Shown here: positions 1 through 64,000 of the stretch, in pieces
Position numbering within the stretch: the stretch's first letter is position 1
Layout: every line of letters starts with the position of its first letter
From: Mycobacteroides salmoniphilum
Lineage (GTDB): Bacteria; Actinomycetota; Actinomycetes; Mycobacteriales; Mycobacteriaceae
Length of the DNA: 64,000 bases
Direction of reading: 5' to 3'
Assembly: GCF_004924335.1 (NCBI RefSeq)
Contig: NZ_CP024633.1
Location: 1,798,001-1,862,000 of the forward strand
Notes under the pieces: model-generated
Databases searched by the model: none
Told to the model about the DNA's origin: nothing
Seen by the model: only the letters and a program-made list of their open reading frames with translations
Program-made: the position numbers and the translations under genes

Positions 1-758
1 AGGCCAAGGCGCCCAAGGTCATTCGTATACCGCTGCGCGAAAGAATTCTCACCCGCCTGTCCGATGTGGACCTGCGGCCACAGGTGTGGATCGCCAAGGT
101 CCCGTTCGTCGTGCTGGTCATCGGCGCCCTCGGTGTTGGCCTGGCCATCACATTGTGGTTGTCGACCGACGCCGCCGAGCGCTCCTACCAGCTGCGTGCC
201 CAGCGGAACACCAATGAGGATCTGCTACAACGCAAGGAAGCCCTCGAACGCGATGTGTTGCGTGCGGAATCCGCACCGGCACTCGCAGATTCGGCACGCG
301 ACCTCGGTATGATCCCGTCGCGCGATATCGCGCATCTGGTGCGGGACCCGCAGGGCAACTGGCTGTTGGTGGGTGCTCCAAAGCCTGCCGAAGGTGTCGC
401 GCCGGCTCCACTGAACTCTGTGATCCCCGATGACGTCGATGCTGTTCCGAAGGCCGGCAATTCGGTCGAGGTGCCCGTGCAGCTGCCGCCCGTGCCGCCG
501 CCGGTGGCTGTGGTACCGCATATGGCCCCACCGGCGATCGTGCCCGCGCCCGTGGTGGAAGCTCCTGCGGGACAAGAACCCGCTCTCGCGCCGCCCGCGG
601 TTCCGGCGCCCGCGCCGGTCGTGGCCGCACCGGATCCCGCTATCGCGATACCGCCCCCCGTGGCCGACGCGCCGCAAGCATCAAATATCACGAATTCTCC
701 AGTTACCGGGGAACAATTCAATCCCGTGGCAACAACGAGTCCCCACCCGGCGACGTGA
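1..758 (+). CDS. ftsL: FtsL-like divisome membrane protein (5' partial)
   Basis: The frame is open from base 3 with no stop, so the gene begins upstream of the window; the GTG at 66 is probably internal. The visible part has a short basic segment, one hydrophobic helix (about bases 105-170), a short coiled-coil-like stretch (LQRKEALERDVLRAE) and a long Pro/Ala/Val-rich extracytoplasmic tail. This matches the mycobacterial Rv2164c-type protein, which has the position and topology of FtsL, the small bitopic partner of FtsQ and FtsB in the divisome. Its stop overlaps the pbpB start (GTGA), as expected for a translationally coupled ftsL-ftsI pair. The proline-rich tail is unlike enterobacterial FtsL but normal for mycobacteria. 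The family call is firm; the N-terminus is unknown. Confidence 0.82.
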   Translation, partial: AKAPKVIRIPLRERILTRLSDVDLRPQVWIAKVPFVVLVIGALGVGLAITLWLSTDAAERSYQLRAQRNTNEDLLQRKEALERDVLRAESAPALADSARDLGMIPSRDIAHLVRDPQGNWLLVGAPKPAEGVAPAPLNSVIPDDVDAVPKAGNSVEVPVQLPPVPPPVAVVPHMAPPAIVPAPVVEAPAGQEPALAPPAVPAPAPVVAAPDPAIAIPPPVADAPQASNITNSPVTGEQFNPVATTSPHPAT

Positions 759-2683
759 CCCGGGAGGATCGGTCCCGGCCGGTCGGTGCCCGTCGCACCC
801 GACGGCCGGTCGCTGCCGTGTCGCGGACAGCCGGATTCGCCTTTCGGCACCGGGCGGGCAATATCATCATCTTCCTCACGCTCGCCGTCGCCGCCCTCCA
901 GCTGTTCACCCTGCAGGGACCGCGCGCGGCGGGTCTGCGCGCCGAGGCCTCCGGTCAGCTGAAGGTCACCGAGACCGAGAAGGCGTTGCGCGGCACCATC
1001 GTCGACCGTGCGGGCAACAAGCTGGCCTTCACCATTGAGGCTCGTGCGCTCACCTTCCAGCCGAAGAAGATTCGCGAACAACTCACCAAGGCCTGGGAGA
1101 AAAGCCAGGTGACCCTCAAGGACCCTGGGAAGAGCGACGCCGATAAGGCCGCGGCGGCGAAAATAAGGGCCGTCGAGCCCGAGCAGCGGCTGCAGGATAT
1201 TGCCAATGGAGTGTCGGCCAAGCTGGGCAACAAACCCGATGCCAAGAGCTTGCTGAAGAAGATCCGCAGCGACGACACCTTCGCGTACCTGGCGCGCTCG
1301 GTCGATCCGGCCATCGCCGCCGAGATCGTCAAGGAGTTCCCCGAAGTGGGGGCCGAGCGGCAGGACATCCGCCAGTATCCCGGTGGCTCGTTGGCCGCCA
1401 ATATTGTGGGCAGCATCGACTGGGAGGGCTACGGCCTTCTGGGGCTTGAGGATTCCCTGGACAGTGCGTTGGCCGGCAAGGACGGATCCCAGACCTACGA
1501 CCGTGGCTCTGACGGTGCGGTGATTCCCGGTAGCTACCGCGACCAACACAATGCCGTCAACGGATCCACCGTCGAACTCACGCTGGACAATGACATTCAG
1601 TTCTATGTGCAGCAGCAGGTCCAGCAGGCCAAGGACTTGTCCGAAGCGCGCAGCGTGTCCGCGGTTGTGCTGGATTCGAAGACCGGTGAGGTCCTGGCGA
1701 TGGCCAATGACAACACCTTTGACCCCTCACAGAACCTCGGTAAGCAGGGCAACCGTGAGATGGGCAATCTTTCGGTGTCCTCGCCGTTCGAGCCCGGATC
1801 GGTCAACAAGATCATCACGGCATCGGCGGTCATCGAAAATGATTTGTCCAATCCCGATGAAGTGCTGCAGGTTCCGGGCTCCATCAACATGGGCGGGGTC
1901 ACGGTTCGCGACGCGTGGGTACATGGAACCGTGCCGTACACCACCACCGGTGTATTCGGAAAGTCTTCCAACGTGGGCACACTGATGCTCGCCCAGCGGG
2001 TGGGTCCGGAGCGGTTCATGGATCTGGTGGAGAAGTTCGGTCTGGGACAGCGCACCGGTGTCGGTCTTCCGGGCGAGAGTGCCGGTATCGTGCCGCCGAT
2101 TGAGCAGTGGTCGGGCAGCACCTTCTCAAACCTGCCCATCGGTCAAGGCTTGTCGATGACGCTGCTTCAGATGACGGGCATGTACCAGGCCATCGCCAAC
2201 GATGGTGTCCGGATGCCGCCACGCATCCTCAAGAGCGTCACGATGCCCGATGGCACCCGCAAGGAAGAGCCTCGCCCCGAGCCGGTGCAGGTAGTCAACG
2301 CGGGCACCGCGCGCACCGTCCGGAACATGCTGCGTGCGGTGCTGCAACCCGATGCGCGCCAGATTCAGAACGGTACCGGTGCGGCCGGTGCTGTCGAGGG
2401 TTATCAACTCAGTGGCAAGACCGGCACAGCTCAGCAGATCAACCCGGCCTGCGGGTGCTACTTCGATGACGTGTACTGGATCACCTTCGCGGGAATCGCC
2501 ACCACCGATGACCCTCGTTATGTCATCGGCATCGAGATGAACGCGCCACACCGGGCCGCGGATGGCCGCCCCGGCAACACCGCCGCGCCGTTGTTCCACA
2601 ACATCGCGTCGTGGTTGATGCGTCGCCAAAACGTGCCACTATCACCCGATCCCGGGCCGCCGCTCATCCTGCAGGCCACCTGA
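755..2683 (+). CDS. pbpB: Penicillin-binding protein PbpB/FtsI (septal transpeptidase)
   Basis: This is a class B penicillin-binding protein of 642 residues, the D,D-transpeptidase that cross-links septal peptidoglycan and partners FtsW. A basic cytoplasmic tail is followed by one membrane helix (about residues 35-53), a dimerisation/pedestal domain and the transpeptidase domain. All three active-site motifs are present: SVNK with nucleophile Ser349 and Lys352, SSN at 404-406, and KTGT starting at Lys555. The GTG start overlaps the upstream stop by three bases (GTGA), which supports this start. Length and motif spacing are normal. In M. tuberculosis several genes, including a PE_PGRS, separate pbpB from murE; here the gap is only 98 bases. 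It probably works in the cytoplasmic membrane facing the septum. Confidence 0.95.
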   Translation: MTREDRSRPVGARRTRRPVAAVSRTAGFAFRHRAGNIIIFLTLAVAALQLFTLQGPRAAGLRAEASGQLKVTETEKALRGTIVDRAGNKLAFTIEARALTFQPKKIREQLTKAWEKSQVTLKDPGKSDADKAAAAKIRAVEPEQRLQDIANGVSAKLGNKPDAKSLLKKIRSDDTFAYLARSVDPAIAAEIVKEFPEVGAERQDIRQYPGGSLAANIVGSIDWEGYGLLGLEDSLDSALAGKDGSQTYDRGSDGAVIPGSYRDQHNAVNGSTVELTLDNDIQFYVQQQVQQAKDLSEARSVSAVVLDSKTGEVLAMANDNTFDPSQNLGKQGNREMGNLSVSSPFEPGSVNKIITASAVIENDLSNPDEVLQVPGSINMGGVTVRDAWVHGTVPYTTTGVFGKSSNVGTLMLAQRVGPERFMDLVEKFGLGQRTGVGLPGESAGIVPPIEQWSGSTFSNLPIGQGLSMTLLQMTGMYQAIANDGVRMPPRILKSVTMPDGTRKEEPRPEPVQVVNAGTARTVRNMLRAVLQPDARQIQNGTGAAGAVEGYQLSGKTGTAQQINPACGCYFDDVYWITFAGIATTDDPRYVIGIEMNAPHRAADGRPGNTAAPLFHNIASWLMRRQNVPLSPDPGPPLILQAT

Positions 2684-2781
2684 GCCGGTCCTCATCGGGT
2701 CAAGGGTGCCCGGCCGCCCGGTAGTGTCGTTTGACGCCCAAGGACCCGGGGCGGCACAACCACGGTAGGAGGTGATCACTG

Positions 2782-4350
2782 GTGGCGGCATCCGGAACAC
2801 ACAGGTTCCTCCCGCGGACGCGCCGGCACCCGGTGGTCGACCTCGCCGCAATGATCTCGGCCGAACTGCGCGGACCAAGCGCAGACGCGACCGTCACCGG
2901 AGTCACCCTCAGGGCACAGGACGCGCGCGCGGGTGACCTCTTCGCGGCGCTGCCCGGTAGCAGCGCGCACGGTGCCCAGTTCGCCTCCGAGGCGGTCGCC
3001 GCGGGGGCGACAGCCGTGCTCACCGACACCGCGGGAGCCCAGCTGTTGGCGGATCAGGGTCTAGATATCGCGGTGTTGGTCCATCCCATCCCGCGCGCGG
3101 TACTCGGTCAGCTCGCCGCGACGGTTTACGGAGATCCGTCGCGGCAGGTGCAGGTAGTGGGCGTTACCGGAACATCCGGGAAGACCACGACCACCTACTT
3201 GGTCGAGGCGGGCCTGCGGGCCGCGGGCAGACGCGTCGGTCTCATCGGCACCGTCGGGGTGCGGATCGACGGCGAAGATGTCCCCAGTGCCCTGACCACT
3301 CCGGAGGCGCCGGCTCTGCAGGAGTTGTTGGCCGAAATGGTGCAGCGTGGTGTGGACACCGTGGTCATGGAGGTGTCCAGCCACGCGCTGGCGCTTAACC
3401 GGGTGGACGGCACTCGCTTCGCGGTGGGGGCGTTTACAAATCTTTCGCGAGATCACCTCGATTTCCACCCCAATATGGAGGACTATTTCGCTACTAAAGC
3501 CAGGCTGTTTCAGCGTGATTCACCGCAGCGGGCGCGGCATTCGGTCATCTGTGTCGATGATGACGCCGGGCGCGCCATGGCCGAGCTGGCGCGCGCGGCG
3601 GGCCCCGAAGTGGTCACGGTGAGCTCGCGAGCCGGTGCCGTCGGGGACTGGACCTGCTCGGACGTGGCGGTCGGCGACGACGGCGGTCAACGGTTTGTCG
3701 CGAAGGGTCCCGCGGGCAGCGCGCAACTCGCTATCGCACTACCGGGCCACTACAATGTGGCCAATTGCCTTGTGGCCGTTGCAATCATGGAATTGCTCGG
3801 GGTGTCGGCGGCGACCGCCGCGCCAGGGATCGCGATCGCCGGAGTGCCGGGGCGCATGGAGTCGGTGGTTGCCGGCCAGCCGTTCCTGGCCGTCGTCGAC
3901 TATGCCCACAAGCCCGGCGCGCTGCGCGCGGTCCTGGAGAGCCTGCGCAGCCACCGCGAGGGTCGGCTGGCGGTGGTGTTCGGTGCGGGCGGCAACCGCG
4001 ACCGTGGGAAGCGCGCCGACATGGGGCAGGTAGCCGCGGAGCTGGCCGATCTGGTGGTGGTCACCGACGACAACCCCCGAGACGAGGATCCGGCGGCGAT
4101 CCGCGCCGAGATCATCTCCGGGATAGCCGGTTCGGATGTCGAGGTAGTCGAGATGGGTGACCGACGGGCCGCCATAGACGTCGCCACCGGATGGGCACGA
4201 CCGGGGGACACCGTCCTGATCGCGGGCAAGGGGCATGAGAGCGGTCAGCGTGTCGGTCCGGTTTCCGTCCCGTTCGACGACCGGGTGGAGTTGCGTTCCG
4301 CGCTGGAAGGCTTGGAGAGCTCGAAAAGACGCGGGAGCCTGAATGATTGA
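2782..4350 (+). CDS. murE: UDP-MurNAc-tripeptide synthetase MurE (meso-DAP-adding)
   Basis: A cytoplasmic Mur ligase of 522 residues that adds the third stem amino acid to UDP-MurNAc-L-Ala-D-Glu using ATP. The P-loop [12 protein letters not shown] has its lysine at residue 134. The DNPR motif at 430-433 is the known signature for meso-diaminopimelate rather than lysine, as expected for a mycobacterial wall. The GTG start at 2782 is preceded by an almost perfect Shine-Dalgarno (AGGAGGTGATC, about 2766), the strongest in this cluster, suggesting translation restarts here after the 98-base gap behind pbpB. It overlaps murF by 8 bases. Confidence 0.96.
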
Positions 4351-5827
4351 GATGACTGTCGCCGAGATCGCCGAGGTCGTCGGTGGGCGTCTCGACGGAA
4401 TCGGTGTCGATGAGGCCCGGAACACGACGGTTACCGGCACCGTCGAATTCGACTCGCGTCATGTGGGGCCAGGTGGACTGTTCCTGGCCCTGCCGGGTGC
4501 CCGGGTCGATGGTCACGATCATGCCGAAGGTGCCGTCGCGGCCGGTGCCGTCGCGGTGCTGGCGGCCAGGCCGGTGGGTGTGCCAGCCATTGTGGTGTCA
4601 CCCACCGGCGTCGCGCGCACGGAAGTGTCTGCACTGGAACATGATTTGGACGGATCGGGTGCCGCGGTGCTGGCCGCGACCGCCGCGCTGGCAGCCGAGG
4701 TGGCCCGACGGCTCACGCGGCGAGGGCTGCGCATCGTCGGTGTCACCGGCTCGTCGGGAAAGACGTCGACAAAGGACCTCATCGCCGCGGTGCTCAACCC
4801 GCTCGGTGAGGTGGTGGCTCCTCCCGGATCCTTCAACAACGAGCTTGGTCACCCCTGGACCGTCCTGCGGGCCAGTGAATCGACCAAGTTCCTGGTGTTG
4901 GAGCTGTCAGCCCGCCGTCCCGGAAACATCGCGGACCTCGCGGCCATCGCGCCGCCATCGATCGGTGTCGTGCTCAATGTCGGCACGGCACATCTGGGCG
5001 AGTTCGGCTCGCGACAGGCCATTGCCGATACCAAGGGTGAACTGCCGCAGTCGCTTTCGAATGACGGTGTCGCAGTGCTGAATGCCGATGATTCCGCGGT
5101 GGCCGCGATGGCCGCCAAGACGCAGGCGCGGGTGGTGCGCACCAGCGTGCACAACACCGCTGATATCTGGGCGACCGAGGTGAGCGTCGACGATCTGGCG
5201 CGTGCCCGCTTCACCCTGCATGCCGGTGACGCGGTCGTACCGGTTCGGCTGGCTGTGCACGGTGAGCATCAGGTGAGCAACGCGTTGGCCGCTGCCGCGG
5301 TCGCGCTGGAATGCGGCGCCACCCTCGCGCAGGTTGCCGACGCTCTCGCCGGGGCGGGGCCGGTGTCGCGGCGCAGGATGGAGGTCAGTACCCGAGATGA
5401 TGGGGTCACCGTCATCAACGATGCTTATAACGCCAACCCGGATTCGATGATGGCCGGGCTGAAAGCCCTGGTCTCCATGGCTCGCCATGGGCGAGAATCC
5501 CGCCGTAGCTGGGCGGTGCTGGGGGAGATGGCCGAGCTGGGGCCCGACGCGATATCCGAGCATGACCGCATCGGACGGGCCGCGGTGCGCTTAGATGTCA
5601 GTCGATTGGTAGTCGTCGGAACCGGGAGGTCGCAGCGGGCAATGCATGCGGGTGCAGTGATGGAGGGGTCGTGGGGGTCCGAGGCGGTGCTGGTGGACGA
5701 TCCTGCGGCAGCCGCCACGCTGCTGGCCGACGAGCTGGCCGCGGGCGATGTGGTGCTGGTCAAGGCATCGCGATCGGCCGGGCTATGGGTTGTAGCCGAT
5801 GAGCTGCTGAAGGCAGGTGACGCATGA
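4343..5827 (+). CDS. murF: UDP-MurNAc-tripeptide--D-Ala-D-Ala ligase MurF
   Basis: The 494-residue ligase adds the D-Ala-D-Ala dipeptide to UDP-MurNAc-tripeptide, completing the pentapeptide precursor. It has the three-domain Mur layout: an N-terminal UDP-binding domain (about 1-100), a central ATPase domain with P-loop [13 protein letters not shown] (Lys140), and a C-terminal domain containing [11 protein letters not shown], typical of MurF. The ATG at 4343 lies inside the last codons of murE, and its own stop overlaps mraY (ATGA), so it sits in a tightly coupled run. Length is normal and no key motif is missing. Confidence 0.96.
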
Positions 5828-6903
5828 GGCAGATCATCATCGCGGCCGGGATCGCGATCCTGGTCTCGATCATGCTTACCCCGGTGCTCATTCGGGTGTT
5901 CTCGCGCCAGGGCTTCGGCCAGGAGATCCGGGACGACGGCCCGCAGCATCATCAGAAGAAGCGCGGTACTCCGTCCATGGGCGGCGTCGCGATCCTGGCC
6001 GGTATGTGGGCCGGGTACTTCGGGTCACACCTGGTCGGCATCGCGTTCGGATCCGATGGCCCCTCGGCGTCGGGGCTGCTGGTGCTCGCGCTGGCCACCA
6101 TGCTTGGTGGCGTCGGATTCATCGACGACTTCATCAAGATTCGCAAGGCACGCAACCTCGGTCTGAACAAAACCTCCAAGACGGTCGGCCAGATCTTGTC
6201 GGCGCTCGTCTTCGGCGTGCTGGTGTTGCAGTTCCGCAACACCGACGGGTTGACGCCCGGTAGTCCGCAGCTCTCCTACGTGCGCGAGATCGCCACCGTC
6301 GCCATGCCCGCCGCGGTCTTCGTGCTCTTCTGCGTGATCCTGGTGATGTCGTGGTCCAACGCCGTCAACTTCACCGACGGCCTGGACGGGCTGGCCGGCG
6401 GATGTATGGCCATGGTGACCGGCGCGTACGTCATCGTGACCTTCTGGCAGTACCGCAACGCCTGCTCCACCCATCCCGGCGTCGCTTGCTACAACGTGCG
6501 CGATCCGCTGGACCTGGCGGTGATCGCCGCGGCAACGGCGGGCGCGTGTATCGGGTTCCTGTGGTGGAATGCCGCACCCGCCAAGATCTTCATGGGGGAC
6601 ACCGGATCGCTGGCCCTGGGCGGCATCATCGCGGGCCTGTCGGTCACCACCCGGACCGAGCTGCTCGCGGTGGTGCTGGGCGCGCTGTTCGTGGCCGAGA
6701 TCGTGTCGGTGGTCCTGCAGATCGCCGCATTCCGCACCACCGGCCGCAGAGTGTTCCGCATGGCGCCGTTCCATCATCATTTCGAGCTGCTGGGCTGGGC
6801 GGAAACGACCGTCATCATCCGGTTCTGGCTCTTGACGGCCATCGCCTGCGGGTTGGGATTGGCCCTGTTCTACGGCGAGTGGCTCGCCACGATCGGTGAC
6901 TAA
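5824..6903 (+). CDS. mraY: Phospho-MurNAc-pentapeptide translocase MraY (MurX)
   Basis: An integral membrane enzyme of 359 residues with about ten hydrophobic segments. It moves phospho-MurNAc-pentapeptide onto decaprenyl phosphate to make lipid I. Diagnostic motifs are GTPSMGG near residue 45, [15 protein letters not shown] on a cytoplasmic loop (the acidic Mg-binding region), [17 protein letters not shown], and the histidine cluster [13 protein letters not shown] near the C-terminus. The ATG overlaps the murF stop, and only six bases separate it from murD. The often-used mycobacterial name is MurX. Confidence 0.96.
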
Positions 6904-6909
6904 CCGGCC

Positions 6910-8367
6910 ATGACCGCTTCTGATGTGACGGAACTGGCCAGCGGGGCAAGAGTTCTGGTCTGCGGTGCGCGTGTCACCGGAGATGCGGTGGTGGCCGCAC
7001 TGGCCGGATTCGATCTCCTCATCACCGTCTGCGACGACAACGAGGAAGCTCTGCAGCGTCATCGCGAAGCAGGGCGTGGGGCGCTCACCACCGCCGAGGC
7101 GCAGCGCCGCATGGCCGATCAGGACCTGGTGATCGTCAGCCCCGGCTTCGGTCCATCCTCACCTGTCGTGCTGGCAGCTGTTCAGGCCGGGTTGCCCATC
7201 TGGGGCGACGTCGAATTGGCTTGGCGCTTGGACGCTTCCGGTCGGTACGGACCGCCCAAACGGTGGTTGGTGGTCACGGGAACCAATGGAAAGACCACGA
7301 CCACGGCCATGGTCCACGACATGTTGATCGCAGCGGGGCGCACCAGTGCGCTGTGCGGGAACATCGGAGACCCGGTCTTGAACGTTTTGGATCGCGATGT
7401 GGACTATCTCGCTGTCGAGCTGTCGAGCTTTCAATTGCATTGGGCACCGTCGGTGCGCCCGGCGGCCGGTGTGGTGCTCAATGTGGCCGAGGATCACCTC
7501 GACTGGCACGGAGGAATGGACGGGTACACCCGGGACAAGGCGCGAGCACTCACTGGTGAGGTCGCGGTCGTCGGCTTGGACGACGCGGTGGCCGCCGGGC
7601 TGCTCTCCGGCTCGCCGGCGCCGACCAAGGCGGGATTCCGCACCGGTGACCCCGCGCCCGGAGAGCTCGGCGTGCACGACGGCCGGCTGGTGGACCGGGC
7701 ATTCGGGACCAATGTGTCGTTGATCGAGGTGTCGAGGCTCCCGGTGGCGGGTCCGATCGGTGTACTCAACGCGCTGGCGGCCGCCGCGCTGGCCCGCGCG
7801 GTGGGTGTGCCCGCCGAGGCCGTTGCCCGCGCGTTGGGAGCCTTTCAGGTGGGGCGGCACCGGGCCGAGCTGGTCGCGCGGCGTCACGGTGTTTCTTACG
7901 TGGACGACTCAAAGGCCACCAATCCGCACGCGGCCGCGGCGTCCATCGCGGCGTATCGGCGCGTCATCTGGATCGCCGGGGGGTTGCTCAAGGGGGCCGC
8001 GGTCGATGATCTGGTACGCGGTTGTGCCGACCGGCTAGGCGCAGTTGTGCTGATCGGCACGGATCGAGGACTGATTGCTGAGGCTTTGGCGCGACACGCG
8101 CCGGATGTACCCGTAGTTGCAGTTGTGACGCGCGAGGATGCTGGGGTGCAAGAGGCAAATGTGGTCCATGTGACTGATGAGGCGGATGGGGGTGGCGCTG
8201 ACTTGGGTACCCGAGTCATGTCCGCGGCCGTCCGGCACGCCAGCACAGTGGCCCAGCCTGGCGACACCGTGCTGTTGGCTCCGGCCGGCGCATCCTTCGA
8301 CCAATTCAGCGGGTACTCCGAGCGTGGCGATAGATTCGCCGCGGCGGTGCACGCACTTACCGGTTAG
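6910..8367 (+). CDS. murD: UDP-MurNAc-L-alanine--D-glutamate ligase MurD
   Basis: A cytoplasmic Mur ligase of 485 residues that attaches D-glutamate to UDP-MurNAc-L-alanine. The N-terminal Rossmann-like domain binds the UDP substrate, the central domain has P-loop [11 protein letters not shown] (Lys128), and the C-terminal domain carries [13 protein letters not shown], a MurD hallmark. The ATG at 6910 lies six bases after the mraY stop. Length is within the usual actinobacterial range. A short loop of 11 bases leads to ftsW. Confidence 0.95.
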
Positions 8368-8378
8368 GTGACAGCGAC

Positions 8379-9938
8379 GTGTCGACCCTGACCGCCCCAT
8401 TCGCCAGAATTTTTCGCTCCAAGAACGCGACCACGCCGGCCACGAAGTCCTCTGACGCCAAGTCGGACGGGTTGGTGGCCCGGACTCGGCTGGGTGCCTG
8501 GCTGAACCGGCCCATGACCTCGTTTCACCTGATCGTCGCGACGGCCGCGTTGCTCACCACGCTTGGGCTCATCATGGTGCTGTCCGCATCCGGCGTGGAG
8601 TCCTACGACCTGGACGGATCGGCGTGGGCCGTCTTCGGCAAGCAGGTGCTTTGGGTGTGCGTGGGCCTGGTCGGTTTCTATATCGCACTGCGCACCCCGA
8701 TCCGGGTGATGCGCAAATACTCCTTTCCGGCATTCGTGTTCACCATCGTCTTGATCACTCTGGTGCTGATACCCGGAATCGGCACGTACTCCAACGGTTC
8801 TCGCGGCTGGTTCGTCTACGGCGGCATGTCGATGCAGCCCTCGGAGCTCACCAAGATCGCCTTTGCGATCTGGGGCGCGCATCTGTTGGCATCGCGTCGT
8901 ATGGAGAAGGCATCGCTGCGCGAGATGCTCGTTCCCCTGGTGCCCGCCGCGCTGATCGCGCTCGTGCTCATCGTCATCCAGCCCGACCTGGGGCAGACGG
9001 TCTCCATGAGCATCATCTTGTTGGCGTTGCTCTGGTATGCCGGGTTGCCGCTCAAGGTGTTTCTCAGTTCGGTGATAGCCGCCGTGTTGGCGGCCGCCAT
9101 CCTCGCTGTCTCTGCCGGATATCGCTCCGATCGGGTGAAGGCCTGGCTGGATCCGTCGGCGGACCCGCAGGCAACGGGTTATCAGTCGCGTCAGGCGCGA
9201 TTCGCGCTGGCCCAGGGCGGTTTCTTCGGCCAGGGTCTGGGGCAGGGGTCGGCCAAGTGGCACTACCTGCCCAACGCCCACAACGACTTCATCTTCGCGA
9301 TCATCGGCGAGGAGCTCGGCTTCGTCGGGTGCCTCGGGGTTCTCGCTCTGTTCGGGGTCTTCGCATACACCGCCATGCGCATCGCCAAGCGCAGTGCTGA
9401 TCCGTTCCTGCGGATGCTGACCGCCACCGCCGGCATGTGGGTCATCGGCCAGTCCTTCATCAATATCGGATACGTGATTGGCCTGCTGCCGGTGACCGGC
9501 ATTCAGCTTCCGCTCATTTCTTCGGGTGGAACAGCGACGGCCACAGCCCTTTTCATGATCGGCCTGATTGCGAACGCGGCGCGCCACGAACCGGAGGCCG
9601 TCGCTGCCCTGCGTGCGGGTTCGGGTGACCGAATGAACAGGCTGCTGCGGCTACCTTCGCCGGAGCCATACGTGGCTGCCCGGATCGACACCGCGCGTGA
9701 TCGGCTCCGTGCCAAGTCGTCCGCACGGGGTGCCGAGACGGCCAATCCGCGGCCCGAGCGCACGCGGCGCTCCGAACCCACACAGGAGCCCAAGCGCAAG
9801 CCACGTGCACGCACCGACAGCGAAGCAGGGCATCATAGGCAGGTGCAGCAGGCGCGCCGGGCTTCGGGAGCGCGTGCGAGTGGCCGGACCCGTGAGCAAT
9901 CCCGGGCCGGTGGCTCACGCGCTCGAACCCATCGATAG
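8379..9938 (+). CDS. ftsW: FtsW, SEDS-family septal glycan polymerase
   Basis: A 519-residue polytopic SEDS protein with about ten membrane helices that polymerises lipid II glycan at the septum with PbpB. Conserved SEDS segments are visible: an extracytoplasmic stretch with GSRGWF followed by QPSELTK, the [17 protein letters not shown] loop containing the catalytic-type acidic residues, and [12 protein letters not shown] near the end of the membrane domain. The GTG start at 8379 follows murD by 11 bases. After the last helix there is a basic, Arg/Ala-rich cytoplasmic tail of about 110 residues. Such tails are typical of mycobacterial FtsW, where they have been linked to FtsZ contact. Confidence 0.95.
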
Positions 9939-9983
9939 CTGCTGACATGTGATTGCTGCCAGACCGAAAGGATGCTCTCCGGA

Positions 9984-11177
9984 GTGAGTGATGAGGCGCT
10001 TGCGCGAAGAACATCGGGCGCCGATGAGCTTCGGCCGCTTTCGGTGGTGCTGGCCGGTGGCGGTACCGCTGGGCACGTCGAACCTGCGATGGCGGTCGCC
10101 GACGCGCTGCGTGAGATCGACCCGTCGGTGCGGATCACCGCACTGGGCACCGAGCGTGGCCTGGAGACGAGGTTGGTGCCCGACCGTGGTTACGACCTGG
10201 AACTGATCGTCCCGGTGCCGCTGCCACGCCGACTCACGGGCGACCTGGTGCGACTGCCGCTGCGGGTGCGCCGGGCGGTGCTGCAGACGCGGGCGGTGTT
10301 CGACAATGTCGGGGCCGACGTCGTGATCGGCTTCGGTGGTTACGTGGCCCTTCCCGCCTATCTGGCGGCCCGTCGCGGACCGTTGCGCCGTTCTCGCGTT
10401 CCGGTGGTCATCCACGAAGCGAACGCGCGTGCCGGCCTTGCCAATCGGGTCGGGGCGCGCCGCGCGCAGCGCGTGTTGTCCGCGGTCTCGGATTCGGGGC
10501 TGCGCCGTGCGGAGGTGGTCGGCGTGCCCGTTCGCGGGTCGATCACGGCACTGGATCGTGCCGCGTTGCGGCAGGAAGCGCGCGCTTACTACGGGTTTGA
10601 CGACAACGCGCTGGTGCTCTTGGTGTTCGGCGGCTCCCAGGGGGCGGTGTCCCTGAACAATGCCGTCTCGGCTGCCGCCAATGACCTTGCCTCCGCAGGG
10701 GTTTCGGTGTTGCACGCGCATGGGCCCAAGAACACGATCGAGCTGCCCGAGCCGAGACCGGAAGACGCCCAGGGCGTCCCCAAGTATGTGGCCCTGCCGT
10801 ACCTGGACCGGATGGATCTGGCGTATGCCGCGGCCGATATCGCGGTGTGCCGGTCCGGTGCGATGACCGTCGCGGAGGTTTCGGCGGTAGGGCTGCCCGC
10901 TATCTATGTACCCCTGCCCATCGGTAACGGCGAACAGCGTCTCAACGCGTTGCCGGTTGTCGAAGCCGGCGGCGGGGTCATCGTCGCGGATCGCGACCTC
11001 ACTCCGGAGACACTGGCGCACATGGTGATCGAGATAGCCTCCGATTCCGACAAACTTGCCGCGATGACGTCGGCCGCCGCGCTGTCCGGGCATCCGGATG
11101 CCGCGCGGCGGGTGGCTCAGGTCGCATTGGATGTCGCCCGAGAGGGGCGTTCTCAGAGACGGGGCACCCCGCGATGA
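9984..11177 (+). CDS. murG: MurG, lipid II-forming GlcNAc transferase
   Basis: A GT-B glycosyltransferase at the inner membrane face that transfers GlcNAc from UDP-GlcNAc to lipid I, giving lipid II. The N-terminal glycine-rich loop [15 protein letters not shown], the conserved [12 protein letters not shown], the second glycine loop FGGSQGA and [11 protein letters not shown] are present. I prefer the GTG at 9984 because AAAGGA at 9967-9972 gives normal spacing. The in-frame ATG at 9972 overlaps that Shine-Dalgarno and is the alternative (401 residues). The stop overlaps murC (ATGA). Confidence 0.94.
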
Positions 11178-12646
11178 ATGTCGGCCCACTCCCGGAGCAC
11201 CTGCGCCGCGTGCACATGGTCGGCATCGGCGGCGCCGGAATGTCCGGTATCGCCCGGATTCTGCTGGACCGGGGAGCACAGGTATCGGGCTCCGACGCCA
11301 AGGAGTCGCGCGGCGTGCTCGCGCTGCGTGCCCGCGGCGCCCTCGTCAACGTCGGTCACGACGGTGACGCTCTGGACCTGCTGCCGGGCGGTCCGACTGT
11401 GGTCGTCACCACCCATGCCGCGATTCCTAAGACCAACCCTGAACTGGTGGAAGCGAATCGGCGCGGAATACCGATCCTGCTGCGTCCGGTGGTACTCGCG
11501 GACCTGATGGCCGGATACCGCACCCTCATGGTGACCGGAACGCACGGCAAGACCAGCACCACCTCGATGCTCATCGTGGCGCTGCAGCATTGCGAGTACG
11601 ACCCTTCGTTCGCGGTCGGCGGCGAGCTCAACGAAGCCGGCACCAATGCCCACCACGGCAGCGGGGACGTGTTCGTGGCCGAGGCCGACGAAAGCGACGG
11701 GTCCCTGCTGCAGTATCGGCCGAATCTGATCATCGTCACCAATATCGAGGCGGACCACCTCGATCACTTCGGCAGCGTTGAGGCCTACACCGCGGTGTTC
11801 GATGCGTTCATCGAAACCCTTGGCCCCGAAGGGGTCCTGGTGGTATGCCTGGATGACCCGGGCTCCGCTGCGCTGGCACGCCGCGCCCATGAGCGCGGCG
11901 TACGGGTGCGTGGCTACGGCAGCATCGAGCAGGCCGAGGCGGGGGATGTTCCGGTGGCCGGGCGCCTGCGGGATTGGCAGTTCAGGGACACCGGAGCCAT
12001 TGCCCAGATCCAGTTGGCGGGTGAGAGCACCCCACGCACCATGCGGTTATCGGTGCCCGGACGACACATGGCCCTGAACGCGCTGGCCGCCGTGGTGGCG
12101 GCCGCCGAGATCGGCGCCTCCGTCGAAGGCGTCCTCGACGGGTTGGCTGGATTTGAAGGTGTACGCCGCCGATTCGAACTGGTCGGCCAGGTCGAGAGTG
12201 TCCGGGTTTTTGATGACTACGCGCATCATCCGACCGAGGTGCGCACGGTGCTGCAGGCGGTTTCCGGGATTGTCGCGCAGCAGGGACACGGCCGTTCCGT
12301 CGTCGTCTTTCAACCGCACTTATATTCGCGCACAGCCGCTTTCGCTACGGAGTTCGCCGAGGCGCTGAGTATCGCCGATCTGGTGTTTGTGCTTGATGTC
12401 TACGGGGCGCGCGAGGCGCCGCTGCCGGGTGTCAGCGGTGCGCTGATCGCCGAGCAGATCAGCGGAGTGCCGGTGCATTACCTGCGCGACCTATCGACGG
12501 TGGCTGAGCAGGTCGCCGCGTCCACGGGGCCCGGAGACCTGGTGGTCACGATGGGCGCTGGCGATGTCACGCTGCAGGGCAAGGAGATCGTGCGTGCACT
12601 GCGCGTGCGAGCCAATGACTGGCCGCCACCGAGGAATGGTCAATGA
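11174..12646 (+). CDS. murC: UDP-MurNAc--L-alanine ligase MurC
   Basis: A 490-residue Mur ligase that makes the first peptide bond of the stem by joining L-alanine to UDP-MurNAc. An N-terminal nucleotide-binding loop ([14 protein letters not shown]) is followed by the ATPase P-loop [12 protein letters not shown] (Lys126) and a C-terminal domain with [10 protein letters not shown], the MurC signature. The ATG overlaps the murG stop and its own stop overlaps the ftsQ start, so murG-murC-ftsQ are translationally coupled. Nothing unusual was seen. Confidence 0.96.
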
Positions 12647-13587
12647 GCGAACCGGATAAGACTTCCGAGGACGCTCCGGAGTCGACCCCGGAGCCCGATG
12701 AGCTCGAGGACTCCGCTGCCGAGGCGGTCGACGAGAACGACGTCGCCGAGGGGACCGGCGAGGAAGACGGCGACGAGGGGCCGCGGATGCGGGCCAGGCG
12801 TGAGCGGATGGAGCGCCGGGATGCGCAGCGGCGCGCGATCGCGCTGGAACAGGCGCGACGCGAGGCGAAGGCCGCGGCCAAGGGTAAGCACGTCGACCAG
12901 GGCAAGGCCGCGGGGCGAGGCAAAGTTCAGGGTCTGCACACCTTGCTCCTTGCGGTGCTGCTGGCATTGATCGCGGTGGGACTCGGTGCGATTCTGTACT
13001 TCACGCCGCTGATGTCGGTGCGCCAGACGGTGGTAACCGGTACCGGAGTGATAACCCAAGAGGACGTCCTCGGCGCACTGAACATCGCGCAGGGAACACG
13101 GCTGCTGCAGATCGACACCGCCGCGGCCGCGGATCGGGTGGCCAGTATCCGCCGGGTGGCTAGCGCGCGGGTGCAATGTGAGTATCCGTCCACGCTGCGC
13201 GTCACGATCGTCGAGCGGGTTCCTGTTGCCGGATGGGCGGGTGGCGACGGCACACACCTCATTGACCGCGACGGGGTGGACTTCGCCAACGAACCCCCTC
13301 CGCCGGGTATCCCGGTGCTCGACGTGGTGGCTCCGGGTCCACAGGACCCGACGACCAAGGCGGCGCTACAGGTGCTCACCTCGCTGGCGCCCGATCTGGC
13401 TCGGCAGGTCGCCAAGGTCGCGGCGCCGTCGGTGTCATCGATCACACTGACTCTTGACGACGGTCGCACCATCGTGTGGGGGACCACCGATCGCACCGCG
13501 GAGAAGGCGGAGAAACTGGGGGCGCTGCTCACGCAGCCCGGTCGCATGTACGACGTGTCCAGCCCGGATCTGCCGACGGTCAAGTAG
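12643..13587 (+). CDS. ftsQ: Cell-division protein FtsQ
   Basis: A bitopic divisome protein of 314 residues. A long acidic then basic cytoplasmic tail (about 100 residues rich in Glu/Asp, then Arg/Lys) is followed by one membrane helix near residues 103-125. Next come a POTRA domain ([18 protein letters not shown] onward) and a beta domain with the VERVPVAGW strand. FtsQ forms a complex with FtsL and FtsB and regulates septal synthesis. The ATG overlaps the murC stop. The long charged tail is a mycobacterial feature. Confidence 0.93.
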
Positions 13588-13795
13588 TCGAGCGCTTTGC
13601 TCACGGTTTCTAGAAATAGCCACGGGAAAATCCCGGCATCCTTCGGCGCGCCTCCCAGGCGCGGTATCCCGCGCCCCCTACCGTTCTGTTTCAGCGGGAC
13701 AACCTGACATAACTCTAAGCCTGAGGTAGAGGTTGAGAGTTTGCAGAGAGGCTCCAGCAACCAGACCACAGCAGCAACCAGGGAGGAAGGCGACC
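13588..13795 (+). promoter_or_regulatory. ftsQ-ftsZ intergenic leader
   Basis: This 208-base gap is the longest inside the otherwise overlapping division cluster, so independent ftsZ transcription is likely; M. tuberculosis has ftsZ promoters in the equivalent gap. A strong Shine-Dalgarno (GGGAGGAAGG, 13781-13790) stands before the ftsZ ATG. I could not assign convincing -35/-10 elements by eye. The call rests on position and gap length. Confidence 0.45.
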
Positions 13796-14950
13796 ATGAC
13801 GCCTCCACACAACTACCTCGCGGTGATCAAGGTCGTCGGCATCGGTGGTGGCGGCGTCAACGCCGTCAACCGGATGATCGAACACGGCCTCAAGGGGGTC
13901 GAGTTCATCGCGATCAACACCGACGCGCAAGCGCTGTTGATGAGCGACGCCGACGTCAAGCTTGACGTCGGCCGCGATTCCACGCGCGGCCTGGGCGCGG
14001 GCGCGGACCCCGACGTGGGGCGCAAGGCAGCCGAGGACGCCAAGGACGAGATCGAGGAGCTCCTCAAGGGCGCCGACATGGTCTTCGTCACCGCCGGTGA
14101 GGGCGGCGGTACTGGTACCGGTGGTGCGCCCGTGGTGGCCAGCATCGCGCGCAAGCTCGGTGCGCTGACCATTGGTGTGGTCACCCGGCCGTTCTCGTTC
14201 GAGGGCAAGCGCCGCAGTGGCCAGGCCGAGAACGGAATTGGCTCGCTGCGCGAGAGCTGCGACACCCTCATCGTCATCCCCAACGATCGCCTGCTGCAGA
14301 TGGGCGACGCCGCGGTATCGCTCATGGACGCGTTCCGCAGCGCCGACGAGGTGCTGCTCAACGGTGTGCAGGGCATCACAGACCTCATCACCACCCCCGG
14401 CCTGATCAACGTCGACTTCGCCGACGTCAAGAGTGTCATGCAGGGCGCCGGCAGTGCCTTGATGGGCATCGGCTCGTCGCGCGGTGACGGCCGGGCGCTC
14501 AAAGCCGCTGAGACCGCGATCAATTCGCCGCTGCTCGAGGCGTCCATGGAGGGCGCCCAGGGTGTGCTGATGTCGATCGCCGGTGGCAGTGACCTGGGCC
14601 TGTTCGAAATCAACGAGGCTGCGACATTGGTGCAGGAATCCGCGCACCCCGAAGCCAACATCATCTTCGGCACCGTGATTGACGACTCGCTCGGCGACGA
14701 GGTGCGCGTCACCGTCATCGCCGCCGGGTTCGATGCCGGTGGCCCCAGCCGCACGCCGATCAGCGGCACAGCAGCCCCGGGCGCCGTGGCCCCCGGCAAG
14801 GCCGGTGCGGTCAACGGCTCCCGCTCGAACGGCAACAGCATCTTCGACACCATCGACGCGCAGAGCCTGCCCAGGGACACCAACGGTGCCACGGTGACAC
14901 TCGGCGGCGACGAGGACGATGTCGACGTGCCGCCCTTCATGCGGCGATGA
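13796..14950 (+). CDS. ftsZ: FtsZ, tubulin-like division GTPase
   Basis: The cytoskeletal GTPase that forms the Z-ring, 384 residues here. The N-terminal nucleotide-binding domain has [15 protein letters not shown], the tubulin signature GGGTGTG at 103-109, and the T7-loop region [11 protein letters not shown] with catalytic aspartates. A variable linker leads to a C-terminal tail, [10 protein letters not shown], which recruits partners such as SepF and FtsW. I placed the start at the ATG at 13796 because of the strong Shine-Dalgarno at 13781-13790. The frame opens 63 bases earlier at 13733, but that extension does not resemble FtsZ. Confidence 0.97.
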
Positions 14951-14995
14951 GCGCTTGCGTGAAGAGCCTCCAACTGGGCTAGGACTCCTTCTCTC

Positions 14996-15703
14996 ATGGG
15001 TTTTCGAGTTCGGCGCGTCACCACCACCCGCCGCGGTGGGGTATCGCGCGCGCCATTTGACAGTTTCAACCTCGGCGATCACGTCGGTGATGATCCGGAC
15101 GCGGTGACAGCCAATCGATCACGGCTCGCCGGTGCCCTCGGGCTGCCGGACGATCACCTGATCTGGATGCAGCAGGTTCACGGCGACCACGTGCACACGA
15201 TCGAAGGTCCCGAAGAAGCGGTGATTCCCGAGACCGACGCGCTGGTGACCAGCCAACCCGGGATCGCACTGGCGGTGTTGACCGCCGACTGCGTCCCGGT
15301 GCTGTTCGCCGATGCTGCGGCGGGAGTCGTCGCGGGTGCTCACGCAGGACGGGTAGGGGCCAAACTCGGCATCGTGCCGCGCACCATCGAAGCCATGGTG
15401 GCCGCCGGAGCGCAGGTGGAACGCATCTCGGCGTTCCTTGGGCCGGCGGTCAGTGGTCGGCACTATGAGGTCCCCGCCGACATGGCAGCCGATGTGGAGA
15501 AGGCACTGCCCGGTAGTCGCACCACGACCTCGGCCGGAACTCCGGGTCTGGATCTGCGTGCCGGAATCGCCCGCCAGCTCTCGGGATTGGGTGTGACGGC
15601 CATTGATATCGACCCGCGGTGCACTGTGGAAGATTCCGATCTGTTCAGCTATCGCCGGGAGCCGCGTACCGGCCGACTGGCGTCGGTGATCTGGCTCAGC
15701 TGA
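14996..15703 (+). CDS. pgeF: Peptidoglycan editing factor PgeF (YfiH family)
   Basis: A 235-residue member of the multicopper-oxidase-like YfiH/PgeF family. E. coli PgeF cleaves misincorporated L-Ser from UDP-MurNAc, and other members act on purine nucleosides. Family motifs include MQQVHGDHV, LTADCVPVL with the metal-binding Cys, and DLFSYRREPRTGR. The usual HAGWRG motif appears as HAGRVG, as I recall for other actinobacterial members, so the metal His is kept. It lies 45 bases after ftsZ and its stop overlaps the next gene (TGATG). The family is clear; the substrate here is inferred. Confidence 0.85.
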   Translation: MGFRVRRVTTTRRGGVSRAPFDSFNLGDHVGDDPDAVTANRSRLAGALGLPDDHLIWMQQVHGDHVHTIEGPEEAVIPETDALVTSQPGIALAVLTADCVPVLFADAAAGVVAGAHAGRVGAKLGIVPRTIEAMVAAGAQVERISAFLGPAVSGRHYEVPADMAADVEKALPGSRTTTSAGTPGLDLRAGIARQLSGLGVTAIDIDPRCTVEDSDLFSYRREPRTGRLASVIWLS

Positions 15704-16413
15704 TGACGCGTTCCCAGGAATTGAGCACCGCCCTGGCGGCGGTACAGGAACGGGTCCGCGTCGCCGCCGACGCCGCCGGTCGCGACCCGGATGAGATCGA
15801 ACTGCTGCCCGTCACCAAGTTTTTCCCGGCCACCGATGTCGAAGAGCTGTACCGATTGGGCTGTCGCGCGTTTGGGGAATCAAGGGACCAGGAGGCCGCG
15901 GGCAAGGTGTTGGAGGTCGGCCACGCGGACGTCCAGTGGCACATGGTGGGCAATCTGCAACGCAACAAGGCGAAGTCGGTTGCTCACTGGGCGCATTCGG
16001 TGCATTCGGTGGACAACCCGCGGCTGGTGTCCGCGTTGGACACGGCTCGCGGAGCGGGGGAGAAGGGCGAGCCGCTGCATGTCTATCTCCAGCTCAGCCT
16101 GGACGGCGACACCACCCGGGGCGGGGTGGATATCGCGGACCTCGCGGGGATCGACGAGCTGTGCGCGCAGGTGGTCGCCAGCGAGCATCTGCAGCTCGCC
16201 GGGTTGATGGCTCTGCCTCCTCGCGAGGCCGACCCCGACCAGGCCTTTCGTCGGCTCCAGCAAGAACAGGAACGCGTCCGGCAGCGCTATCCGCAAGCGA
16301 ATCGCTTGTCGGCAGGAATGTCCAACGACCTGGAGACCGCCGTTAAATATGGGTCCACGTGTGTGCGTGTCGGAACGGCGTTGATGGGGCAACGACCGCT
16401 AACGTCACGGTAG
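15703..16413 (+). CDS. YggS/PLPBP-type pyridoxal-phosphate homeostasis protein
   Basis: A 236-residue cytoplasmic PLP-binding protein with the alanine-racemase-type TIM barrel fold, involved in PLP homeostasis rather than catalysis. The PLP lysine lies in LLPVTKFFP, followed by GESRDQEA (usually GENRVQE) and WHMVGNLQRNKAK. The C-terminal phosphate-binding signature is YGSTCVRVGTALMGQR. The start is the ATG at 15703, sharing a base with the pgeF stop. An open frame continues upstream to 15619, but that part duplicates pgeF coding sequence in another frame. Position between pgeF and sepF is conserved across actinobacteria. Confidence 0.92.
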   Translation: MTRSQELSTALAAVQERVRVAADAAGRDPDEIELLPVTKFFPATDVEELYRLGCRAFGESRDQEAAGKVLEVGHADVQWHMVGNLQRNKAKSVAHWAHSVHSVDNPRLVSALDTARGAGEKGEPLHVYLQLSLDGDTTRGGVDIADLAGIDELCAQVVASEHLQLAGLMALPPREADPDQAFRRLQQEQERVRQRYPQANRLSAGMSNDLETAVKYGSTCVRVGTALMGQRPLTSR

Positions 16414-16501
16414 ATCGTCACTCCAGTCACATTTGCAACACAGCTGTAGAGACCGAGCGAACAACTGAACTCCATATAGCCCACGCACGGAAGGTCACGC
16501 G

Positions 16502-17143
16502 ATGAGCACGCTGCACAAGGTCAAGGCCTACTTCGGCATGGCTCCCATGGACGACTACGACGACGAGTATTACGACGACGTCGACGCTCCCGCGCCCCGC
16601 CGCGCGTCCGCCGAGGACCGTCGGTATCCGCGTCGTGGCGAGCGGTTCGCCGACGATGCCGAGTACGGCTACGACGAGCCCGGCTACCGACCGGCTGGTC
16701 CGGCCGGCTACGCCGAGGAAGAGCGCTTTGCCACCCGCCATCCGGCCTCGCGCGAATTCGACCGTCCGGCACCGCGTTTGGGCTCGTTACGGGGTAGCGC
16801 CCCCACTCGCGGCGCGCTGGCCATGGATCCGCGCCGCGCCGCCATCTTCGAAGAGGGAAGCCCGTTGTCGAAGATCACCACGCTGCGTCCCAAGGACTAC
16901 AGCGAGGCCCGCACCATTGGTGAGCGTTTCCGCGACGGCACCCCGGTGATCATGGACCTGGTGTCGATGGACAACGCCGACGCCAAGCGGGTCGTGGACT
17001 TCGCGGCCGGGCTCGCGTTCGCACTGCGTGGCTCGTTCGACAAGGTGGCGACCAAGGTCTTCCTGCTGTCTCCGGCCGATATCGACGTCAGCGCCGAGGA
17101 GCGCCGTCGAATCGCCGAGAGCGGTTTCTACTCCTACCAGTAA
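16502..17143 (+). CDS. sepF: SepF, FtsZ membrane anchor
   Basis: A 213-residue protein with an N-terminal short amphipathic start ([13 protein letters not shown]), then a very acidic, tyrosine/aspartate-rich linker, and a conserved C-terminal SepF domain (about 120-210: [19 protein letters not shown] and [13 protein letters not shown]). In actinobacteria SepF is the essential membrane tether for FtsZ. GGAAGG lies just upstream of the ATG. The 88-base gap behind the YggS-type gene may hold a promoter. A perfect stem-loop follows the stop codon. Confidence 0.94.
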
Positions 17144-17151
17144 ACCTCTGA

Positions 17152-17200
17152 CGAATTCGGGCGAGAAGATGCGATGACCGCATCTTCTCGCCCGAATTCG
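17152..17200. terminator. 22-bp perfect stem-loop, bidirectional terminator candidate
   Basis: Bases 17152-17173 are the exact reverse complement of 17179-17200, giving a 22-bp stem with the five-base loop ATGAC. It sits between the stops of convergent genes, sepF (ends 17143) and the DUF899 gene (ends 17203). There is no clear U-tract, which is common for mycobacterial terminators. A dual terminator is the simplest reading. Confidence 0.75.
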
Positions 17201-17202
17201 CT

Positions 17203-17961
17203 TTAGTGGCAGGCCTTCGCGGGGCGCGGATCGTGTGGATCGTCGGGATCCTGGTCGCCGAACCACCGCGAGGGTTCGTGTGAGCCGTACTCGTCGTGCC
17301 AGTCCCACCATTCGTATGCGGGGGACTGGGGGTAGCCCTCCGGGGAGTCCTCCCACGTCTCCTGGCGGCCCAGCGCCGTCATGTCGAGGAAGGTCCAGGT
17401 GTTGTTGAACGCCTCGTCGCCCCGGTTGTTGATGAAATAGGTGCGGTACACCCGATTCCCGTCACGGATGAACGCGTTGGTGCCATGCCACTCGTGGACA
17501 TCGACGTCACGGTCGAAGGAGCTGTCCGCAGCGATGGTGTACCAGGGGTGATGCCAGCCCATCCGCGCCTTGATGCGTTCCAGGTCCGCCTGCGATCCGC
17601 GCGAGGCGTAGACGAGTGAGGTGTCGCGCGCGTGCAGATGGACCAGATTGCCAATGTGGTCGGCCATCAGTGAGCACCCGGTGCACCCGTGTTCGGGCCA
17701 GTCGCCGGTGCCGGGGTCGACGAAGGCGCGATAGACGATGAGTTGGCGACGACCCTGAAACAGGTCGAGGAGGGTCGCCGGACCATCCGGTCCCTCGAAC
17801 CGGTAGGACGCGTCCACCTCAGTCCAGGGCATGCGCCGACGTTTGGCGGCCAGTACGTCCCCGGCCCGGGTGAACGCCTTTTCCTCAGTGAGCAGCTGCC
17901 GGTGAGCGATCTCCCAATCCTGCGCCGACACGATCGGGGGAGTCCTCATGACTATCTCCAT
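17203..17961 (-). CDS. DUF899 thioredoxin-like protein
   Basis: A 252-residue member of the DUF899 family, with a thioredoxin-like fold and no settled function. A conserved core starts with LIVYRAFVDP and contains GCTGCSLMADHIGNLVHLHARD, whose CTGC pair resembles a redox CxxC. The C-terminus has the WHDEYG-type aromatic region typical of the family. An inner ATG at 17949 is also possible. It is the last gene of a minus-strand SRPBCC-ArsR-DUF899 operon; such pairs are common in soil actinobacteria and often counted as stress or detoxification modules. Redox function is inferred only. Confidence 0.85.
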   Translation of the reverse strand: MEIVMRTPPIVSAQDWEIAHRQLLTEEKAFTRAGDVLAAKRRRMPWTEVDASYRFEGPDGPATLLDLFQGRRQLIVYRAFVDPGTGDWPEHGCTGCSLMADHIGNLVHLHARDTSLVYASRGSQADLERIKARMGWHHPWYTIAADSSFDRDVDVHEWHGTNAFIRDGNRVYRTYFINNRGDEAFNNTWTFLDMTALGRQETWEDSPEGYPQSPAYEWWDWHDEYGSHEPSRWFGDQDPDDPHDPRPAKACH

Positions 17962-17970
17962 CGTTTCCTC

Positions 17971-18333
17971 CTATTCAGTGGGTGTGGCAGGTCTGTGGTC
18001 ACGCCCGGTTTTCTCGATGGCCTCGGCGATCTGCTTGATCCGCGCCAACCGTCGATCCCATGCGGCTCCCACCGCGGTGAGCTGCTCAGCGATGCGGGCG
18101 ACCTGTTCGGCGTTGGCGCGATACTGCTTCTCCCGCCCGTTGGGGGTTACGTGGACCAGACCTGCCTTGTCGAGGACCGTCAGGTGTTTGGTCACGGCCT
18201 GGCGGGTGACCGGAAGGCGATCGCTCAGCGTCGTGGCTGTGGCCATGCCGTCGGTGAGGATGAGGTCGAAGACCCGCCGACGGGTCGGATCGCCGACCGC
18301 CGCCCACAGATCGTCGTCGACGACAGCCGTCAT
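17971..18333 (-). CDS. ArsR-family transcriptional regulator
   Basis: A 120-residue winged-helix repressor. The N-terminus DPTRRRVFDLI and the recognition region SDRLPVTRQAVTKHLTVLDKAGLV are classic ArsR/SmtB. No metal-binding Cys cluster is visible, so it is more like the group of ArsR regulators paired with SRPBCC/AHSA1 proteins than a metal sensor. Its start overlaps the end of the SRPBCC gene (ATGA), so the two are translationally coupled. The likely operator is the pair of inverted repeats at 18808-18869, upstream of the operon. Confidence 0.9.
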   Translation of the reverse strand: MTAVVDDDLWAAVGDPTRRRVFDLILTDGMATATTLSDRLPVTRQAVTKHLTVLDKAGLVHVTPNGREKQYRANAEQVARIAEQLTAVGAAWDRRLARIKQIAEAIEKTGRDHRPATPTE

Positions 18334-18794
18334 GGCCGGCCCGCCAGCTCGCGCACACAGGGAGCGAGGCGGGGGAGATGCTGCGCCCAGCCCTGCTCGT
18401 GCGCCTCGTACTGCTCGATGACGTCGGCCTCAGTTCGGCCCTGGTCCCGGAAGCCGACCTCAGTCATGCGTACCCGGGTGCCCGTCCCCGCCGGCGTGAG
18501 ATCAAATGTCACCAGTAGCGAATTTCCAACGTTCGCCACGTGCCCCTCGGGATAACACCAACGGAACGAGAACCGCCGCGGCGGATCGACGTCGACAAGC
18601 GTGAGCCCGAAGATGTGGACCTCGCCGGGTTCCTCGCCACTGAAGGTGATCTCGCCCCGCGCGCCCGGAGTCGGGGCGAACTCGGCGTCGTCCGGCCACC
18701 ACTGCTTCATATGTTCGGGGCGGCTGATGACAGAGAAGACCACCTCCGGTGCCGCGTCGATGTGGAGCTCTCGCTCGATGCATTCGTATGACAT
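18330..18794 (-). CDS. SRPBCC (AHSA1-type) domain protein
   Basis: A 154-residue START-like domain protein of the activator-of-Hsp90-ATPase (AHSA1) group, which forms a hydrophobic ligand-binding cavity. Family features include the opening REL(H)IDAAPEVVFSVISRPE, the WWPDDAEFAP stretch, and a long C-terminal helix with HEQGWAQHLPRL. I placed the start at the ATG at 18794, with GGAGAG just upstream. The open frame continues to 19112, but that extension crosses the promoter and operator. It is the first gene of the minus-strand operon with ArsR. The ligand is unknown. Confidence 0.87.
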   Translation of the reverse strand: MSYECIERELHIDAAPEVVFSVISRPEHMKQWWPDDAEFAPTPGARGEITFSGEEPGEVHIFGLTLVDVDPPRRFSFRWCYPEGHVANVGNSLLVTFDLTPAGTGTRVRMTEVGFRDQGRTEADVIEQYEAHEQGWAQHLPRLAPCVRELAGRP

Positions 18795-18807
18795 GTCTCT
18801 CCCAACT

Positions 18808-18869
18808 CGCAACAATCGGTTGCGTTTTACGGTAGCGCTCGAAAGAGTGATGCGCAACCACAAGTTGCG
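18808..18869. promoter_or_regulatory. Paired inverted-repeat operator for the ArsR operon
   Basis: Two copies of the same 17-base inverted repeat, CGCAAC-N5-GTTGCG, lie at 18808-18824 and 18853-18869. Their centres are 45 bp apart, near an integral number of helix turns. The first starts 14 bases upstream of the SRPBCC start codon. Paired sites of this size are as expected for a dimeric ArsR repressor, and the regulator gene is in the same operon, so autoregulation is likely. Confidence 0.7.
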
Positions 18870-18992
18870 AATAGTGAGGCCCGGTGGCTCGGTCCAGGGG
18901 TTTCGTCGTGTGACGGGCGGTCCGATGGGGCCTGCCGGTAGGCTGAGGCTGCTGTTACACGAAGCCCGCGCGTGGTTGTTTACGCTTGGCCG

Positions 18993-19298
18993 ATGAGGGG
19001 TCCCTTGGCACTGTTCTTTGAGATCATTGGCTACGCGCTTCTGCTCTTCTGTTTGCTGCTGTTTGCGCGCATAGTGATCGAGACCATTCAGTCCATTAGC
19101 CGCGATTGGCACCCGCGAGGCGCCACTGTGGTGATTCTGGAGCTCATCTTCACCATCACTGACCCTCCTGTGCGGTTATTGCGCCGTCTCATTCCGCCGC
19201 TCTCCCTTGGCGCGGTGCGATTCGATCTGTCCATTACTTTGCTGCTTTTGGTCGGATTCTTTGGCATGCGGGTGGCGTTCCTGATGGCTGCTGGCTAA
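18993..19298 (+). CDS. YggT-family membrane protein
   Basis: A small integral membrane protein of 101 residues with hydrophobic segments at the N-terminus and C-terminus around a basic amphipathic loop. The YggT motif region TDPPVRLLRRLIPPL and the following hydrophobic helix are present. The family usually sits between sepF and divIVA in Gram-positive bacteria, as here. The start is the ATG at 18993; the upstream ATG-less extension to 18972 is not conserved. Function is not established; a link to division or osmotic tolerance is suggested by context. Confidence 0.88.
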   Translation: MRGPLALFFEIIGYALLLFCLLLFARIVIETIQSISRDWHPRGATVVILELIFTITDPPVRLLRRLIPPLSLGAVRFDLSITLLLLVGFFGMRVAFLMAAG

Positions 19299-19527
19299 GC
19301 CTCCAGCGACGCTGAATTTCGGTATTCAACTCACATCGATCTGGATACGAATGCGCGTCATATCCAAAGCCTCAGAGTATTTTTATGCACGTCAGAGGGA
19401 TACTTAACGCGCTCTGCTGCGACCGGCGGGTCGGATGTGACAGGATGGACGCCAGTTACAGTGACACTGCATGTTCGCTTTACACTGCAATACGATTCCA
19501 GACGTCGAGACTTGATAGGGGCAGGCA
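19299..19527 (+). promoter_or_regulatory. wag31 upstream region
   Basis: A 229-base gap before wag31, more AT-rich than the coding sequence around it. It contains a direct repeat ACACTGCA at 19464-19471 and 19482-19489 (period 18). TACACT at 19481-19486 fits a -10 element (TANNNT), with possible -35 GTGACA at 19461-19466 at a short 14-base spacing. A dedicated promoter for the abundant Wag31 protein is likely, but the exact elements are uncertain. Confidence 0.35.
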
Positions 19528-20355
19528 ATGCCGCTTACACCAGCTGATGTACATAACGTCGCGTTCAGTAAGCCACCCATCGGTAAGCGCGGATACAACG
19601 AGGACGAGGTTGACGCCTTCCTCGACCTGGTGGAGAACGAGCTGGCCCGCCTGATCGAGGAGAACTCGGACCTGCGTCAGCGAGTTCAGGAGTTGGACCA
19701 AGAGTTGGTTGAGGCCCGCAAGGGTGGCGGCGCGGCTCCTGTCTACGAGGCCCCCAAGCCCGAGAAGAAGCCGGAGCCCGCTAAGCCTGAGCCCACGCCG
19801 GCGCCCGTCGTGGCGGCTGCTCCCGTCGCGGCATCGACCGAGGAACATCACGTCCGTGCGGCCAAGATTCTGGGCCTGGCACAGGACACCGCGGACCGCC
19901 TGACCGGGAACGCCAAGTCCGAGTCGGAAAAGTTGTTGTCCGATGCTCGCGCAAATGCGGACCAGATCGTCAGCGAGGCTCGCGCCACCGCCGACAAGAC
20001 GGTCACCGACGCACGGGCCAAGGCCGAGGCGCTACTCTCGGATGCCCAGACCCGTTCCGAGACCCAGCTGCGCCAGGCGCAGGAGAAGGCCGATGCCCTG
20101 CAATCCGATGCCGAGCGCAAGCACTCGGAGATCATGGGCACCATCAACCAGCAGCGCACGGTGCTGGAAGGGCGTCTGGAGCAGTTGCGTACATTCGAGC
20201 GCGAGTACCGCACCCGGCTCAAGACTTACCTCGAGTCTCAGCTCGAGGAGCTTGGCCAGCGCGGTTCCGCAGCGCCCGTCGATGCGGGTGCTTCGAATGA
20301 AAACGCATCCAAGGAAGCCGGTTTCGGCCAGTTCAACCGTGGGAACAACTACTGA
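19528..20355 (+). CDS. wag31: Wag31/DivIVA polar growth scaffold
   Basis: A coiled-coil scaffold of 275 residues that marks cell poles and directs apical wall synthesis in mycobacteria. The N-terminal DivIVA domain ([39 protein letters not shown]) contains the membrane-curvature hook. A Pro/Ala/Glu-rich linker (about 65-100) is followed by a long heptad coiled coil built of repeated Ala-Asp-Ala-Arg-Ala segments. The threonine phosphorylated by PknA/PknB in M. tuberculosis lies in the linker just after the DivIVA domain; I could not confirm an equivalent. Length is near the M. tuberculosis protein (260). Confidence 0.96.
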
Positions 20356-20400
20356 TTTAGATCGGTCTATGCTCGCGGCACGTATGAGGAGTGATTCGCG

Positions 20401-20862
20401 ATGCTGATCGTCGCATTGGTGCTGGCCGCTGTCGGTCTGGCGTCCCTGGTGGCCGCAGTGGTCACCAGTAATGAAGTTCTTGCCTTCGTGTGTATCGCCG
20501 CGGCCGCCATCGGCGTGGTTCTCATGATCGTCGACGCGATTCGAGACCGGCATGCCGGTGCGCTGGGTGCCGATGAGGAGTCCGACGCGGACACCGAGGG
20601 CGATGATGAGTCCGAGGCACAGGGTCCCGACGAGTCCGTCGCCGCTTCAGCCGATCATCCCGATGGTGACTCGGTAACCGATGTGGCGGAAGCTGATTCG
20701 ACCAAGACATCGGTGATCCCGGCGGTACGCGAGGGCTCGGCCCCCGCCGCTGTCAGCCTCAAGGAGGCCGCCACCGCGGCCCATGTCCATCCGTCTGCCG
20801 AAGAGACCTACGAGCAGTTCGATGTCGACGACGAAGACGAGGACGAGCCGCACCGGTCTTGA
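20401..20862 (+). CDS. Two-helix membrane protein with acidic tail (Rv2144c-like)
   Basis: A 153-residue protein with two hydrophobic helices in the first 45 residues, a short basic turn (DAIRDRHAG), and a long Asp/Glu/Ser-rich cytoplasmic tail ending in DDEDEDEPHRS. A protein of this form follows wag31 in M. tuberculosis (Rv2144c). The GTGATTCGCG before the ATG has only a weak ribosome site. No catalytic motif is visible. A structural or regulatory role next to Wag31 is only a contextual guess. Confidence 0.8.
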   Translation: MLIVALVLAAVGLASLVAAVVTSNEVLAFVCIAAAAIGVVLMIVDAIRDRHAGALGADEESDADTEGDDESEAQGPDESVAASADHPDGDSVTDVAEADSTKTSVIPAVREGSAPAAVSLKEAATAAHVHPSAEETYEQFDVDDEDEDEPHRS

Positions 20863-20878
20863 CGGGATTCCTCGCCAG

Positions 20879-21481
20879 ATGTCACGTAGCGCATTCATGA
20901 GTGTGGCCGCTGTTGCGGCGCTCGCCCTGTCGGCATGCCAGTCCGCCGAACCGGCCGCGGGCAGTCACCCGGCGGCCGTGGCCACCATCGTGCTGGTGAC
21001 GGCTCAGACGACCGTCCCCCCGCCGTCGACGCCCAGCACGCTCGGTGAGGAGCCTGACGGAGGCGCACTTTCGGCTCCAGTCAGCCCATTCGATACCTCG
21101 TCCTTGGCGGTCATCAGGCTGGACCCTCCGCTGCTGCGCGCTGTCCAGGATGCCGCCAATAGCGCGGCGGTCGACGGTGTCACACTTGTGATCACGTCGG
21201 GCTGGCGGTCGCGGGCTTTCCAGCAGCAGTTACTCGACGATGCCGTGCAGACGTACGGGAGCCTGGCGGTGGCCCGGCAGTGGGTGGCCACTCCCGACGA
21301 GTCGCAGCACGTCCAGGGCAAGGCCGTCGATATCGGCCCCGCGTCGGCCTACGACTGGATGCTGAGGCACAGTACACAATTCGGCCTGTGCCAGGTCTTC
21401 GCCAACGAGAAGTGGCATTACGAACTCACCGCGGATGCTGAAGGGCAATGCCCGGCGCTGCGTATCAACGCGGCGGGTTGA
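20879..21481 (+). CDS. VanY-type D,D-carboxypeptidase lipoprotein
   Basis: A 200-residue secreted protein with a lipobox (ALSAC, cysteine near residue 20) and a C-terminal VanY/D-alanyl-D-alanine carboxypeptidase domain. Zn-binding motifs are SQHVQGKAVDIGP (SxHxxGxAxD) and EKWHYEL (ExxWHxE), and the SGWRSRAFQQQLL motif precedes them. It probably trims peptidoglycan stems outside the membrane. I start at the ATG at 20879; an ATG at 20897 would also leave the lipobox intact. It sits directly after the two-helix protein. Confidence 0.85.
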   Translation: MSRSAFMSVAAVAALALSACQSAEPAAGSHPAAVATIVLVTAQTTVPPPSTPSTLGEEPDGGALSAPVSPFDTSSLAVIRLDPPLLRAVQDAANSAAVDGVTLVITSGWRSRAFQQQLLDDAVQTYGSLAVARQWVATPDESQHVQGKAVDIGPASAYDWMLRHSTQFGLCQVFANEKWHYELTADAEGQCPALRINAAG

Positions 21482-21575
21482 CCGGGGATAGCCTTGTCCT
21501 GACGCAAACAAAGCCAGGAACCGACACCATCGGCTGCGAAACGAATGCGAGCCTTCACTTCGCTCGCTTCAGTCG

Positions 21576-21664
21576 TGGTGTCCGAGGGGGGACTTGAACC
21601 CCCACGCCCGTTAATAGGGCACTAGCACCTCAAGCTAGCGCGTCTGCCATTCCGCCACTCGGAC
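21576..21664 (-). tRNA. tRNA-Leu (anticodon GAG)
   Basis: The minus strand folds as a class II tRNA with acceptor pair GTCCGAG/CTCGGAC, discriminator A and encoded CCA (plus-strand TGG at 21576-21578). The anticodon arm is CTAGC-TTGAGGT-GCTAG, giving anticodon GAG for CTC/CTT leucine codons. The long variable arm (TGCCCTATTAACGGGC) is typical of leucine tRNAs, and the T-arm GGGGGTTCAAGTCCCCC is canonical. Confidence 0.97.
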
Positions 21665-21826
21665 AATCATGCTGCGATCGGGCCATCAGGCCCGTTGGCT
21701 GCCGTCATAGGCTAGCGGAAACACTGTACCGAGCCCAAACCGGTTCCCGGCGCGTTGGCCGCAGTTGATACATGCGGATACCCGGCGGGCGGTGCACAGC
21801 GTCCGACGATGGTAGGAAAGGTAGTT

Positions 21827-23164
21827 GTGACTTCTGAGAATCCGGCGCCCGAGGACGAGGTCGTCGAACTGGTCAGCACGCTGATCCGCTTCGATACCTC
21901 CAACACCGGAGAGCTGGAAACCACCAAGGGCGAGGCCGAATGCGCCCGCTGGATCCAGCAGCAGCTGGAAGAGGTCGGGTACAGCTGTGAGTACGTCGAG
22001 GCAGGCGCGCCCGGACGCGGAAACCTGTTCGCACGCCTGGCCGGGGCCGACAGCGCGCGCGGCGCGCTGCTCGTGCATGGCCACCTGGACGTCGTTCCCG
22101 CCGAGGCCGCCGACTGGAGCGTGCACCCCTTCTCGGGGGCAGTGACCGACGGCTACGTGTGGGGCCGCGGCGCGGTCGACATGAAGGACATGGTCGGGAT
22201 GATGGTCGCGATCGCCCGGTGGTTCAAACAATCCGGGACGGTCCCCCCGCGCGATCTGGTCTGGGCATTTGTCTCGGACGAGGAGAACGGTGGCAAGTGG
22301 GGCTCTCAGTGGCTCGTCGACAACCGTCCCGACCTGTTCGAGGGTGTCATCGAGGCCATCGGCGAGGTGGGCGGTTTCTCGCTCACGGTGCCGCGCAAGG
22401 AGGGCGGCGAGCGGCGTCTGTATCTGCTGGAGACGGCCGAGAAGGGCATCGCGTGGATGAAGTTGACCGCCAAGGCGCGAGCCGGCCACGGCTCCATGGT
22501 GCATGAGGATAACGCCGTCACGGCGGTCGCCGAGGCTGTCGCCAAACTGGGCCGGCACCGGTTTCCGTTGGTGCTGACCGAAGCGGTGACTCAGTTCCTT
22601 GCCGCGGTCGCCGAGGAGACCGGCTACGACTTCGACCCGGACTCACCGGATCTGGAAGGTACGGTCGCCAAGTTGGGATCGATCGGCAAGATCGTCGGCG
22701 CGACCCTGCGCGATACCGCGAACCCCACCATGCTCAAGGCCGGGTACAAGGCCAATGTCATTCCGGCGACCGCCGAGGCCGTGATCGACTGCCGGGTGCT
22801 GCCGGGGCGGCTGGAGGCCTTCGAGCGTGAGGTCGACGAGATCATCGGCCCCGATGTCGAACGCGAATGGGTGCAGTTGCTCCCGGCCTACGAGACAACG
22901 TTCGACGGAGACCTTGTCGATGCGATGAACGCCGCGGTGCTGGAGTTCGATCCCGAGGCCCGCACCGTGCCGTACATGCTTTCCGGCGGCACCGATGCAA
23001 AGGCGTTCGCCCGGTTGGGCATTCGGTGCTTCGGCTTCGCGCCCTTGAAGCTGCCGCCCGAGCTCGACTTCGCCGCACTGTTCCATGGCGTGGACGAGCG
23101 CGTGCCGGTCGACGCATTGACGTTCGGTACCAAGGTTCTTCAGCACTTCCTGCTCAACCACTGA
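21827..23164 (+). CDS. M20-family metallopeptidase (Rv2141c-like)
   Basis: A 445-residue M20/M28-type zinc peptidase, probably a dipeptidase, carboxypeptidase or deacylase acting in the cytoplasm. Metal and catalytic motifs are LLVHGHLDVVP, WGRGAVDMKD, SDEENGG with the catalytic Glu, and HGVDERVP near the end. A dimerisation domain is inserted between them. Start choice is GTG 21827, preceded by AGGAAAGG at 21813-21820; the frame opens earlier at 21755 without a ribosome site. M. tuberculosis Rv2141c is similar in length and position; it has been called DapE2, but the substrate is unproven. Confidence 0.9.
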   Translation: MTSENPAPEDEVVELVSTLIRFDTSNTGELETTKGEAECARWIQQQLEEVGYSCEYVEAGAPGRGNLFARLAGADSARGALLVHGHLDVVPAEAADWSVHPFSGAVTDGYVWGRGAVDMKDMVGMMVAIARWFKQSGTVPPRDLVWAFVSDEENGGKWGSQWLVDNRPDLFEGVIEAIGEVGGFSLTVPRKEGGERRLYLLETAEKGIAWMKLTAKARAGHGSMVHEDNAVTAVAEAVAKLGRHRFPLVLTEAVTQFLAAVAEETGYDFDPDSPDLEGTVAKLGSIGKIVGATLRDTANPTMLKAGYKANVIPATAEAVIDCRVLPGRLEAFEREVDEIIGPDVEREWVQLLPAYETTFDGDLVDAMNAAVLEFDPEARTVPYMLSGGTDAKAFARLGIRCFGFAPLKLPPELDFAALFHGVDERVPVDALTFGTKVLQHFLLNH

Positions 23165-23191
23165 TCACACCCCGACTGAAAGGACGCCCAC

Positions 23192-23713
23192 ATGGCCTCT
23201 CCCTACGACTCCCTGCCGCAGTTGCCGACCTTCACCCTGACATCTGCCAGCGTCACCGATGGACAGCCGCTCGGCATTGAGCAGGTGAGCGGAATCATGG
23301 GTGCTGGGGGACAGGACGTCTCGCCCGAGCTGAGCTGGTCCGGATTCCCCGAGGAAACGCAGAGCTTCGCCGTCACGGTGTACGACCCCGACGCGCCTAC
23401 CGCGTCGGGCTTTTGGCACTGGGCGGTGGCGAACCTGCCCGCCACCACGACGCAGCTGCCCGCCGGCGTGGGCAACGGAAGCGACTTGCCGGGGGATGCG
23501 ATCACGCTGGCCAATGACGCGAGCCTCAAGCGGTACATCGGGGCTGCACCGCCGGCCGGTCACGGACCGCACCGGTATTACATCGCCGTGCACGCCGTGA
23601 GCGTGCCGAAGCTGGAGCTGCCGGAGAGCGCCACCCCGGCATACCTGGGCTTCAACTTGTTTGGGCATGCGATTGCCCGCGCCGTCATTCACGGCACCTA
23701 CGAGCAGCACTAG
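23192..23713 (+). CDS. YbhB/PEBP-family phosphatidylethanolamine-binding-like protein
   Basis: A 173-residue cytoplasmic protein of the PEBP/RKIP fold. Key ligand-pocket motifs are present: [20 protein letters not shown] (the DPDAP and HW elements) and [18 protein letters not shown] (the GxHRY element). The homologue in M. tuberculosis, Rv2140c, occupies the same place and has a known structure. AAAGGA lies 10 bases before the ATG. Biological role is not settled; some members bind lipids or modulate kinases. It converges on pyrD with a gap of 15 bases. Confidence 0.93.
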
Positions 23714-23728
23714 CTGCCTCGGGGTCGG

Positions 23729-24790
23729 CTAGGAGGCGGAGCCAACCGCCTCTTGCAGGCTGCTGAACCCGCCGTCACGTAGGTGTTGGGCGATACCGTC
23801 GTGAATCCGCTTGGCGTAGAAGCCGCCCCGGTAGATGAAACCGGTATAGCCCTGCAGCAGTGAGGCCCCGGCGGTGATCCGTGCCCAGGCGTCGTCGGCA
23901 TCCTCGATGCCGCCGACGCTGATGAGTACCAGGCGGTCTCCCACTCGCCGATGTAGCCGTCGCAGCACCTCGAGTGATCGGGTGGCCACCGGTGGACCGG
24001 AGATGCCCCCGGCGCCCAGGTCTTCGACATCGGGCGTCTTCAAGCCGGCGCGGCTGATGGTGGTGTTGGTGGCGACGATCCCGGCGAGGCCCAGTTCGGC
24101 TGCCAGATCTGCGATCTCGTCGATATCGGCATCGGAGAGATCCGGGGCGATCTTCACGAGCACCGGTGCGGTGGTCTCCTCGAGAACCGCGGAGAGGATC
24201 TTGCGCAGCTCGCCGATGGCTTGAAGGTCGCGTAGCCCAGGGGTGTTGGGGGAGCTCACATTCACCACCAGGAAGTCGGCGGCCAGCCCTACCAAGCGCG
24301 CGCTCACCCGGTAGTCGGAGGACGCGAACGCGGCCTCGACGATCTTCGACTTGCCGATGTTGGCGCCAATGGGCACCGTGGACTTTCGCGTCGCCAACCG
24401 GGGCGCGAGCGCTGCCGCGCCGTGGTTGTTGAAGCCCATCCGGTTGAGCAGGCCGCGGTCGGCCGAGAGCCGGAACAGTCGGGGCTTCGGGTTGCCGGGC
24501 TGCGCGATGGCGGTCACCGTGCCCACCTCGGCATAGCCGAACCCGAGCGGACCCCACACCTTGAGCCCCTCACCGTCCTTGTCGAATCCGGCGGCCAACC
24601 CCAGCGGGGCGGGGAAGCGCACCCCGAACACCTCGCTGGCCAGGATGGGATCGGTCGGGGCGCACAGTCGATTCATCAGCCACCGCGTCGGCGCTAAGGC
24701 GGCCGCGGCGCGCAGAGAAGCGAAGACCAGGGTGTGTGCACGTTCGGGCGGCACCACAAAAAACAGCCGCAGCAAGATGGCGTACAGCAT
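23729..24790 (-). CDS. pyrD: Dihydroorotate dehydrogenase (quinone), class 2
   Basis: The 353-residue membrane-associated flavoenzyme converts dihydroorotate to orotate in pyrimidine synthesis, passing electrons to menaquinone. Class 2 features are the N-terminal helical lid (residues 1-45), [20 protein letters not shown] substrate loop, [12 protein letters not shown] with the catalytic Ser, and [12 protein letters not shown]-phosphate binding is in [12 protein letters not shown] and [11 protein letters not shown] choose the ATG at 24790, which shares a base with the upstream stop (TGATG); the open frame continues to 24904 without family similarity. Confidence 0.95.
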
Positions 24791-25050
24791 CAGATCACCG
24801 GGACGGTAAACGGCCCGCCAGCCAGGTTGCCGCGGAGTTTCTTGCGGCGCAATAAGACTCGACGGCTTCCGTCGGTATAGACCCGGACCCGGGTCAGCTC
24901 CCACCCGCCGAACTCGGCCTGAATCGAGAGTCGGAGCGATGCGGTGATCCTGGTGATTTCCGGAGGAAGTCGCAGTGGGTAGTAGTCGTACTCGTCATCG
25001 GGTTCGCTTTCCCAGCCCGACGGAAAGCTGCTGCGTGCGGCGCGGCTCAC
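24790..25050 (-). CDS. DUF5703-family small protein
   Basis: An 86-residue soluble protein. The core, [15 protein letters not shown] then [22 protein letters not shown], matches the actinobacterial DUF5703 family, a short beta-rich domain of unknown function. It is wedged between lppL-like and pyrD genes with overlapping start and stop codons on both sides (4 bases with the upstream gene, 1 with pyrD), so all three are likely one transcript. No catalytic residues are obvious. Confidence 0.8.
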
Positions 25051-26102
25051 CCGATACTCCTGATGTCGATCGCCTGTATTCCGTCGCCCGTACCGGATGC
25101 CACAAACAACGTGGATCCGTCGCTGACCAGTGAATTAGGTTGCCGCACAGTCGCGAATCGGGACCTTTCCTCGGGGATGCCGGTAGACAAATCGTAGCCA
25201 ATAACCGTGTTGGACGCCGTCTGCGACACCCAGGTGAGCTTGGTCGAGTACGCCAGCCCGTACGGGGCGGCGGGCACCGGGTATCGCTGCCGCAGGATGA
25301 GCGAGTCGGCCAGCCCGAATGCCAGCAGGGCGCCCCCGCGGGTATCGGCTACCAATAGGCGTCCCTTGTCGTCGGCAAGCATCGTGGTCGCCCCCTCGCC
25401 GGCTCGAAGGGCATGCGCGGTGCCGTCGCCGGCCTCGGTCAGGGTGGTCACCGAACTCTGCGCACGATCCAGAACGGCGACGGTATTACCCTGGTACGCA
25501 AGGGAATCAATGTGGGCGAAACCGTTTGCGCGGGCCGCGACCTGGTTCTGGGCGTCGAGAGTGAAGACGGTGCCGTCGGTGTTTCCCAGTACGACACGGC
25601 CGTCTGGGCGGCGGGTGACGGCTGAGAATTCGGTGTTTTCGTGGCCCGAGATATCGACCTTGTTCGCGCGCCCCGAGGCGATGTCGACGGTGAAGTAGCC
25701 GCCCGTGGTGGACAGGTACACCGTGCCGTGTCCATCGCCGACGGCCGCGGTCGCCGGCGAGGAGAGCGCGACAGTGTGACGTGGCACGTCGAGGTTGTCC
25801 CGCGTGAACAACGTCACTGTTCGGCCGTCATCGGTCAGAACTGACACCGTGTTGGTCGAGGTGTCGAACAACACTGCGCTGGACCGGCCGGTGAACCGGT
25901 GCACCGTTCCGGCCGGTGCCGTCGTCACCGGGGGTGACTGTGCGGCGGAAGCCGGCGTGATGACGGCTGGGTCGGCGGGGCTACCGGTATCACTGCCCGT
26001 TGAGCAGCCCGAAGCCACCGCGATGACGGCTGCTAGTGCGGCGATAGTGCCTCTTATACCGCGCACATCGCGGCCCGGTAAAGGATTCATCCCGTCCATC
26101 AT
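25047..26102 (-). CDS. lppL: LppL-like lipoprotein with beta-propeller repeats
   Basis: A 351-residue secreted lipoprotein. The lipobox is AVASGC, near residue 33, after a signal peptide starting with a basic region. A Thr/Pro/Ala-rich linker (about 40-65) precedes repeated segments (each about 40 residues with D-G-x-V/T strands) that suggest a seven-bladed beta-propeller of the YncE/SMP-30 type. Gene order lppL-pyrD agrees with M. tuberculosis Rv2138-Rv2139. Its ligand or partner is unknown. The exact start (ATG 26102 or the next ATG four codons in) is uncertain. Confidence 0.8.
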   Translation of the reverse strand: MMDGMNPLPGRDVRGIRGTIAALAAVIAVASGCSTGSDTGSPADPAVITPASAAQSPPVTTAPAGTVHRFTGRSSAVLFDTSTNTVSVLTDDGRTVTLFTRDNLDVPRHTVALSSPATAAVGDGHGTVYLSTTGGYFTVDIASGRANKVDISGHENTEFSAVTRRPDGRVVLGNTDGTVFTLDAQNQVAARANGFAHIDSLAYQGNTVAVLDRAQSSVTTLTEAGDGTAHALRAGEGATTMLADDKGRLLVADTRGGALLAFGLADSLILRQRYPVPAAPYGLAYSTKLTWVSQTASNTVIGYDLSTGIPEERSRFATVRQPNSLVSDGSTLFVASGTGDGIQAIDIRSIG

Positions 26103-26182
26103 CGCAATCGACCTGGAATTGCTGAGCAGGAGATGACTTTCTCGGCGCGTTCGGTGCTAGCAGTCGGTAGCTGGGGGCTATC

Positions 26183-26506
26183 GTGAGTGCCATGACGCTT
26201 GCCGACAGTCCGGTCTTCACCGTCGAGGTCCTCGTGACGGGCGTGCACGCGAATGGATTTGGTGAGGTGGGCGATGGTCGTAGCTTCGCTTTCCGCATCG
26301 AGGATTCGTTGCTGCGTGTCGAGATCTACCGAGCCTTCCTTACCGAGTTAGTTCCCGATGTCAGCGATGTGGTGGCCGTCGGAACCCGGCCGATCACCGA
26401 CATCGATGTCACCGACGAACGCAGCATTGTTGCCGCGGTGCGTGATCTGGTCACCGACGCGCAGCCGGTGAGCATCAGCCGCCTCGCCCGGCTGCTGGCC
26501 GGCTAG
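26183..26506 (+). CDS. Conserved hypothetical protein (Rv2137c-like position)
   Basis: A 107-residue soluble protein with no signal or membrane segment; a GTG at 26183 and an ATG at 26192 are alternative starts. It has alternating beta/alpha character and ends in [11 protein letters not shown]. It lies between lppL and uppP, where M. tuberculosis carries the conserved hypothetical Rv2137c. I do not recognise a functional motif. The divergent arrangement with lppL gives an 80-base shared promoter region. Confidence 0.65.
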
Positions 26507-26541
26507 GGCAATCTGCCGACGCGTCCAGTACGGTCGCTGTC

Positions 26542-27393
26542 GTGGATTCGGCAGTGGCGGCAATGTCCTGGTTGCAAGTGATCGTGCTGGCGGTGGTCCA
26601 AGGACTTACCGAATTCCTGCCGATCTCGTCATCGGGCCATCTGGCCATCGTGTCGCGGGTGTTCTTCGATGAAGATGCGGGCGCGTCCTTTACCGCGGTC
26701 TCCCAGTTGGGCACCGAGGCGGCGGTTTTGCTCTACTTCGCCAAGGACATCTGGCGCATCCTTCGGGCGTGGTTCGGCGGGCTGTTCGTCAAGGCGCACA
26801 GAACTTTTGACTACTGGATGGGCTGGTACGTCATTGTTGGCACCATGCCCATCGGGTTGTTGGGCCTGGCCTTCAAAGATCAAATCCGTTCGGGTGCAAG
26901 AAATTTGTGGCTCATCTCGGCCTCGCTCATCGTGTTCGCACTGGTCATCGCCGCCGCCGAGTATTACGGGCGTCAGGTGCGCCACACCGAACAGCTCACC
27001 ATGAAAGACGCCGTGATCGTCGGCAGTGCACAGGCTTTGGCCCTGATTCCCGGTGTATCCCGGTCGGGTGCCACCATCAGCGCCGGCCTGTTCCTCGGAC
27101 TGGACCGGCCCGCCTCCGCCCGATTCGGATTTCTGCTGGCGATACCGGCGGTGCTGGCCTCGGGGCTGTTCTCCCTGCCCGATGCGTTCCACCCCGTGAC
27201 TGAGGGCATGAGTGCGACGGGTCCGCAGCTGCTGGTGGCCACCCTGATCGCCTTCGTCATCGGTTACGCGGCAGTCGCCTGGTTGCTCCGCTTCATCAGC
27301 AGCCACAGCATGTACTGGTTCGTCGGATACCGCGTGGTCCTGGGACTGACGGTGATGGGCCTGCTGGCCGCCGGGGTAGTGAGTGCGTCATGA
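26542..27393 (+). CDS. uppP: Undecaprenyl/decaprenyl-diphosphatase UppP (BacA)
   Basis: An eight-helix integral membrane phosphatase of 283 residues that recycles polyprenyl diphosphate to the monophosphate carrier used by MraY. The two catalytic signatures are [15 protein letters not shown] near residue 20 and [13 protein letters not shown] near residue 175, which supply the Glu, Ser and Arg of the active site. Overexpression of the family confers bacitracin tolerance. The GTG start at 26542 is chosen over the inner ATG because it leaves the first helix complete. It overlaps the next gene (ATGA). Confidence 0.95.
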
Positions 27394-28082
27394 CGGTCGT
27401 CCTCTTGCGCCATGGGCGGTCCACCTCGAATGTCGCGCACACCCTGGCCGGCCGCAGCCCGGGTGTTGAGCTCGACGAGAAGGGACAAGTCCAGGCGCGT
27501 GGGGTCGTTGACCGTCTGGGCGCGGTGACGGTCCAGGCGATCGTCACGTCCCCGCTGCTGCGGTGCGAGCAGACCGTGGCGCCGTTGGCGGCGGAGTTGA
27601 ATCTGACGCCTGTCGTCGAGGACCGGCTCGCCGAGGTGGACTACGGGCAGTGGACTGGCCGCGCGATTGCCGAGTTGCTCACCGAACCCTTGTGGAAGGT
27701 CGTCCAGCAGCAGCCCAGTGCCGCACAGTTCCCGGGTGGTGAGGGGCTTGCGCAGGTCCAGGCACGGGCGGTGGCGGCGATCCGTGAGCACGACCGGCGG
27801 CTATCGGAGGAACATGGCGGTGACTGCGTCTGGGTGGCATGCACGCACGGAGATGTCATCAAGTCGGTACTGGCCGACGCGCTCGGCACGCACCTGGATG
27901 CGTTCCAGCGCATTGTCGCCGATCCGGCCTCGATGAGCGTGGTGCGCTACACCGAGCTGCGACCCTTTGTCATGCACATGAATCACACCGGCCCCGACCT
28001 GTCCAGTGCGCTGAGCGCCCGGCCGCCCGAGAAGCCCGCCGGGGCGGCTTCTGATGCCCCTGTGGGCGGCACAACCGATTAG
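27390..28082 (+). CDS. Histidine-phosphatase superfamily protein, MSMEG_4193 type
   Basis: A 230-residue member of the phosphoglycerate-mutase/acid-phosphatase superfamily. The catalytic RHG motif is [12 protein letters not shown] at the N-terminus, and the second catalytic His lies in [11 protein letters not shown]. It belongs to the actinobacterial MSMEG_4193 phosphomutase-like group rather than glycolytic GpmA. Its start overlaps the uppP stop. Two genes that follow (DUF3090 and SCO1664 family) are conserved neighbours of this family in actinobacteria, so the trio probably works in one pathway. The substrate is unknown. Confidence 0.85.
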
Positions 28083-28127
28083 ACCCTTCGCGCGAGGGGT
28101 TCATCGACCGGTAGTTTTGGAGACACC

Positions 28128-28718
28128 ATGCCCCGATCGATTCACGTATTCCGCAGCCCGGACCGTTTCGTCGCCGGAACGGTCGGGGAGCCGGGCAACC
28201 GTACGTTCTATCTGCAGGCCGTCCACGAGAGCCGGATCGTCAGCGTGATGCTGGAGAAGCAGCAGGTGTCTGTGCTGGCCGAGCGCATCGGAACGCTGCT
28301 GTCGGAGGTCCATCGCCGGTTCGGAACCGAGATCCCGCCCGAGCCCGAGGTTATCGAGGATCTCAGCCCGCTGGTGATGCCCGTCGACGCCGAGTTCCGG
28401 GTTGGAACCATGGGGCTCGGCTGGGACGCCGAGGCCAACTCGGTGGTTGTCGAACTCCTCGCGGTGAGCGAGCAGGAGTTCGATGCATCCGTGGTGCTCG
28501 ACGACTCCGAGGACGGCCCGGATGCCGTTCGCGTGTTCCTGTCTCTGGAGGCGGCCCGGCAGTTCGCAACACGCTCCACCCGGGTCGTTTCCGCGGGCCG
28601 TCCTCCCTGCCCGCTGTGCGAGGAGCCGCTCGATCCGGCTGGCCACATCTGCGTCCGCACCAACGGCTATCGCCGGGGGACGGTGCCCGGAGCGGCAGAT
28701 GATGACGCCGAGTCCTGA
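28128..28718 (+). CDS. DUF3090-family protein with zinc-ribbon-like C-terminus
   Basis: A 196-residue soluble protein. The N-terminal part, FRSPDRFVAGTVGEPGNRTFYLQA, is diagnostic of the DUF3090 family. The C-terminus has CPLCEEPLDPAGHIC, a C-x2-C...H-x-C arrangement that could bind zinc. It is the middle member of the conserved phosphomutase/DUF3090/SCO1664 trio. GGAGACACC lies upstream of the ATG. It overlaps the next gene by 20 bases. Function is not established. Confidence 0.85.
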   Translation: MPRSIHVFRSPDRFVAGTVGEPGNRTFYLQAVHESRIVSVMLEKQQVSVLAERIGTLLSEVHRRFGTEIPPEPEVIEDLSPLVMPVDAEFRVGTMGLGWDAEANSVVVELLAVSEQEFDASVVLDDSEDGPDAVRVFLSLEAARQFATRSTRVVSAGRPPCPLCEEPLDPAGHICVRTNGYRRGTVPGAADDDAES

Positions 28719-29517
28719 CGGCTCGGGCCCCGGCGGCAGTCCCGAGGATCACGCCGCCATCCGTGACGGTGAGCTTACGGTCATCGGTCGTATCCGATCC
28801 GCGAGCAATGCCACGTTTCTCTGCGAGGTCGAAAGTGGCCTGCATTGTGTCTACAAACCAGTACGGGGGGAGCGACCGCTCTGGGATTTCCCGGACGGCA
28901 CCTTGGCGGGGCGTGAGGTGGCAACCTACCTGATCTCGGCGGAACTGGGCTGGAATGTGGTGCCGTATACGGTATTTCGAGACGGTCCGGCGGGTGTTGG
29001 CATGGTGCAGCGTTGGATCCACGAGCCGGAGCTCGCCGAGGGCGCCCTCGACCTGGTCGATATCTGTCTGCCGCAGGCCGTGCCGCAGGATTACCTGCCG
29101 ATCCTGCGCGCTCTCGACGCCGACGGCGCGGAAATCGTGCTGGTTCACGCCGATGACGCCCTGCTGCGCCGGATGGCGGTGTTCGACACCCTGGTGAACA
29201 ACGCCGACCGCAAGGGTGGCCATATCCTGCGGGGCGCCGACGGCGTCTACGGCGTCGATCACGGGATATGCCTGCATGCCGAGGACAAGCTGCGAACCGT
29301 GCTGTGGGGATGGGCGGGCAAGCCCGTGGAGCCAGAATTGCTTGACGATGTGATGCGCCTCGGGGAGGCATTGCGGGGAGATTTGGGCGCCGCACTGTCG
29401 GTCCACATCACTACGGAGGAAGTGGCGGCTTTGCGTCAACGCGCTGCGATGACGCTGGATGAGCCGGTGATGCCGATCCCTGATCGCAACAGACCCGTAC
29501 CGTGGCCCGCCTTTTGA
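28699..29517 (+). CDS. SCO1664-family, PI3/PI4-kinase-like protein
   Basis: A 272-residue protein of the actinobacterial SCO1664 family, distantly similar to phosphatidylinositol kinases and HipA-like kinases. The conserved core includes VYKPVRGERPLWDFPDG (nucleotide lysine region), NNADRKGGHILRG (catalytic-loop-like Asp/Arg/Lys) and VDHGICLH (metal-loop-like Asp). The ATG at 28699 lies inside the end of DUF3090; the open frame goes back to 28483 only as an overlap with that gene. The residues are consistent with phosphotransfer, but activity is inferred. The substrate is unknown. Confidence 0.8.
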   Translation: MMTPSPDGSGPGGSPEDHAAIRDGELTVIGRIRSASNATFLCEVESGLHCVYKPVRGERPLWDFPDGTLAGREVATYLISAELGWNVVPYTVFRDGPAGVGMVQRWIHEPELAEGALDLVDICLPQAVPQDYLPILRALDADGAEIVLVHADDALLRRMAVFDTLVNNADRKGGHILRGADGVYGVDHGICLHAEDKLRTVLWGWAGKPVEPELLDDVMRLGEALRGDLGAALSVHITTEEVAALRQRAAMTLDEPVMPIPDRNRPVPWPAF

Positions 29518-29587
29518 TGGGTGATCGTCTAGCCTGGTCGGCACAGCGTGATATTCCGGGTGGGGACGGGCACGAGGGGGTGCTGAG

Positions 29588-30484
29588 GTGACGGGACCAC
29601 ATGACCCGTATCAGCAGGGACCAGCGGGGCAGTGGGGCGCACCCGAGGGGCCGACTCAGGAGCACTGGCAGGCGCCGCCGCCGACGGCTCCGTACGGTTA
29701 TGCGCCATCGGACTACCCGGACGATTCGATCGGCCGCCTGTATGACGGAATTCCACAGGGCTATGCGGTCCCCCCGATGTATCCGGGGCTCCCGGGGCAG
29801 GACCCCTTCGGGCCGCGGAAACAGTCCAAGCCGTGGATTCTGATCGCTTCGATCACCGCGGCGGTCGTCGTCGTGCTCGCGGTGGTGTTGGTGGTGATCC
29901 TCAACCGGGACACAGATCCGCGCCAATCGGTCAGCCCGCCGACCACCACGGTGTCCTACGCGAACCCCGAATTGCCCACAGTCAGTGGCGCACCGACGTA
30001 TCTGACACCTACTGCGCAGCCGCCTAGTGCGCCGATGCCCCAGATGCCTGTTCCGCCTCCGGCGCCGACGGGTCCGCCCAAGGCCCCGGGGCAGGTGGCC
30101 GCAGTCGGTGACTGTATCGCGTTGGCCGCTCCCTCGGACTACAAGGCGGTGGCGTGTACGGACCCCAAGGCTGCGTGGCGCGTGATCGAGGTCGTTCCCG
30201 GCGGCAAGTGCCGGCAGACGTACACCGGATTCACGGCCGGTGATTTCTCGTATTGCATTGCCCCGCAACTGCGTGTCGGCTCGTGCTATCAGACGGCAGT
30301 GGTGATGGGCAGCACGGTGTTCGTGGCCGCGGATTCCTGCCAGGCGCCGAAGGCCTTCGTCGTGTTGTTCGTGATTCCGGGGACGAAGGAGGCTGCGCAA
30401 TGCAAGGGCAAGCCCGGGGTGGTTCATTCCTTCGCGTTCCCCGATCCGCCGATGGCTATCTGTACGAGCGAGTTCGCTCCCTGA
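29588..30484 (+). CDS. Proline-rich single-pass membrane protein, cysteine-rich exodomain
   Basis: A 298-residue protein from a GTG start with GGGGGTGCTGAGG upstream. The cytoplasmic N-terminus (about 75 residues) is rich in Pro, Gly and Tyr. One helix follows near residues 82-103, then a Pro/Thr linker and an extracytoplasmic domain with six spaced cysteines (starting AAVGDCIALA) that may form disulfides. The layout resembles mycobacterial LppU/septum-formation-type proteins, but I do not recognise a specific family. It lies in a small insertion relative to M. tuberculosis, between the SCO1664 gene and cysQ. Confidence 0.65.
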   Translation: MTGPHDPYQQGPAGQWGAPEGPTQEHWQAPPPTAPYGYAPSDYPDDSIGRLYDGIPQGYAVPPMYPGLPGQDPFGPRKQSKPWILIASITAAVVVVLAVVLVVILNRDTDPRQSVSPPTTTVSYANPELPTVSGAPTYLTPTAQPPSAPMPQMPVPPPAPTGPPKAPGQVAAVGDCIALAAPSDYKAVACTDPKAAWRVIEVVPGGKCRQTYTGFTAGDFSYCIAPQLRVGSCYQTAVVMGSTVFVAADSCQAPKAFVVLFVIPGTKEAAQCKGKPGVVHSFAFPDPPMAICTSEFAP

Positions 30485-30576
30485 TCGTGAAAACTGGGAC
30501 CGGTCAACTTACGGAAAAACGCTTCCGACCAGTCGCTATCGCGCAATAGGATCGTCTCCTCATCAGAGGGGACATC

Positions 30577-30909
30577 ATGATCACAAACTTCCGCCGGTTT
30601 TGGGCTGCCGGAATTCTCGCCGGGGCGGTCGCTGGGGCAGTCGGCCTTGCCGGACCGGCACATGCCGATGGCGAGGGAGAGTTCTTGCAGCTCATCAACG
30701 ACAACATTCCCGGGGCAAACCCCTATAACGCGGGCAACGCCGCGATGTACGTGCACGCCGGGAACATGGCCTGTGGGGTGCTGGGCAACGGCGGAACGAA
30801 GGACGAGGCCATTGCGGCCGCCACATTGCTCCCGTGGTCTCCGAAGTGGGCGTCGAAGGCGGTGGTCGAGTACGCCCCCCAGACCATGTGTCCTGACGTC
30901 AAACACTGA
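30577..30909 (+). CDS. Small secreted DUF732 protein
   Basis: A 110-residue exported protein typical of mycobacteria. The signal peptide runs to AGPAHA with cleavage before DGEGEF, then the DUF732 core GEGEFLQLINDNIPG, with two cysteines (MACGVLG and TMCPDVKH) that probably pair. GGGGAC precedes the ATG at 30577. Members are abundant in mycobacteria and of unknown function. It converges on the LLM-class oxidoreductase with a 3-base gap. Confidence 0.88.
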   Translation: MITNFRRFWAAGILAGAVAGAVGLAGPAHADGEGEFLQLINDNIPGANPYNAGNAAMYVHAGNMACGVLGNGGTKDEAIAAATLLPWSPKWASKAVVEYAPQTMCPDVKH

Positions 30910-30912
30910 CGC

Positions 30913-31761
30913 CTAGCGCGGCGGCCCCTTTTCGATCCGCCTGCGCAACGCTCCGAGGGGATCGTCGTGCTCGGTGTGCCAGTCCGAGTCCAGGTACCAG
31001 GTGTAGCCGGCCTCGTGCAGCGTGGCGATCTTCTCACGTGTGGCAGTGAGGTTGTCGAAGTCGGTCGCTGCTTCGTACACCACGTCGTAACTGCCGGTGT
31101 AGCCCAATTCGCTTCGTAGTGAATGAATTTCACGTGCGGCCTCGAGCCATCGCGGCAGCGGCGGGCTGAAGTCGAACTGTCCGTCGGCCGTGGTGATGTT
31201 GGGCAGCAGCCCGTCGCAACGTGCGGCGCGGGACAAGGACTTGCGTGAGCCACTCACACCCACACACCAGGTGGTGATGCGCGGCTTCTGTGCCGGTGGG
31301 GCAGGCGCCATATGCGTCGTGGGCGTCACCTGGTAATGCGTTCCCTGGTAGCTGAAGGGCTGGCCTTCCCATAGCCCGAACAGGACGTCAAGTCCCTCGT
31401 CGAGTAGCCCGGCGCGTGCCTTGCGGCCCTGGTCGCGTTCGAAGGCCAGCCAATTGTCATGCAGTGCACCCATTCCCACCGATAAGATGACCCGGCCACC
31501 GGAGAGTCGATCCAGCGTCGCGGTGGTGGATGCCAGATCCCACGGCTTGCGGCGTGATAGCGGCGTGAGCATGGTCCCGAGCTTGATTCGGGTGGTGCGC
31601 ATGGCCGCCGCCGTCAACGCCACCCATGCGTCGACACCCCACACGGGCTCCCAACCGAAGACGGCGTCCCAGCCCGTCTCCTCGGCCAGCGCGGCCAGCT
31701 CCGCGACGTCAGCGGCGTCTCCCGTCGTCAGGACGATTCCGTACTGGATGCCGGCGGTCAT
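30913..31761 (-). CDS. LLM-class flavin/F420-dependent oxidoreductase
   Basis: A 282-residue TIM-barrel protein of the luciferase-like monooxygenase class. Features are the N-terminal [42 protein letters not shown], and [17 protein letters not shown], the phosphate/flavin contact region. Mycobacterial members mostly use F420, which is the likely cofactor here, but FMN is possible. Start is ATG 31761; the open frame runs on to 32073 only over the divergent cysQ gene. The 55-base gap to cysQ is a shared promoter region. The substrate is unknown. Confidence 0.85.
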
Positions 31762-31816
31762 GTGCGCGAGTATGCCGACGGGGTGTGACAAATCCTTATC
31801 GGGTAATACTGACCGG

Positions 31817-32593
31817 GTGACTCTTTCCGATGCCGCACTGGCCGCAGAACTTGCCCACGAAGCCGGACAGCTGTTGTTGCAAGTGCGTGCCGAGCTCGGG
31901 TTCGACGACGCCAAGGCGCTCGGCGCGGCCGGCGACAAGCGTGCGAACACGCTGCTGCTGGAACGGCTGGCCGTCGAACGTCCCACGGACGCGGTGCTCT
32001 CGGAGGAGGCGGTCGACGATAAGGTCCGCCTCGGCGCGCAGCGGGTGTGGATCATCGACCCGCTCGATGGCACCCGCGAGTTCGGGATTCAGGGCCGCGA
32101 CGACTGGGCGGTGCATGTCGCGCTGTGGCAGGCGGACCCGGAGGGACAACACAGCGGGGGGGCGATCACCGATGCCGCCGTCGCGCTGCCCGGATTGGGC
32201 ACCGTGTTTCGCACCGACGAGACCCGGGTGACTCCTTCGGCGCGCGCTGAATCGGATCCGATCCGGGTTGTCGTGAGTGCCAGCAGGCCCCCGAAGCTGC
32301 TGACCGAAATGGCAGAACGGCACAACATCGAACTGATCCCGATGGGTTCGGCCGGGGCCAAGGCGATGGCGGTGGTGCGTGGCGAGGCCGACGCGTATCT
32401 GCACGGCGGCGGCCAGTGGGAGTGGGATTCCGCCGCACCTGCGGGTGTGGTGCTCGCGGCCGGGCTGCATGCCTCGCGCCTCGATGGATCCCCGCTGCGG
32501 TACAACCAACCGCACCCGTACCTGCCGGACCTGATCATGTGCCGCTCCGATCTGGCGCGGCTGCTCCTGGATGCGGTGGCCGAGCTCGCCTGA
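31817..32593 (+). CDS. cysQ: 3'(2'),5'-bisphosphate nucleotidase CysQ
   Basis: A 258-residue enzyme of the inositol-monophosphatase superfamily that removes the 3'-phosphate from PAP/PAPS and so controls sulfate assimilation. The metal-binding motifs are the LSEEAVDD acidic pair, [12 protein letters not shown] and [13 protein letters not shown] (WDxxAP). The GTG at 31817 has a -10-like TAATACT at 31804-31810 only seven bases upstream, so the mRNA may be leaderless. Gene order cysQ-mshC is conserved in mycobacteria and links sulfur assimilation with mycothiol. Confidence 0.93.
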
Positions 32594-32613
32594 GCACCTC
32601 ATACAGTGGTGCC

Positions 32614-33864
32614 ATGCAGTCGTGGGCGTCGGCGCCGGTTCCTGAACTCGACGGTCGTGGTCCGCAGCTGCGGCTGTACGACACCGCCGATCGTCAGGTG
32701 CGGCCTGTCACGCCGTCGTCCGGTCCGGGATCCAGCGCGACGATGTACGTGTGTGGCATCACTCCCTATGACGCCACCCATCTGGGCCACGCCGCAACGT
32801 ATCTCACGTTCGACCTGATCTATCGGCAGTGGCTCGACGCGGGTCTGGACGTGCATTACGTGCAGAACGTCACCGATATCGACGACCCGCTCTTCGAACG
32901 TGCCGACCGTGACGGCATCGATTGGCGTGAGCTGGGGGACCGGGAAACCGACCTGTTCCGGGGCGATATGACGGCACTGCGGGTGTTACCACCGCGGGAG
33001 TACGTGCGCGCCACCGAGTCGATCGCTTGCATCATCGAACTCGTCGAGAAGATGCTCGCCTCAGGCGCCGCGTATGTGGTGGACGATCGCGAGTATCCGG
33101 ACGTCTACTTCCGTGTCGACGCCACCGAGCAGTTCGGCTATGAGTCGGGGTACGACATCGAGACCATGTCGCGGCTGTTCGCCGAACGCGGAGGTGATCC
33201 GGCCCGCCCCGGCAAGGCCAATGAGCTCGACGCCCTGCTGTGGCGTTCCGCGCGACCGGGGGAGCCCAGCTGGGAGGCGTCGTTCGGGCCGGGCCGGCCG
33301 GGTTGGCATGTGGAGTGCTCAGCGATCGTGCTGCGCGAGCTTGGTGCCGGTATCGACATCCAGGGCGGCGGCAGCGACCTTATTTTTCCGCATCACGAAT
33401 ACAGTGCCGCGCACGCCGAAGCCGTTACGGCGCAACGCCGTTTCGCACGGCACTATGTGCACGCCGGGATGATCGGGTGGGACGGGCACAAGATGTCCAA
33501 GAGCCGCGGGAACCTGGTGAAGGTCTCGGGATTGACGGCCGATGGTGTGGATCCCGCGGCGATCAGGCTCGGGCTATTGGCCGGCCATTATCGCGCCGAT
33601 CGGTCCTGGAGTGACGCCGTGCTTTCCGAGGCGCAGGGCCGTGTGGCACGCTGGCGACACGCGGTGGCACTGCCTACCGCACCGAGTGCCCGCGACGTGG
33701 TGTCCCGGGTGCGGCGCTATCTCGCCGATGATCTTGATACACCGAAAGCTCTTGCAGCCCTAGATAACTGGGTTACCGATGCGTTGGCATACGGCGGCCA
33801 CGACACCGAGGCCGGAACCCATGTGCGTCATGCGGTGGATGCCCTGCTGGGAGTGCGGCTGTAG
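32614..33864 (+). CDS. mshC: Cysteine--1-D-myo-inosityl glucosaminide ligase MshC
   Basis: The mycothiol ligase, 416 residues, joins cysteine to GlcN-inositol using ATP. It resembles cysteinyl-tRNA synthetase but is shorter. The Zn-site residues appear in [17 protein letters not shown] (Cys and HIGH-like THLGH), GWHVECSAI and FPHHEYS. The KMSKS loop is HKMSKSRGN. It starts at ATG 32614, 20 bases after cysQ. The frame extends back to 32416 as overlap with cysQ. MshC is found only in mycothiol-making actinobacteria and is good taxonomic evidence. Confidence 0.95.
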
Positions 33865-33873
33865 CGTCGGACC

Positions 33874-34755
33874 ATGGGTTCAACGCCGAACAGCATCGCT
33901 GGTAAGACCGTCATGATCACCGGCGGTGCCGGTGGAATCGGAGTGGAAGTCGCCCGCAGGCTGTGTGCCAAGGGTGCCAACCTCGTGCTCACCGATCTGG
34001 ACGAGACCAAGCTTGCCGCGGTTGCCGACGAGCTGGGTCGCGATCGGGTGCTGGTCGTGGTCGCCGATGTCTGCGACCTGGCGGCCATGGAGAAGGCCGT
34101 CGCACAGGCCGCGCAGCGGTTCGGCGGGATTGACGTGGTGCTCGCGAACGCCGGCCTGCTGGCCTTCGGCTCGGTGCTGCAGATCGACCCTGCCACCTTC
34201 AAAAAGTTGATCGATGTCAACGTGCTCGGGGTGTTTCATACGGTGCGCGCGGCCCTGCCCTCGGTGATCGAACGACAGGGGTACGTGCTCATCGTGTCCT
34301 CCCTGGCCGCGTATGCCGCCGCACCGGGGGTCACGGCGTACAACGCCTCCAAGGCGGCCGTTGAGCACTTCGCCAACGCGCTGCGCCTGGAGGTCGCACA
34401 CCGGGGCGTCGATGTCGGTTCGGCGCATATGTCGTGGATCGACACCTCGATGGTGAACGACCAGAAGGCCAACCTGTCGGCGTTCTCGGAGATGTTGACC
34501 CGCCTGCCACCGCCGTTGGGCACTGTCACCTCGGTAGAGGCCTGCGGCAAGGCCTTTGTGAAGGGCATCGAGCGCCGCCGTCGGCGGATCAACTGCCCCG
34601 GCTGGGTGGGTGTGACGCACTGGCTTAAGCCCGTGCTGTCGACGCCGGTCGGCGAGATCCCGGTCCGGGGCATGATTCCCGAGATCCTGCCGCGTATCGA
34701 TGCCGAGGTGGCCGCCTTGCAACGCGCTGCCCATGACGAGGTGGAGCCGGCCTAA
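33874..34755 (+). CDS. Short-chain dehydrogenase/reductase
   Basis: A 293-residue classical SDR, cytoplasmic. The Rossmann motif is MITGGAGGIGVEVARRL (TGxxxGIG), followed by the NAG motif in LANAG, catalytic Ser in VSSLAAYA and YNASKAA (Tyr-x3-Lys). The LTDLDE acidic end of beta-2 suggests NAD preference. It follows mshC by 9 bases, as an SDR (Rv2129c) does in M. tuberculosis. The last residues (KPVLSTPVGEIPVRGMIP) resemble mycobacterial SDRs that act on lipid or steroid substrates, but the substrate is not known. Confidence 0.9.
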   Translation: MGSTPNSIAGKTVMITGGAGGIGVEVARRLCAKGANLVLTDLDETKLAAVADELGRDRVLVVVADVCDLAAMEKAVAQAAQRFGGIDVVLANAGLLAFGSVLQIDPATFKKLIDVNVLGVFHTVRAALPSVIERQGYVLIVSSLAAYAAAPGVTAYNASKAAVEHFANALRLEVAHRGVDVGSAHMSWIDTSMVNDQKANLSAFSEMLTRLPPPLGTVTSVEACGKAFVKGIERRRRRINCPGWVGVTHWLKPVLSTPVGEIPVRGMIPEILPRIDAEVAALQRAAHDEVEPA

Positions 34756-34764
34756 CGGCGCCAT

Positions 34765-34781
34765 ATACCCACTACGGGTAT
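34765..34781. promoter_or_regulatory. CsoR/RicR-type copper operator 1
   Basis: The 17-base inverted repeat ATACCC-ACTAC-GGGTAT lies about 25 bases before the LpqS-like start codon. Its half-sites and spacing match the copper-responsive CsoR operator of Bacillus (ATACCC-N5-GGGTAT). A second copy with the same architecture precedes copB. Confidence 0.8.
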
Positions 34782-34805
34782 GGGGTGTATGTGTATCGTG
34801 GGGTG

Positions 34806-35240
34806 ATGGCCCTCGGCGGTGAACGCGCAGCGCGACGCGGGGGCCTCACCGTGGCATCGGTGCTGCTGCGGGCCCTGCTGATCATCGCGGTCGTACTGAT
34901 GCCGTTGTTGACGTGTCCCGCGGCGTGCGATGCGGCGCCCGGAATTATTGGCACGTCGGCCAGGTCGGTGGGTGCCGACAAGGTGCCACACGTGCTCGCC
35001 AATCTGGTGGGCGCTGACGATCATCACGAGTGCCACGTGTTGCCCGTGTTCAGCGCCGCCTCTGCCGCTGCCGTCACGCTCTCCGGGTGGGCTGTGGCCG
35101 TCGTGGCGGTGACGGTCACGGTGCTGGCGGTGTGTGCGATGTGGCGCCCGAGCACGCACGGTCCGCCCCGGGTGCGGCCCTACTGGTTGTTGAGCAACGG
35201 TCATAAGCGTCTCGTGCATTTTTGCGTGATGCGGCGCTGA
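34806..35240 (+). CDS. LpqS-like copper-responsive membrane protein
   Basis: A 144-residue protein with two hydrophobic segments (about 16-36 and 82-106). Possible metal ligands are CPAAC and DDHHECHV in the region between them. The C-terminal end RLVHFCVMRR resembles the end of LpqS, a copper-induced protein of the M. tuberculosis RicR regulon. It is preceded by an operator at 34765-34781. I start at the ATG at 34806; a GTG at 34803 and one at 34785 also fit. Short spacing to the operator suggests a leaderless mRNA. A role in copper handling at the envelope is inferred from operator and ligands. Confidence 0.6.
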   Translation: MALGGERAARRGGLTVASVLLRALLIIAVVLMPLLTCPAACDAAPGIIGTSARSVGADKVPHVLANLVGADDHHECHVLPVFSAASAAAVTLSGWAVAVVAVTVTVLAVCAMWRPSTHGPPRVRPYWLLSNGHKRLVHFCVMRR

Positions 35241-35362
35241 CGGGTTTCGGCTGCCCTGTCGGCCGCGGCGGTGCCTCAATGTCTCACACGTGGACGGCGA
35301 TGCGCGTCGGGTGGCCCAATCACTCATGGCTTCAACATCTTTTAGACAAGGACACGATCACC

Positions 35363-35707
35363 GTGGCTATCTCGTTTTTGGCTGGGCTGTGTGCTGTCAC
35401 CGGTCGCATTGGCGGATCGGCGTTGGTGGCGGGGATCGCTGCCGTCGTATGGGCAGCCCCCGCCTACGCCGGTCCGACGCAACCAGGTCCGCAGGCGCCA
35501 GGTAATGCCGAGTCCGTGATCACCGCACTCAAGCTCCGCGGGGATCAGGTCGTCATCAACCGCAACGGCCCCAAGAAGCCGCTGTCGGAGTGCACCGCCA
35601 CTTCGGTGCGAGTCGGTCGGCACATCTATCGGTATGCGCCGCAGCGCAAAGGTCCTCCTACGCGCTCGCTGGACTCCCACGTCATGTACGTCACCGTTCA
35701 GTGTTAG
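35363..35707 (+). CDS. Small secreted protein of the copper module
   Basis: A 114-residue exported protein from the GTG at 35363, with GACAAGGAC upstream. A signal peptide ends in AAPAYA with cleavage before GPTQPG. The mature part is basic, with GDQVVINRNGPKKPLSECTATSVRVG and a terminal VQC, giving two cysteines that may pair. The frame is open back to 35222, but the extra residues precede a signal peptide and look non-coding. It lies between the two copper operators, so it is probably in the first copper transcript. I do not recognise the family. Confidence 0.55.
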   Translation: MAISFLAGLCAVTGRIGGSALVAGIAAVVWAAPAYAGPTQPGPQAPGNAESVITALKLRGDQVVINRNGPKKPLSECTATSVRVGRHIYRYAPQRKGPPTRSLDSHVMYVTVQC

Positions 35708-35722
35708 GCGGGTGCCAATTCC

Positions 35723-35746
35723 TTGACTGATACCCCTGGGGGGTAT
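35723..35746 (+). promoter_or_regulatory. copB promoter with CsoR/RicR-type operator 2
   Basis: TTGACT at 35723-35728 is a good -35, and TATTTA at 35744-35749 a possible -10. The operator ATACCC-CTGGG-GGGTAT (35730-35746) lies between them, where a repressor would block polymerase. This second copy of the 17-base palindrome puts the ATPase under the same copper control as the upstream small genes. Confidence 0.8.
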
Positions 35747-35758
35747 TTAATCGGGAGT

Positions 35759-37876
35759 ATGAGTTCGCACATGGATCACCCCGACCATCCGTCGTCTCAC
35801 CCGCCTGCCGGACCGTGCGAATCGGATGATCACGGCCATGGTCACCATCACGACCATGCGGGTGATGGCAGCGGCCACGGAGGCCACGGAGGCCATGGTG
35901 ACCATGTCGGGCAGTTCCGCAGGTTGTTTTGGATCATGCTGGGGCTCTCCGTACCGGTGGTGGCGTTCAACGACATGTTCGCGATGGTCATCGGCTACCA
36001 ATTGCCGACCACCGGCTGGGTTCCGTGGATCTCGCCGGTTCTCGGCACCGTCATCTACTTCTGGGGCGGCAAACCCTTCCTGGCCGGTGCGGTCGCTGAG
36101 GTGCGGAGTCGCAAGCCGGGAATGATGCTGTTGATCGGGCTGGCGATTACGGTGGCCTTCGTCGCCTCCTGGGGTGCGAGCCTCGGCCTGATTGACCACC
36201 AGCTCAATTTCTGGTGGGAGCTGGCGCTTCTGGTGGTGATCATGCTGCTTGGGCACTGGATCGAGATGCGGTCGCTGGCGCAGACCACATCGGCCCTCGA
36301 CTCCTTGGCAGCGCTGCTGCCCGATAGTGCCGAACGTGTCGAGGGAGACGCGGTGGTGTCTGTCGCACCCGCCGATCTTCGGGTGGGTGACGTCGTTGTG
36401 GTGCGCCCGGGCGGCTCGGTGCCCGCGGACGGTCGAATCACCGAGGGCAGCGCCCATCTGGACGAGTCGATGGTGACGGGGGAGTCACGCGCGGTCCGAC
36501 GTCAGGCCGGCGATCAGGTGGTCGCCGGCACCGTGGCCACCGATTCCGGCCTGCGCGTGGAAGTCACGGCGGTCGGCGACGACACCACACTCGCTGGTAT
36601 CCAGCGTCTGGTCGCCGATGCTCAGGCGTCCAGCTCGCGGGCGCAGCGGATCGCCGATACCGCCGCGGGCTGGTTGTTCTGGTTCGCGCTCGGCGCCGCG
36701 GCGTTGACGGCTGTGGCCTGGACGATTCTGGGGGAGCCCGACACCGCGGTGGTTCGCGTCATCACGGTGCTGGTGATTGCCTGTCCGCATGCGTTGGGTC
36801 TGGCCATTCCACTGGTCGTTTCCATCGCCACCGAGCGCGCGGCCCGGGGCGGGGTCTTAGTGAAAGACCGCTTGGCCCTTGAGCAGATGCGCACCGTCGA
36901 CGTCGTGCTGTTCGACAAGACTGGAACGCTGACCAAGGGTGCGCCCACGGTGACGGGTGTCGAACCCGTCGACGGACGCGATGCCGATGCCGTGCTGGCG
37001 CTGGCCGCCGCGGCCGAGGCCGACAGTGAGCACCCGCTGGCACGCGCCATTGTGGAAGCCGCTCGCGGCCGGGGACTGCGTGTCACTGCCGCCAGTGGCT
37101 TTTCTTCCGAGCCCGCGCTGGGGGTCACCGCGGAGGTCGCGGGTGTCCAGGTCGCGGTCGGTGGGCCTGCGTTGCTGAAAAGGCATGGTGCACAAGAGCT
37201 ACCGATCGCCGAAGGATGGCGTACCGAGGGCGCGATCATCCTGCATGTGTTGATGGATGGGCAGGTCGCGGGCGCACTGCGGTTGGCCGATGACATCCGG
37301 CCGGAGTCCCGGGATACCGTCGAGGCGCTGCACAGACTGGGGGTATCGGTGGTCATGATCACCGGTGACGCGCATGCTGTGGCCAACACGGTGGCGGCCG
37401 AGCTCGGTGTGGATCGGGTGTTCGCTGAGGTGCGGCCCGAGGATAAGGCTTCTGCGGTGGCGCAGTTGCAATCCGAAGGACACACCGTGGCGATGGTCGG
37501 TGACGGTGTCAACGACGCTCCCGCGCTGGCGCAAGCGGATGTGGGGATTGCGATCGGAGCGGGAACCGATGTCGCGATCGCTTCCGCCGGTGTCATTCTG
37601 GGGAGCTCGGATCCACGGTCGGTGCTCTCGGTCATCGAGTTGTCGCGAGCCAGCTATCGCAAGATGAAGCAAAACCTGTGGTGGGCAGCCGGATACAACC
37701 TGATCTCGGTTCCGTTGGCGGCCGGGGTACTCGCCCCGATCGGATTCGTGCTCCCGATGAGCGTAGGGGCCATCTTGATGTCGGCATCCACCGTGGTGGT
37801 CGCGCTCAACGCACAGTTGCTGCGCCGCTTGGATCTTCGCCCGGAACAATCCGTGCGGCGAATCCTCGCGCGTTAG
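35759..37876 (+). CDS. copB: Copper-translocating P-type ATPase, CopB type
   Basis: A P1B-type ATPase, 705 residues from the ATG at 35759, exporting copper from the cytoplasm. The N-terminus is a His/Gly/Asp-rich metal-binding tail instead of HMA domains. The transmembrane metal motif is CPH (Cys342-Pro-His344), which defines the CopB (P1B-3) group. The phosphorylation site is FDKTGTLTKG (Asp386), with SEHPLA as the nucleotide HP motif and VGDGVNDAPAL as the hinge. The start follows the promoter so closely that a leaderless or very short-leader mRNA is likely; ATG 35771 is an alternative. It converges with mbtD and overlaps it by 4 bases. Confidence 0.93.
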   Translation: MSSHMDHPDHPSSHPPAGPCESDDHGHGHHHDHAGDGSGHGGHGGHGDHVGQFRRLFWIMLGLSVPVVAFNDMFAMVIGYQLPTTGWVPWISPVLGTVIYFWGGKPFLAGAVAEVRSRKPGMMLLIGLAITVAFVASWGASLGLIDHQLNFWWELALLVVIMLLGHWIEMRSLAQTTSALDSLAALLPDSAERVEGDAVVSVAPADLRVGDVVVVRPGGSVPADGRITEGSAHLDESMVTGESRAVRRQAGDQVVAGTVATDSGLRVEVTAVGDDTTLAGIQRLVADAQASSSRAQRIADTAAGWLFWFALGAAALTAVAWTILGEPDTAVVRVITVLVIACPHALGLAIPLVVSIATERAARGGVLVKDRLALEQMRTVDVVLFDKTGTLTKGAPTVTGVEPVDGRDADAVLALAAAAEADSEHPLARAIVEAARGRGLRVTAASGFSSEPALGVTAEVAGVQVAVGGPALLKRHGAQELPIAEGWRTEGAIILHVLMDGQVAGALRLADDIRPESRDTVEALHRLGVSVVMITGDAHAVANTVAAELGVDRVFAEVRPEDKASAVAQLQSEGHTVAMVGDGVNDAPALAQADVGIAIGAGTDVAIASAGVILGSSDPRSVLSVIELSRASYRKMKQNLWWAAGYNLISVPLAAGVLAPIGFVLPMSVGAILMSASTVVVALNAQLLRRLDLRPEQSVRRILAR

Positions 37877-40800
37877 TTGCGTTCCGCAACGATGATCCGC
37901 TGATCCAGCATGTGCAACGGGTGACCGGCTTCGGGCAGCACCATCAGCGGCCGGAACCCAGCCTGCGATAGTTCATCGTTCCACTCGCCTTCGGTCAGGA
38001 AAATGCGCTCGCCCGCGCGGATATCGGATTGCCCTGGATGCGTCTGGCCGGGTGCTGCAGACATGAGGAACTTCAGGGACGTCAGCACCTGGTAGTTCGC
38101 GTTGCACGTCTCGATGAACACGATGGCGCCATCGGGATTGATGACGTCGTGAAGCTGGCGCAGGCTGTGCCCGATGTGCGTGGCGTTGTGGATGACATTC
38201 GCCCCCAACACGATGTCGTACCGTTCAGCGCCCGACAGGTCGGTGTTGAGGTTCATCAACCCGTAACGCAGCTGCGGGTTATTGGCGAACCGTTCCTGCG
38301 CCGCCGCGAGGAAGAACGTCGACACGTCGGTGAAGTGGTAGTCCACGGGAAGCCCGGATAGACCGGCGATTACCTCATCAGTTGTGCCGCCGATACCCGC
38401 GCCAAGCTCGAGGATCCGCACCGGTGAGCGGTCGCGCTGTAGGCGGGCCACCATGTTCGAGACGGTCTCGCGGGCAGCGAGATTGAGATAGCGGCTAATG
38501 AGATTCTCGCGATAGCCGGCTTCAGCGGTCAGCATATCCCCGTCGGGGAACAGCAGTTCTTGTACGCGCGCGCGGTCTTGTCCGAGTTCCAGGAGGCGGT
38601 TGTTGCATTTCTCCATGAACTCGACCAGCTCGCTTCGGTAACCGAGATCCTGGCACACATCCAGCAGTCGCGCCCGAGTTGGTGCGGGAAGAGGACGGTC
38701 GAGTCGGTATCCATGATCGGGGTGGTGACTCAGGTGTCCATGCGAGGTGAGCACTTCAAGCCATCGGTTGAGAAGCCACCGATGGCGTGGGGTGAAGCTC
38801 AGCCGGTCGGCGATATCGGCCGCCGAATGAGCAGCACCGTCCTGCAGCGCCGGCCTCAACACGGCCATCATCGCGTGCATCCCGAACAGGTCTAGATCAT
38901 CACGGGCAGAGTGCATAACATCCAGATTCAGGACGCTTGGCATTGCCTTCTCGGCGGTGGCCCGGGCGCGCTGGGTGATGTCATCGAGGGTAATCGGCTC
39001 CGCCGGACGCGCGCTGGCCCGCTGTCCTGCGGGTGGGGAAGCTTTCTGCTCAAGTGTCGCGATGATGTCGTTAATCGACGCCCCGCCGAGTAGATCGGAA
39101 ACCTCCAGTTCGTAGTCGAACTCAGCCTTGACGCGGCGACGGAACTCCAATGCCTGCAATGAATCAACGCCCAGGGCAACCATCGCTGCGGTGGTGTCGA
39201 TGGTGTCGGCCTGGTCGGCGCCGATGACCTCGGCAAGTAGCGAAATCAGGTCGCGAGGTGGTCGGCCGCCGCTGGAAGCATGGTGAGTGGGTGCTTCTGG
39301 TGTGGCCTCTGTGATGTTCTGCGCCAGCTCGGACAGCGCAGATCCGTGTCCAAACGCATTGAGTGTCGCGTATCCGCGCGCCCAGTCGAAGTCGGCGACG
39401 ATGGCGTTCTGCCGTAGTCCATTCATTCCTAAACGGATGGCTTCGGCGGAATTCATTGGGCGGTAGCCCAACCCGCCTAGGCGTTCAAGATCTGAGGAAT
39501 CCCGGCCCTCGAATACGTCCCACTGGCCCCACTGCACCGAAACACAGTCGACACCTGCCGCGCGGTACCTGGTGGCAAGGCTATCGATCATCCGGTTGGC
39601 CGCGGCGTACAGTAGCATGCCGCGCCCGCCAAGCGTCGCCGCCAATGACGAGAACAACACCACGCGGCAACTGCTTTCGCGGGCGAAGGAACTCAGTAGG
39701 TTCGGTAGCCCGAGGACTTTGCCTCGGAATGCCTCGACGACGGTCTCGGCCTTGATGGCGCGCAGATCCAATTCAACGGTGCTCGAAAAATCTGCGGCCG
39801 CATGTGCGATGAGGTCAACCGGGTGGGCGAGTTCGTCGGCGAGGCGAGCCATTGCGGCAGCGTCGCCGACATCGCAGGTGGCGACGGTGACAACACACGT
39901 CGACGCCTTTCTGATCAGTGCGAGACGCTCTGTGATGGAAGGGGTTTCGCCCGACCTACTCAACAAGGTGATGTGCTGGGCGCCGGCTTGAGAGTAGTGC
40001 TCGCACAGTTCCAGTCCGAGTGCCCCGGTGCCTCCGGTGATGAGAACATGCGCTGGGTTCCCGGCGGCGTCGAACTCTAAAGGATCGGCCAGACGCAGAC
40101 GTTTGACATGAAGTACCCCGTCCCGTAGGGCAAGTTCGGATTCCCCTCCAGTCATCAGCGCCATGAAGACGGCACGGGCGGTACCGCCTTGCGCGTCGTC
40201 GTGGCCAAGATCCAGATGCCGGAACGTCACGCTCGGATGATCCATGGCGAGGGTGCGGTACCCGGCGCTGATCGCCGCATGCACCGGGTTCGGCGGGAGA
40301 TCGCTGGAGGTGACGGACTCGCCTCCCACCGTAACGATCCAGCAATCGCTCACCAATTTCGAGAGCGGTGGCAGCCAGCTACCACCTGCGAAGAACTTTG
40401 ATACCGCTGTGACAGAATCTATTTCATCCGTCTCCGGCATAGCGGGAACGACTATCACCAAGGACTGCGTATCCTCGGCGACCTCGCCAGCGACAACCAG
40501 ATGCAGCGGCACTCCCTGGTCCTCCGCTTCGACCTGCAATGCAGATACGAGTTGTGCGCAGTCACCGGTGGGGTCGACCACACTGAAGGGCCGAGCAGGC
40601 CGAAGTGAGCGCTGCGTCAGCCGAACCCACTCTTCCAGGACTACCTGCGCGCCAGGTTCGCGGCGCGGCTCCGCGTGTACCGGTATGGATTGTGTAGACG
40701 ACGCCACCTGTTCTGCACGGTTATTTCTAGTTTCGTTGTAGGGCAACCACAACCGGATGTCATTGGTAGGGGCGTTCGGGAAATCCCGGAGAGGGAGCGC

Positions 40801-42177
40801 GAACTTAACCGGTGGTTCTGCGCGCAGGTTTTCCCATCCGTATCCGGGGGTGTTCACCGCAATGGCGGCGAGGTTCATGGTGAACTCGTCAAGGTTGGTG
40901 GCGGCGCGGGTTGAGGTTCCGACTACCGACGTGACCCGGTCGCCGGCTGCCGCAGCGCAGTTCTCTTGAACCGCAAGCTGCAATGTGGGGTGTTCGGCCA
41001 GTTCGACGAAGGTGTCGACGCCCTGGGCAAGGGCAGCCGTGATGGCCCGGTCAAACCTGACCGGATTTCGCAGATTTAAGAACCAGTACTGGTCCTGCGG
41101 CAAGTCGGGTGTGATCGCCTCGCCGAGGGTGGCGCCGAAACAGTCGATGGGGGAGTCCTGGAATCTGGCATCGCCGAGGCTGTCTCGTAGCTCTTGACGG
41201 ACCTTGTCGCCGATGGTATTCATCAGGCTGGTATGAGCCGGGTATCGAACCGGAATCACCCGGCTGAAAATACCTTTGGCCGTGAGGTGTTCGACTATTT
41301 CGTGGATGGTTTCCCGGTCTCCGGAAATCCCGGCCATGGAGGCGGAGTTGAGCACTGAGACCTCGGCCCAGCCTGATCGGCGGGCAATGATGTCTTCACA
41401 GGCGTCACGGTCGATCGCCGCGACCGCCATCGCGTAATCGCTGGATCCGAAGGTGTCGACGATCCCGGCACGGATACCAACGACCGCGACGGCATCGGTC
41501 AGGGGCACAGTGCCTGACACGTATGCGGCCGCTATTTCACCCTGGCTGTGACCGATCGTGACATCCGGTGTGACACCGGACGAACGCCACATTGCCGCGA
41601 GTGCGGCCATCTGGGTGAACAGCGCGGGCTGAACGGTGCTTGCGCCGGCATCTGCCGGCACACTGTCGTCGAGGAGATAGCTCAGGGGTGACTGCCCGAA
41701 CCGCGTCTCGAAAAGCGCGGCACACCGGTCGGCTTCGGTCCGGTACGCCTCGACTGCGTCATAGAAGACGCGGCCCATACCGGGACGCTGACCGCCTTGT
41801 CCGGGGAACACAAAACCAACGCGTTGAGCATCGGCGCTCAGTGCGCCATGTACGACCGCGGGGTGGTTGCGGTCATCGGCGACCGCACGTAGCGCTGACA
41901 GCAGACCTTCGTGATCGCTGACGGCCAGGATGGTTCGGTGGCGTCTGGGCACCCGGGTGCGAAAGAGCATGTCCGCGAACCGCGCTGGTGGCACTGTTGG
42001 GTGCTCTAGTGCGTATGCCAAGAGTCCGGCGGCTTCGGCCCGGACCAGTTCGGCGCTTTCGCTTGTCAGCAGGATCGGGATCGCGCCATTGGGAAATCGG
42101 TGACTAGAAATCGTCGCCGTCCTCTCTCTCGTTGGCCTCTGCAGGCATCGCGATGATGGCGTGTGCGTTGGCTCCAC
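37873..42177 (-). CDS. mbtD: MbtD-like polyketide synthase: AT-KR-ACP plus C-terminal methyltransferase
   Basis: A modular PKS, about 1434 residues. An acyltransferase (about 118-410) has GHSQGE near 211 and RYPAHTS at the specificity loop. The ketoreductase (about 700-900) has LITGGTGALG, FSSLA and LYAAAN. The acyl carrier (about 970-1040) has LGVDSLQ near 1005. Beyond the usual MbtD end there is a further domain of about 350 residues with winged-helix-like start and SAM motif ILELGAGIGG near 1257. With MbtC it should make the beta-hydroxyacyl unit of the siderophore and, in addition, methylate it. It is the third gene of the minus-strand arm. No ATG is well placed: I prefer GTG 42177 (74-base overlap with mbtC); the frame opens at 42249. 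Confidence 0.88.
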   Translation of the reverse strand: MEPTHTPSSRCLQRPTRERTATISSHRFPNGAIPILLTSESAELVRAEAAGLLAYALEHPTVPPARFADMLFRTRVPRRHRTILAVSDHEGLLSALRAVADDRNHPAVVHGALSADAQRVGFVFPGQGGQRPGMGRVFYDAVEAYRTEADRCAALFETRFGQSPLSYLLDDSVPADAGASTVQPALFTQMAALAAMWRSSGVTPDVTIGHSQGEIAAAYVSGTVPLTDAVAVVGIRAGIVDTFGSSDYAMAVAAIDRDACEDIIARRSGWAEVSVLNSASMAGISGDRETIHEIVEHLTAKGIFSRVIPVRYPAHTSLMNTIGDKVRQELRDSLGDARFQDSPIDCFGATLGEAITPDLPQDQYWFLNLRNPVRFDRAITAALAQGVDTFVELAEHPTLQLAVQENCAAAAGDRVTSVVGTSTRAATNLDEFTMNLAAIAVNTPGYGWENLRAEPPVKFALPLRDFPNAPTNDIRLWLPYNETRNNRAEQVASSTQSIPVHAEPRREPGAQVVLEEWVRLTQRSLRPARPFSVVDPTGDCAQLVSALQVEAEDQGVPLHLVVAGEVAEDTQSLVIVVPAMPETDEIDSVTAVSKFFAGGSWLPPLSKLVSDCWIVTVGGESVTSSDLPPNPVHAAISAGYRTLAMDHPSVTFRHLDLGHDDAQGGTARAVFMALMTGGESELALRDGVLHVKRLRLADPLEFDAAGNPAHVLITGGTGALGLELCEHYSQAGAQHITLLSRSGETPSITERLALIRKASTCVVTVATCDVGDAAAMARLADELAHPVDLIAHAAADFSSTVELDLRAIKAETVVEAFRGKVLGLPNLLSSFARESSCRVVLFSSLAATLGGRGMLLYAAANRMIDSLATRYRAAGVDCVSVQWGQWDVFEGRDSSDLERLGGLGYRPMNSAEAIRLGMNGLRQNAIVADFDWARGYATLNAFGHGSALSELAQNITEATPEAPTHHASSGGRPPRDLISLLAEVIGADQADTIDTTAAMVALGVDSLQALEFRRRVKAEFDYELEVSDLLGGASINDIIATLEQKASPPAGQRASARPAEPITLDDITQRARATAEKAMPSVLNLDVMHSARDDLDLFGMHAMMAVLRPALQDGAAHSAADIADRLSFTPRHRWLLNRWLEVLTSHGHLSHHPDHGYRLDRPLPAPTRARLLDVCQDLGYRSELVEFMEKCNNRLLELGQDRARVQELLFPDGDMLTAEAGYRENLISRYLNLAARETVSNMVARLQRDRSPVRILELGAGIGGTTDEVIAGLSGLPVDYHFTDVSTFFLAAAQERFANNPQLRYGLMNLNTDLSGAERYDIVLGANVIHNATHIGHSLRQLHDVINPDGAIVFIETCNANYQVLTSLKFLMSAAPGQTHPGQSDIRAGERIFLTEGEWNDELSQAGFRPLMVLPEAGHPLHMLDQRIIVAERN

Positions 42178-43462
42178 CGGCCCCGAATGATGAGACCGCG
42201 CCGTAGCGGATGCCATTCGTGGGCTCCCAGGGGTGCAGTTTGGTGGCAAGGCGCAGGCCGGTAAGGCTCCAGTCGACCTTGGTGGAAGGGTTGTCCGCGA
42301 AGAGTGTTGGGGGGATATGTCCGTATTGCCCGGACAGCAGGAGCTTGATCAGACCGACCATCCCTGCGGCGGCTTGGGCATGCCCAATGTTCGACTTGGA
42401 AGAACCCAGCAGTGCGTGAGATCCCCCGGCGCCATATGTGCTTTGAAGTGCCATGAGCTCCAACGGATCTCCGGCGCGGGTGGCGGTGCCGTGCCCTTCG
42501 ACCATGCCGATCAGGGCTGGGTCGACTCCAGCGGCGGCGATAGTGGCGGCAACGAGTTTGGCTTGGGCGCGGCCACGTGGCACCAGGATGGGCTTGCCTT
42601 TCCCGTTGTGATTCGTGCGGATGGCCAGGATTCGGCCATAAATGTGGTGTCCCAGTGCACGAGCGCGCGACTCCTTCTCTACCACAACGACTCCGACGGC
42701 TTCACCCCATAGGGTTCCACTGGCGTCATCCGCGTAGGAACGGCAGTGTCCGTCGGATGACAGCGCGTGCAGCTTGGCGAATTCGTAGAACCCGCCTGGT
42801 GACCCCATGACACACACCCCGCCGGCCAAGGCCCATTCGCACTCATCGGCGCGCACCGCCGACGCGGCGAGGTGCAATGCCGACAACGACGATGCGCACG
42901 CTGAATCGACACACATGGAGGGGCCGGTCAACCCGAGTAGGTGCGATACGCGCCCCGCCACACCAAGTTGTCCGAGCCCGACGATGCGATGGCCGCTGTG
43001 CGCGTTCACCTCACCAGCCCTGGGGCCATATTCGTTGGGGGATACCCCGATGAAAACCGCGGCTTCCTCGCCGTCGATCAAACCAGGGTTGATGCCGGCG
43101 TTCTCGAGGGCTTTCCACGCGACGCGCATTCCGACGCGTTGCTGTGGGTCCATGGCGATGGCCTCGCGCTGGGTGATGCCGAAGAATCCGGGATCGAATG
43201 ATGCCGCGTCCGTGAGAAATCCGCCGGCATCGCATATGTCTCCCCACCCGTCGAGCTGCGATACCGATAGCAAATCCTCGAGAGGCCAGCCGCGGTCACG
43301 GGGGAACGGGCCGACGAGCTCTCGACCGTCGGCCAACGCGGTCCAGAAAGCGGCGGGCGTGGTGATGCCTTGCGGCGCCTCGATCGCGATTCCGGATATG
43401 ACGATGGGATCAGTTTCCGCAGATTCTGTGCGATGACGCGGTGTCGTCACGGCGTCGCTCAT
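42104..43462 (-). CDS. mbtC: MbtC-like beta-ketoacyl synthase
   Basis: A stand-alone ketosynthase of 452 residues, equal in size to M. tuberculosis MbtC. It condenses an acyl starter with malonyl-type extender on MbtD. The active-site Cys lies in VDSACASSL near residue 186, the His residues in EGHGTAT and KSNIGHAQAAAG, and the start motif is DPIVISGIAIEAP. The ATG overlaps the stop of the thioesterase gene (ATGA), so mbtT-mbtC-mbtD are translationally coupled. A split KS and AT-KR-ACP is characteristic of mycobactin and nocobactin pathways. Confidence 0.92.
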   Translation of the reverse strand: MSDAVTTPRHRTESAETDPIVISGIAIEAPQGITTPAAFWTALADGRELVGPFPRDRGWPLEDLLSVSQLDGWGDICDAGGFLTDAASFDPGFFGITQREAIAMDPQQRVGMRVAWKALENAGINPGLIDGEEAAVFIGVSPNEYGPRAGEVNAHSGHRIVGLGQLGVAGRVSHLLGLTGPSMCVDSACASSLSALHLAASAVRADECEWALAGGVCVMGSPGGFYEFAKLHALSSDGHCRSYADDASGTLWGEAVGVVVVEKESRARALGHHIYGRILAIRTNHNGKGKPILVPRGRAQAKLVAATIAAAGVDPALIGMVEGHGTATRAGDPLELMALQSTYGAGGSHALLGSSKSNIGHAQAAAGMVGLIKLLLSGQYGHIPPTLFADNPSTKVDWSLTGLRLATKLHPWEPTNGIRYGAVSSFGAGGANAHAIIAMPAEANEREDGDDF

Positions 43463-44223
43463 TCGTGGACTCGCGGCTCTCGACTGGCACCGGCCGTCAC
43501 GAGCTCGGTGACGGCGGCCAGGTGTGAGTTGATGAAGAAGTGTCCACCCTCGAAGAGGGTCACTTGCAGATCCTCGGCGTGTTTGTCCCAGTCGTACAGG
43601 TCGCGCATGTTGACGATCGGATCGTTGTCGCCGCCGATCACATGGACTCGTGCGGCCACCTTCACGCCCGGGTCACACGAGTAGGTCTCAGAAGCTCTGT
43701 GATCGCTCTTGACGACTGGCAGCGTGAGCTTCAGCATGTCTCGGTTCGTGAAGATATCGCTGCTGGTTCCCTCGAGTGCGGCGAGGTGTTGGAGGAGTTC
43801 CTCGTCGTCCTCAGGAAAGCCAGGCTTGTTGCTGGCTCGGCTAGGAGCGACAGCCGCTGAGACCGTGAGCTGGCGTACATCGACACCGGCCGCTTCGGCG
43901 AGCCTGACGAACTCGAACGAGACAATCGCGCCCATGCTGTGCCCAAACGTATAGATCGGGATGTTGCGATTCCTGGGAGAGGTCTGGAACTCGTCGAATG
44001 CGCCCGCAGCAATGTCCTGGAGAGTGGTGAGCGCAGGTTCGCTGGCCCTGTCCTGCCGGCCCGGGTACTGGAAGACGATGACGTCGAAGTTCGAGCTGAG
44101 AGCTTTCGATAGGGCGCGGTAGGCGGATGCGCCGGCGCCGGCGTGGGGAAAGACCAGCAAGGGCGGCGAATCGGGCCTCTCTGGCTTGTGAAACTGCCTG
44201 ATCCATCCAAGGCTCTGACTCAC
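43459..44223 (-). CDS. mbtT: MbtT-like type II thioesterase
   Basis: A 254-residue alpha/beta hydrolase that frees misloaded carrier domains in NRPS/PKS lines. Catalytic triad motifs are YTFGHSMGAIVSF (nucleophile Ser near residue 94), GGDNDPIVN (Asp) and EGGHFFINSH (His). FPHAGAGASAYR is the usual oxyanion-loop region. I choose the GTG at 44223, with GAAGGG upstream at normal spacing; a TTG at 44232 opens the frame. It is first in the minus-strand arm and starts 31 bases from the iron box at 44254-44272. Confidence 0.9.
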   Translation of the reverse strand: MSQSLGWIRQFHKPERPDSPPLLVFPHAGAGASAYRALSKALSSNFDVIVFQYPGRQDRASEPALTTLQDIAAGAFDEFQTSPRNRNIPIYTFGHSMGAIVSFEFVRLAEAAGVDVRQLTVSAAVAPSRASNKPGFPEDDEELLQHLAALEGTSSDIFTNRDMLKLTLPVVKSDHRASETYSCDPGVKVAARVHVIGGDNDPIVNMRDLYDWDKHAEDLQVTLFEGGHFFINSHLAAVTELVTAGASREPRVHE

Positions 44224-44253
44224 GTGCGGCAACCCTTCGAACTTTGTTGGTAG

Positions 44254-44272
44254 TTAGATAAGCCTAACGTAA
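44254..44272. promoter_or_regulatory. IdeR-type iron box 1 (mbtT side)
   Basis: TTAGATAAGCCTAACGTAA matches the IdeR consensus (TTAGGTTAGSCTAACCTAA) at 16 of 19 positions. It lies just upstream of mbtT, where a bound repressor would cover the promoter. IdeR-Fe represses siderophore genes in mycobacteria when iron is sufficient. Confidence 0.85.
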
Positions 44273-44372
44273 CCTCGAGTCCCGTTGTGCGCTCGTACCG
44301 GCGGTTGCGGCGACGGCCCGGCGCACACGCTCGGCTGCGATAGGGAGGTCCGTCCGTCCTGCAGGCAGGTAT

Positions 44373-44391
44373 TAAGGTAAGGCTAGGCATA
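44373..44391. promoter_or_regulatory. IdeR-type iron box 2 (mbtE side)
   Basis: TAAGGTAAGGCTAGGCATA matches the IdeR consensus at 13 of 19 positions, with a good left half. It is 56 bases before the mbtE start and probably controls the plus-strand arm. It is weaker than the box on the mbtT side. Confidence 0.6.
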
Positions 44392-44446
44392 GTCCCTCCA
44401 AAATTACTGTCGAGGTGTTTCTTTTTCATGTTGTTGTTCCTATGGG

Positions 44447-47400
44447 GTGGCCGTTGTGGCCGGTGATCAGGTGTCGGCGATGGATCGGCGTAGGGAGTTG
44501 TTGCGCCAGCGCCTCACGCAAAGCGGTGTAACAGAACAGGCCGCACCGTCGGTACCGCGGATTCTGGCGGGCACGCGGCGCCCATTGAGCGCGGGGCAGC
44601 GGCGCATGTGGTTCGTGCAGACCAAGGATCCTGCGGACGCAGCACTGAATATCGGTGTCGCGCATCAGCTGCGCGGGCTCCTGGACGAGACGCGGCTTCG
44701 TGAGGCATTTGACGGCGTTCTCGCTCGCCACGACATCCTGCGGACCACTTATCGTGTCGGCTCAGATGGTGAGCCATATCAGGAGTTTTCCGATCAGGTC
44801 GAGCTCCCCTGGAAAACGGTGGATCTCAGATCCGTCGCGGAGGACGTCCGCGACGCGGAGATTGAGAGGCTGGCTCGCGGCGAGTTCGGGCTTGCGTTCG
44901 ATCTCGCGATTGACGTGCCGCTCCGGGTGACGCTGATCCGTACGGAAGAGGCGGCATGGGTAGTGCTGCTTGTGGTGCACCACATCTGTTGGGACGACAA
45001 CTCCTGGGAGGTCTTCTTCGCCGACCTCAACGGTCAGTACAACAGTGGCCAAGCGCCTGGTGTGCCACCGCAATTCATGGTTGTCGGACTGGATGGCGAA
45101 CCATCCTCCGACACCGGTCTCGATTTCTGGTGCGATGCCCTGACTCCGTTGCCCGAACCGCTGGAGCTTCCCGGAACAGGGGTCCGTTCCCCTTCGCGCG
45201 CAGCGGAGCAGCGGCAGCGGCCGCTGTCCCACGGTGTGGCCGCTCGCGTTGAGGAGTTCGCGCGCACACAGTCGGCCACGCCATTCATGGTGTTCTTGGC
45301 CGCGTTTGGAGTGTTGATCCGCCGATACACCTCGGCGTCGGACTTCCTGGTCGCCATCCCGGTTACGGAACGCAAAGCCGCCGCGGAAAACGCTATCGGG
45401 TACTTCGGCAACACGCTCCTGCTGCGGGCCCCGATCGATCCCGCTGACACCTTTGCCTCGTACGTCGCGACAGTGCGCGAGGTCTGCCTGAACGCCTTCG
45501 GCCACCAGGATGTCGGAATCGACCGCGTCGTACGTGAGGTCAACCCGTACCGGGCCGTCGGCCGCGACGGGTTGGATGAGCTGGTCAGGCTCGGTTTCAG
45601 CTTGCGCAGAGACTCCAGCGGCTACGGCCTAACGGGCATCGAGGCCACCCAGCTCGAGCTGGGAGCGGTCTCCGCACAGCTGCCGCTGTCCCTGGCCATT
45701 GTCGCGGACACCGCGGGCACGGCGGTTGAGTTCGAGTACCAGACCGACATGCTGCCGCAATGGCTGGTCGACCAATTGCTTGGGCATTTCGAGGGATTAC
45801 TCGATATTGCGCTGGCCGATCCGCATAGGCGGGTGGCGATGCTAGATCCTATCGGCGCACCGGAGCGCCGCGCGATCATGAGGCAGTCGCGCGGTGTGCT
45901 GAGCGCCGAACCAGCCGCGACGATCGTTGCGGTGCTCGAGACCGCCGGCGACCATGCACCCGATGCCATTGCGCTGATCTCTGACGACGTCAAACTGTCG
46001 TATCGCGAACTGCATCAACGCGCAAACCGACTAGCGCGGTGGTTGATTGGGCAGGGAATTGGCACCGAGGACATCGTCGCGCTCAGGATGACCACCTCGG
46101 TCGAATTCATTGTCGCGATGCTCGCAGTGCTGAAATCTGGAGCGGGATACTTTCCGATTGACCCCGGCCTGCCCGAGGAGCGGATCGAGTTCCTGTTAGC
46201 CGACGCCCGGCCGCAGATGGTGCTGGGTCCGGCGGAGTGTGGCGCAGCCGAACTCGAATGTGCAGGGTTTACTGGTACGAATCTCACCGACTCCGAACGT
46301 CTGCGGCCGCTATTGCCGGGGAACCTGGCCTACGTGATCTATACCTCGGGATCTACCGGGCGGCCCAAAGGTGTGGCGGTTGCCCATGCGGCGATCGCCG
46401 AACACGTCGTGTCCTTCACCGCTGAGTGGGACATGACACCGCAGGACCGGATGCTGCAATCAACCTCGGTGAGCTTCGATGCTTCGCTGGCAGACATCCT
46501 GTGCCCGCTGTCCCTAGGCGCGGGGCTGGTTATTCCTCGTCCAAATCCGTTCTCGGACATAGGCTATCTCGCAGACCTCGTGCAACGTCACGGCGTAACG
46601 GTGGTTCACATGGTCCCTTCTCTGCTGGGTTCGGTGCTGCTGACTGCCGAAGCCGATCAGTTGCGTGGTCTTCGGCATGTTCCCGTCGGCGGGGAAGCGC
46701 TGCCCGGCGAGGTGGCCGACAAATTCGCAACGATGTTCGACGGCACGCTCCGAAATCATTACGGTCCCACCGAGGCGGTGGTGTGTTCTACTCACATGTC
46801 AGTCGTTGGTCCACAAGGAAATTCGGTGGTGCCGATCGGCCGACCCAACCGCAATGTGTCTGCCTACGTGCTTGACGAGACACTGTCACTGGCGCCAACG
46901 GGCGTGGTCGGTGAGTTGTATCTGGGCGGCGCACAGCTGGCGCGCGGGTATCTCAGTCGTCCGGCGCTATCCGCCCAGCGGTTTGTCGCCGATCCCTTTA
47001 GTGTCGGAGGGCGCCTCTACCGCACGGGAGATCTCGTTCGCCGAAATGCCTCCGGCGAACTGGAATTCATCGGGCGAGCGGACGAGCAGGTCAAGGTACG
47101 GGGCTATCGGATTGAACTCGGTGAGATAGAAGCTGCGATTAGCGCCGACCCTCGGGTCTGCCACTGTGTCGTCATCGTCGCCGAAGATGCTCAGGTAGGC
47201 CCTATGTTGGCGGCCTATGTGGTTCCCGCAACGGTGGACGGCGCTGCTGCCGAGGTCGACCTGGACGGGTTGCGCAGTCGTGTGAAGGAGGAGTTGCCGG
47301 CCTACATGGTGCCGAGCACGTTCACGGTGATTCCAGGCATCCCGCTGACTTCCAGCGGCAAGCTCGACAAGAGGTCGCTGCCAAAACCTGATCCATTGGT

Positions 47401-49498
47401 GGACAGGTTGTTACGTGAGCCATCGACGCCGACAGAGCGCCGCATGTGCGCCATCTTCGCTCAGCTCTTCGGTCGTGATCGGGTCGGCGTTGACGACTCC
47501 TTCTTTGAACTCGGCGGGCATTCCTTGCTCGCTGCGCGATTGACCGCGAAAATACGGGCTCAGTTCGGGATCGATCTCACGGTGCGTGTCATCTTCGATT
47601 CGCCGACGCCAGCGGCACTGGCTGAGTGCCTCGTAGCACACTTTTGGTCCGAGTTCGAGATCAAACTTGATGAGTTGGAACTCGATGATTCCTTGGAAGA
47701 GGTGGATATCGCGCCACGTGACGGCCGGCCGGAGTTGGTGAGATTCGATCGGCCGAACAGGATTCCGCTGTCCTACTCGCAGTCGGCCATGTGGTTCGAA
47801 TACCAGATGGAAGGCGCGGGCAACTTCGTCAACATGCCGTTTGTTCTCCAGATTGACGGTCCGCTCGACACCGTGGCGCTCGCGGCAGCCATCAACGACG
47901 TAGTAGCAAGGCAGGAGGCGTTGCGCGTTCGCTTTGGGGTGGATGAGGGTATGCCGTATCAGTGGGTGGAACCCTCGGTGGAGCTGTCCCTGCCGACAGT
48001 CAGCATTCAGCCCGGTGAACTCGATGACACCCTGAACCGGTTGCGGTACCACGCTTTTGATCTACAGAATGAGCCGCCCATCCTGCCGACGTTGTTGACG
48101 CTGGGTGCTCAGCGGCATGTGCTGTGTCTCTTGCTGGATCACATCATCGCCGATCACACCTCACTGGGGGTGATTCTCACCGACCTCATCGAGGCATACC
48201 GGGCGCGGTTGGGCGGCGGTGCTCCCGGTTGGGAACCGATACTTGTGGGATATCTGGATTACGTCCTGTGGCACCGCCAGGCGTTCGCGGCGGGGAGCGA
48301 ATTCGGTGAGACTGAGATGGCGCACTGGCGTGAGCACCTCGCGGGTGTGCCCGATCAGATCTCGGTTGCCCACGATCGCGCGCGTCCGCAGATTCTCGGG
48401 AAGCAAAGCGAAATGCATGAATTCGTTATGTCCGCAGAACGGCGCGCGGCGTTGGTGAAGCTCGCCGAGAGGTCGGCGGTCACAGAGTTCATGGTCTATC
48501 AGGCGGCGCTGGCCGTCGTGCTACACCGGCTTGGCGGAGGCAACGACATCGTGATGGGTAGCCCCATCGCGTGCCGGACTCATCCCGCCGCATCAAATCT
48601 TGTTGGTCTGTTCGCCAACATGGTGGCTCTGCGCAACGACTTCTCTGACGACCCAACACTGCGGACGGTGCTATCACGCAGCCGTGAAACCATTGTGAAT
48701 GCGCAAGCGCACCAAGAACTCCCATTCGAGCGGCTGGTCGAGGCGATCAATCCACGCCGGTCGAGGTCATGGAATGCGGTGTTCCAAACCATGATCAGCT
48801 TCCGGGGTGCGGACTGGTCACTACTCGACTCCGATCTCACGGGGAGCGGCGAAACTTCTGTGCACTCGGTGCAGATGGGTGGGCGAGTCTCGTACGTAGA
48901 TCTGAACGTGGGGCTGATCGTCAATCCCGACGGCGGGATGGATGTGTCACTGGTGGCCAACGCCGACCTCTATGACGCCGCCACGACGCGTCAGATTGCG
49001 CACGCGTTTGAGGCGATATGTGACTCCTTGGCCACCAACCAGGATCAGGCTGTGTCGGCCATTTCCATACTCCCAGATGATGTTATGGAGCGTCTATTGG
49101 CGCCGCCGGCGCCGCCGGCCGAGTCATCCGGCCAACAGATCCCGGCTGGCTCGCCGGAAACTATGCGCGCGCTGATCGAGATCTTGGAGGAGCTCCTCGA
49201 GATCACAGATGTCCAGGCCGACGACAACTTTTTCGCGCTGGGTGGCGACAGCGTCATCTCGATCCAGTGGTCCGCGCGCGCCGTGGAGCGTGGGTTGGCT
49301 CTGACCCCTCAGATGGTGTTTGAGCACATGACGATCAGTGAGCTTGCTGGTGCTGTCGATTGGGTGACGGCTAATCCACCGGACGAAGTTGAGGCCCGGC
49401 CAGAAGAGGCAGAGGTGGACAGTGCGCCGATGAGCGCATCGGGTCTTGACGCCGACGCATTGGCCTCCCTGGCCGCATCGTGGCAGGCACAGTCGTGA
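44447..49498 (+). CDS. mbtE: MbtE-like NRPS: C-A-PCP-C-PCP
   Basis: A 1683-residue NRPS, nearly the exact length I recall for M. tuberculosis MbtE (1682). The first C domain has HHICWDD (178-184). The adenylation domain (about 490-960) has YTSGSTGRPKG and YRTGDLVRR. PCP1 carries LGGHSLL (Ser1026). The second C domain has a variant motif, DHIIADH (1231-1237), and is followed directly by PCP2 (GGDSVIS, Ser1602) without an adenylation domain. It should add lysine to the salicyl-oxazoline from MbtB; the C-PCP tail then probably handles the beta-hydroxyacyl ester step. An ATG at 44480 (MDRRRELLRQRL) is an alternative start. First gene of the plus-strand arm. Confidence 0.9.
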   Translation: MAVVAGDQVSAMDRRRELLRQRLTQSGVTEQAAPSVPRILAGTRRPLSAGQRRMWFVQTKDPADAALNIGVAHQLRGLLDETRLREAFDGVLARHDILRTTYRVGSDGEPYQEFSDQVELPWKTVDLRSVAEDVRDAEIERLARGEFGLAFDLAIDVPLRVTLIRTEEAAWVVLLVVHHICWDDNSWEVFFADLNGQYNSGQAPGVPPQFMVVGLDGEPSSDTGLDFWCDALTPLPEPLELPGTGVRSPSRAAEQRQRPLSHGVAARVEEFARTQSATPFMVFLAAFGVLIRRYTSASDFLVAIPVTERKAAAENAIGYFGNTLLLRAPIDPADTFASYVATVREVCLNAFGHQDVGIDRVVREVNPYRAVGRDGLDELVRLGFSLRRDSSGYGLTGIEATQLELGAVSAQLPLSLAIVADTAGTAVEFEYQTDMLPQWLVDQLLGHFEGLLDIALADPHRRVAMLDPIGAPERRAIMRQSRGVLSAEPAATIVAVLETAGDHAPDAIALISDDVKLSYRELHQRANRLARWLIGQGIGTEDIVALRMTTSVEFIVAMLAVLKSGAGYFPIDPGLPEERIEFLLADARPQMVLGPAECGAAELECAGFTGTNLTDSERLRPLLPGNLAYVIYTSGSTGRPKGVAVAHAAIAEHVVSFTAEWDMTPQDRMLQSTSVSFDASLADILCPLSLGAGLVIPRPNPFSDIGYLADLVQRHGVTVVHMVPSLLGSVLLTAEADQLRGLRHVPVGGEALPGEVADKFATMFDGTLRNHYGPTEAVVCSTHMSVVGPQGNSVVPIGRPNRNVSAYVLDETLSLAPTGVVGELYLGGAQLARGYLSRPALSAQRFVADPFSVGGRLYRTGDLVRRNASGELEFIGRADEQVKVRGYRIELGEIEAAISADPRVCHCVVIVAEDAQVGPMLAAYVVPATVDGAAAEVDLDGLRSRVKEELPAYMVPSTFTVIPGIPLTSSGKLDKRSLPKPDPLVDRLLREPSTPTERRMCAIFAQLFGRDRVGVDDSFFELGGHSLLAARLTAKIRAQFGIDLTVRVIFDSPTPAALAECLVAHFWSEFEIKLDELELDDSLEEVDIAPRDGRPELVRFDRPNRIPLSYSQSAMWFEYQMEGAGNFVNMPFVLQIDGPLDTVALAAAINDVVARQEALRVRFGVDEGMPYQWVEPSVELSLPTVSIQPGELDDTLNRLRYHAFDLQNEPPILPTLLTLGAQRHVLCLLLDHIIADHTSLGVILTDLIEAYRARLGGGAPGWEPILVGYLDYVLWHRQAFAAGSEFGETEMAHWREHLAGVPDQISVAHDRARPQILGKQSEMHEFVMSAERRAALVKLAERSAVTEFMVYQAALAVVLHRLGGGNDIVMGSPIACRTHPAASNLVGLFANMVALRNDFSDDPTLRTVLSRSRETIVNAQAHQELPFERLVEAINPRRSRSWNAVFQTMISFRGADWSLLDSDLTGSGETSVHSVQMGGRVSYVDLNVGLIVNPDGGMDVSLVANADLYDAATTRQIAHAFEAICDSLATNQDQAVSAISILPDDVMERLLAPPAPPAESSGQQIPAGSPETMRALIEILEELLEITDVQADDNFFALGGDSVISIQWSARAVERGLALTPQMVFEHMTISELAGAVDWVTANPPDEVEARPEEAEVDSAPMSASGLDADALASLAASWQAQS

Positions 49499-52400
49499 CG
49501 GGCGTGGGCCAGGTGGCGCCGAAGATTGAGGATGTGCTGGCGTTAAGCCCTTTGCAGGAAGGCTTTTTCGCCCTCGCTCAATTGGCCGACGAGAGTGTGG
49601 ACCTGTACTCCATGCAGTTCGTGGTCGACATCGAAGGCGCCTTGGATGTCGACTTGCTGCACCGCAGTGCGCAGGCGATGCTTACCCGGTATCCGAATCT
49701 ACGCGCATCGTTTTGGGATCAAGGGGTGCCGAAACCAGTTCAGATCGTGCCGGTCCATGCTGAACTTCCCTGGGAAGAGCTCAGCGCCCGGCCGGCGGAC
49801 TTGGACGCCATCGCACGCCAGGAACGGCTTCGTCCGTTTGATCTCAGCAAGGGGCCTGCGGTCCGCAGCGTGGTGGTGTCGGTGCTCGGCGAGTCGCGTC
49901 ACCGTTTGATCGTGACGGCCCATCACATTCTGATGGACGGTTGGTCATTCGGCGTCTACTTCTCCGAACTGTTAGCCGCCTATCAGGCCGGTGGCTCCAT
50001 CGACGGATTGCCGGCCGTCCGCTCCTACCGTGATTACATCGCGTGGCTCGCGACACAGGACACCACGGCGGCCGCCGCACAATGGGCCACGTACCTGGAC
50101 AAGGCCTCCGGGCCGCTGATGCTCGCCAACGGCGGCGTGTCGGCACACGATGGTGTGCCAGAGAAGCACCGGTTCGAGCTATCGCCGCAGGAGACGTCGG
50201 CCTTGCGAAAGTGGGCTGGCAGTAACGGATTTACGCTGAACACTGCTGTCATGTTCGCGTGGTCGCTGGTGCTGGGGCGGTTAAGCGACCGTCGCGACGT
50301 GGTGTTCGGCACCATTGTCTCTGGAAGGCCCGCGCATCTGGCGGGAGTGGAGAAGATGGTCGGTCTGTTCATCAACGCCGTCCCGGTGGTTCACGTCGTA
50401 GACCCTGCAGTCTCCGTTGTGGAGCAATGTGGCCGATTGCAACGGGAGACGTCGGCCATGCGCGATGTCGGGTACTTGAGCTTGTCGGCTTTGCAGCGCG
50501 CCCAAGGTGGGGCGGCGCTATTCGACACCATGTTCGTGTTTGAGAATGCTCCGCTTGACGACGCGGTTAATGAGGTCGTGACTGCCGACGGTGTGCGATT
50601 CCGGCCGGTGGAGGGGGAGAGTCTGGCGCACTACCCGTTGACGGTGGTGTCGCATATGTACGGTGAGTCACTCTTAGTGGTGATTGAAGCTATTGCCGAA
50701 GCGCTGCCGTACTTTTCGGCTGAGGATATCGGGGAGCGCCTAGTCTCCGTGCTGCGTCAGCTACCGAACATCGGAACCCGGACCGCCGGCAGCATTGACG
50801 TCCTTACTCCACGGGAACGAGCCCATGTTGGCGCTGTGTACCGCGATTTCACTGAATTGCCACAGTCGGTCTGGGAGCTATTCGAGCATCAAGTCAGTCG
50901 GGAGCCCTCGGCGACCGCTCTGACCGCAGAGGCCGGGCAAGGGCTCACCTACGCACAGTTGCACGAGCGGGCCTGCCGTCTGGCCGCTGAGCTGGCCGAG
51001 CACGGTGTGGGTCCGGAAGTGTCAGTGGCACTGCTCCTTCCGCGTTCGGTTGATTCAATCATCGCCGTCCTCGCGGTGCTGGCAGCAGGTGGCGCTTACG
51101 TCCCGGTAGATATTTCATTGCCCGCTGCCCGTATCGAATCGATTATCCAACAGTCGAACCCGGCGGTTGTCATCACCAATTTGGGATGTCAGGAAAAAGT
51201 GCAGTTCGCCTGTCGGGCGGTTGTGCTCGATGATCCTGTCGCCGTGGAGCGAGTTTCCATGCGGCGCGCGATCGCCCCCAATGTCCGTCGACATCGGGAT
51301 CAAATTGCCTACATGATCTTCACGTCAGGTTCCACCGGCGTGCCGAAGGGGGTTATCGGGACTCATCGTGCGCTGCTGAGCTACTTCGCCGACCACCGCG
51401 ACCGGGTGTACGGCCCGGCGACCGCTCGTCTGGGCCGCCGCCTGCGAATCGCGCACGCGTGGTCACTGAGTTTCGATGCTTCCTGGCAGCCGATGATGGG
51501 CCTGTTCGATGGCCACGCGGTGCACCTTTTCGGAGCGGAGGAGATGCGGGATGCGCGCCGCTTGGTGCAAGGCATGCTCGATCACGACGTCGACATGATC
51601 GACACCACGCCGTCCATGCTGGCACAGCTGTCTTCGGCAGGACTTCTCGACCGTTCAATCCCGGTGCTCGCGCTCGGCGGTGAGGCAATTGATACGGCGC
51701 TGTGGAACCGGTTGAGAGCACTGGCTGGCACTGATGTCTATAACTGCTACGGGCCCACCGAAACAACAGTTGAAGCAGTGGTGGCAGAAGTGAAGAATTT
51801 CTTATCGCCGACTATCGGGACACCGAACAAGGGTATGGCCGGCTATGTCCTTGATTCGGCGCTACGTCCGCTGCCAGACGGCGCGGTCGGTGAGCTGTAT
51901 CTGGCGGGACCACAGCTTGCGCGGGGCTACGCGGGTAAGCCTGCATTGACCGCCGGCGCCTTCGTGGCTGACCCCTTGCAGCCTGGACATCGGATGTACC
52001 GAACGGGCGATCTGGTGCGGCGGCTGCCGCACGGTGGATTCGCCTATCTGGGCCGTGCCGATAGTCAGGTGAAGATCCGTGGGTATCGCGTGGAGGTTGG
52101 CGAGATCGAATCGGCGCTGCGCTGCCTGCCGGGTGTGGAGACCGCCGCGGTGAGTGTGGTGCGTCGCGCGGGAGGCGCCAGCCTCGTTGGTTTTGTTGTG
52201 CACCAACACGATACGTTTGAGCCCGAGCGTGCGATGCTCGCGCTCGCGGATCGCCTGCCCTCCTACATGCTTCCTGCTCGCCTCGTCGTGTTGTCTCAAC
52301 TGCCCGTTACGGTGAACGGCAAACTGGATGCCGATGTTATTGACCGGCTGGCCGCTGATGCACTGGCAGGCGCCGCGGGGGACGGTGAATCGGCTCCGCC

Positions 52401-54033
52401 GACAACCGTCACTGAGCACACGCTGAGCGAGTGCTTCGCCGAGCTATTTGACGGCACGCCACCGGGTATCGACGCCGACTTCTTCTCGCTCGGCGTGGAC
52501 AGCATCGTGGCGATTTCACTGGTCAACAAGGCTCGCAAGCGTGAGGTGCCGATTACCCCACGCATGGTGCTCGCTGCCCCCACGATCCGCCAGCTGGCCG
52601 CTCTTGTTGATTCCCGCGGGCGCCTGGAATCGATTGCGGGGAAGGCCGATTATGGGCCTGTACCACCGCTGCCAATTGTTTCATGGCTACATGAGAGCGG
52701 GGAGTACCGCCGGTTTGCCCTATCGGTGTTGGTGCGTCTTCCGGACGGCATCGACCGAGAGTCAATAGCACAGGTTTTGCAGCCGATACTGGACGGGCAC
52801 GACATGCTGCGGTCGCTATTGGTTGACACCCCGGAGGGCCCACGTATCGTGACGCGCGAGCCCGGGGTAGTGCGCGCCGACAGCGTTATCACGCGTGTGG
52901 AGCTGCCTGCGGACGAGCAGGCCGTGACTCTCGCGGTGACGGCGGCTGCACGCGCTGCGCTCGACGACTTGGACCCCTACTCGGGCTCCATGTTCCGGGC
53001 GGTGTGGCTTGTCACTCCGGGCATGGATGATGCGCTACTGCTATGCGCTCACCACCTTGCCGTTGATGTCGTTTCCTGGCATATCCTGCTTGCCAATCTT
53101 GCCGACGCGTGGCGTACTGCCCAAGCGGGCGGAGTTCCAAAGGCTCCGGTGGAATTCACGTCGTACCGCCATTGGAGCCAGTTGATGGCCGAGCGCGCGG
53201 CTGGCGATGAGGTTCAGGAGCAATATGGTTACTGGGCAGCGCAAGTCGCGGGTACGGACCCTGCTTTGGGCTCGCGGCATCCGGATCGCGACTGCGACAC
53301 CTGGGCGACCTTGCGAAACATGATGGTGACCACGCCCGTGGATATCACCGCGCGCCTGCTTGCCGCGATGGGGAAGAACGACGGTGTGTACGGATTCCTG
53401 ATTGCCGCGCTGGCCGTGACCGTGGCGAGCTGGAGAATTGAGCGTGGCCAGGACGCCGGTGCGGGCACGTTGATCGCTGTCGAAAGACACGGCCGAATGG
53501 ACGATGAGTTGGAAGCTGACACCACGGGCACGGTTGGTTGGTTCACCTCAATGTTCCCCGCTCGCGTTGGCGCCGGGAGCCTGGGGGTCGGCGTCGGCGA
53601 GGCGGAACGCGACTATGACGCGGCGCGGGCCGTGCTGGCTAGCGTTGCGCAGCACCTCGCGGAGATTCCCAACCAGGGAATGGATTACGGCCTGTTGCGC
53701 TATGCAGATGGGCGTGGTGTTCTCAGTGACGCGCCTGACCCTCAGATTCAGTTCAACTATTTGGGGCGTATGGACAGGAGCGGCATCACCGACGAAGCGT
53801 GGTCCCTGGTGACTGACGTGCGGCATCTCGCGTTGCCCGCCGATTCCGAACCGAACCTCGCATTGCGATTTGCGACCAATATCTCTGTTGCGGTGATGTC
53901 GACGCCGGAGGGTCCGCAGTTACTTGCAAATTGGCAGTGGAGCTCGGCACTTTTCACGCAGAACGACGCTGATCGGCTAGCGGAGCTATGGCAACGCAGC
54001 GTCGCTGCGCTCGCGGTCGCGGCTGAGCTATAG
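49495..54033 (+). CDS. mbtF: MbtF-like NRPS: C-A-PCP-E
   Basis: A terminal NRPS module of about 1512 residues. The C domain has TAHHILMDGWSFG. The adenylation domain has FTSGSTGVPKG, NCYGPTETT and YRTGDLVRR. The PCP carries LGVDSIV (Ser about 1003), the variant typical before E domains. The last domain has HHLAVDVVSWH, ERHGR and TVGWFTSMFPARV, the hallmarks of an epimerisation domain. In mycobactin synthesis MbtF adds the second lysine, which cyclises to the caprolactam. I prefer the GTG at 49495, which overlaps the mbtE stop (GTGA); a GTG at 49480 is in frame. No thioesterase domain is present. Confidence 0.9.
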   Translation: MTGVGQVAPKIEDVLALSPLQEGFFALAQLADESVDLYSMQFVVDIEGALDVDLLHRSAQAMLTRYPNLRASFWDQGVPKPVQIVPVHAELPWEELSARPADLDAIARQERLRPFDLSKGPAVRSVVVSVLGESRHRLIVTAHHILMDGWSFGVYFSELLAAYQAGGSIDGLPAVRSYRDYIAWLATQDTTAAAAQWATYLDKASGPLMLANGGVSAHDGVPEKHRFELSPQETSALRKWAGSNGFTLNTAVMFAWSLVLGRLSDRRDVVFGTIVSGRPAHLAGVEKMVGLFINAVPVVHVVDPAVSVVEQCGRLQRETSAMRDVGYLSLSALQRAQGGAALFDTMFVFENAPLDDAVNEVVTADGVRFRPVEGESLAHYPLTVVSHMYGESLLVVIEAIAEALPYFSAEDIGERLVSVLRQLPNIGTRTAGSIDVLTPRERAHVGAVYRDFTELPQSVWELFEHQVSREPSATALTAEAGQGLTYAQLHERACRLAAELAEHGVGPEVSVALLLPRSVDSIIAVLAVLAAGGAYVPVDISLPAARIESIIQQSNPAVVITNLGCQEKVQFACRAVVLDDPVAVERVSMRRAIAPNVRRHRDQIAYMIFTSGSTGVPKGVIGTHRALLSYFADHRDRVYGPATARLGRRLRIAHAWSLSFDASWQPMMGLFDGHAVHLFGAEEMRDARRLVQGMLDHDVDMIDTTPSMLAQLSSAGLLDRSIPVLALGGEAIDTALWNRLRALAGTDVYNCYGPTETTVEAVVAEVKNFLSPTIGTPNKGMAGYVLDSALRPLPDGAVGELYLAGPQLARGYAGKPALTAGAFVADPLQPGHRMYRTGDLVRRLPHGGFAYLGRADSQVKIRGYRVEVGEIESALRCLPGVETAAVSVVRRAGGASLVGFVVHQHDTFEPERAMLALADRLPSYMLPARLVVLSQLPVTVNGKLDADVIDRLAADALAGAAGDGESAPPTTVTEHTLSECFAELFDGTPPGIDADFFSLGVDSIVAISLVNKARKREVPITPRMVLAAPTIRQLAALVDSRGRLESIAGKADYGPVPPLPIVSWLHESGEYRRFALSVLVRLPDGIDRESIAQVLQPILDGHDMLRSLLVDTPEGPRIVTREPGVVRADSVITRVELPADEQAVTLAVTAAARAALDDLDPYSGSMFRAVWLVTPGMDDALLLCAHHLAVDVVSWHILLANLADAWRTAQAGGVPKAPVEFTSYRHWSQLMAERAAGDEVQEQYGYWAAQVAGTDPALGSRHPDRDCDTWATLRNMMVTTPVDITARLLAAMGKNDGVYGFLIAALAVTVASWRIERGQDAGAGTLIAVERHGRMDDELEADTTGTVGWFTSMFPARVGAGSLGVGVGEAERDYDAARAVLASVAQHLAEIPNQGMDYGLLRYADGRGVLSDAPDPQIQFNYLGRMDRSGITDEAWSLVTDVRHLALPADSEPNLALRFATNISVAVMSTPEGPQLLANWQWSSALFTQNDADRLAELWQRSVAALAVAAEL

Positions 54034-54046
54034 CAAGGACGACAAC

Positions 54047-57000
54047 ATGGATATCAGCAGGGATGAGATCAGGTCGACGATTGCCGAGCTCGTCGGGCTT
54101 ATGCCCGCGGAGATCTCGGATGCAGATGACCTCATTATGTTGGGGCTCGACTCGATCCGGATGATGACGCTGGCAGGCGGCTGGCGTAAGCGCGGTAGTG
54201 GTATCACCTTCGCGCAGCTAGCTGCATCCCCCTCGGTCGCATCGTGGCATGAGTTGCTCGATGGTGGAGAAACAGGGCCCACCGTCGAGGCCGTCCAGCC
54301 TGGACTGGCCGTGTCTGACGTGGAAGAAGCCCCTTTCCCATTGGCCACGATGCAGCACGCGTACTGGATCGGCCGTTCGGAGGATCAGGAGCTCGGTGGC
54401 GTCGCGGCGCACCTGTACGTCGAGTTCGATGGTGGAGCAATCGATGCCGAGCGGCTACGGCTGGCGGTCGACCGGCTTGTGGCGGCACACCCCATGCTGC
54501 GCACCAGGTTTCTGCCCGACGGCACCCAACAGACCTTGTCCATCCCGGGGCGCGATGTGTTCAGTGTGGTGGACCTGCGTGGACATGCGGGTGCGGAGGT
54601 TGAGGCGGCACTGACCGAGCTCCGTGAGCGCAAGACGCATCAGCGCCTGGCGATCGAGGACGGTCAGGTGCTCGACGTCACGCTGACCTTGCGCGACGAG
54701 ACGAGTAGCCGGCTGCATCTGGACGTGGACATGCTGGCCGGGGATGCGATGAGCTACCGGGTGCTGGTGTCCGATCTGGCTGATCTGTATCACGGTGCCG
54801 CACAACCGGAATTGGGATACACCTACCGGCGGTATCGCACCGAGGAGCGCGGCGATGAGCCGGCGCGTGAACGTGATCGTCAATGGTGGAGCGAGCGGTT
54901 GGAGGACCTGCCGGGTGCGCCGGAGCTGCCCACCGTGCCGGTGAGTGAACGAACCGAACCACATCGCACCGTCCGATACGACTACTGGCTTGAACCGCGG
55001 GCCAAGCAGCAGCTGCTGGCTGCCGCACATCAGCGCGGAATCACCCCCGCGATGGCGATGGCCGCGGTCTTCGCCGAAACCATCGGCGGGTGGTCCGCGC
55101 AAAGTCGCTTCCTGCTGAATGTCCCTTTGTTCCATCGTGAATCGGTGCACCCTGATATCGACCGGGTGATCGGTGATTTCACCTCCTCGATCATGCTCGA
55201 CGTCGATCTGACCGACCAGATGTCGGTGGCCGACCGGGCCCGCGCCCTGCAACGCAGCATGTACGAGAGCGGGGCGCATTCGGCGTATCCGGGGCTCAAT
55301 GTGCTCCGTGACCTAGGCAGGCACCGCGGTGAGCCGGTATTGGCGCCGGTTGTGTACACCAGCGCGCTGAATCTGGGGGAGCTGTTCGCTACGTCGGTGA
55401 TCGAGACCTTTGGCGAACCGGTCTGGATCATTTCCCAAGGGCCGCAGGTGCTGTTGGATGCGCAGGTCACTGAGGTACGAGGCGGCCTGCTGCTCAACTG
55501 GGACGTGCGTGAATCGGCTTTCCCGGACGGCATGGTCGACACCATGTTCGCGCGCTACACCGATGCGGTGGCCGCGCTCTGCGCCGGTGACGACGGCTGG
55601 AATGCCGATGCCGCCGTGCGGCTTCCGGCCTCGCAGGCCGAGGTCAGACGAACCGTCAATGCGACCGGCGGCCCGGTCACCGGCCGGCGCCTGCATGAAG
55701 GCTTCTTCGATTTCGCGAAGACGCACCCCGGCGCATCCGCGGTGGTGTGGGGCTTCGGTGACGAGGACGGGGTATGGACTTACGGCGACCTGGCCGCACA
55801 GGCCTTGGCCGTGGCCGGTGCGCTGCGCGCAGGTGGCGTTCAGCCCGGCGATGCGGTCGCGGTGCAGCTGCCCAAGGGGCGCGATCAGATTCTGGCCGTG
55901 CTCGGTGTGCTCGCGGCGGGCGCCGTGTACGTACCCATCGGGTTCGATCAGCCGGCACAGCGCCGTGCCGCGATTCTTGAAACCGGCGGAATTACACTGG
56001 CTTTGACGGCACCGACCGCAGCTGGTTCCGATATGCCCATCGACCAGCTGCCAGTCGACGCGGCCCGCCAGTACCAGGAACCTCTTGAGGCCCCGGTGCT
56101 GCCCGACGCTTCACAGATCGCCTACGTTCTTTTCACATCCGGGTCTACCGGTACGCCGAAGGGCGTTGACGTCTCACACGCGGCCGCGATGAACACCATC
56201 GACGCGTTGAACGATGAGTTCGGGGTCGTCTCCTCCGACCGTGCGCTCGGGTTGTCGGCGCTCGAGTTCGACCTGTCGGTGTACGACATCTTTGGCATGT
56301 TCTCGGTGGGTGCCGCGGTCGTTGCCGTCGATGCCGCCCAGCGTGCCGAGGCGACCACCTGGGTGGAGTTACTACGGCGCCATCGAGTTTCGATAATCAA
56401 TTGCGTGCCCGGCCTGCTGGACATGATCTTGGAGATCGGCGGCAGCGAGCTAGGCGATTCGTTGCGTGCGGTCATCCTCGGTGGTGACTGGGTGAGTGCG
56501 GACCTGGCGCGCAGGCTCGCGGCTCAGGTCCGAGGCTGCCGCTTCACCGGCCTCGGTGGGGCGACCGAGGCTGCTATCCACAGCACGATTTGCGAGGTGG
56601 TGGGCGACCCGCCCGAGCGCTGGGCGACGGTTCCTTTCGGCGTGCCACTGCGCAATGTGCGGTGCCGGGTCGTCTCGCAGGCCGGTCGCGACTGCCTCGA
56701 CTGGGTGCCGGGTGAGCTATGGATTGGTGGCGACAGTGTCGCGGCCGGATACCGCAACGACCCCGAGCGCACCGCGCAGCGATTCGTCGAGTACGACGGG
56801 TTGCGCTGGTATCGAACGGGCGATATGGCGCGATACTGGCCCGACGGAACCGTTGAATTCCTGGGCCGCGCCGACCATCAGGTGAAAATCCGGGGCTACC
56901 GGGTGGAACTGGGCGAGGTCGAAAGCGCGCTGCGTCTCGTGCCGGGTGTGCGTCACGCGGTCGCCGCCATTGTCGGCGGTGATGCACCGAATCTTGTTGC

Positions 57001-57517
57001 CGCGGTCGTGAGTACCCCAGATGGTTCTGTTGATTACGCGGCACTGCTCGGTGACCTGCTCCCGGGCTACATGATCCCAACCCGGATTGAACTTCTTGAG
57101 CACATGCCGTTGACGTCTAACGGGAAAATGGATCGACGTGCGGTGACGGCGCTACTGGAGCAGGCGAGCACCATGAGCGCCGGCTCGGGGCCGCGACACG
57201 ATCTCGATGCGGCCCTGGTCGACCTGGCGGCAGGAGTCCTGGGTGTGGAATCCATTGGTGTGCACGATGATTTCTTCGCCCAGGGTGGAGACTCGGTGCT
57301 GGCGACGGCGGTCATCGCGCGCGTGCGCGATTGGCTGTCGGTCGATCACGCTCTCGTCGGGGACTTCTTCGCCACTCGCACCATAGCCGGGCTCGCCGAT
57401 CGGTTGTTGAAACGAGAGGCCGAAAACGGAACTCCAGACCGGCTGGCCGTGGTCGCGGGGCACTACCTGGAAATCGCGGCGATGACCGATGAGGAGATCC
57501 TGGCCGGCACCACCTGA
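54047..57517 (+). CDS. mbtB: MbtB-like NRPS: ArCP-Cy-A-PCP
   Basis: A 1156-residue NRPS that accepts salicylate and makes the hydroxyphenyl-oxazoline. The N-terminal aryl carrier has LGLDSI (Ser36). The Cy domain has DMLAGDAMS (Asp228, Asp233, Ser236), the DxxxxDxxS cyclisation motif. The adenylation domain (about 530-1020) has FTSGSTGTPKG, FDLSVYDIFG, LGGATEAAIHS and YRTGDMARY; my hand-read pocket is DLYNIGLIHK, closest to threonine. The PCP carries GGDSVL (Ser1083). M. tuberculosis MbtB (about 1414 residues) has an extra C-terminal thioesterase, absent here; the separate mbtT may replace it. The 13-base gap to mbtF supports one operon. Confidence 0.92.
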   Translation: MDISRDEIRSTIAELVGLMPAEISDADDLIMLGLDSIRMMTLAGGWRKRGSGITFAQLAASPSVASWHELLDGGETGPTVEAVQPGLAVSDVEEAPFPLATMQHAYWIGRSEDQELGGVAAHLYVEFDGGAIDAERLRLAVDRLVAAHPMLRTRFLPDGTQQTLSIPGRDVFSVVDLRGHAGAEVEAALTELRERKTHQRLAIEDGQVLDVTLTLRDETSSRLHLDVDMLAGDAMSYRVLVSDLADLYHGAAQPELGYTYRRYRTEERGDEPARERDRQWWSERLEDLPGAPELPTVPVSERTEPHRTVRYDYWLEPRAKQQLLAAAHQRGITPAMAMAAVFAETIGGWSAQSRFLLNVPLFHRESVHPDIDRVIGDFTSSIMLDVDLTDQMSVADRARALQRSMYESGAHSAYPGLNVLRDLGRHRGEPVLAPVVYTSALNLGELFATSVIETFGEPVWIISQGPQVLLDAQVTEVRGGLLLNWDVRESAFPDGMVDTMFARYTDAVAALCAGDDGWNADAAVRLPASQAEVRRTVNATGGPVTGRRLHEGFFDFAKTHPGASAVVWGFGDEDGVWTYGDLAAQALAVAGALRAGGVQPGDAVAVQLPKGRDQILAVLGVLAAGAVYVPIGFDQPAQRRAAILETGGITLALTAPTAAGSDMPIDQLPVDAARQYQEPLEAPVLPDASQIAYVLFTSGSTGTPKGVDVSHAAAMNTIDALNDEFGVVSSDRALGLSALEFDLSVYDIFGMFSVGAAVVAVDAAQRAEATTWVELLRRHRVSIINCVPGLLDMILEIGGSELGDSLRAVILGGDWVSADLARRLAAQVRGCRFTGLGGATEAAIHSTICEVVGDPPERWATVPFGVPLRNVRCRVVSQAGRDCLDWVPGELWIGGDSVAAGYRNDPERTAQRFVEYDGLRWYRTGDMARYWPDGTVEFLGRADHQVKIRGYRVELGEVESALRLVPGVRHAVAAIVGGDAPNLVAAVVSTPDGSVDYAALLGDLLPGYMIPTRIELLEHMPLTSNGKMDRRAVTALLEQASTMSAGSGPRHDLDAALVDLAAGVLGVESIGVHDDFFAQGGDSVLATAVIARVRDWLSVDHALVGDFFATRTIAGLADRLLKREAENGTPDRLAVVAGHYLEIAAMTDEEILAGTT

Positions 57518-57521
57518 CCGG

Positions 57522-58901
57522 TCAGGAAGACGCGGGCGTACCCAGCACCATGCTGCCCACGCTGCACTCCTGTAGCTCCGGGACGGCCGCGGCCGCGGTG
57601 AAGGCTGCGGTATCGCCGAATCCCTGGGCGCATGCGCCCAGCCCCATGGCAGTGGCGGCCAGGTAGATGGTCTGCATGAGTACGCCGACGTGCTTGAGGA
57701 TGGCCGAGTAGGCGACCTGCTCGTAGGTCCACATCACCCGCCCGGCGCGTGCGCCCATCACCAGCAGCACCTGTGGTTCGGCGCCCCCCTCCAGCGTCGC
57801 GGAGGTCGATTTCAGCAGCTGCTTGACCGCGGTGGAGTCGGCGTCGGCCACCGGCCGTAGAACATGCTCAAAGGAGTCGTAGTGGTACATGCCCGGTGCG
57901 AGTCCGGCGACGTTGCGCGCCACCGGATACAGCTCCAGCTCGTACACGCTGCCACCCGAGGGATACGGACGGGACAGGAGTTCTTCGCCTTCGCTTTCCG
58001 AGCGGACGCCACGGGTACGAGCCGTGCGATACAGGAGCTCGGAAAGCTGTTCGATGGTGATGGGGTTGGCGTCATCGAAGGCGCGCACCGAGACCCGGTC
58101 CTCGATCACCGTGGTGAGGGTCGGATCCCCGGCGCGTAGGGCCGCCAGATCCGGGGCCGGTAGCGCGACCGGGCTTCCCGGATAGTCGGGTTTTCGTGCA
58201 GCCGGCTGCGGGAACTTGCCCTTCGCCCATTTCGTGGGACCGAAGTGGTCCCAGGTGATGGTGCGTTCCCCCAGGGTGCTGCGTCGGTGGAACCACAGGT
58301 CCGATGCGCTCCAGCTGACGGAGGGGAACTCGTGGTTTTCCTCGTCGCTGTTGGAGACGACGAATCCGCCCCAGCGCAGATCGGCCTGGAATCGCGCGAT
58401 GAGATCCTCACCCAGGTCGGCGCCGGCGCGTCCGGGGCCGCCGAGCAGGGGGAGCAGACGGAGATCGTGGATGCGGATATCGCACCAGCTCAGCGGATTT
58501 TCCAGCACGTATCCACGTGAATCGCGATGCAGTACGGAGAATTTGGACAGATGGACGCCCGATGATGCGGCATCCGTGGGTTGAGGGGCGGGGACACCGA
58601 AGCACTCGACGGCATAGAGGTCGTGTTTGTCGTCTCGGACCTTCAGCGACAGCCATCCGCCTTCGAGTAGCCGCGCGATGAGTGCCTCGATGGCGTCGCT
58701 ATCGGCATCGGTTATCAGTTCCGCGAACGTCGAGGGGCCGCTGTTGAGAGTCTTCAGTACGCGCCGCTGCTGCTGTGAGAGCCCGGTGAGTTTCTCGTTG
58801 CGCGGTGGGTTCAGGAGTATCGCGCCCGCGGCTGTGACGAGGCACGTTGCGCCGTCGCGTAGGGCGAACCGGGTTCCGGCGGGGTAGGTGAGAGCGGACA
58901 A
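57522..58901 (-). CDS. SagB-type FMN-dependent azoline oxidase
   Basis: A 459-residue protein. The N-terminal half (about 1-220) has a winged-helix-like segment (LTGLSQQQRRVLKTLNSG) as in SagB proteins. The C-terminal half is a nitroreductase-fold FMN domain: DRVSVRAFDDANPIT, SGGSVYELELYPV, GMYHYDSFEHVLRPV and KHVGVLMQTIYLAATAMGLGACAQG. Such enzymes oxidise thiazolines or oxazolines to thiazoles or oxazoles. No precursor peptide, YcaO or E1-like gene is nearby. The only likely substrate is the oxazoline made by MbtB, whose gene converges with 4 bases between stops. It probably makes the siderophore ring an oxazole. A candidate iron box lies upstream at 58973. Confidence 0.82.
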   Translation of the reverse strand: MSALTYPAGTRFALRDGATCLVTAAGAILLNPPRNEKLTGLSQQQRRVLKTLNSGPSTFAELITDADSDAIEALIARLLEGGWLSLKVRDDKHDLYAVECFGVPAPQPTDAASSGVHLSKFSVLHRDSRGYVLENPLSWCDIRIHDLRLLPLLGGPGRAGADLGEDLIARFQADLRWGGFVVSNSDEENHEFPSVSWSASDLWFHRRSTLGERTITWDHFGPTKWAKGKFPQPAARKPDYPGSPVALPAPDLAALRAGDPTLTTVIEDRVSVRAFDDANPITIEQLSELLYRTARTRGVRSESEGEELLSRPYPSGGSVYELELYPVARNVAGLAPGMYHYDSFEHVLRPVADADSTAVKQLLKSTSATLEGGAEPQVLLVMGARAGRVMWTYEQVAYSAILKHVGVLMQTIYLAATAMGLGACAQGFGDTAAFTAAAAVPELQECSVGSMVLGTPASS

Positions 58902-58972
58902 CGGAAGCCTTCCGGAACGTATGCCGACGCCGAATGCGTGTGCGTTTCATCCACGATCATAAGGAACCCCGG

Positions 58973-58991
58973 TAAGGTATCCCTAACTTGG
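58973..58991. promoter_or_regulatory. Possible IdeR-type iron box 3 (SagB-type gene)
   Basis: TAAGGTATCCCTAACTTGG matches the IdeR consensus at about 12 of 19 positions, with an intact central CCTAAC half. It is about 70 bases before the oxidase start on the minus strand, and the opposite gene starts 180 bases away. It lies in a 273-base gap (58902-59174) that holds nothing else I can identify. Confidence 0.45.
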
Positions 58992-59174
58992 GCTCTCTTT
59001 GCTGGGTGGTGGATTGCTGCCAGCCGTGTGGATGCACGAGCTACCTGCTCCGCAGTTCACTGTGCGACCTGACTGACGAGCATGCGCGGCCACCCGGCCG
59101 ATGGTGCTGGATGAGGCCGAAAGTGCTCAGTACGCTGAGCATCCGGCGAATGTCCGAACGATGAGGAGTGCTCG

Positions 59175-60329
59175 ATGAATTTCGGCGATTTCCAGCTCCA
59201 GTTCTATGCGGCGGGTGCGCTCGGCAAGGTGTCGACACTTCCCTTCACCTTTGCCGAACTGGAGAGTCGCGCGGAGCAGACGCTGGGCGAGGGAATCTTC
59301 GGCTACGTGCGTGGTGGCGCCGGTGATGAGCACACCCAGGATGCGAATGCCGCCGCACTGCGCCGCTACGGGCTCGTGCCCCGGATGTTGCGAGACCGTA
59401 CGACTCGGGACATGTCTACGTCATTTCTGGGGCGCGAGCTCGCCAGTCCGGTGTTCATCTGCCCAGTTGGAGTGCTGGGTGCGGTCCGTGACCGTGGTGA
59501 TCTGCTCACCGCCGCCGCCGCCCGTGAACTCGATGTGCCCGCCATGTACTCGACGCTCTCTTCGGCCACTCTCGAGGAGGTCGCCGCGGAGCGCGGCGAT
59601 TCCTACGGGATTTTCCAGCTGTACCCGTCATCAGATGCCGAGCTGACCGACAGCTTTATCCGGCGTGCCGAGGCGGCGGGGTACGACGCGCTCGCGGTGA
59701 CCCTGGACACCGGCACATTGGGATGGCGCCCCCGTGATCTCGCACACGGTTACCTGCCGATGCTGCACGGACACTGCCTGGCGAACTACACCTCAGATCC
59801 CCGCTTCCTGGAAATCGCGGGGGTGCGTTCCGCCGGGGAACTGGCCCCGATGCACGCCGGTCTGGTGTGGGCGTCGCTGTTCAGCCATCCGGGTCTCACC
59901 TGGGCGGACATCGACCGCTATCGCGAGCTGACCAAACTCCCGATCATTCTCAAGGGCATCTGCGACGTCGATGACGTTCGGCAGGCGGTGGATCGTGGCA
60001 TCGATGCCATTGCCTATTCCAATCACGGTGGACGGCAAGCGAATGGCGGAATTCCCGCCATCGATGGTCTGGCCGCGGCAGTCCAGGCGGCCGGCTCGGT
60101 TCCAGTGACTTTCGACTCCGGGGTCCGTGACGGTATCGACGTTTTGCGCGCTGTCGCCCTGGGCGCCAGCCTGGTGGGGATCGCCCGGCCGTACGTGTAC
60201 GGGCTGGCGCTGGACGGAACCAACGGCGTCAAACACGTCATCCAGTCACTGCTGGCCGAAGCCGACCTGACCATGGCCGTGAACTGCTATCTTTCGCTCG
60301 ACGAGTTGGCGGTGCAGCGGCTTTCCTGA
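59175..60329 (+). CDS. FMN-dependent alpha-hydroxy-acid oxidase, lactate 2-monooxygenase-like
   Basis: A 384-residue TIM-barrel flavoprotein of the L-lactate oxidase/lactate 2-monooxygenase group. Motifs include FICPVGVLGAVRDRGD, the FMN/substrate segment LILKGICDVDDVRQAVD-like region, YSNHGGRQANGG (His/Gly/Arg active site) and FDSGVRDGIDVLRAVALGA. Length and motif order are closest to lactate 2-monooxygenase of M. smegmatis. GAGGAG is upstream of the ATG. It diverges from the SagB-type gene; whether it belongs to the siderophore locus or is merely next to it is not clear. Lactate is a family-based guess. Confidence 0.82.
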   Translation: MNFGDFQLQFYAAGALGKVSTLPFTFAELESRAEQTLGEGIFGYVRGGAGDEHTQDANAAALRRYGLVPRMLRDRTTRDMSTSFLGRELASPVFICPVGVLGAVRDRGDLLTAAAARELDVPAMYSTLSSATLEEVAAERGDSYGIFQLYPSSDAELTDSFIRRAEAAGYDALAVTLDTGTLGWRPRDLAHGYLPMLHGHCLANYTSDPRFLEIAGVRSAGELAPMHAGLVWASLFSHPGLTWADIDRYRELTKLPIILKGICDVDDVRQAVDRGIDAIAYSNHGGRQANGGIPAIDGLAAAVQAAGSVPVTFDSGVRDGIDVLRAVALGASLVGIARPYVYGLALDGTNGVKHVIQSLLAEADLTMAVNCYLSLDELAVQRLS

Positions 60330-60345
60330 TGCACGGCAACGGGAT

Positions 60346-61227
60346 TTACCCCCCGAATCGGGGTCCGCGCCGTCGTAGGTAGCGCTCGAATTCGGCGGCC
60401 AAGGCGTCGCCGTCGATCTTGCTGAGAATCTCGGTGGTGTCCACCTCGGCGTCGCCGCGCTCCTCAAGCGACTGCACGTACTCGGCGATCTCCTCGTCCT
60501 CGGTGGTCATCTCGGAGACCGCCTGCTCCCACTCCTCGGCCTGCTCCGGCAGATCTCCGAGCGGTACCTCGACGTCGAGCACATCCTCGACGCGCTGCAG
60601 CAGGGCGACCGTCGCCTTCGGATTGGGGGGTTGGGATACGTAGTGCGGTACCGCGGCCCAGAACGCGACGGCGGGTATCCCGGCGTTCACGCAGGCGTCC
60701 TGGAATACCCCGGCGATACCGGTAGGACCCTCGTATCGGGTCTCCTCCAGTCCGAAGAACTTGGCTGCGTCGGGGGAGTAGGCGGTGCCGCTCACGGGCA
60801 CCGGCCGGGTGTGTGGAGTATCGGCCAGCAGGGCGCCCAGGATCACCACGGTCGACACGTTGAGGCGGTCCGCGATGGCCAGCAAGCGGTTGCAGAAGGT
60901 GCGCCAGCGCATATTCGGCTCGGCGCCGTGCATCAGCACCACATCGCGCTGCGAGCCGGGAGGTGAGCAATAGGAGATGTGCATCCCGGGCCACTCCAGC
61001 TCGCGGGTGACGCCCTCGACCAGCCGCACGATGGGACGATTGACCTGGTAGTCGTAGTAGTCCTCATCGTCGATGGTCATCAACGGAGTGGCCTGCCAGG
61101 TGGTGTCCAGGTGCTCCAACGCCGCGCTGGCCGCATCGCCGGCGTCATTCCAGCCCTCGAAAGCGGCAACCACCACCGGGTCGCGCAGCACGGGTAGGCC
61201 GTTCTGGGCGGTATCCGACAGGGTCAC
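60346..61227 (-). CDS. PAC2-family protein (Rv2125-like)
   Basis: A 293-residue member of the PAC2 family, named after proteasome-assembly chaperone 2. The fold-defining stretch VVVAAFEGWNDAGDAAS is at the N-terminus, followed by YDYQVNRPIVRLVEG and a conserved FCNRLLAIADRLNV helix. The C-terminus is acidic and helical. M. tuberculosis Rv2125 has the same length and is next to metH. I start at the GTG at 61227; the open frame to 61383 enters the metH leader. Actinobacteria have proteasomes, so a role there is possible, but unproven. Confidence 0.88.
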   Translation of the reverse strand: MTLSDTAQNGLPVLRDPVVVAAFEGWNDAGDAASAALEHLDTTWQATPLMTIDDEDYYDYQVNRPIVRLVEGVTRELEWPGMHISYCSPPGSQRDVVLMHGAEPNMRWRTFCNRLLAIADRLNVSTVVILGALLADTPHTRPVPVSGTAYSPDAAKFFGLEETRYEGPTGIAGVFQDACVNAGIPAVAFWAAVPHYVSQPPNPKATVALLQRVEDVLDVEVPLGDLPEQAEEWEQAVSEMTTEDEEIAEYVQSLEERGDAEVDTTEILSKIDGDALAAEFERYLRRRGPRFGG

Positions 61228-61384
61228 GGTGCCAGCGTAAGCCCTGCGTGACGGGGACGAGTTGCGGCTGGCGGAGAATGGATTAGATAGCCGGATCACA
61301 TTGTTGATATGACCGCCCCTGAGAGAAACCTGCACGACATATTGGGCGTTCGCACGACTGTTGAGCGACGACGTAGACTCCATC

Positions 61385-61456
61385 TGGTCGAGAGGCGTTG
61401 CAACGGTTCCGGATCACAGCCCGTGACCGCCACGCTCGGCAGAGTTAAGGACGCCT
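61385..61456 (+). promoter_or_regulatory. SAH (S-adenosylhomocysteine) riboswitch aptamer
   Basis: The core CGAGAGGCGTTGCAACGG, then GCCACGCTCGG and TTAAGGACGCCT, align with the SAH riboswitch (for example Ralstonia: CGAGGAGCGCUGCAA...CCAGGCUCG...AACGGCGCUC). Helices fit: GTCGAG (61387-61392) with CTCGGC (61435-61440), AGGCGT (61393-61398) with ACGCCT (61451-61456), and an inner CGGT/ACCG hairpin. SAH riboswitches turn on SAH-recycling genes such as metH and ahcY when SAH accumulates. Confidence 0.75.
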
Positions 61457-61470
61457 TCCGCTACGGAAGG
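61454..61470 (+). promoter_or_regulatory. Anti-Shine-Dalgarno hairpin of the metH leader
   Basis: CCTTCCG (61454-61460), loop CTA, CGGAAGG (61464-61470) forms a perfect 7-bp hairpin that buries the metH Shine-Dalgarno (GGAAGGAG, 61465-61472). Its 5' arm overlaps the 3' strand of aptamer helix P1 (61451-61456), so the two cannot form together. Ligand binding would free the ribosome site. Confidence 0.75.
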
Positions 61471-61478
61471 AGTGCCCT

Positions 61479-64000
<2,522 letters not shown>

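Follow-up and report, generated by a model that had tools for sequence, protein, structure and literature searches.

The core siderophore locus at positions 37873-58901 of the window (the whole 64,000-nucleotide stretch analysed, from contig NZ_CP024633.1 of Mycobacteroides salmoniphilum) raises the question of which iron chelator this species makes, and whether its closest relatives make the same one. M. salmoniphilum is a fish-associated mycobacterium, and no siderophore product of the species was found in the literature searched.

Open reading frames, Pfam domains and motifs show that mbtT-mbtC-mbtD point away from mbtE-mbtF-mbtB and that sagB is convergent with mbtB (Table 1). A sequence-only reading had given this order, these strands and these domains correctly, including an extra methyltransferase domain in MbtD. 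It had also seen that the order TE-KS-AT/KR followed by three NRPS genes resembles nbt, and the layout is indeed that of the published nocobactin assembly line (PMC7413640). The KS, AT-KR-T, C-A-T-C-T, C-A-T-E and T-Cy-A-T set described there for a nocobactin-type cluster is complete at the locus, with the second Condensation-family domain that Pfam finds in MbtF assigned as E by NYLGR and HHLAVD motifs. The classical mbt-1 gene order is absent when compared with the Rv2377c-Rv2386c order given in the accessible text of PMC12003420: the TE-KS-PKS and NRPS genes are divergent, and mbtI, mbtA and mbtG are found elsewhere.

Table 1. Features of the core locus, in window positions
Feature	Position	Strand	Evidence
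mbtD / nbtC, AT-KR-ACP-C-methyltransferase PKS	37873..42249	-	PF00698, PF08659, PF00550, PF08242/PF13489
C-methyltransferase domain with N-terminal lid (stretch searched and folded)	37876..39000	-	LELGAGIGG, VIHNAT motifs
mbtC / nbtB, ketosynthase	42104..43462	-	PF00109, PF02801; ACAS, EGHGT, NIGHA motifs
mbtT, stand-alone thioesterase	43459..44232	-	PF00975; GHSMG motif
IdeR-box-like site between divergent operons	44254..44272	-	3 mismatches to the consensus
mbtE / nbtD, NRPS C-A-T-C-T	44447..49498	+	Pfam; pocket code DAAHPGHVCK
mbtF / nbtE, NRPS C-A-T-E	49480..54033	+	Pfam; pocket code DAQDAGCVEK
mbtB / nbtF, ArCP-Cy-A-T, chimeric	54047..57517	+	Pfam; pocket code DLYNIGLIHK
sagB, SagB/ThcOx-type azoline oxidase	57522..58901	-	TIGR03605, PF00881, PF22767
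Recombinant block, mbtD-mbtC-mbtT / mbtE-mbtF and mbtB ArCP (first ~100 codons)	37869..54345	.	identity profile, GC

MbtD is 98% identical to a protein named 'nocobactin polyketide synthase NbtC [Mycobacteroides salmoniphilum]' (P0001), the representative of a 12-member cluster that may include the window's own genome. Its open reading frame has 1458 amino acids and the database protein 1391, with the start position uncertain. The methyltransferase domain was modelled with a mean pLDDT of 77 (AlphaFold2, 10 sequences), and the PDB folds closest to this predicted structure are CurJ, AprA MT2, DszA and citrinin C-methyltransferases (TMq 0.72-0.80); a sequence-profile search gives the same enzymes. 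By fold and SAM motif the domain is a polyketide C-methyltransferase of predicted activity, and it is missing from all eight relatives compared. The AT motif GHSQG is found in the window's MbtD and in 120 of 120 related polyketide synthases listed, and YPAH in MbtD and 118 of the 120 (90 of 90 long ones, of methyltransferase length, and 28 of 30 short ones).

Because the domain folds like polyketide C-methyltransferases such as CurJ while the AT motifs equal those of methyltransferase-free relatives, an alpha gem-dimethyl acid, as in formobactin, appears likelier than a single methyl. The earlier proposal of alpha-methylation by the extra domain is thus right about the domain, and its mono-methyl form gives way to the gem-dimethyl group that the unchanged AT motif predicts. 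A C-methyltransferase replaces methylmalonyl use in many polyketide synthases, and since AT specificity is read from motifs only, MbtD might instead load malonyl and receive its sole alpha-methyl by single methylation. This is unlikely in our judgement, because the AT motif is the same in long and short relatives. Moreover, nocobactin NA synthesis has been described with methylmalonyl-CoA, and mass spectrometry of the methyltransferase-bearing Nocardia gamkensis matched formobactin, with its methyloxazole and gem-dimethyl groups (PMC7413640).

MbtB is closest among solved structures to dihydroaeruginoic acid synthetase (7emy). Its pocket code has N, I, G and H in common with a textbook threonine code, is identical to that of Mycobacteroides abscessus (P0245) and differs at 2 of 10 positions from DAYNTGLIHK, which known methyloxazole makers carry (Nocardia farcinica and N. 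gamkensis), so that the threonine-like pocket of the sequence-only reading is at most a candidate assignment. Three codes, DILHPGLIHK, DILHPGLTHK and DMLNLGLVHK, were taken as classical, from a set of seven rows of which three others were dropped; the code survey left out 17 of 120 proteins of 1250 amino acids or more.

SagB has both marks of a SagB/ThcOx azoline dehydrogenase, a score above the curated cut-off (TIGR03605, 147.8 bits against 78.4) and alignment to a solved azoline oxidase, the nearest structure being CyaGox (5lq4/8pz5). Of 37 loci found in Nocardia, Mycobacterium, Mycobacteroides and Gordonia records, 35 have it no more than 10 kb from these siderophore NRPS genes, a linkage that exceeds chance. 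The gene lies outside the mbtB operon because the two are tail-to-tail, with 4 bases between the stop codons. The idea that SagB is joined to the locus therefore survives as conserved adjacency, and fails as regards a shared operon. The enzyme could be idle, or act on another substrate, so that the siderophore stays an oxazoline. In keeping with this, sagB is convergent and without a clear iron box of its own (the best upstream match, with 7 mismatches, is of a quality reached by 2.3% of random stretches), and in 2 of the 37 loci it lacks these NRPS genes within 10 kb. M. abscessus also has a SagB homologue (P0126), yet the accessible text on its siderophore, MBT Ab, names two unusual features and oxazole is not one of them (PMC9505556). 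The linkage across four genera, and the tracking of SagB with oxazole products in Nocardia metabolomics (PMC7413640), make an oxazoline product improbable all the same. SagB and the methyltransferase co-occur in Nocardia, where the latter is present in 5 of 6 loci with MbtD in view (L036 is without it). The methyltransferase was found in 8 of 396 (E <= 1e-50) and SagB in 45 of 396 (E <= 1e-60), with the window's genome as the sole overlap, but this is no statistical evidence because 0.9 is expected by chance.

Comparison with the nearest relative (G169) shows that the locus is a mosaic. DNA identity is 0.90-0.98 left of the block and 0.94-1.00 right of it (50-base steps), about 40-75% within it and 0.36-0.84 just inside its edges (50-base steps, with a 500-base profile in addition). 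The left edge is at 37850-37900 and the right edge at about 54345, inside mbtB at the ArCP/Cy junction. GC is 0.622 at 37869-54050 against 0.658 and 0.652 in the remaining window on either side. Protein identity to eight relatives is 52-53% for MbtD (75-97 among the relatives themselves), 77-79% for KS (82-99), 60-63% for TE (78-99), 65-67% for MbtE (78-99) and 69-70% for MbtF (83-99), compared with 84-95% for MbtB (82-99) and 85-94% for SagB (83-97). As a control, identity to these eight relatives is 79-90% for the cluster II NRPS; a P-type ATPase gives 87-96% in seven of them (tblastn, all but G298). In MbtB, residues 1-78 are 75% and residues 100-1156 97.3% identical to G169, so that the protein appears chimeric, with ArCP from a donor and native Cy-A-T. 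Strain D16R12, which has no methyltransferase domain, also shows 97% identity over the Cy-A-T part of MbtB. The window falls outside the eight relatives in the trees for MbtF and MbtD (the latter with 82 of 120 listed proteins, the window and the relatives) and inside them for SagB and MbtB (the latter without 8 rows matching another NRPS).

These comparisons point to replacement of the mbtD-C-T-E-F core along with the MbtB carrier by a divergent allele in this genome, and no description of the block was found in the literature searched. Because the swapped middle 16 kb carries an extra C-methylating domain, M. salmoniphilum probably makes a siderophore chemically different from that of its closest relatives. 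In the MbtD tree the window's protein forms a group, at a support of 92, with two other methyltransferase-bearing alleles, P0003 (named M. salmoniphilum) and P0004, so this form exists in more than one lineage, and the block might be the older state with other lineages changed, or both alleles might be old and sorted by chance. We consider this doubtful because G169 and the seven others have one methyltransferase-free allele, which clusters as one group in each of the two block trees, and because both edges are sharp, one of them within mbtB. An assembly or mixing artefact is very improbable: although the junctions come from the assembly, the contig is single and closed, the 12-member NbtC cluster, which may include this genome, has a nearly identical representative, and no second, older core was found among the candidates scored for this genome (21 of 93; next-best MbtF match 36%).

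The IdeR-box-like site had no equal in 100 shuffles, and the equivalent position has 2 mismatches in all eight relatives. For M. abscessus, the accessible text reports iron boxes at mbtT, mbtE, mbtA, mbtE' and mbtI (PMC9505556, PMC9769883) and no increase of MAB_2122-2124 in low iron (PMC9769883).

A second locus about 134 kb off (C1:1.990-1.999 Mb) holds mbtI, mbtA, mbtG, a fourth NRPS and irtAB. MbtI scores 567.8 bits with TIGR03494 (cut-off 325.15), and the best structures for the MbtA-like ligase are 5kei (752 bits) and the salicylate-AMP ligase 5wm2; a salicylate synthase and an aryl-AMP ligase in a separate second cluster are typical of nocobactin-type systems. Neither siderophore locus contains a PF13523 acyltransferase (the sole genome copy, at 3.917 Mb, is MbtK-like) or adjoins a PF00551 formyltransferase (four in the genome), so searches with these two families gave no linked NbtH-type N-acetyl- or TerH-type N-formyltransferase. 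Because an mbtKLMN-type locus of putative function is present elsewhere (L117 12100-15833; MbtK, MbtN, MbtM and an ACP-like ORF), a fatty N-acyl group, which nocobactins lack, is predicted. MbtK gives 192 bits to Rv1347c (1yk3), and MbtN is present in 6 of 10 genomes searched.

We think it fairly probable that the locus forms cluster I of a nocobactin/formobactin-type pathway that is regulated by iron and split over two loci, with a core that was swapped in as one block. MbtI would make salicylate, which MbtA would activate onto the MbtB carrier. MbtB would add and cyclise threonine or serine to a phenyl-oxazoline, and SagB would oxidise this to an oxazole. MbtE would then add N-hydroxylysine, and KS and MbtD would build an ester-joined alpha,alpha-dimethyl-beta-hydroxy acid from an acyl starter and methylmalonyl by reduction and C-methylation. 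MbtF would add and epimerise the last lysine, which closes to the caprolactam. The ~16.5 kb block may have been gained by homologous recombination from a lineage with the C-methyltransferase form. More tentatively, recombination at the MbtB carrier/cyclisation junction could have given this species a hybrid siderophore with a formobactin-like phenyl-oxazole and gem-dimethyl hydroxy acid and a mycobactin-like fatty N-acyl chain from mbt-2, with interchangeable core alleles splitting M. salmoniphilum strains into chemotypes. No such hybrid in mycobacteria was found described in the literature searched.

If this is true, one natural module swap alters siderophore backbone methylation between close relatives and offers a near-isogenic test of what a C-methyltransferase after the carrier protein does in this assembly line, as well as of SagB oxazole formation in mycobacteria and cross-strain use of the iron chelate. 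On this view, a named mycobacterial species should also have its siderophore alleles typed before it is given one structure.

The sequence-only reading proposed a nocobactin-like chelator, which agrees with the layout, the affinity of MbtF and the SagB linkage; this kind of locus, however, occurs across the clade and has been reported before in M. abscessus, which makes a nocardial-like mycobactin according to the accessible text (PMC9505556), and the fatty N-acyl genes are unlike nocobactins. MbtF shares 59-60% identity with its counterparts in four other genomes of the genus, and 43-46% with further MbtF-like proteins taken as classical. A recent import from Nocardia was rejected: the locus falls among Mycobacteroides and other mycobacteria in the MbtF tree, and also in the MbtD tree where rows carry names.

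The MBT Ab locus of M. abscessus (MAB_2119c-2124 and MAB_2245-2248) shares mbtT, mbtC, mbtD, mbtE, mbtF and mbtB and likewise has a second locus with mbtI, mbtA and mbtE', as far as the accessible text goes (PMC9505556, PMC9769883). The eight relatives, which may or may not include M. abscessus, have the other core allele, without the methyltransferase. In M. abscessus, mbtL, mbtM and mbtN are missing according to the accessible part of PMC10667711, whereas likes of all three are found here. The formobactin-type cluster of N. gamkensis (nocobactin subfamily VII, PMC7413640) has SagB (69%), a methyltransferase-bearing NbtC (51%) and NbtF (75%), all within 21 kb (L023), and the subfamily's pairing of SagB with such an NbtC is present in M. 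salmoniphilum. It differs in MbtB code and gene order, and in the TerH N-formyltransferase of its subfamily. The nocobactin NA clusters I/II of N. farcinica share the five-part domain set and likewise keep their salicylate genes apart, in another cluster at a distance of 180 kb, but no C-methyltransferase is described and the acetyltransferase NbtH is present (PMC7413640). M. tuberculosis mbt-1 differs in gene order and domain content, while MbtK, MbtN, MbtM and the ACP-like ORF follow the Rv1344-Rv1347c order of mbt-2 in the accessible text of PMC12003420. Recombination of NRPS genes as a driver of diversity is a shared theme with the accessible part of PMC8097286; here it would involve a whole ~16.5 kb PKS-NRPS core, at a single siderophore locus and in a single species group.

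The core genes of the siderophore locus form a divergent allele with sharp edges, read as a recombinant block. Compared in 50-base steps with the nearest relative, G169, the DNA is 0.90-0.98 identical as far as position 37,850 and 0.36-0.52 identical from 37,900; on the right, identities of 0.46-0.84 persist to 54,350 and give way to 0.94-1.00. The right edge lies inside mbtB at about codon 100, and MbtB is 75% identical to that of G169 in residues 1-78 and 97.3% identical in residues 100-1156. Between the window and the eight relatives compared, all lacking the C-methyltransferase domain (MT) in MbtD, the block proteins share 52-79% identity, while the relatives' own copies are mutually 75-99% identical. 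The control, the NRPS of the second locus, is 79-90% identical to the relatives. A ninth relative, L014, gives the same contrast with MbtF (69%) and SagB (96%), MbtD being outside the view of that locus.

In gene trees (FastTree, with support values that are local only) the window falls outside the eight relatives for MbtF and among them for SagB and MbtB. In an MbtD tree computed without the MT, the window and P0001, a 98% identical protein named NbtC from Mycobacteroides salmoniphilum, join the MT-bearing P0002 (support 100) and P0003/P0004 (92), and this MT-bearing group adjoins an MT-free group. The name M. salmoniphilum is given to P0003, which has the MT, and also to P0100, which lacks it; thus core alleles vary within one species name. 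A literature search gave no recognisable report of siderophore core-gene exchange in M. salmoniphilum.

A second mosaic in the clade was observed in MbtB when comparing the window with G310, G190, G088 and G092: residues 651-900 are 45-86% identical (50-residue steps) and residues 101-650 are 82-100% identical. The pocket code changes alongside from DLYNI to DAYNT. The code DLYNIGLIHK occurs in 32 of 104 rows, including the window and M. abscessus P0245, and DAYNTGLIHK in 62, including Nocardia farcinica P0277; the latter is also found in Nocardia gamkensis. SagB gave a 410-residue alignment to the cyanobactin oxidase CyaGox.

A motif scan found the active-site motifs as expected in KS, TE, AT, KR, carriers, Cy (DMLAGDAMS) and MT. 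The best matches to the MT model (pLDDT 77) are the C-methyltransferases of CurJ, AprA MT2, DszA and citrinin, and a sequence profile search supports the same matches as the fold. The AT and A specificities were read from motifs; GHSQG is present in 120/120 related PKS and YPAH in 118/120, the two exceptions being short (1017 and 1033 aa). The literature search gave no recognisable report of an M. salmoniphilum siderophore structure.

The window belongs to a closed genome of 4,776,697 bases with further siderophore-related loci.

Positions and contents of the features
Feature	Position	Content
Window	C1:1798001-1862000	
Divergent block	window 37869..54345	mbtD-mbtC-mbtT/mbtE-mbtF, ArCP of mbtB
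Second mosaic	window 55994-56746	MbtB ~650-900
ORF	window 61554-63938 (-)	794 aa, zero Pfam matches
Second locus (L051/L052)		mbtI
Second locus		MbtA-like aryl-AMP ligase
Second locus		mbtG
Second locus NRPS	L052:1645-6045	1466 aa; A, T, two Condensation-family domains
Second locus		LCM methyltransferase
Second locus		irtB/irtA-like genes
Third locus	~3.917 Mb	MbtK-, MbtN-, MbtM-like genes, ACP-like ORF
NRPS locus	G000:C1:2758111-2770132	formyltransferase gene adjoining 4036-aa NRPS frame

The second-locus NRPS coexists with MbtE and MbtF and has HRxxxD instead of HHxxxD in its first condensation domain. The formyltransferase-NRPS locus is possibly an exochelin-like siderophore locus, and the 794-aa ORF may be the shadow of another frame.

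Iron-box-like sites were scored against an IdeR-box consensus and compared with random window stretches (300 draws per site). Those at mbtT/mbtE and mbtL have 3 mismatches, irtA 4, and mbtI and mbtA/NRPS4 5 each; random stretches equalled each of the five scores in at most 0.7% of draws. The stretch upstream of sagB has 7 mismatches at best, a score reached by 2.3% of random stretches. Iron boxes are reported in M. abscessus at mbtT, mbtE, mbtA, mbtE' and mbtI (PMC9505556). However, MAB_2122-2124 were not induced by low iron in the excerpt of PMC9769883, which counts against the iron-box reading.

By position, the second-locus NRPS corresponds to MAB_2248c in M. abscessus, where transposon insertion gives slower growth, strongest in low iron (excerpt of PMC9769883). 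The third locus has the same gene order as M. tuberculosis Rv1344-Rv1347c, as printed in the excerpt of PMC12003420; mbtM and mbtN are described as present in M. salmoniphilum and not in M. abscessus (excerpt of PMC6418233).

Among other genomes, L118 (G033) has the TE-KS-PKS(MT)/NRPS-NRPS order of the window, with a 63% identical MT and, on the opposite strand, a 48% identical MbtB-like gene with code DLLHPGLIHK; that genome gave zero SagB matches at E <= 1e-60. SagB relatives in Nocardia shimofusensis (L045) and Nocardia higoensis (L047) have no such siderophore genes within 10 kb, and genome G006 has a SagB-linked MbtF (60%) plus a second MbtF-like gene (43%).

The same assembly line is described in Nocardia, where SagB is linked with the oxazole, some NbtC forms carry a C-methyltransferase and nocobactin NA synthesis uses methylmalonyl-CoA (excerpt of PMC7413640). 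Section 9 of that source names the domain for subfamilies VI and VIII, and the domain view of the N. gamkensis locus (subfamily VII) also has it. M. abscessus is reported to make a nocardial-like mycobactin (excerpt of PMC9505556). Methylmalonyl extension combined with C-methylation would be expected to give a gem-dimethyl group in the window product, with a precedent in N. gamkensis, whose mass spectra fit formobactin with its methyloxazole and gem-dimethyl (excerpt of PMC7413640).
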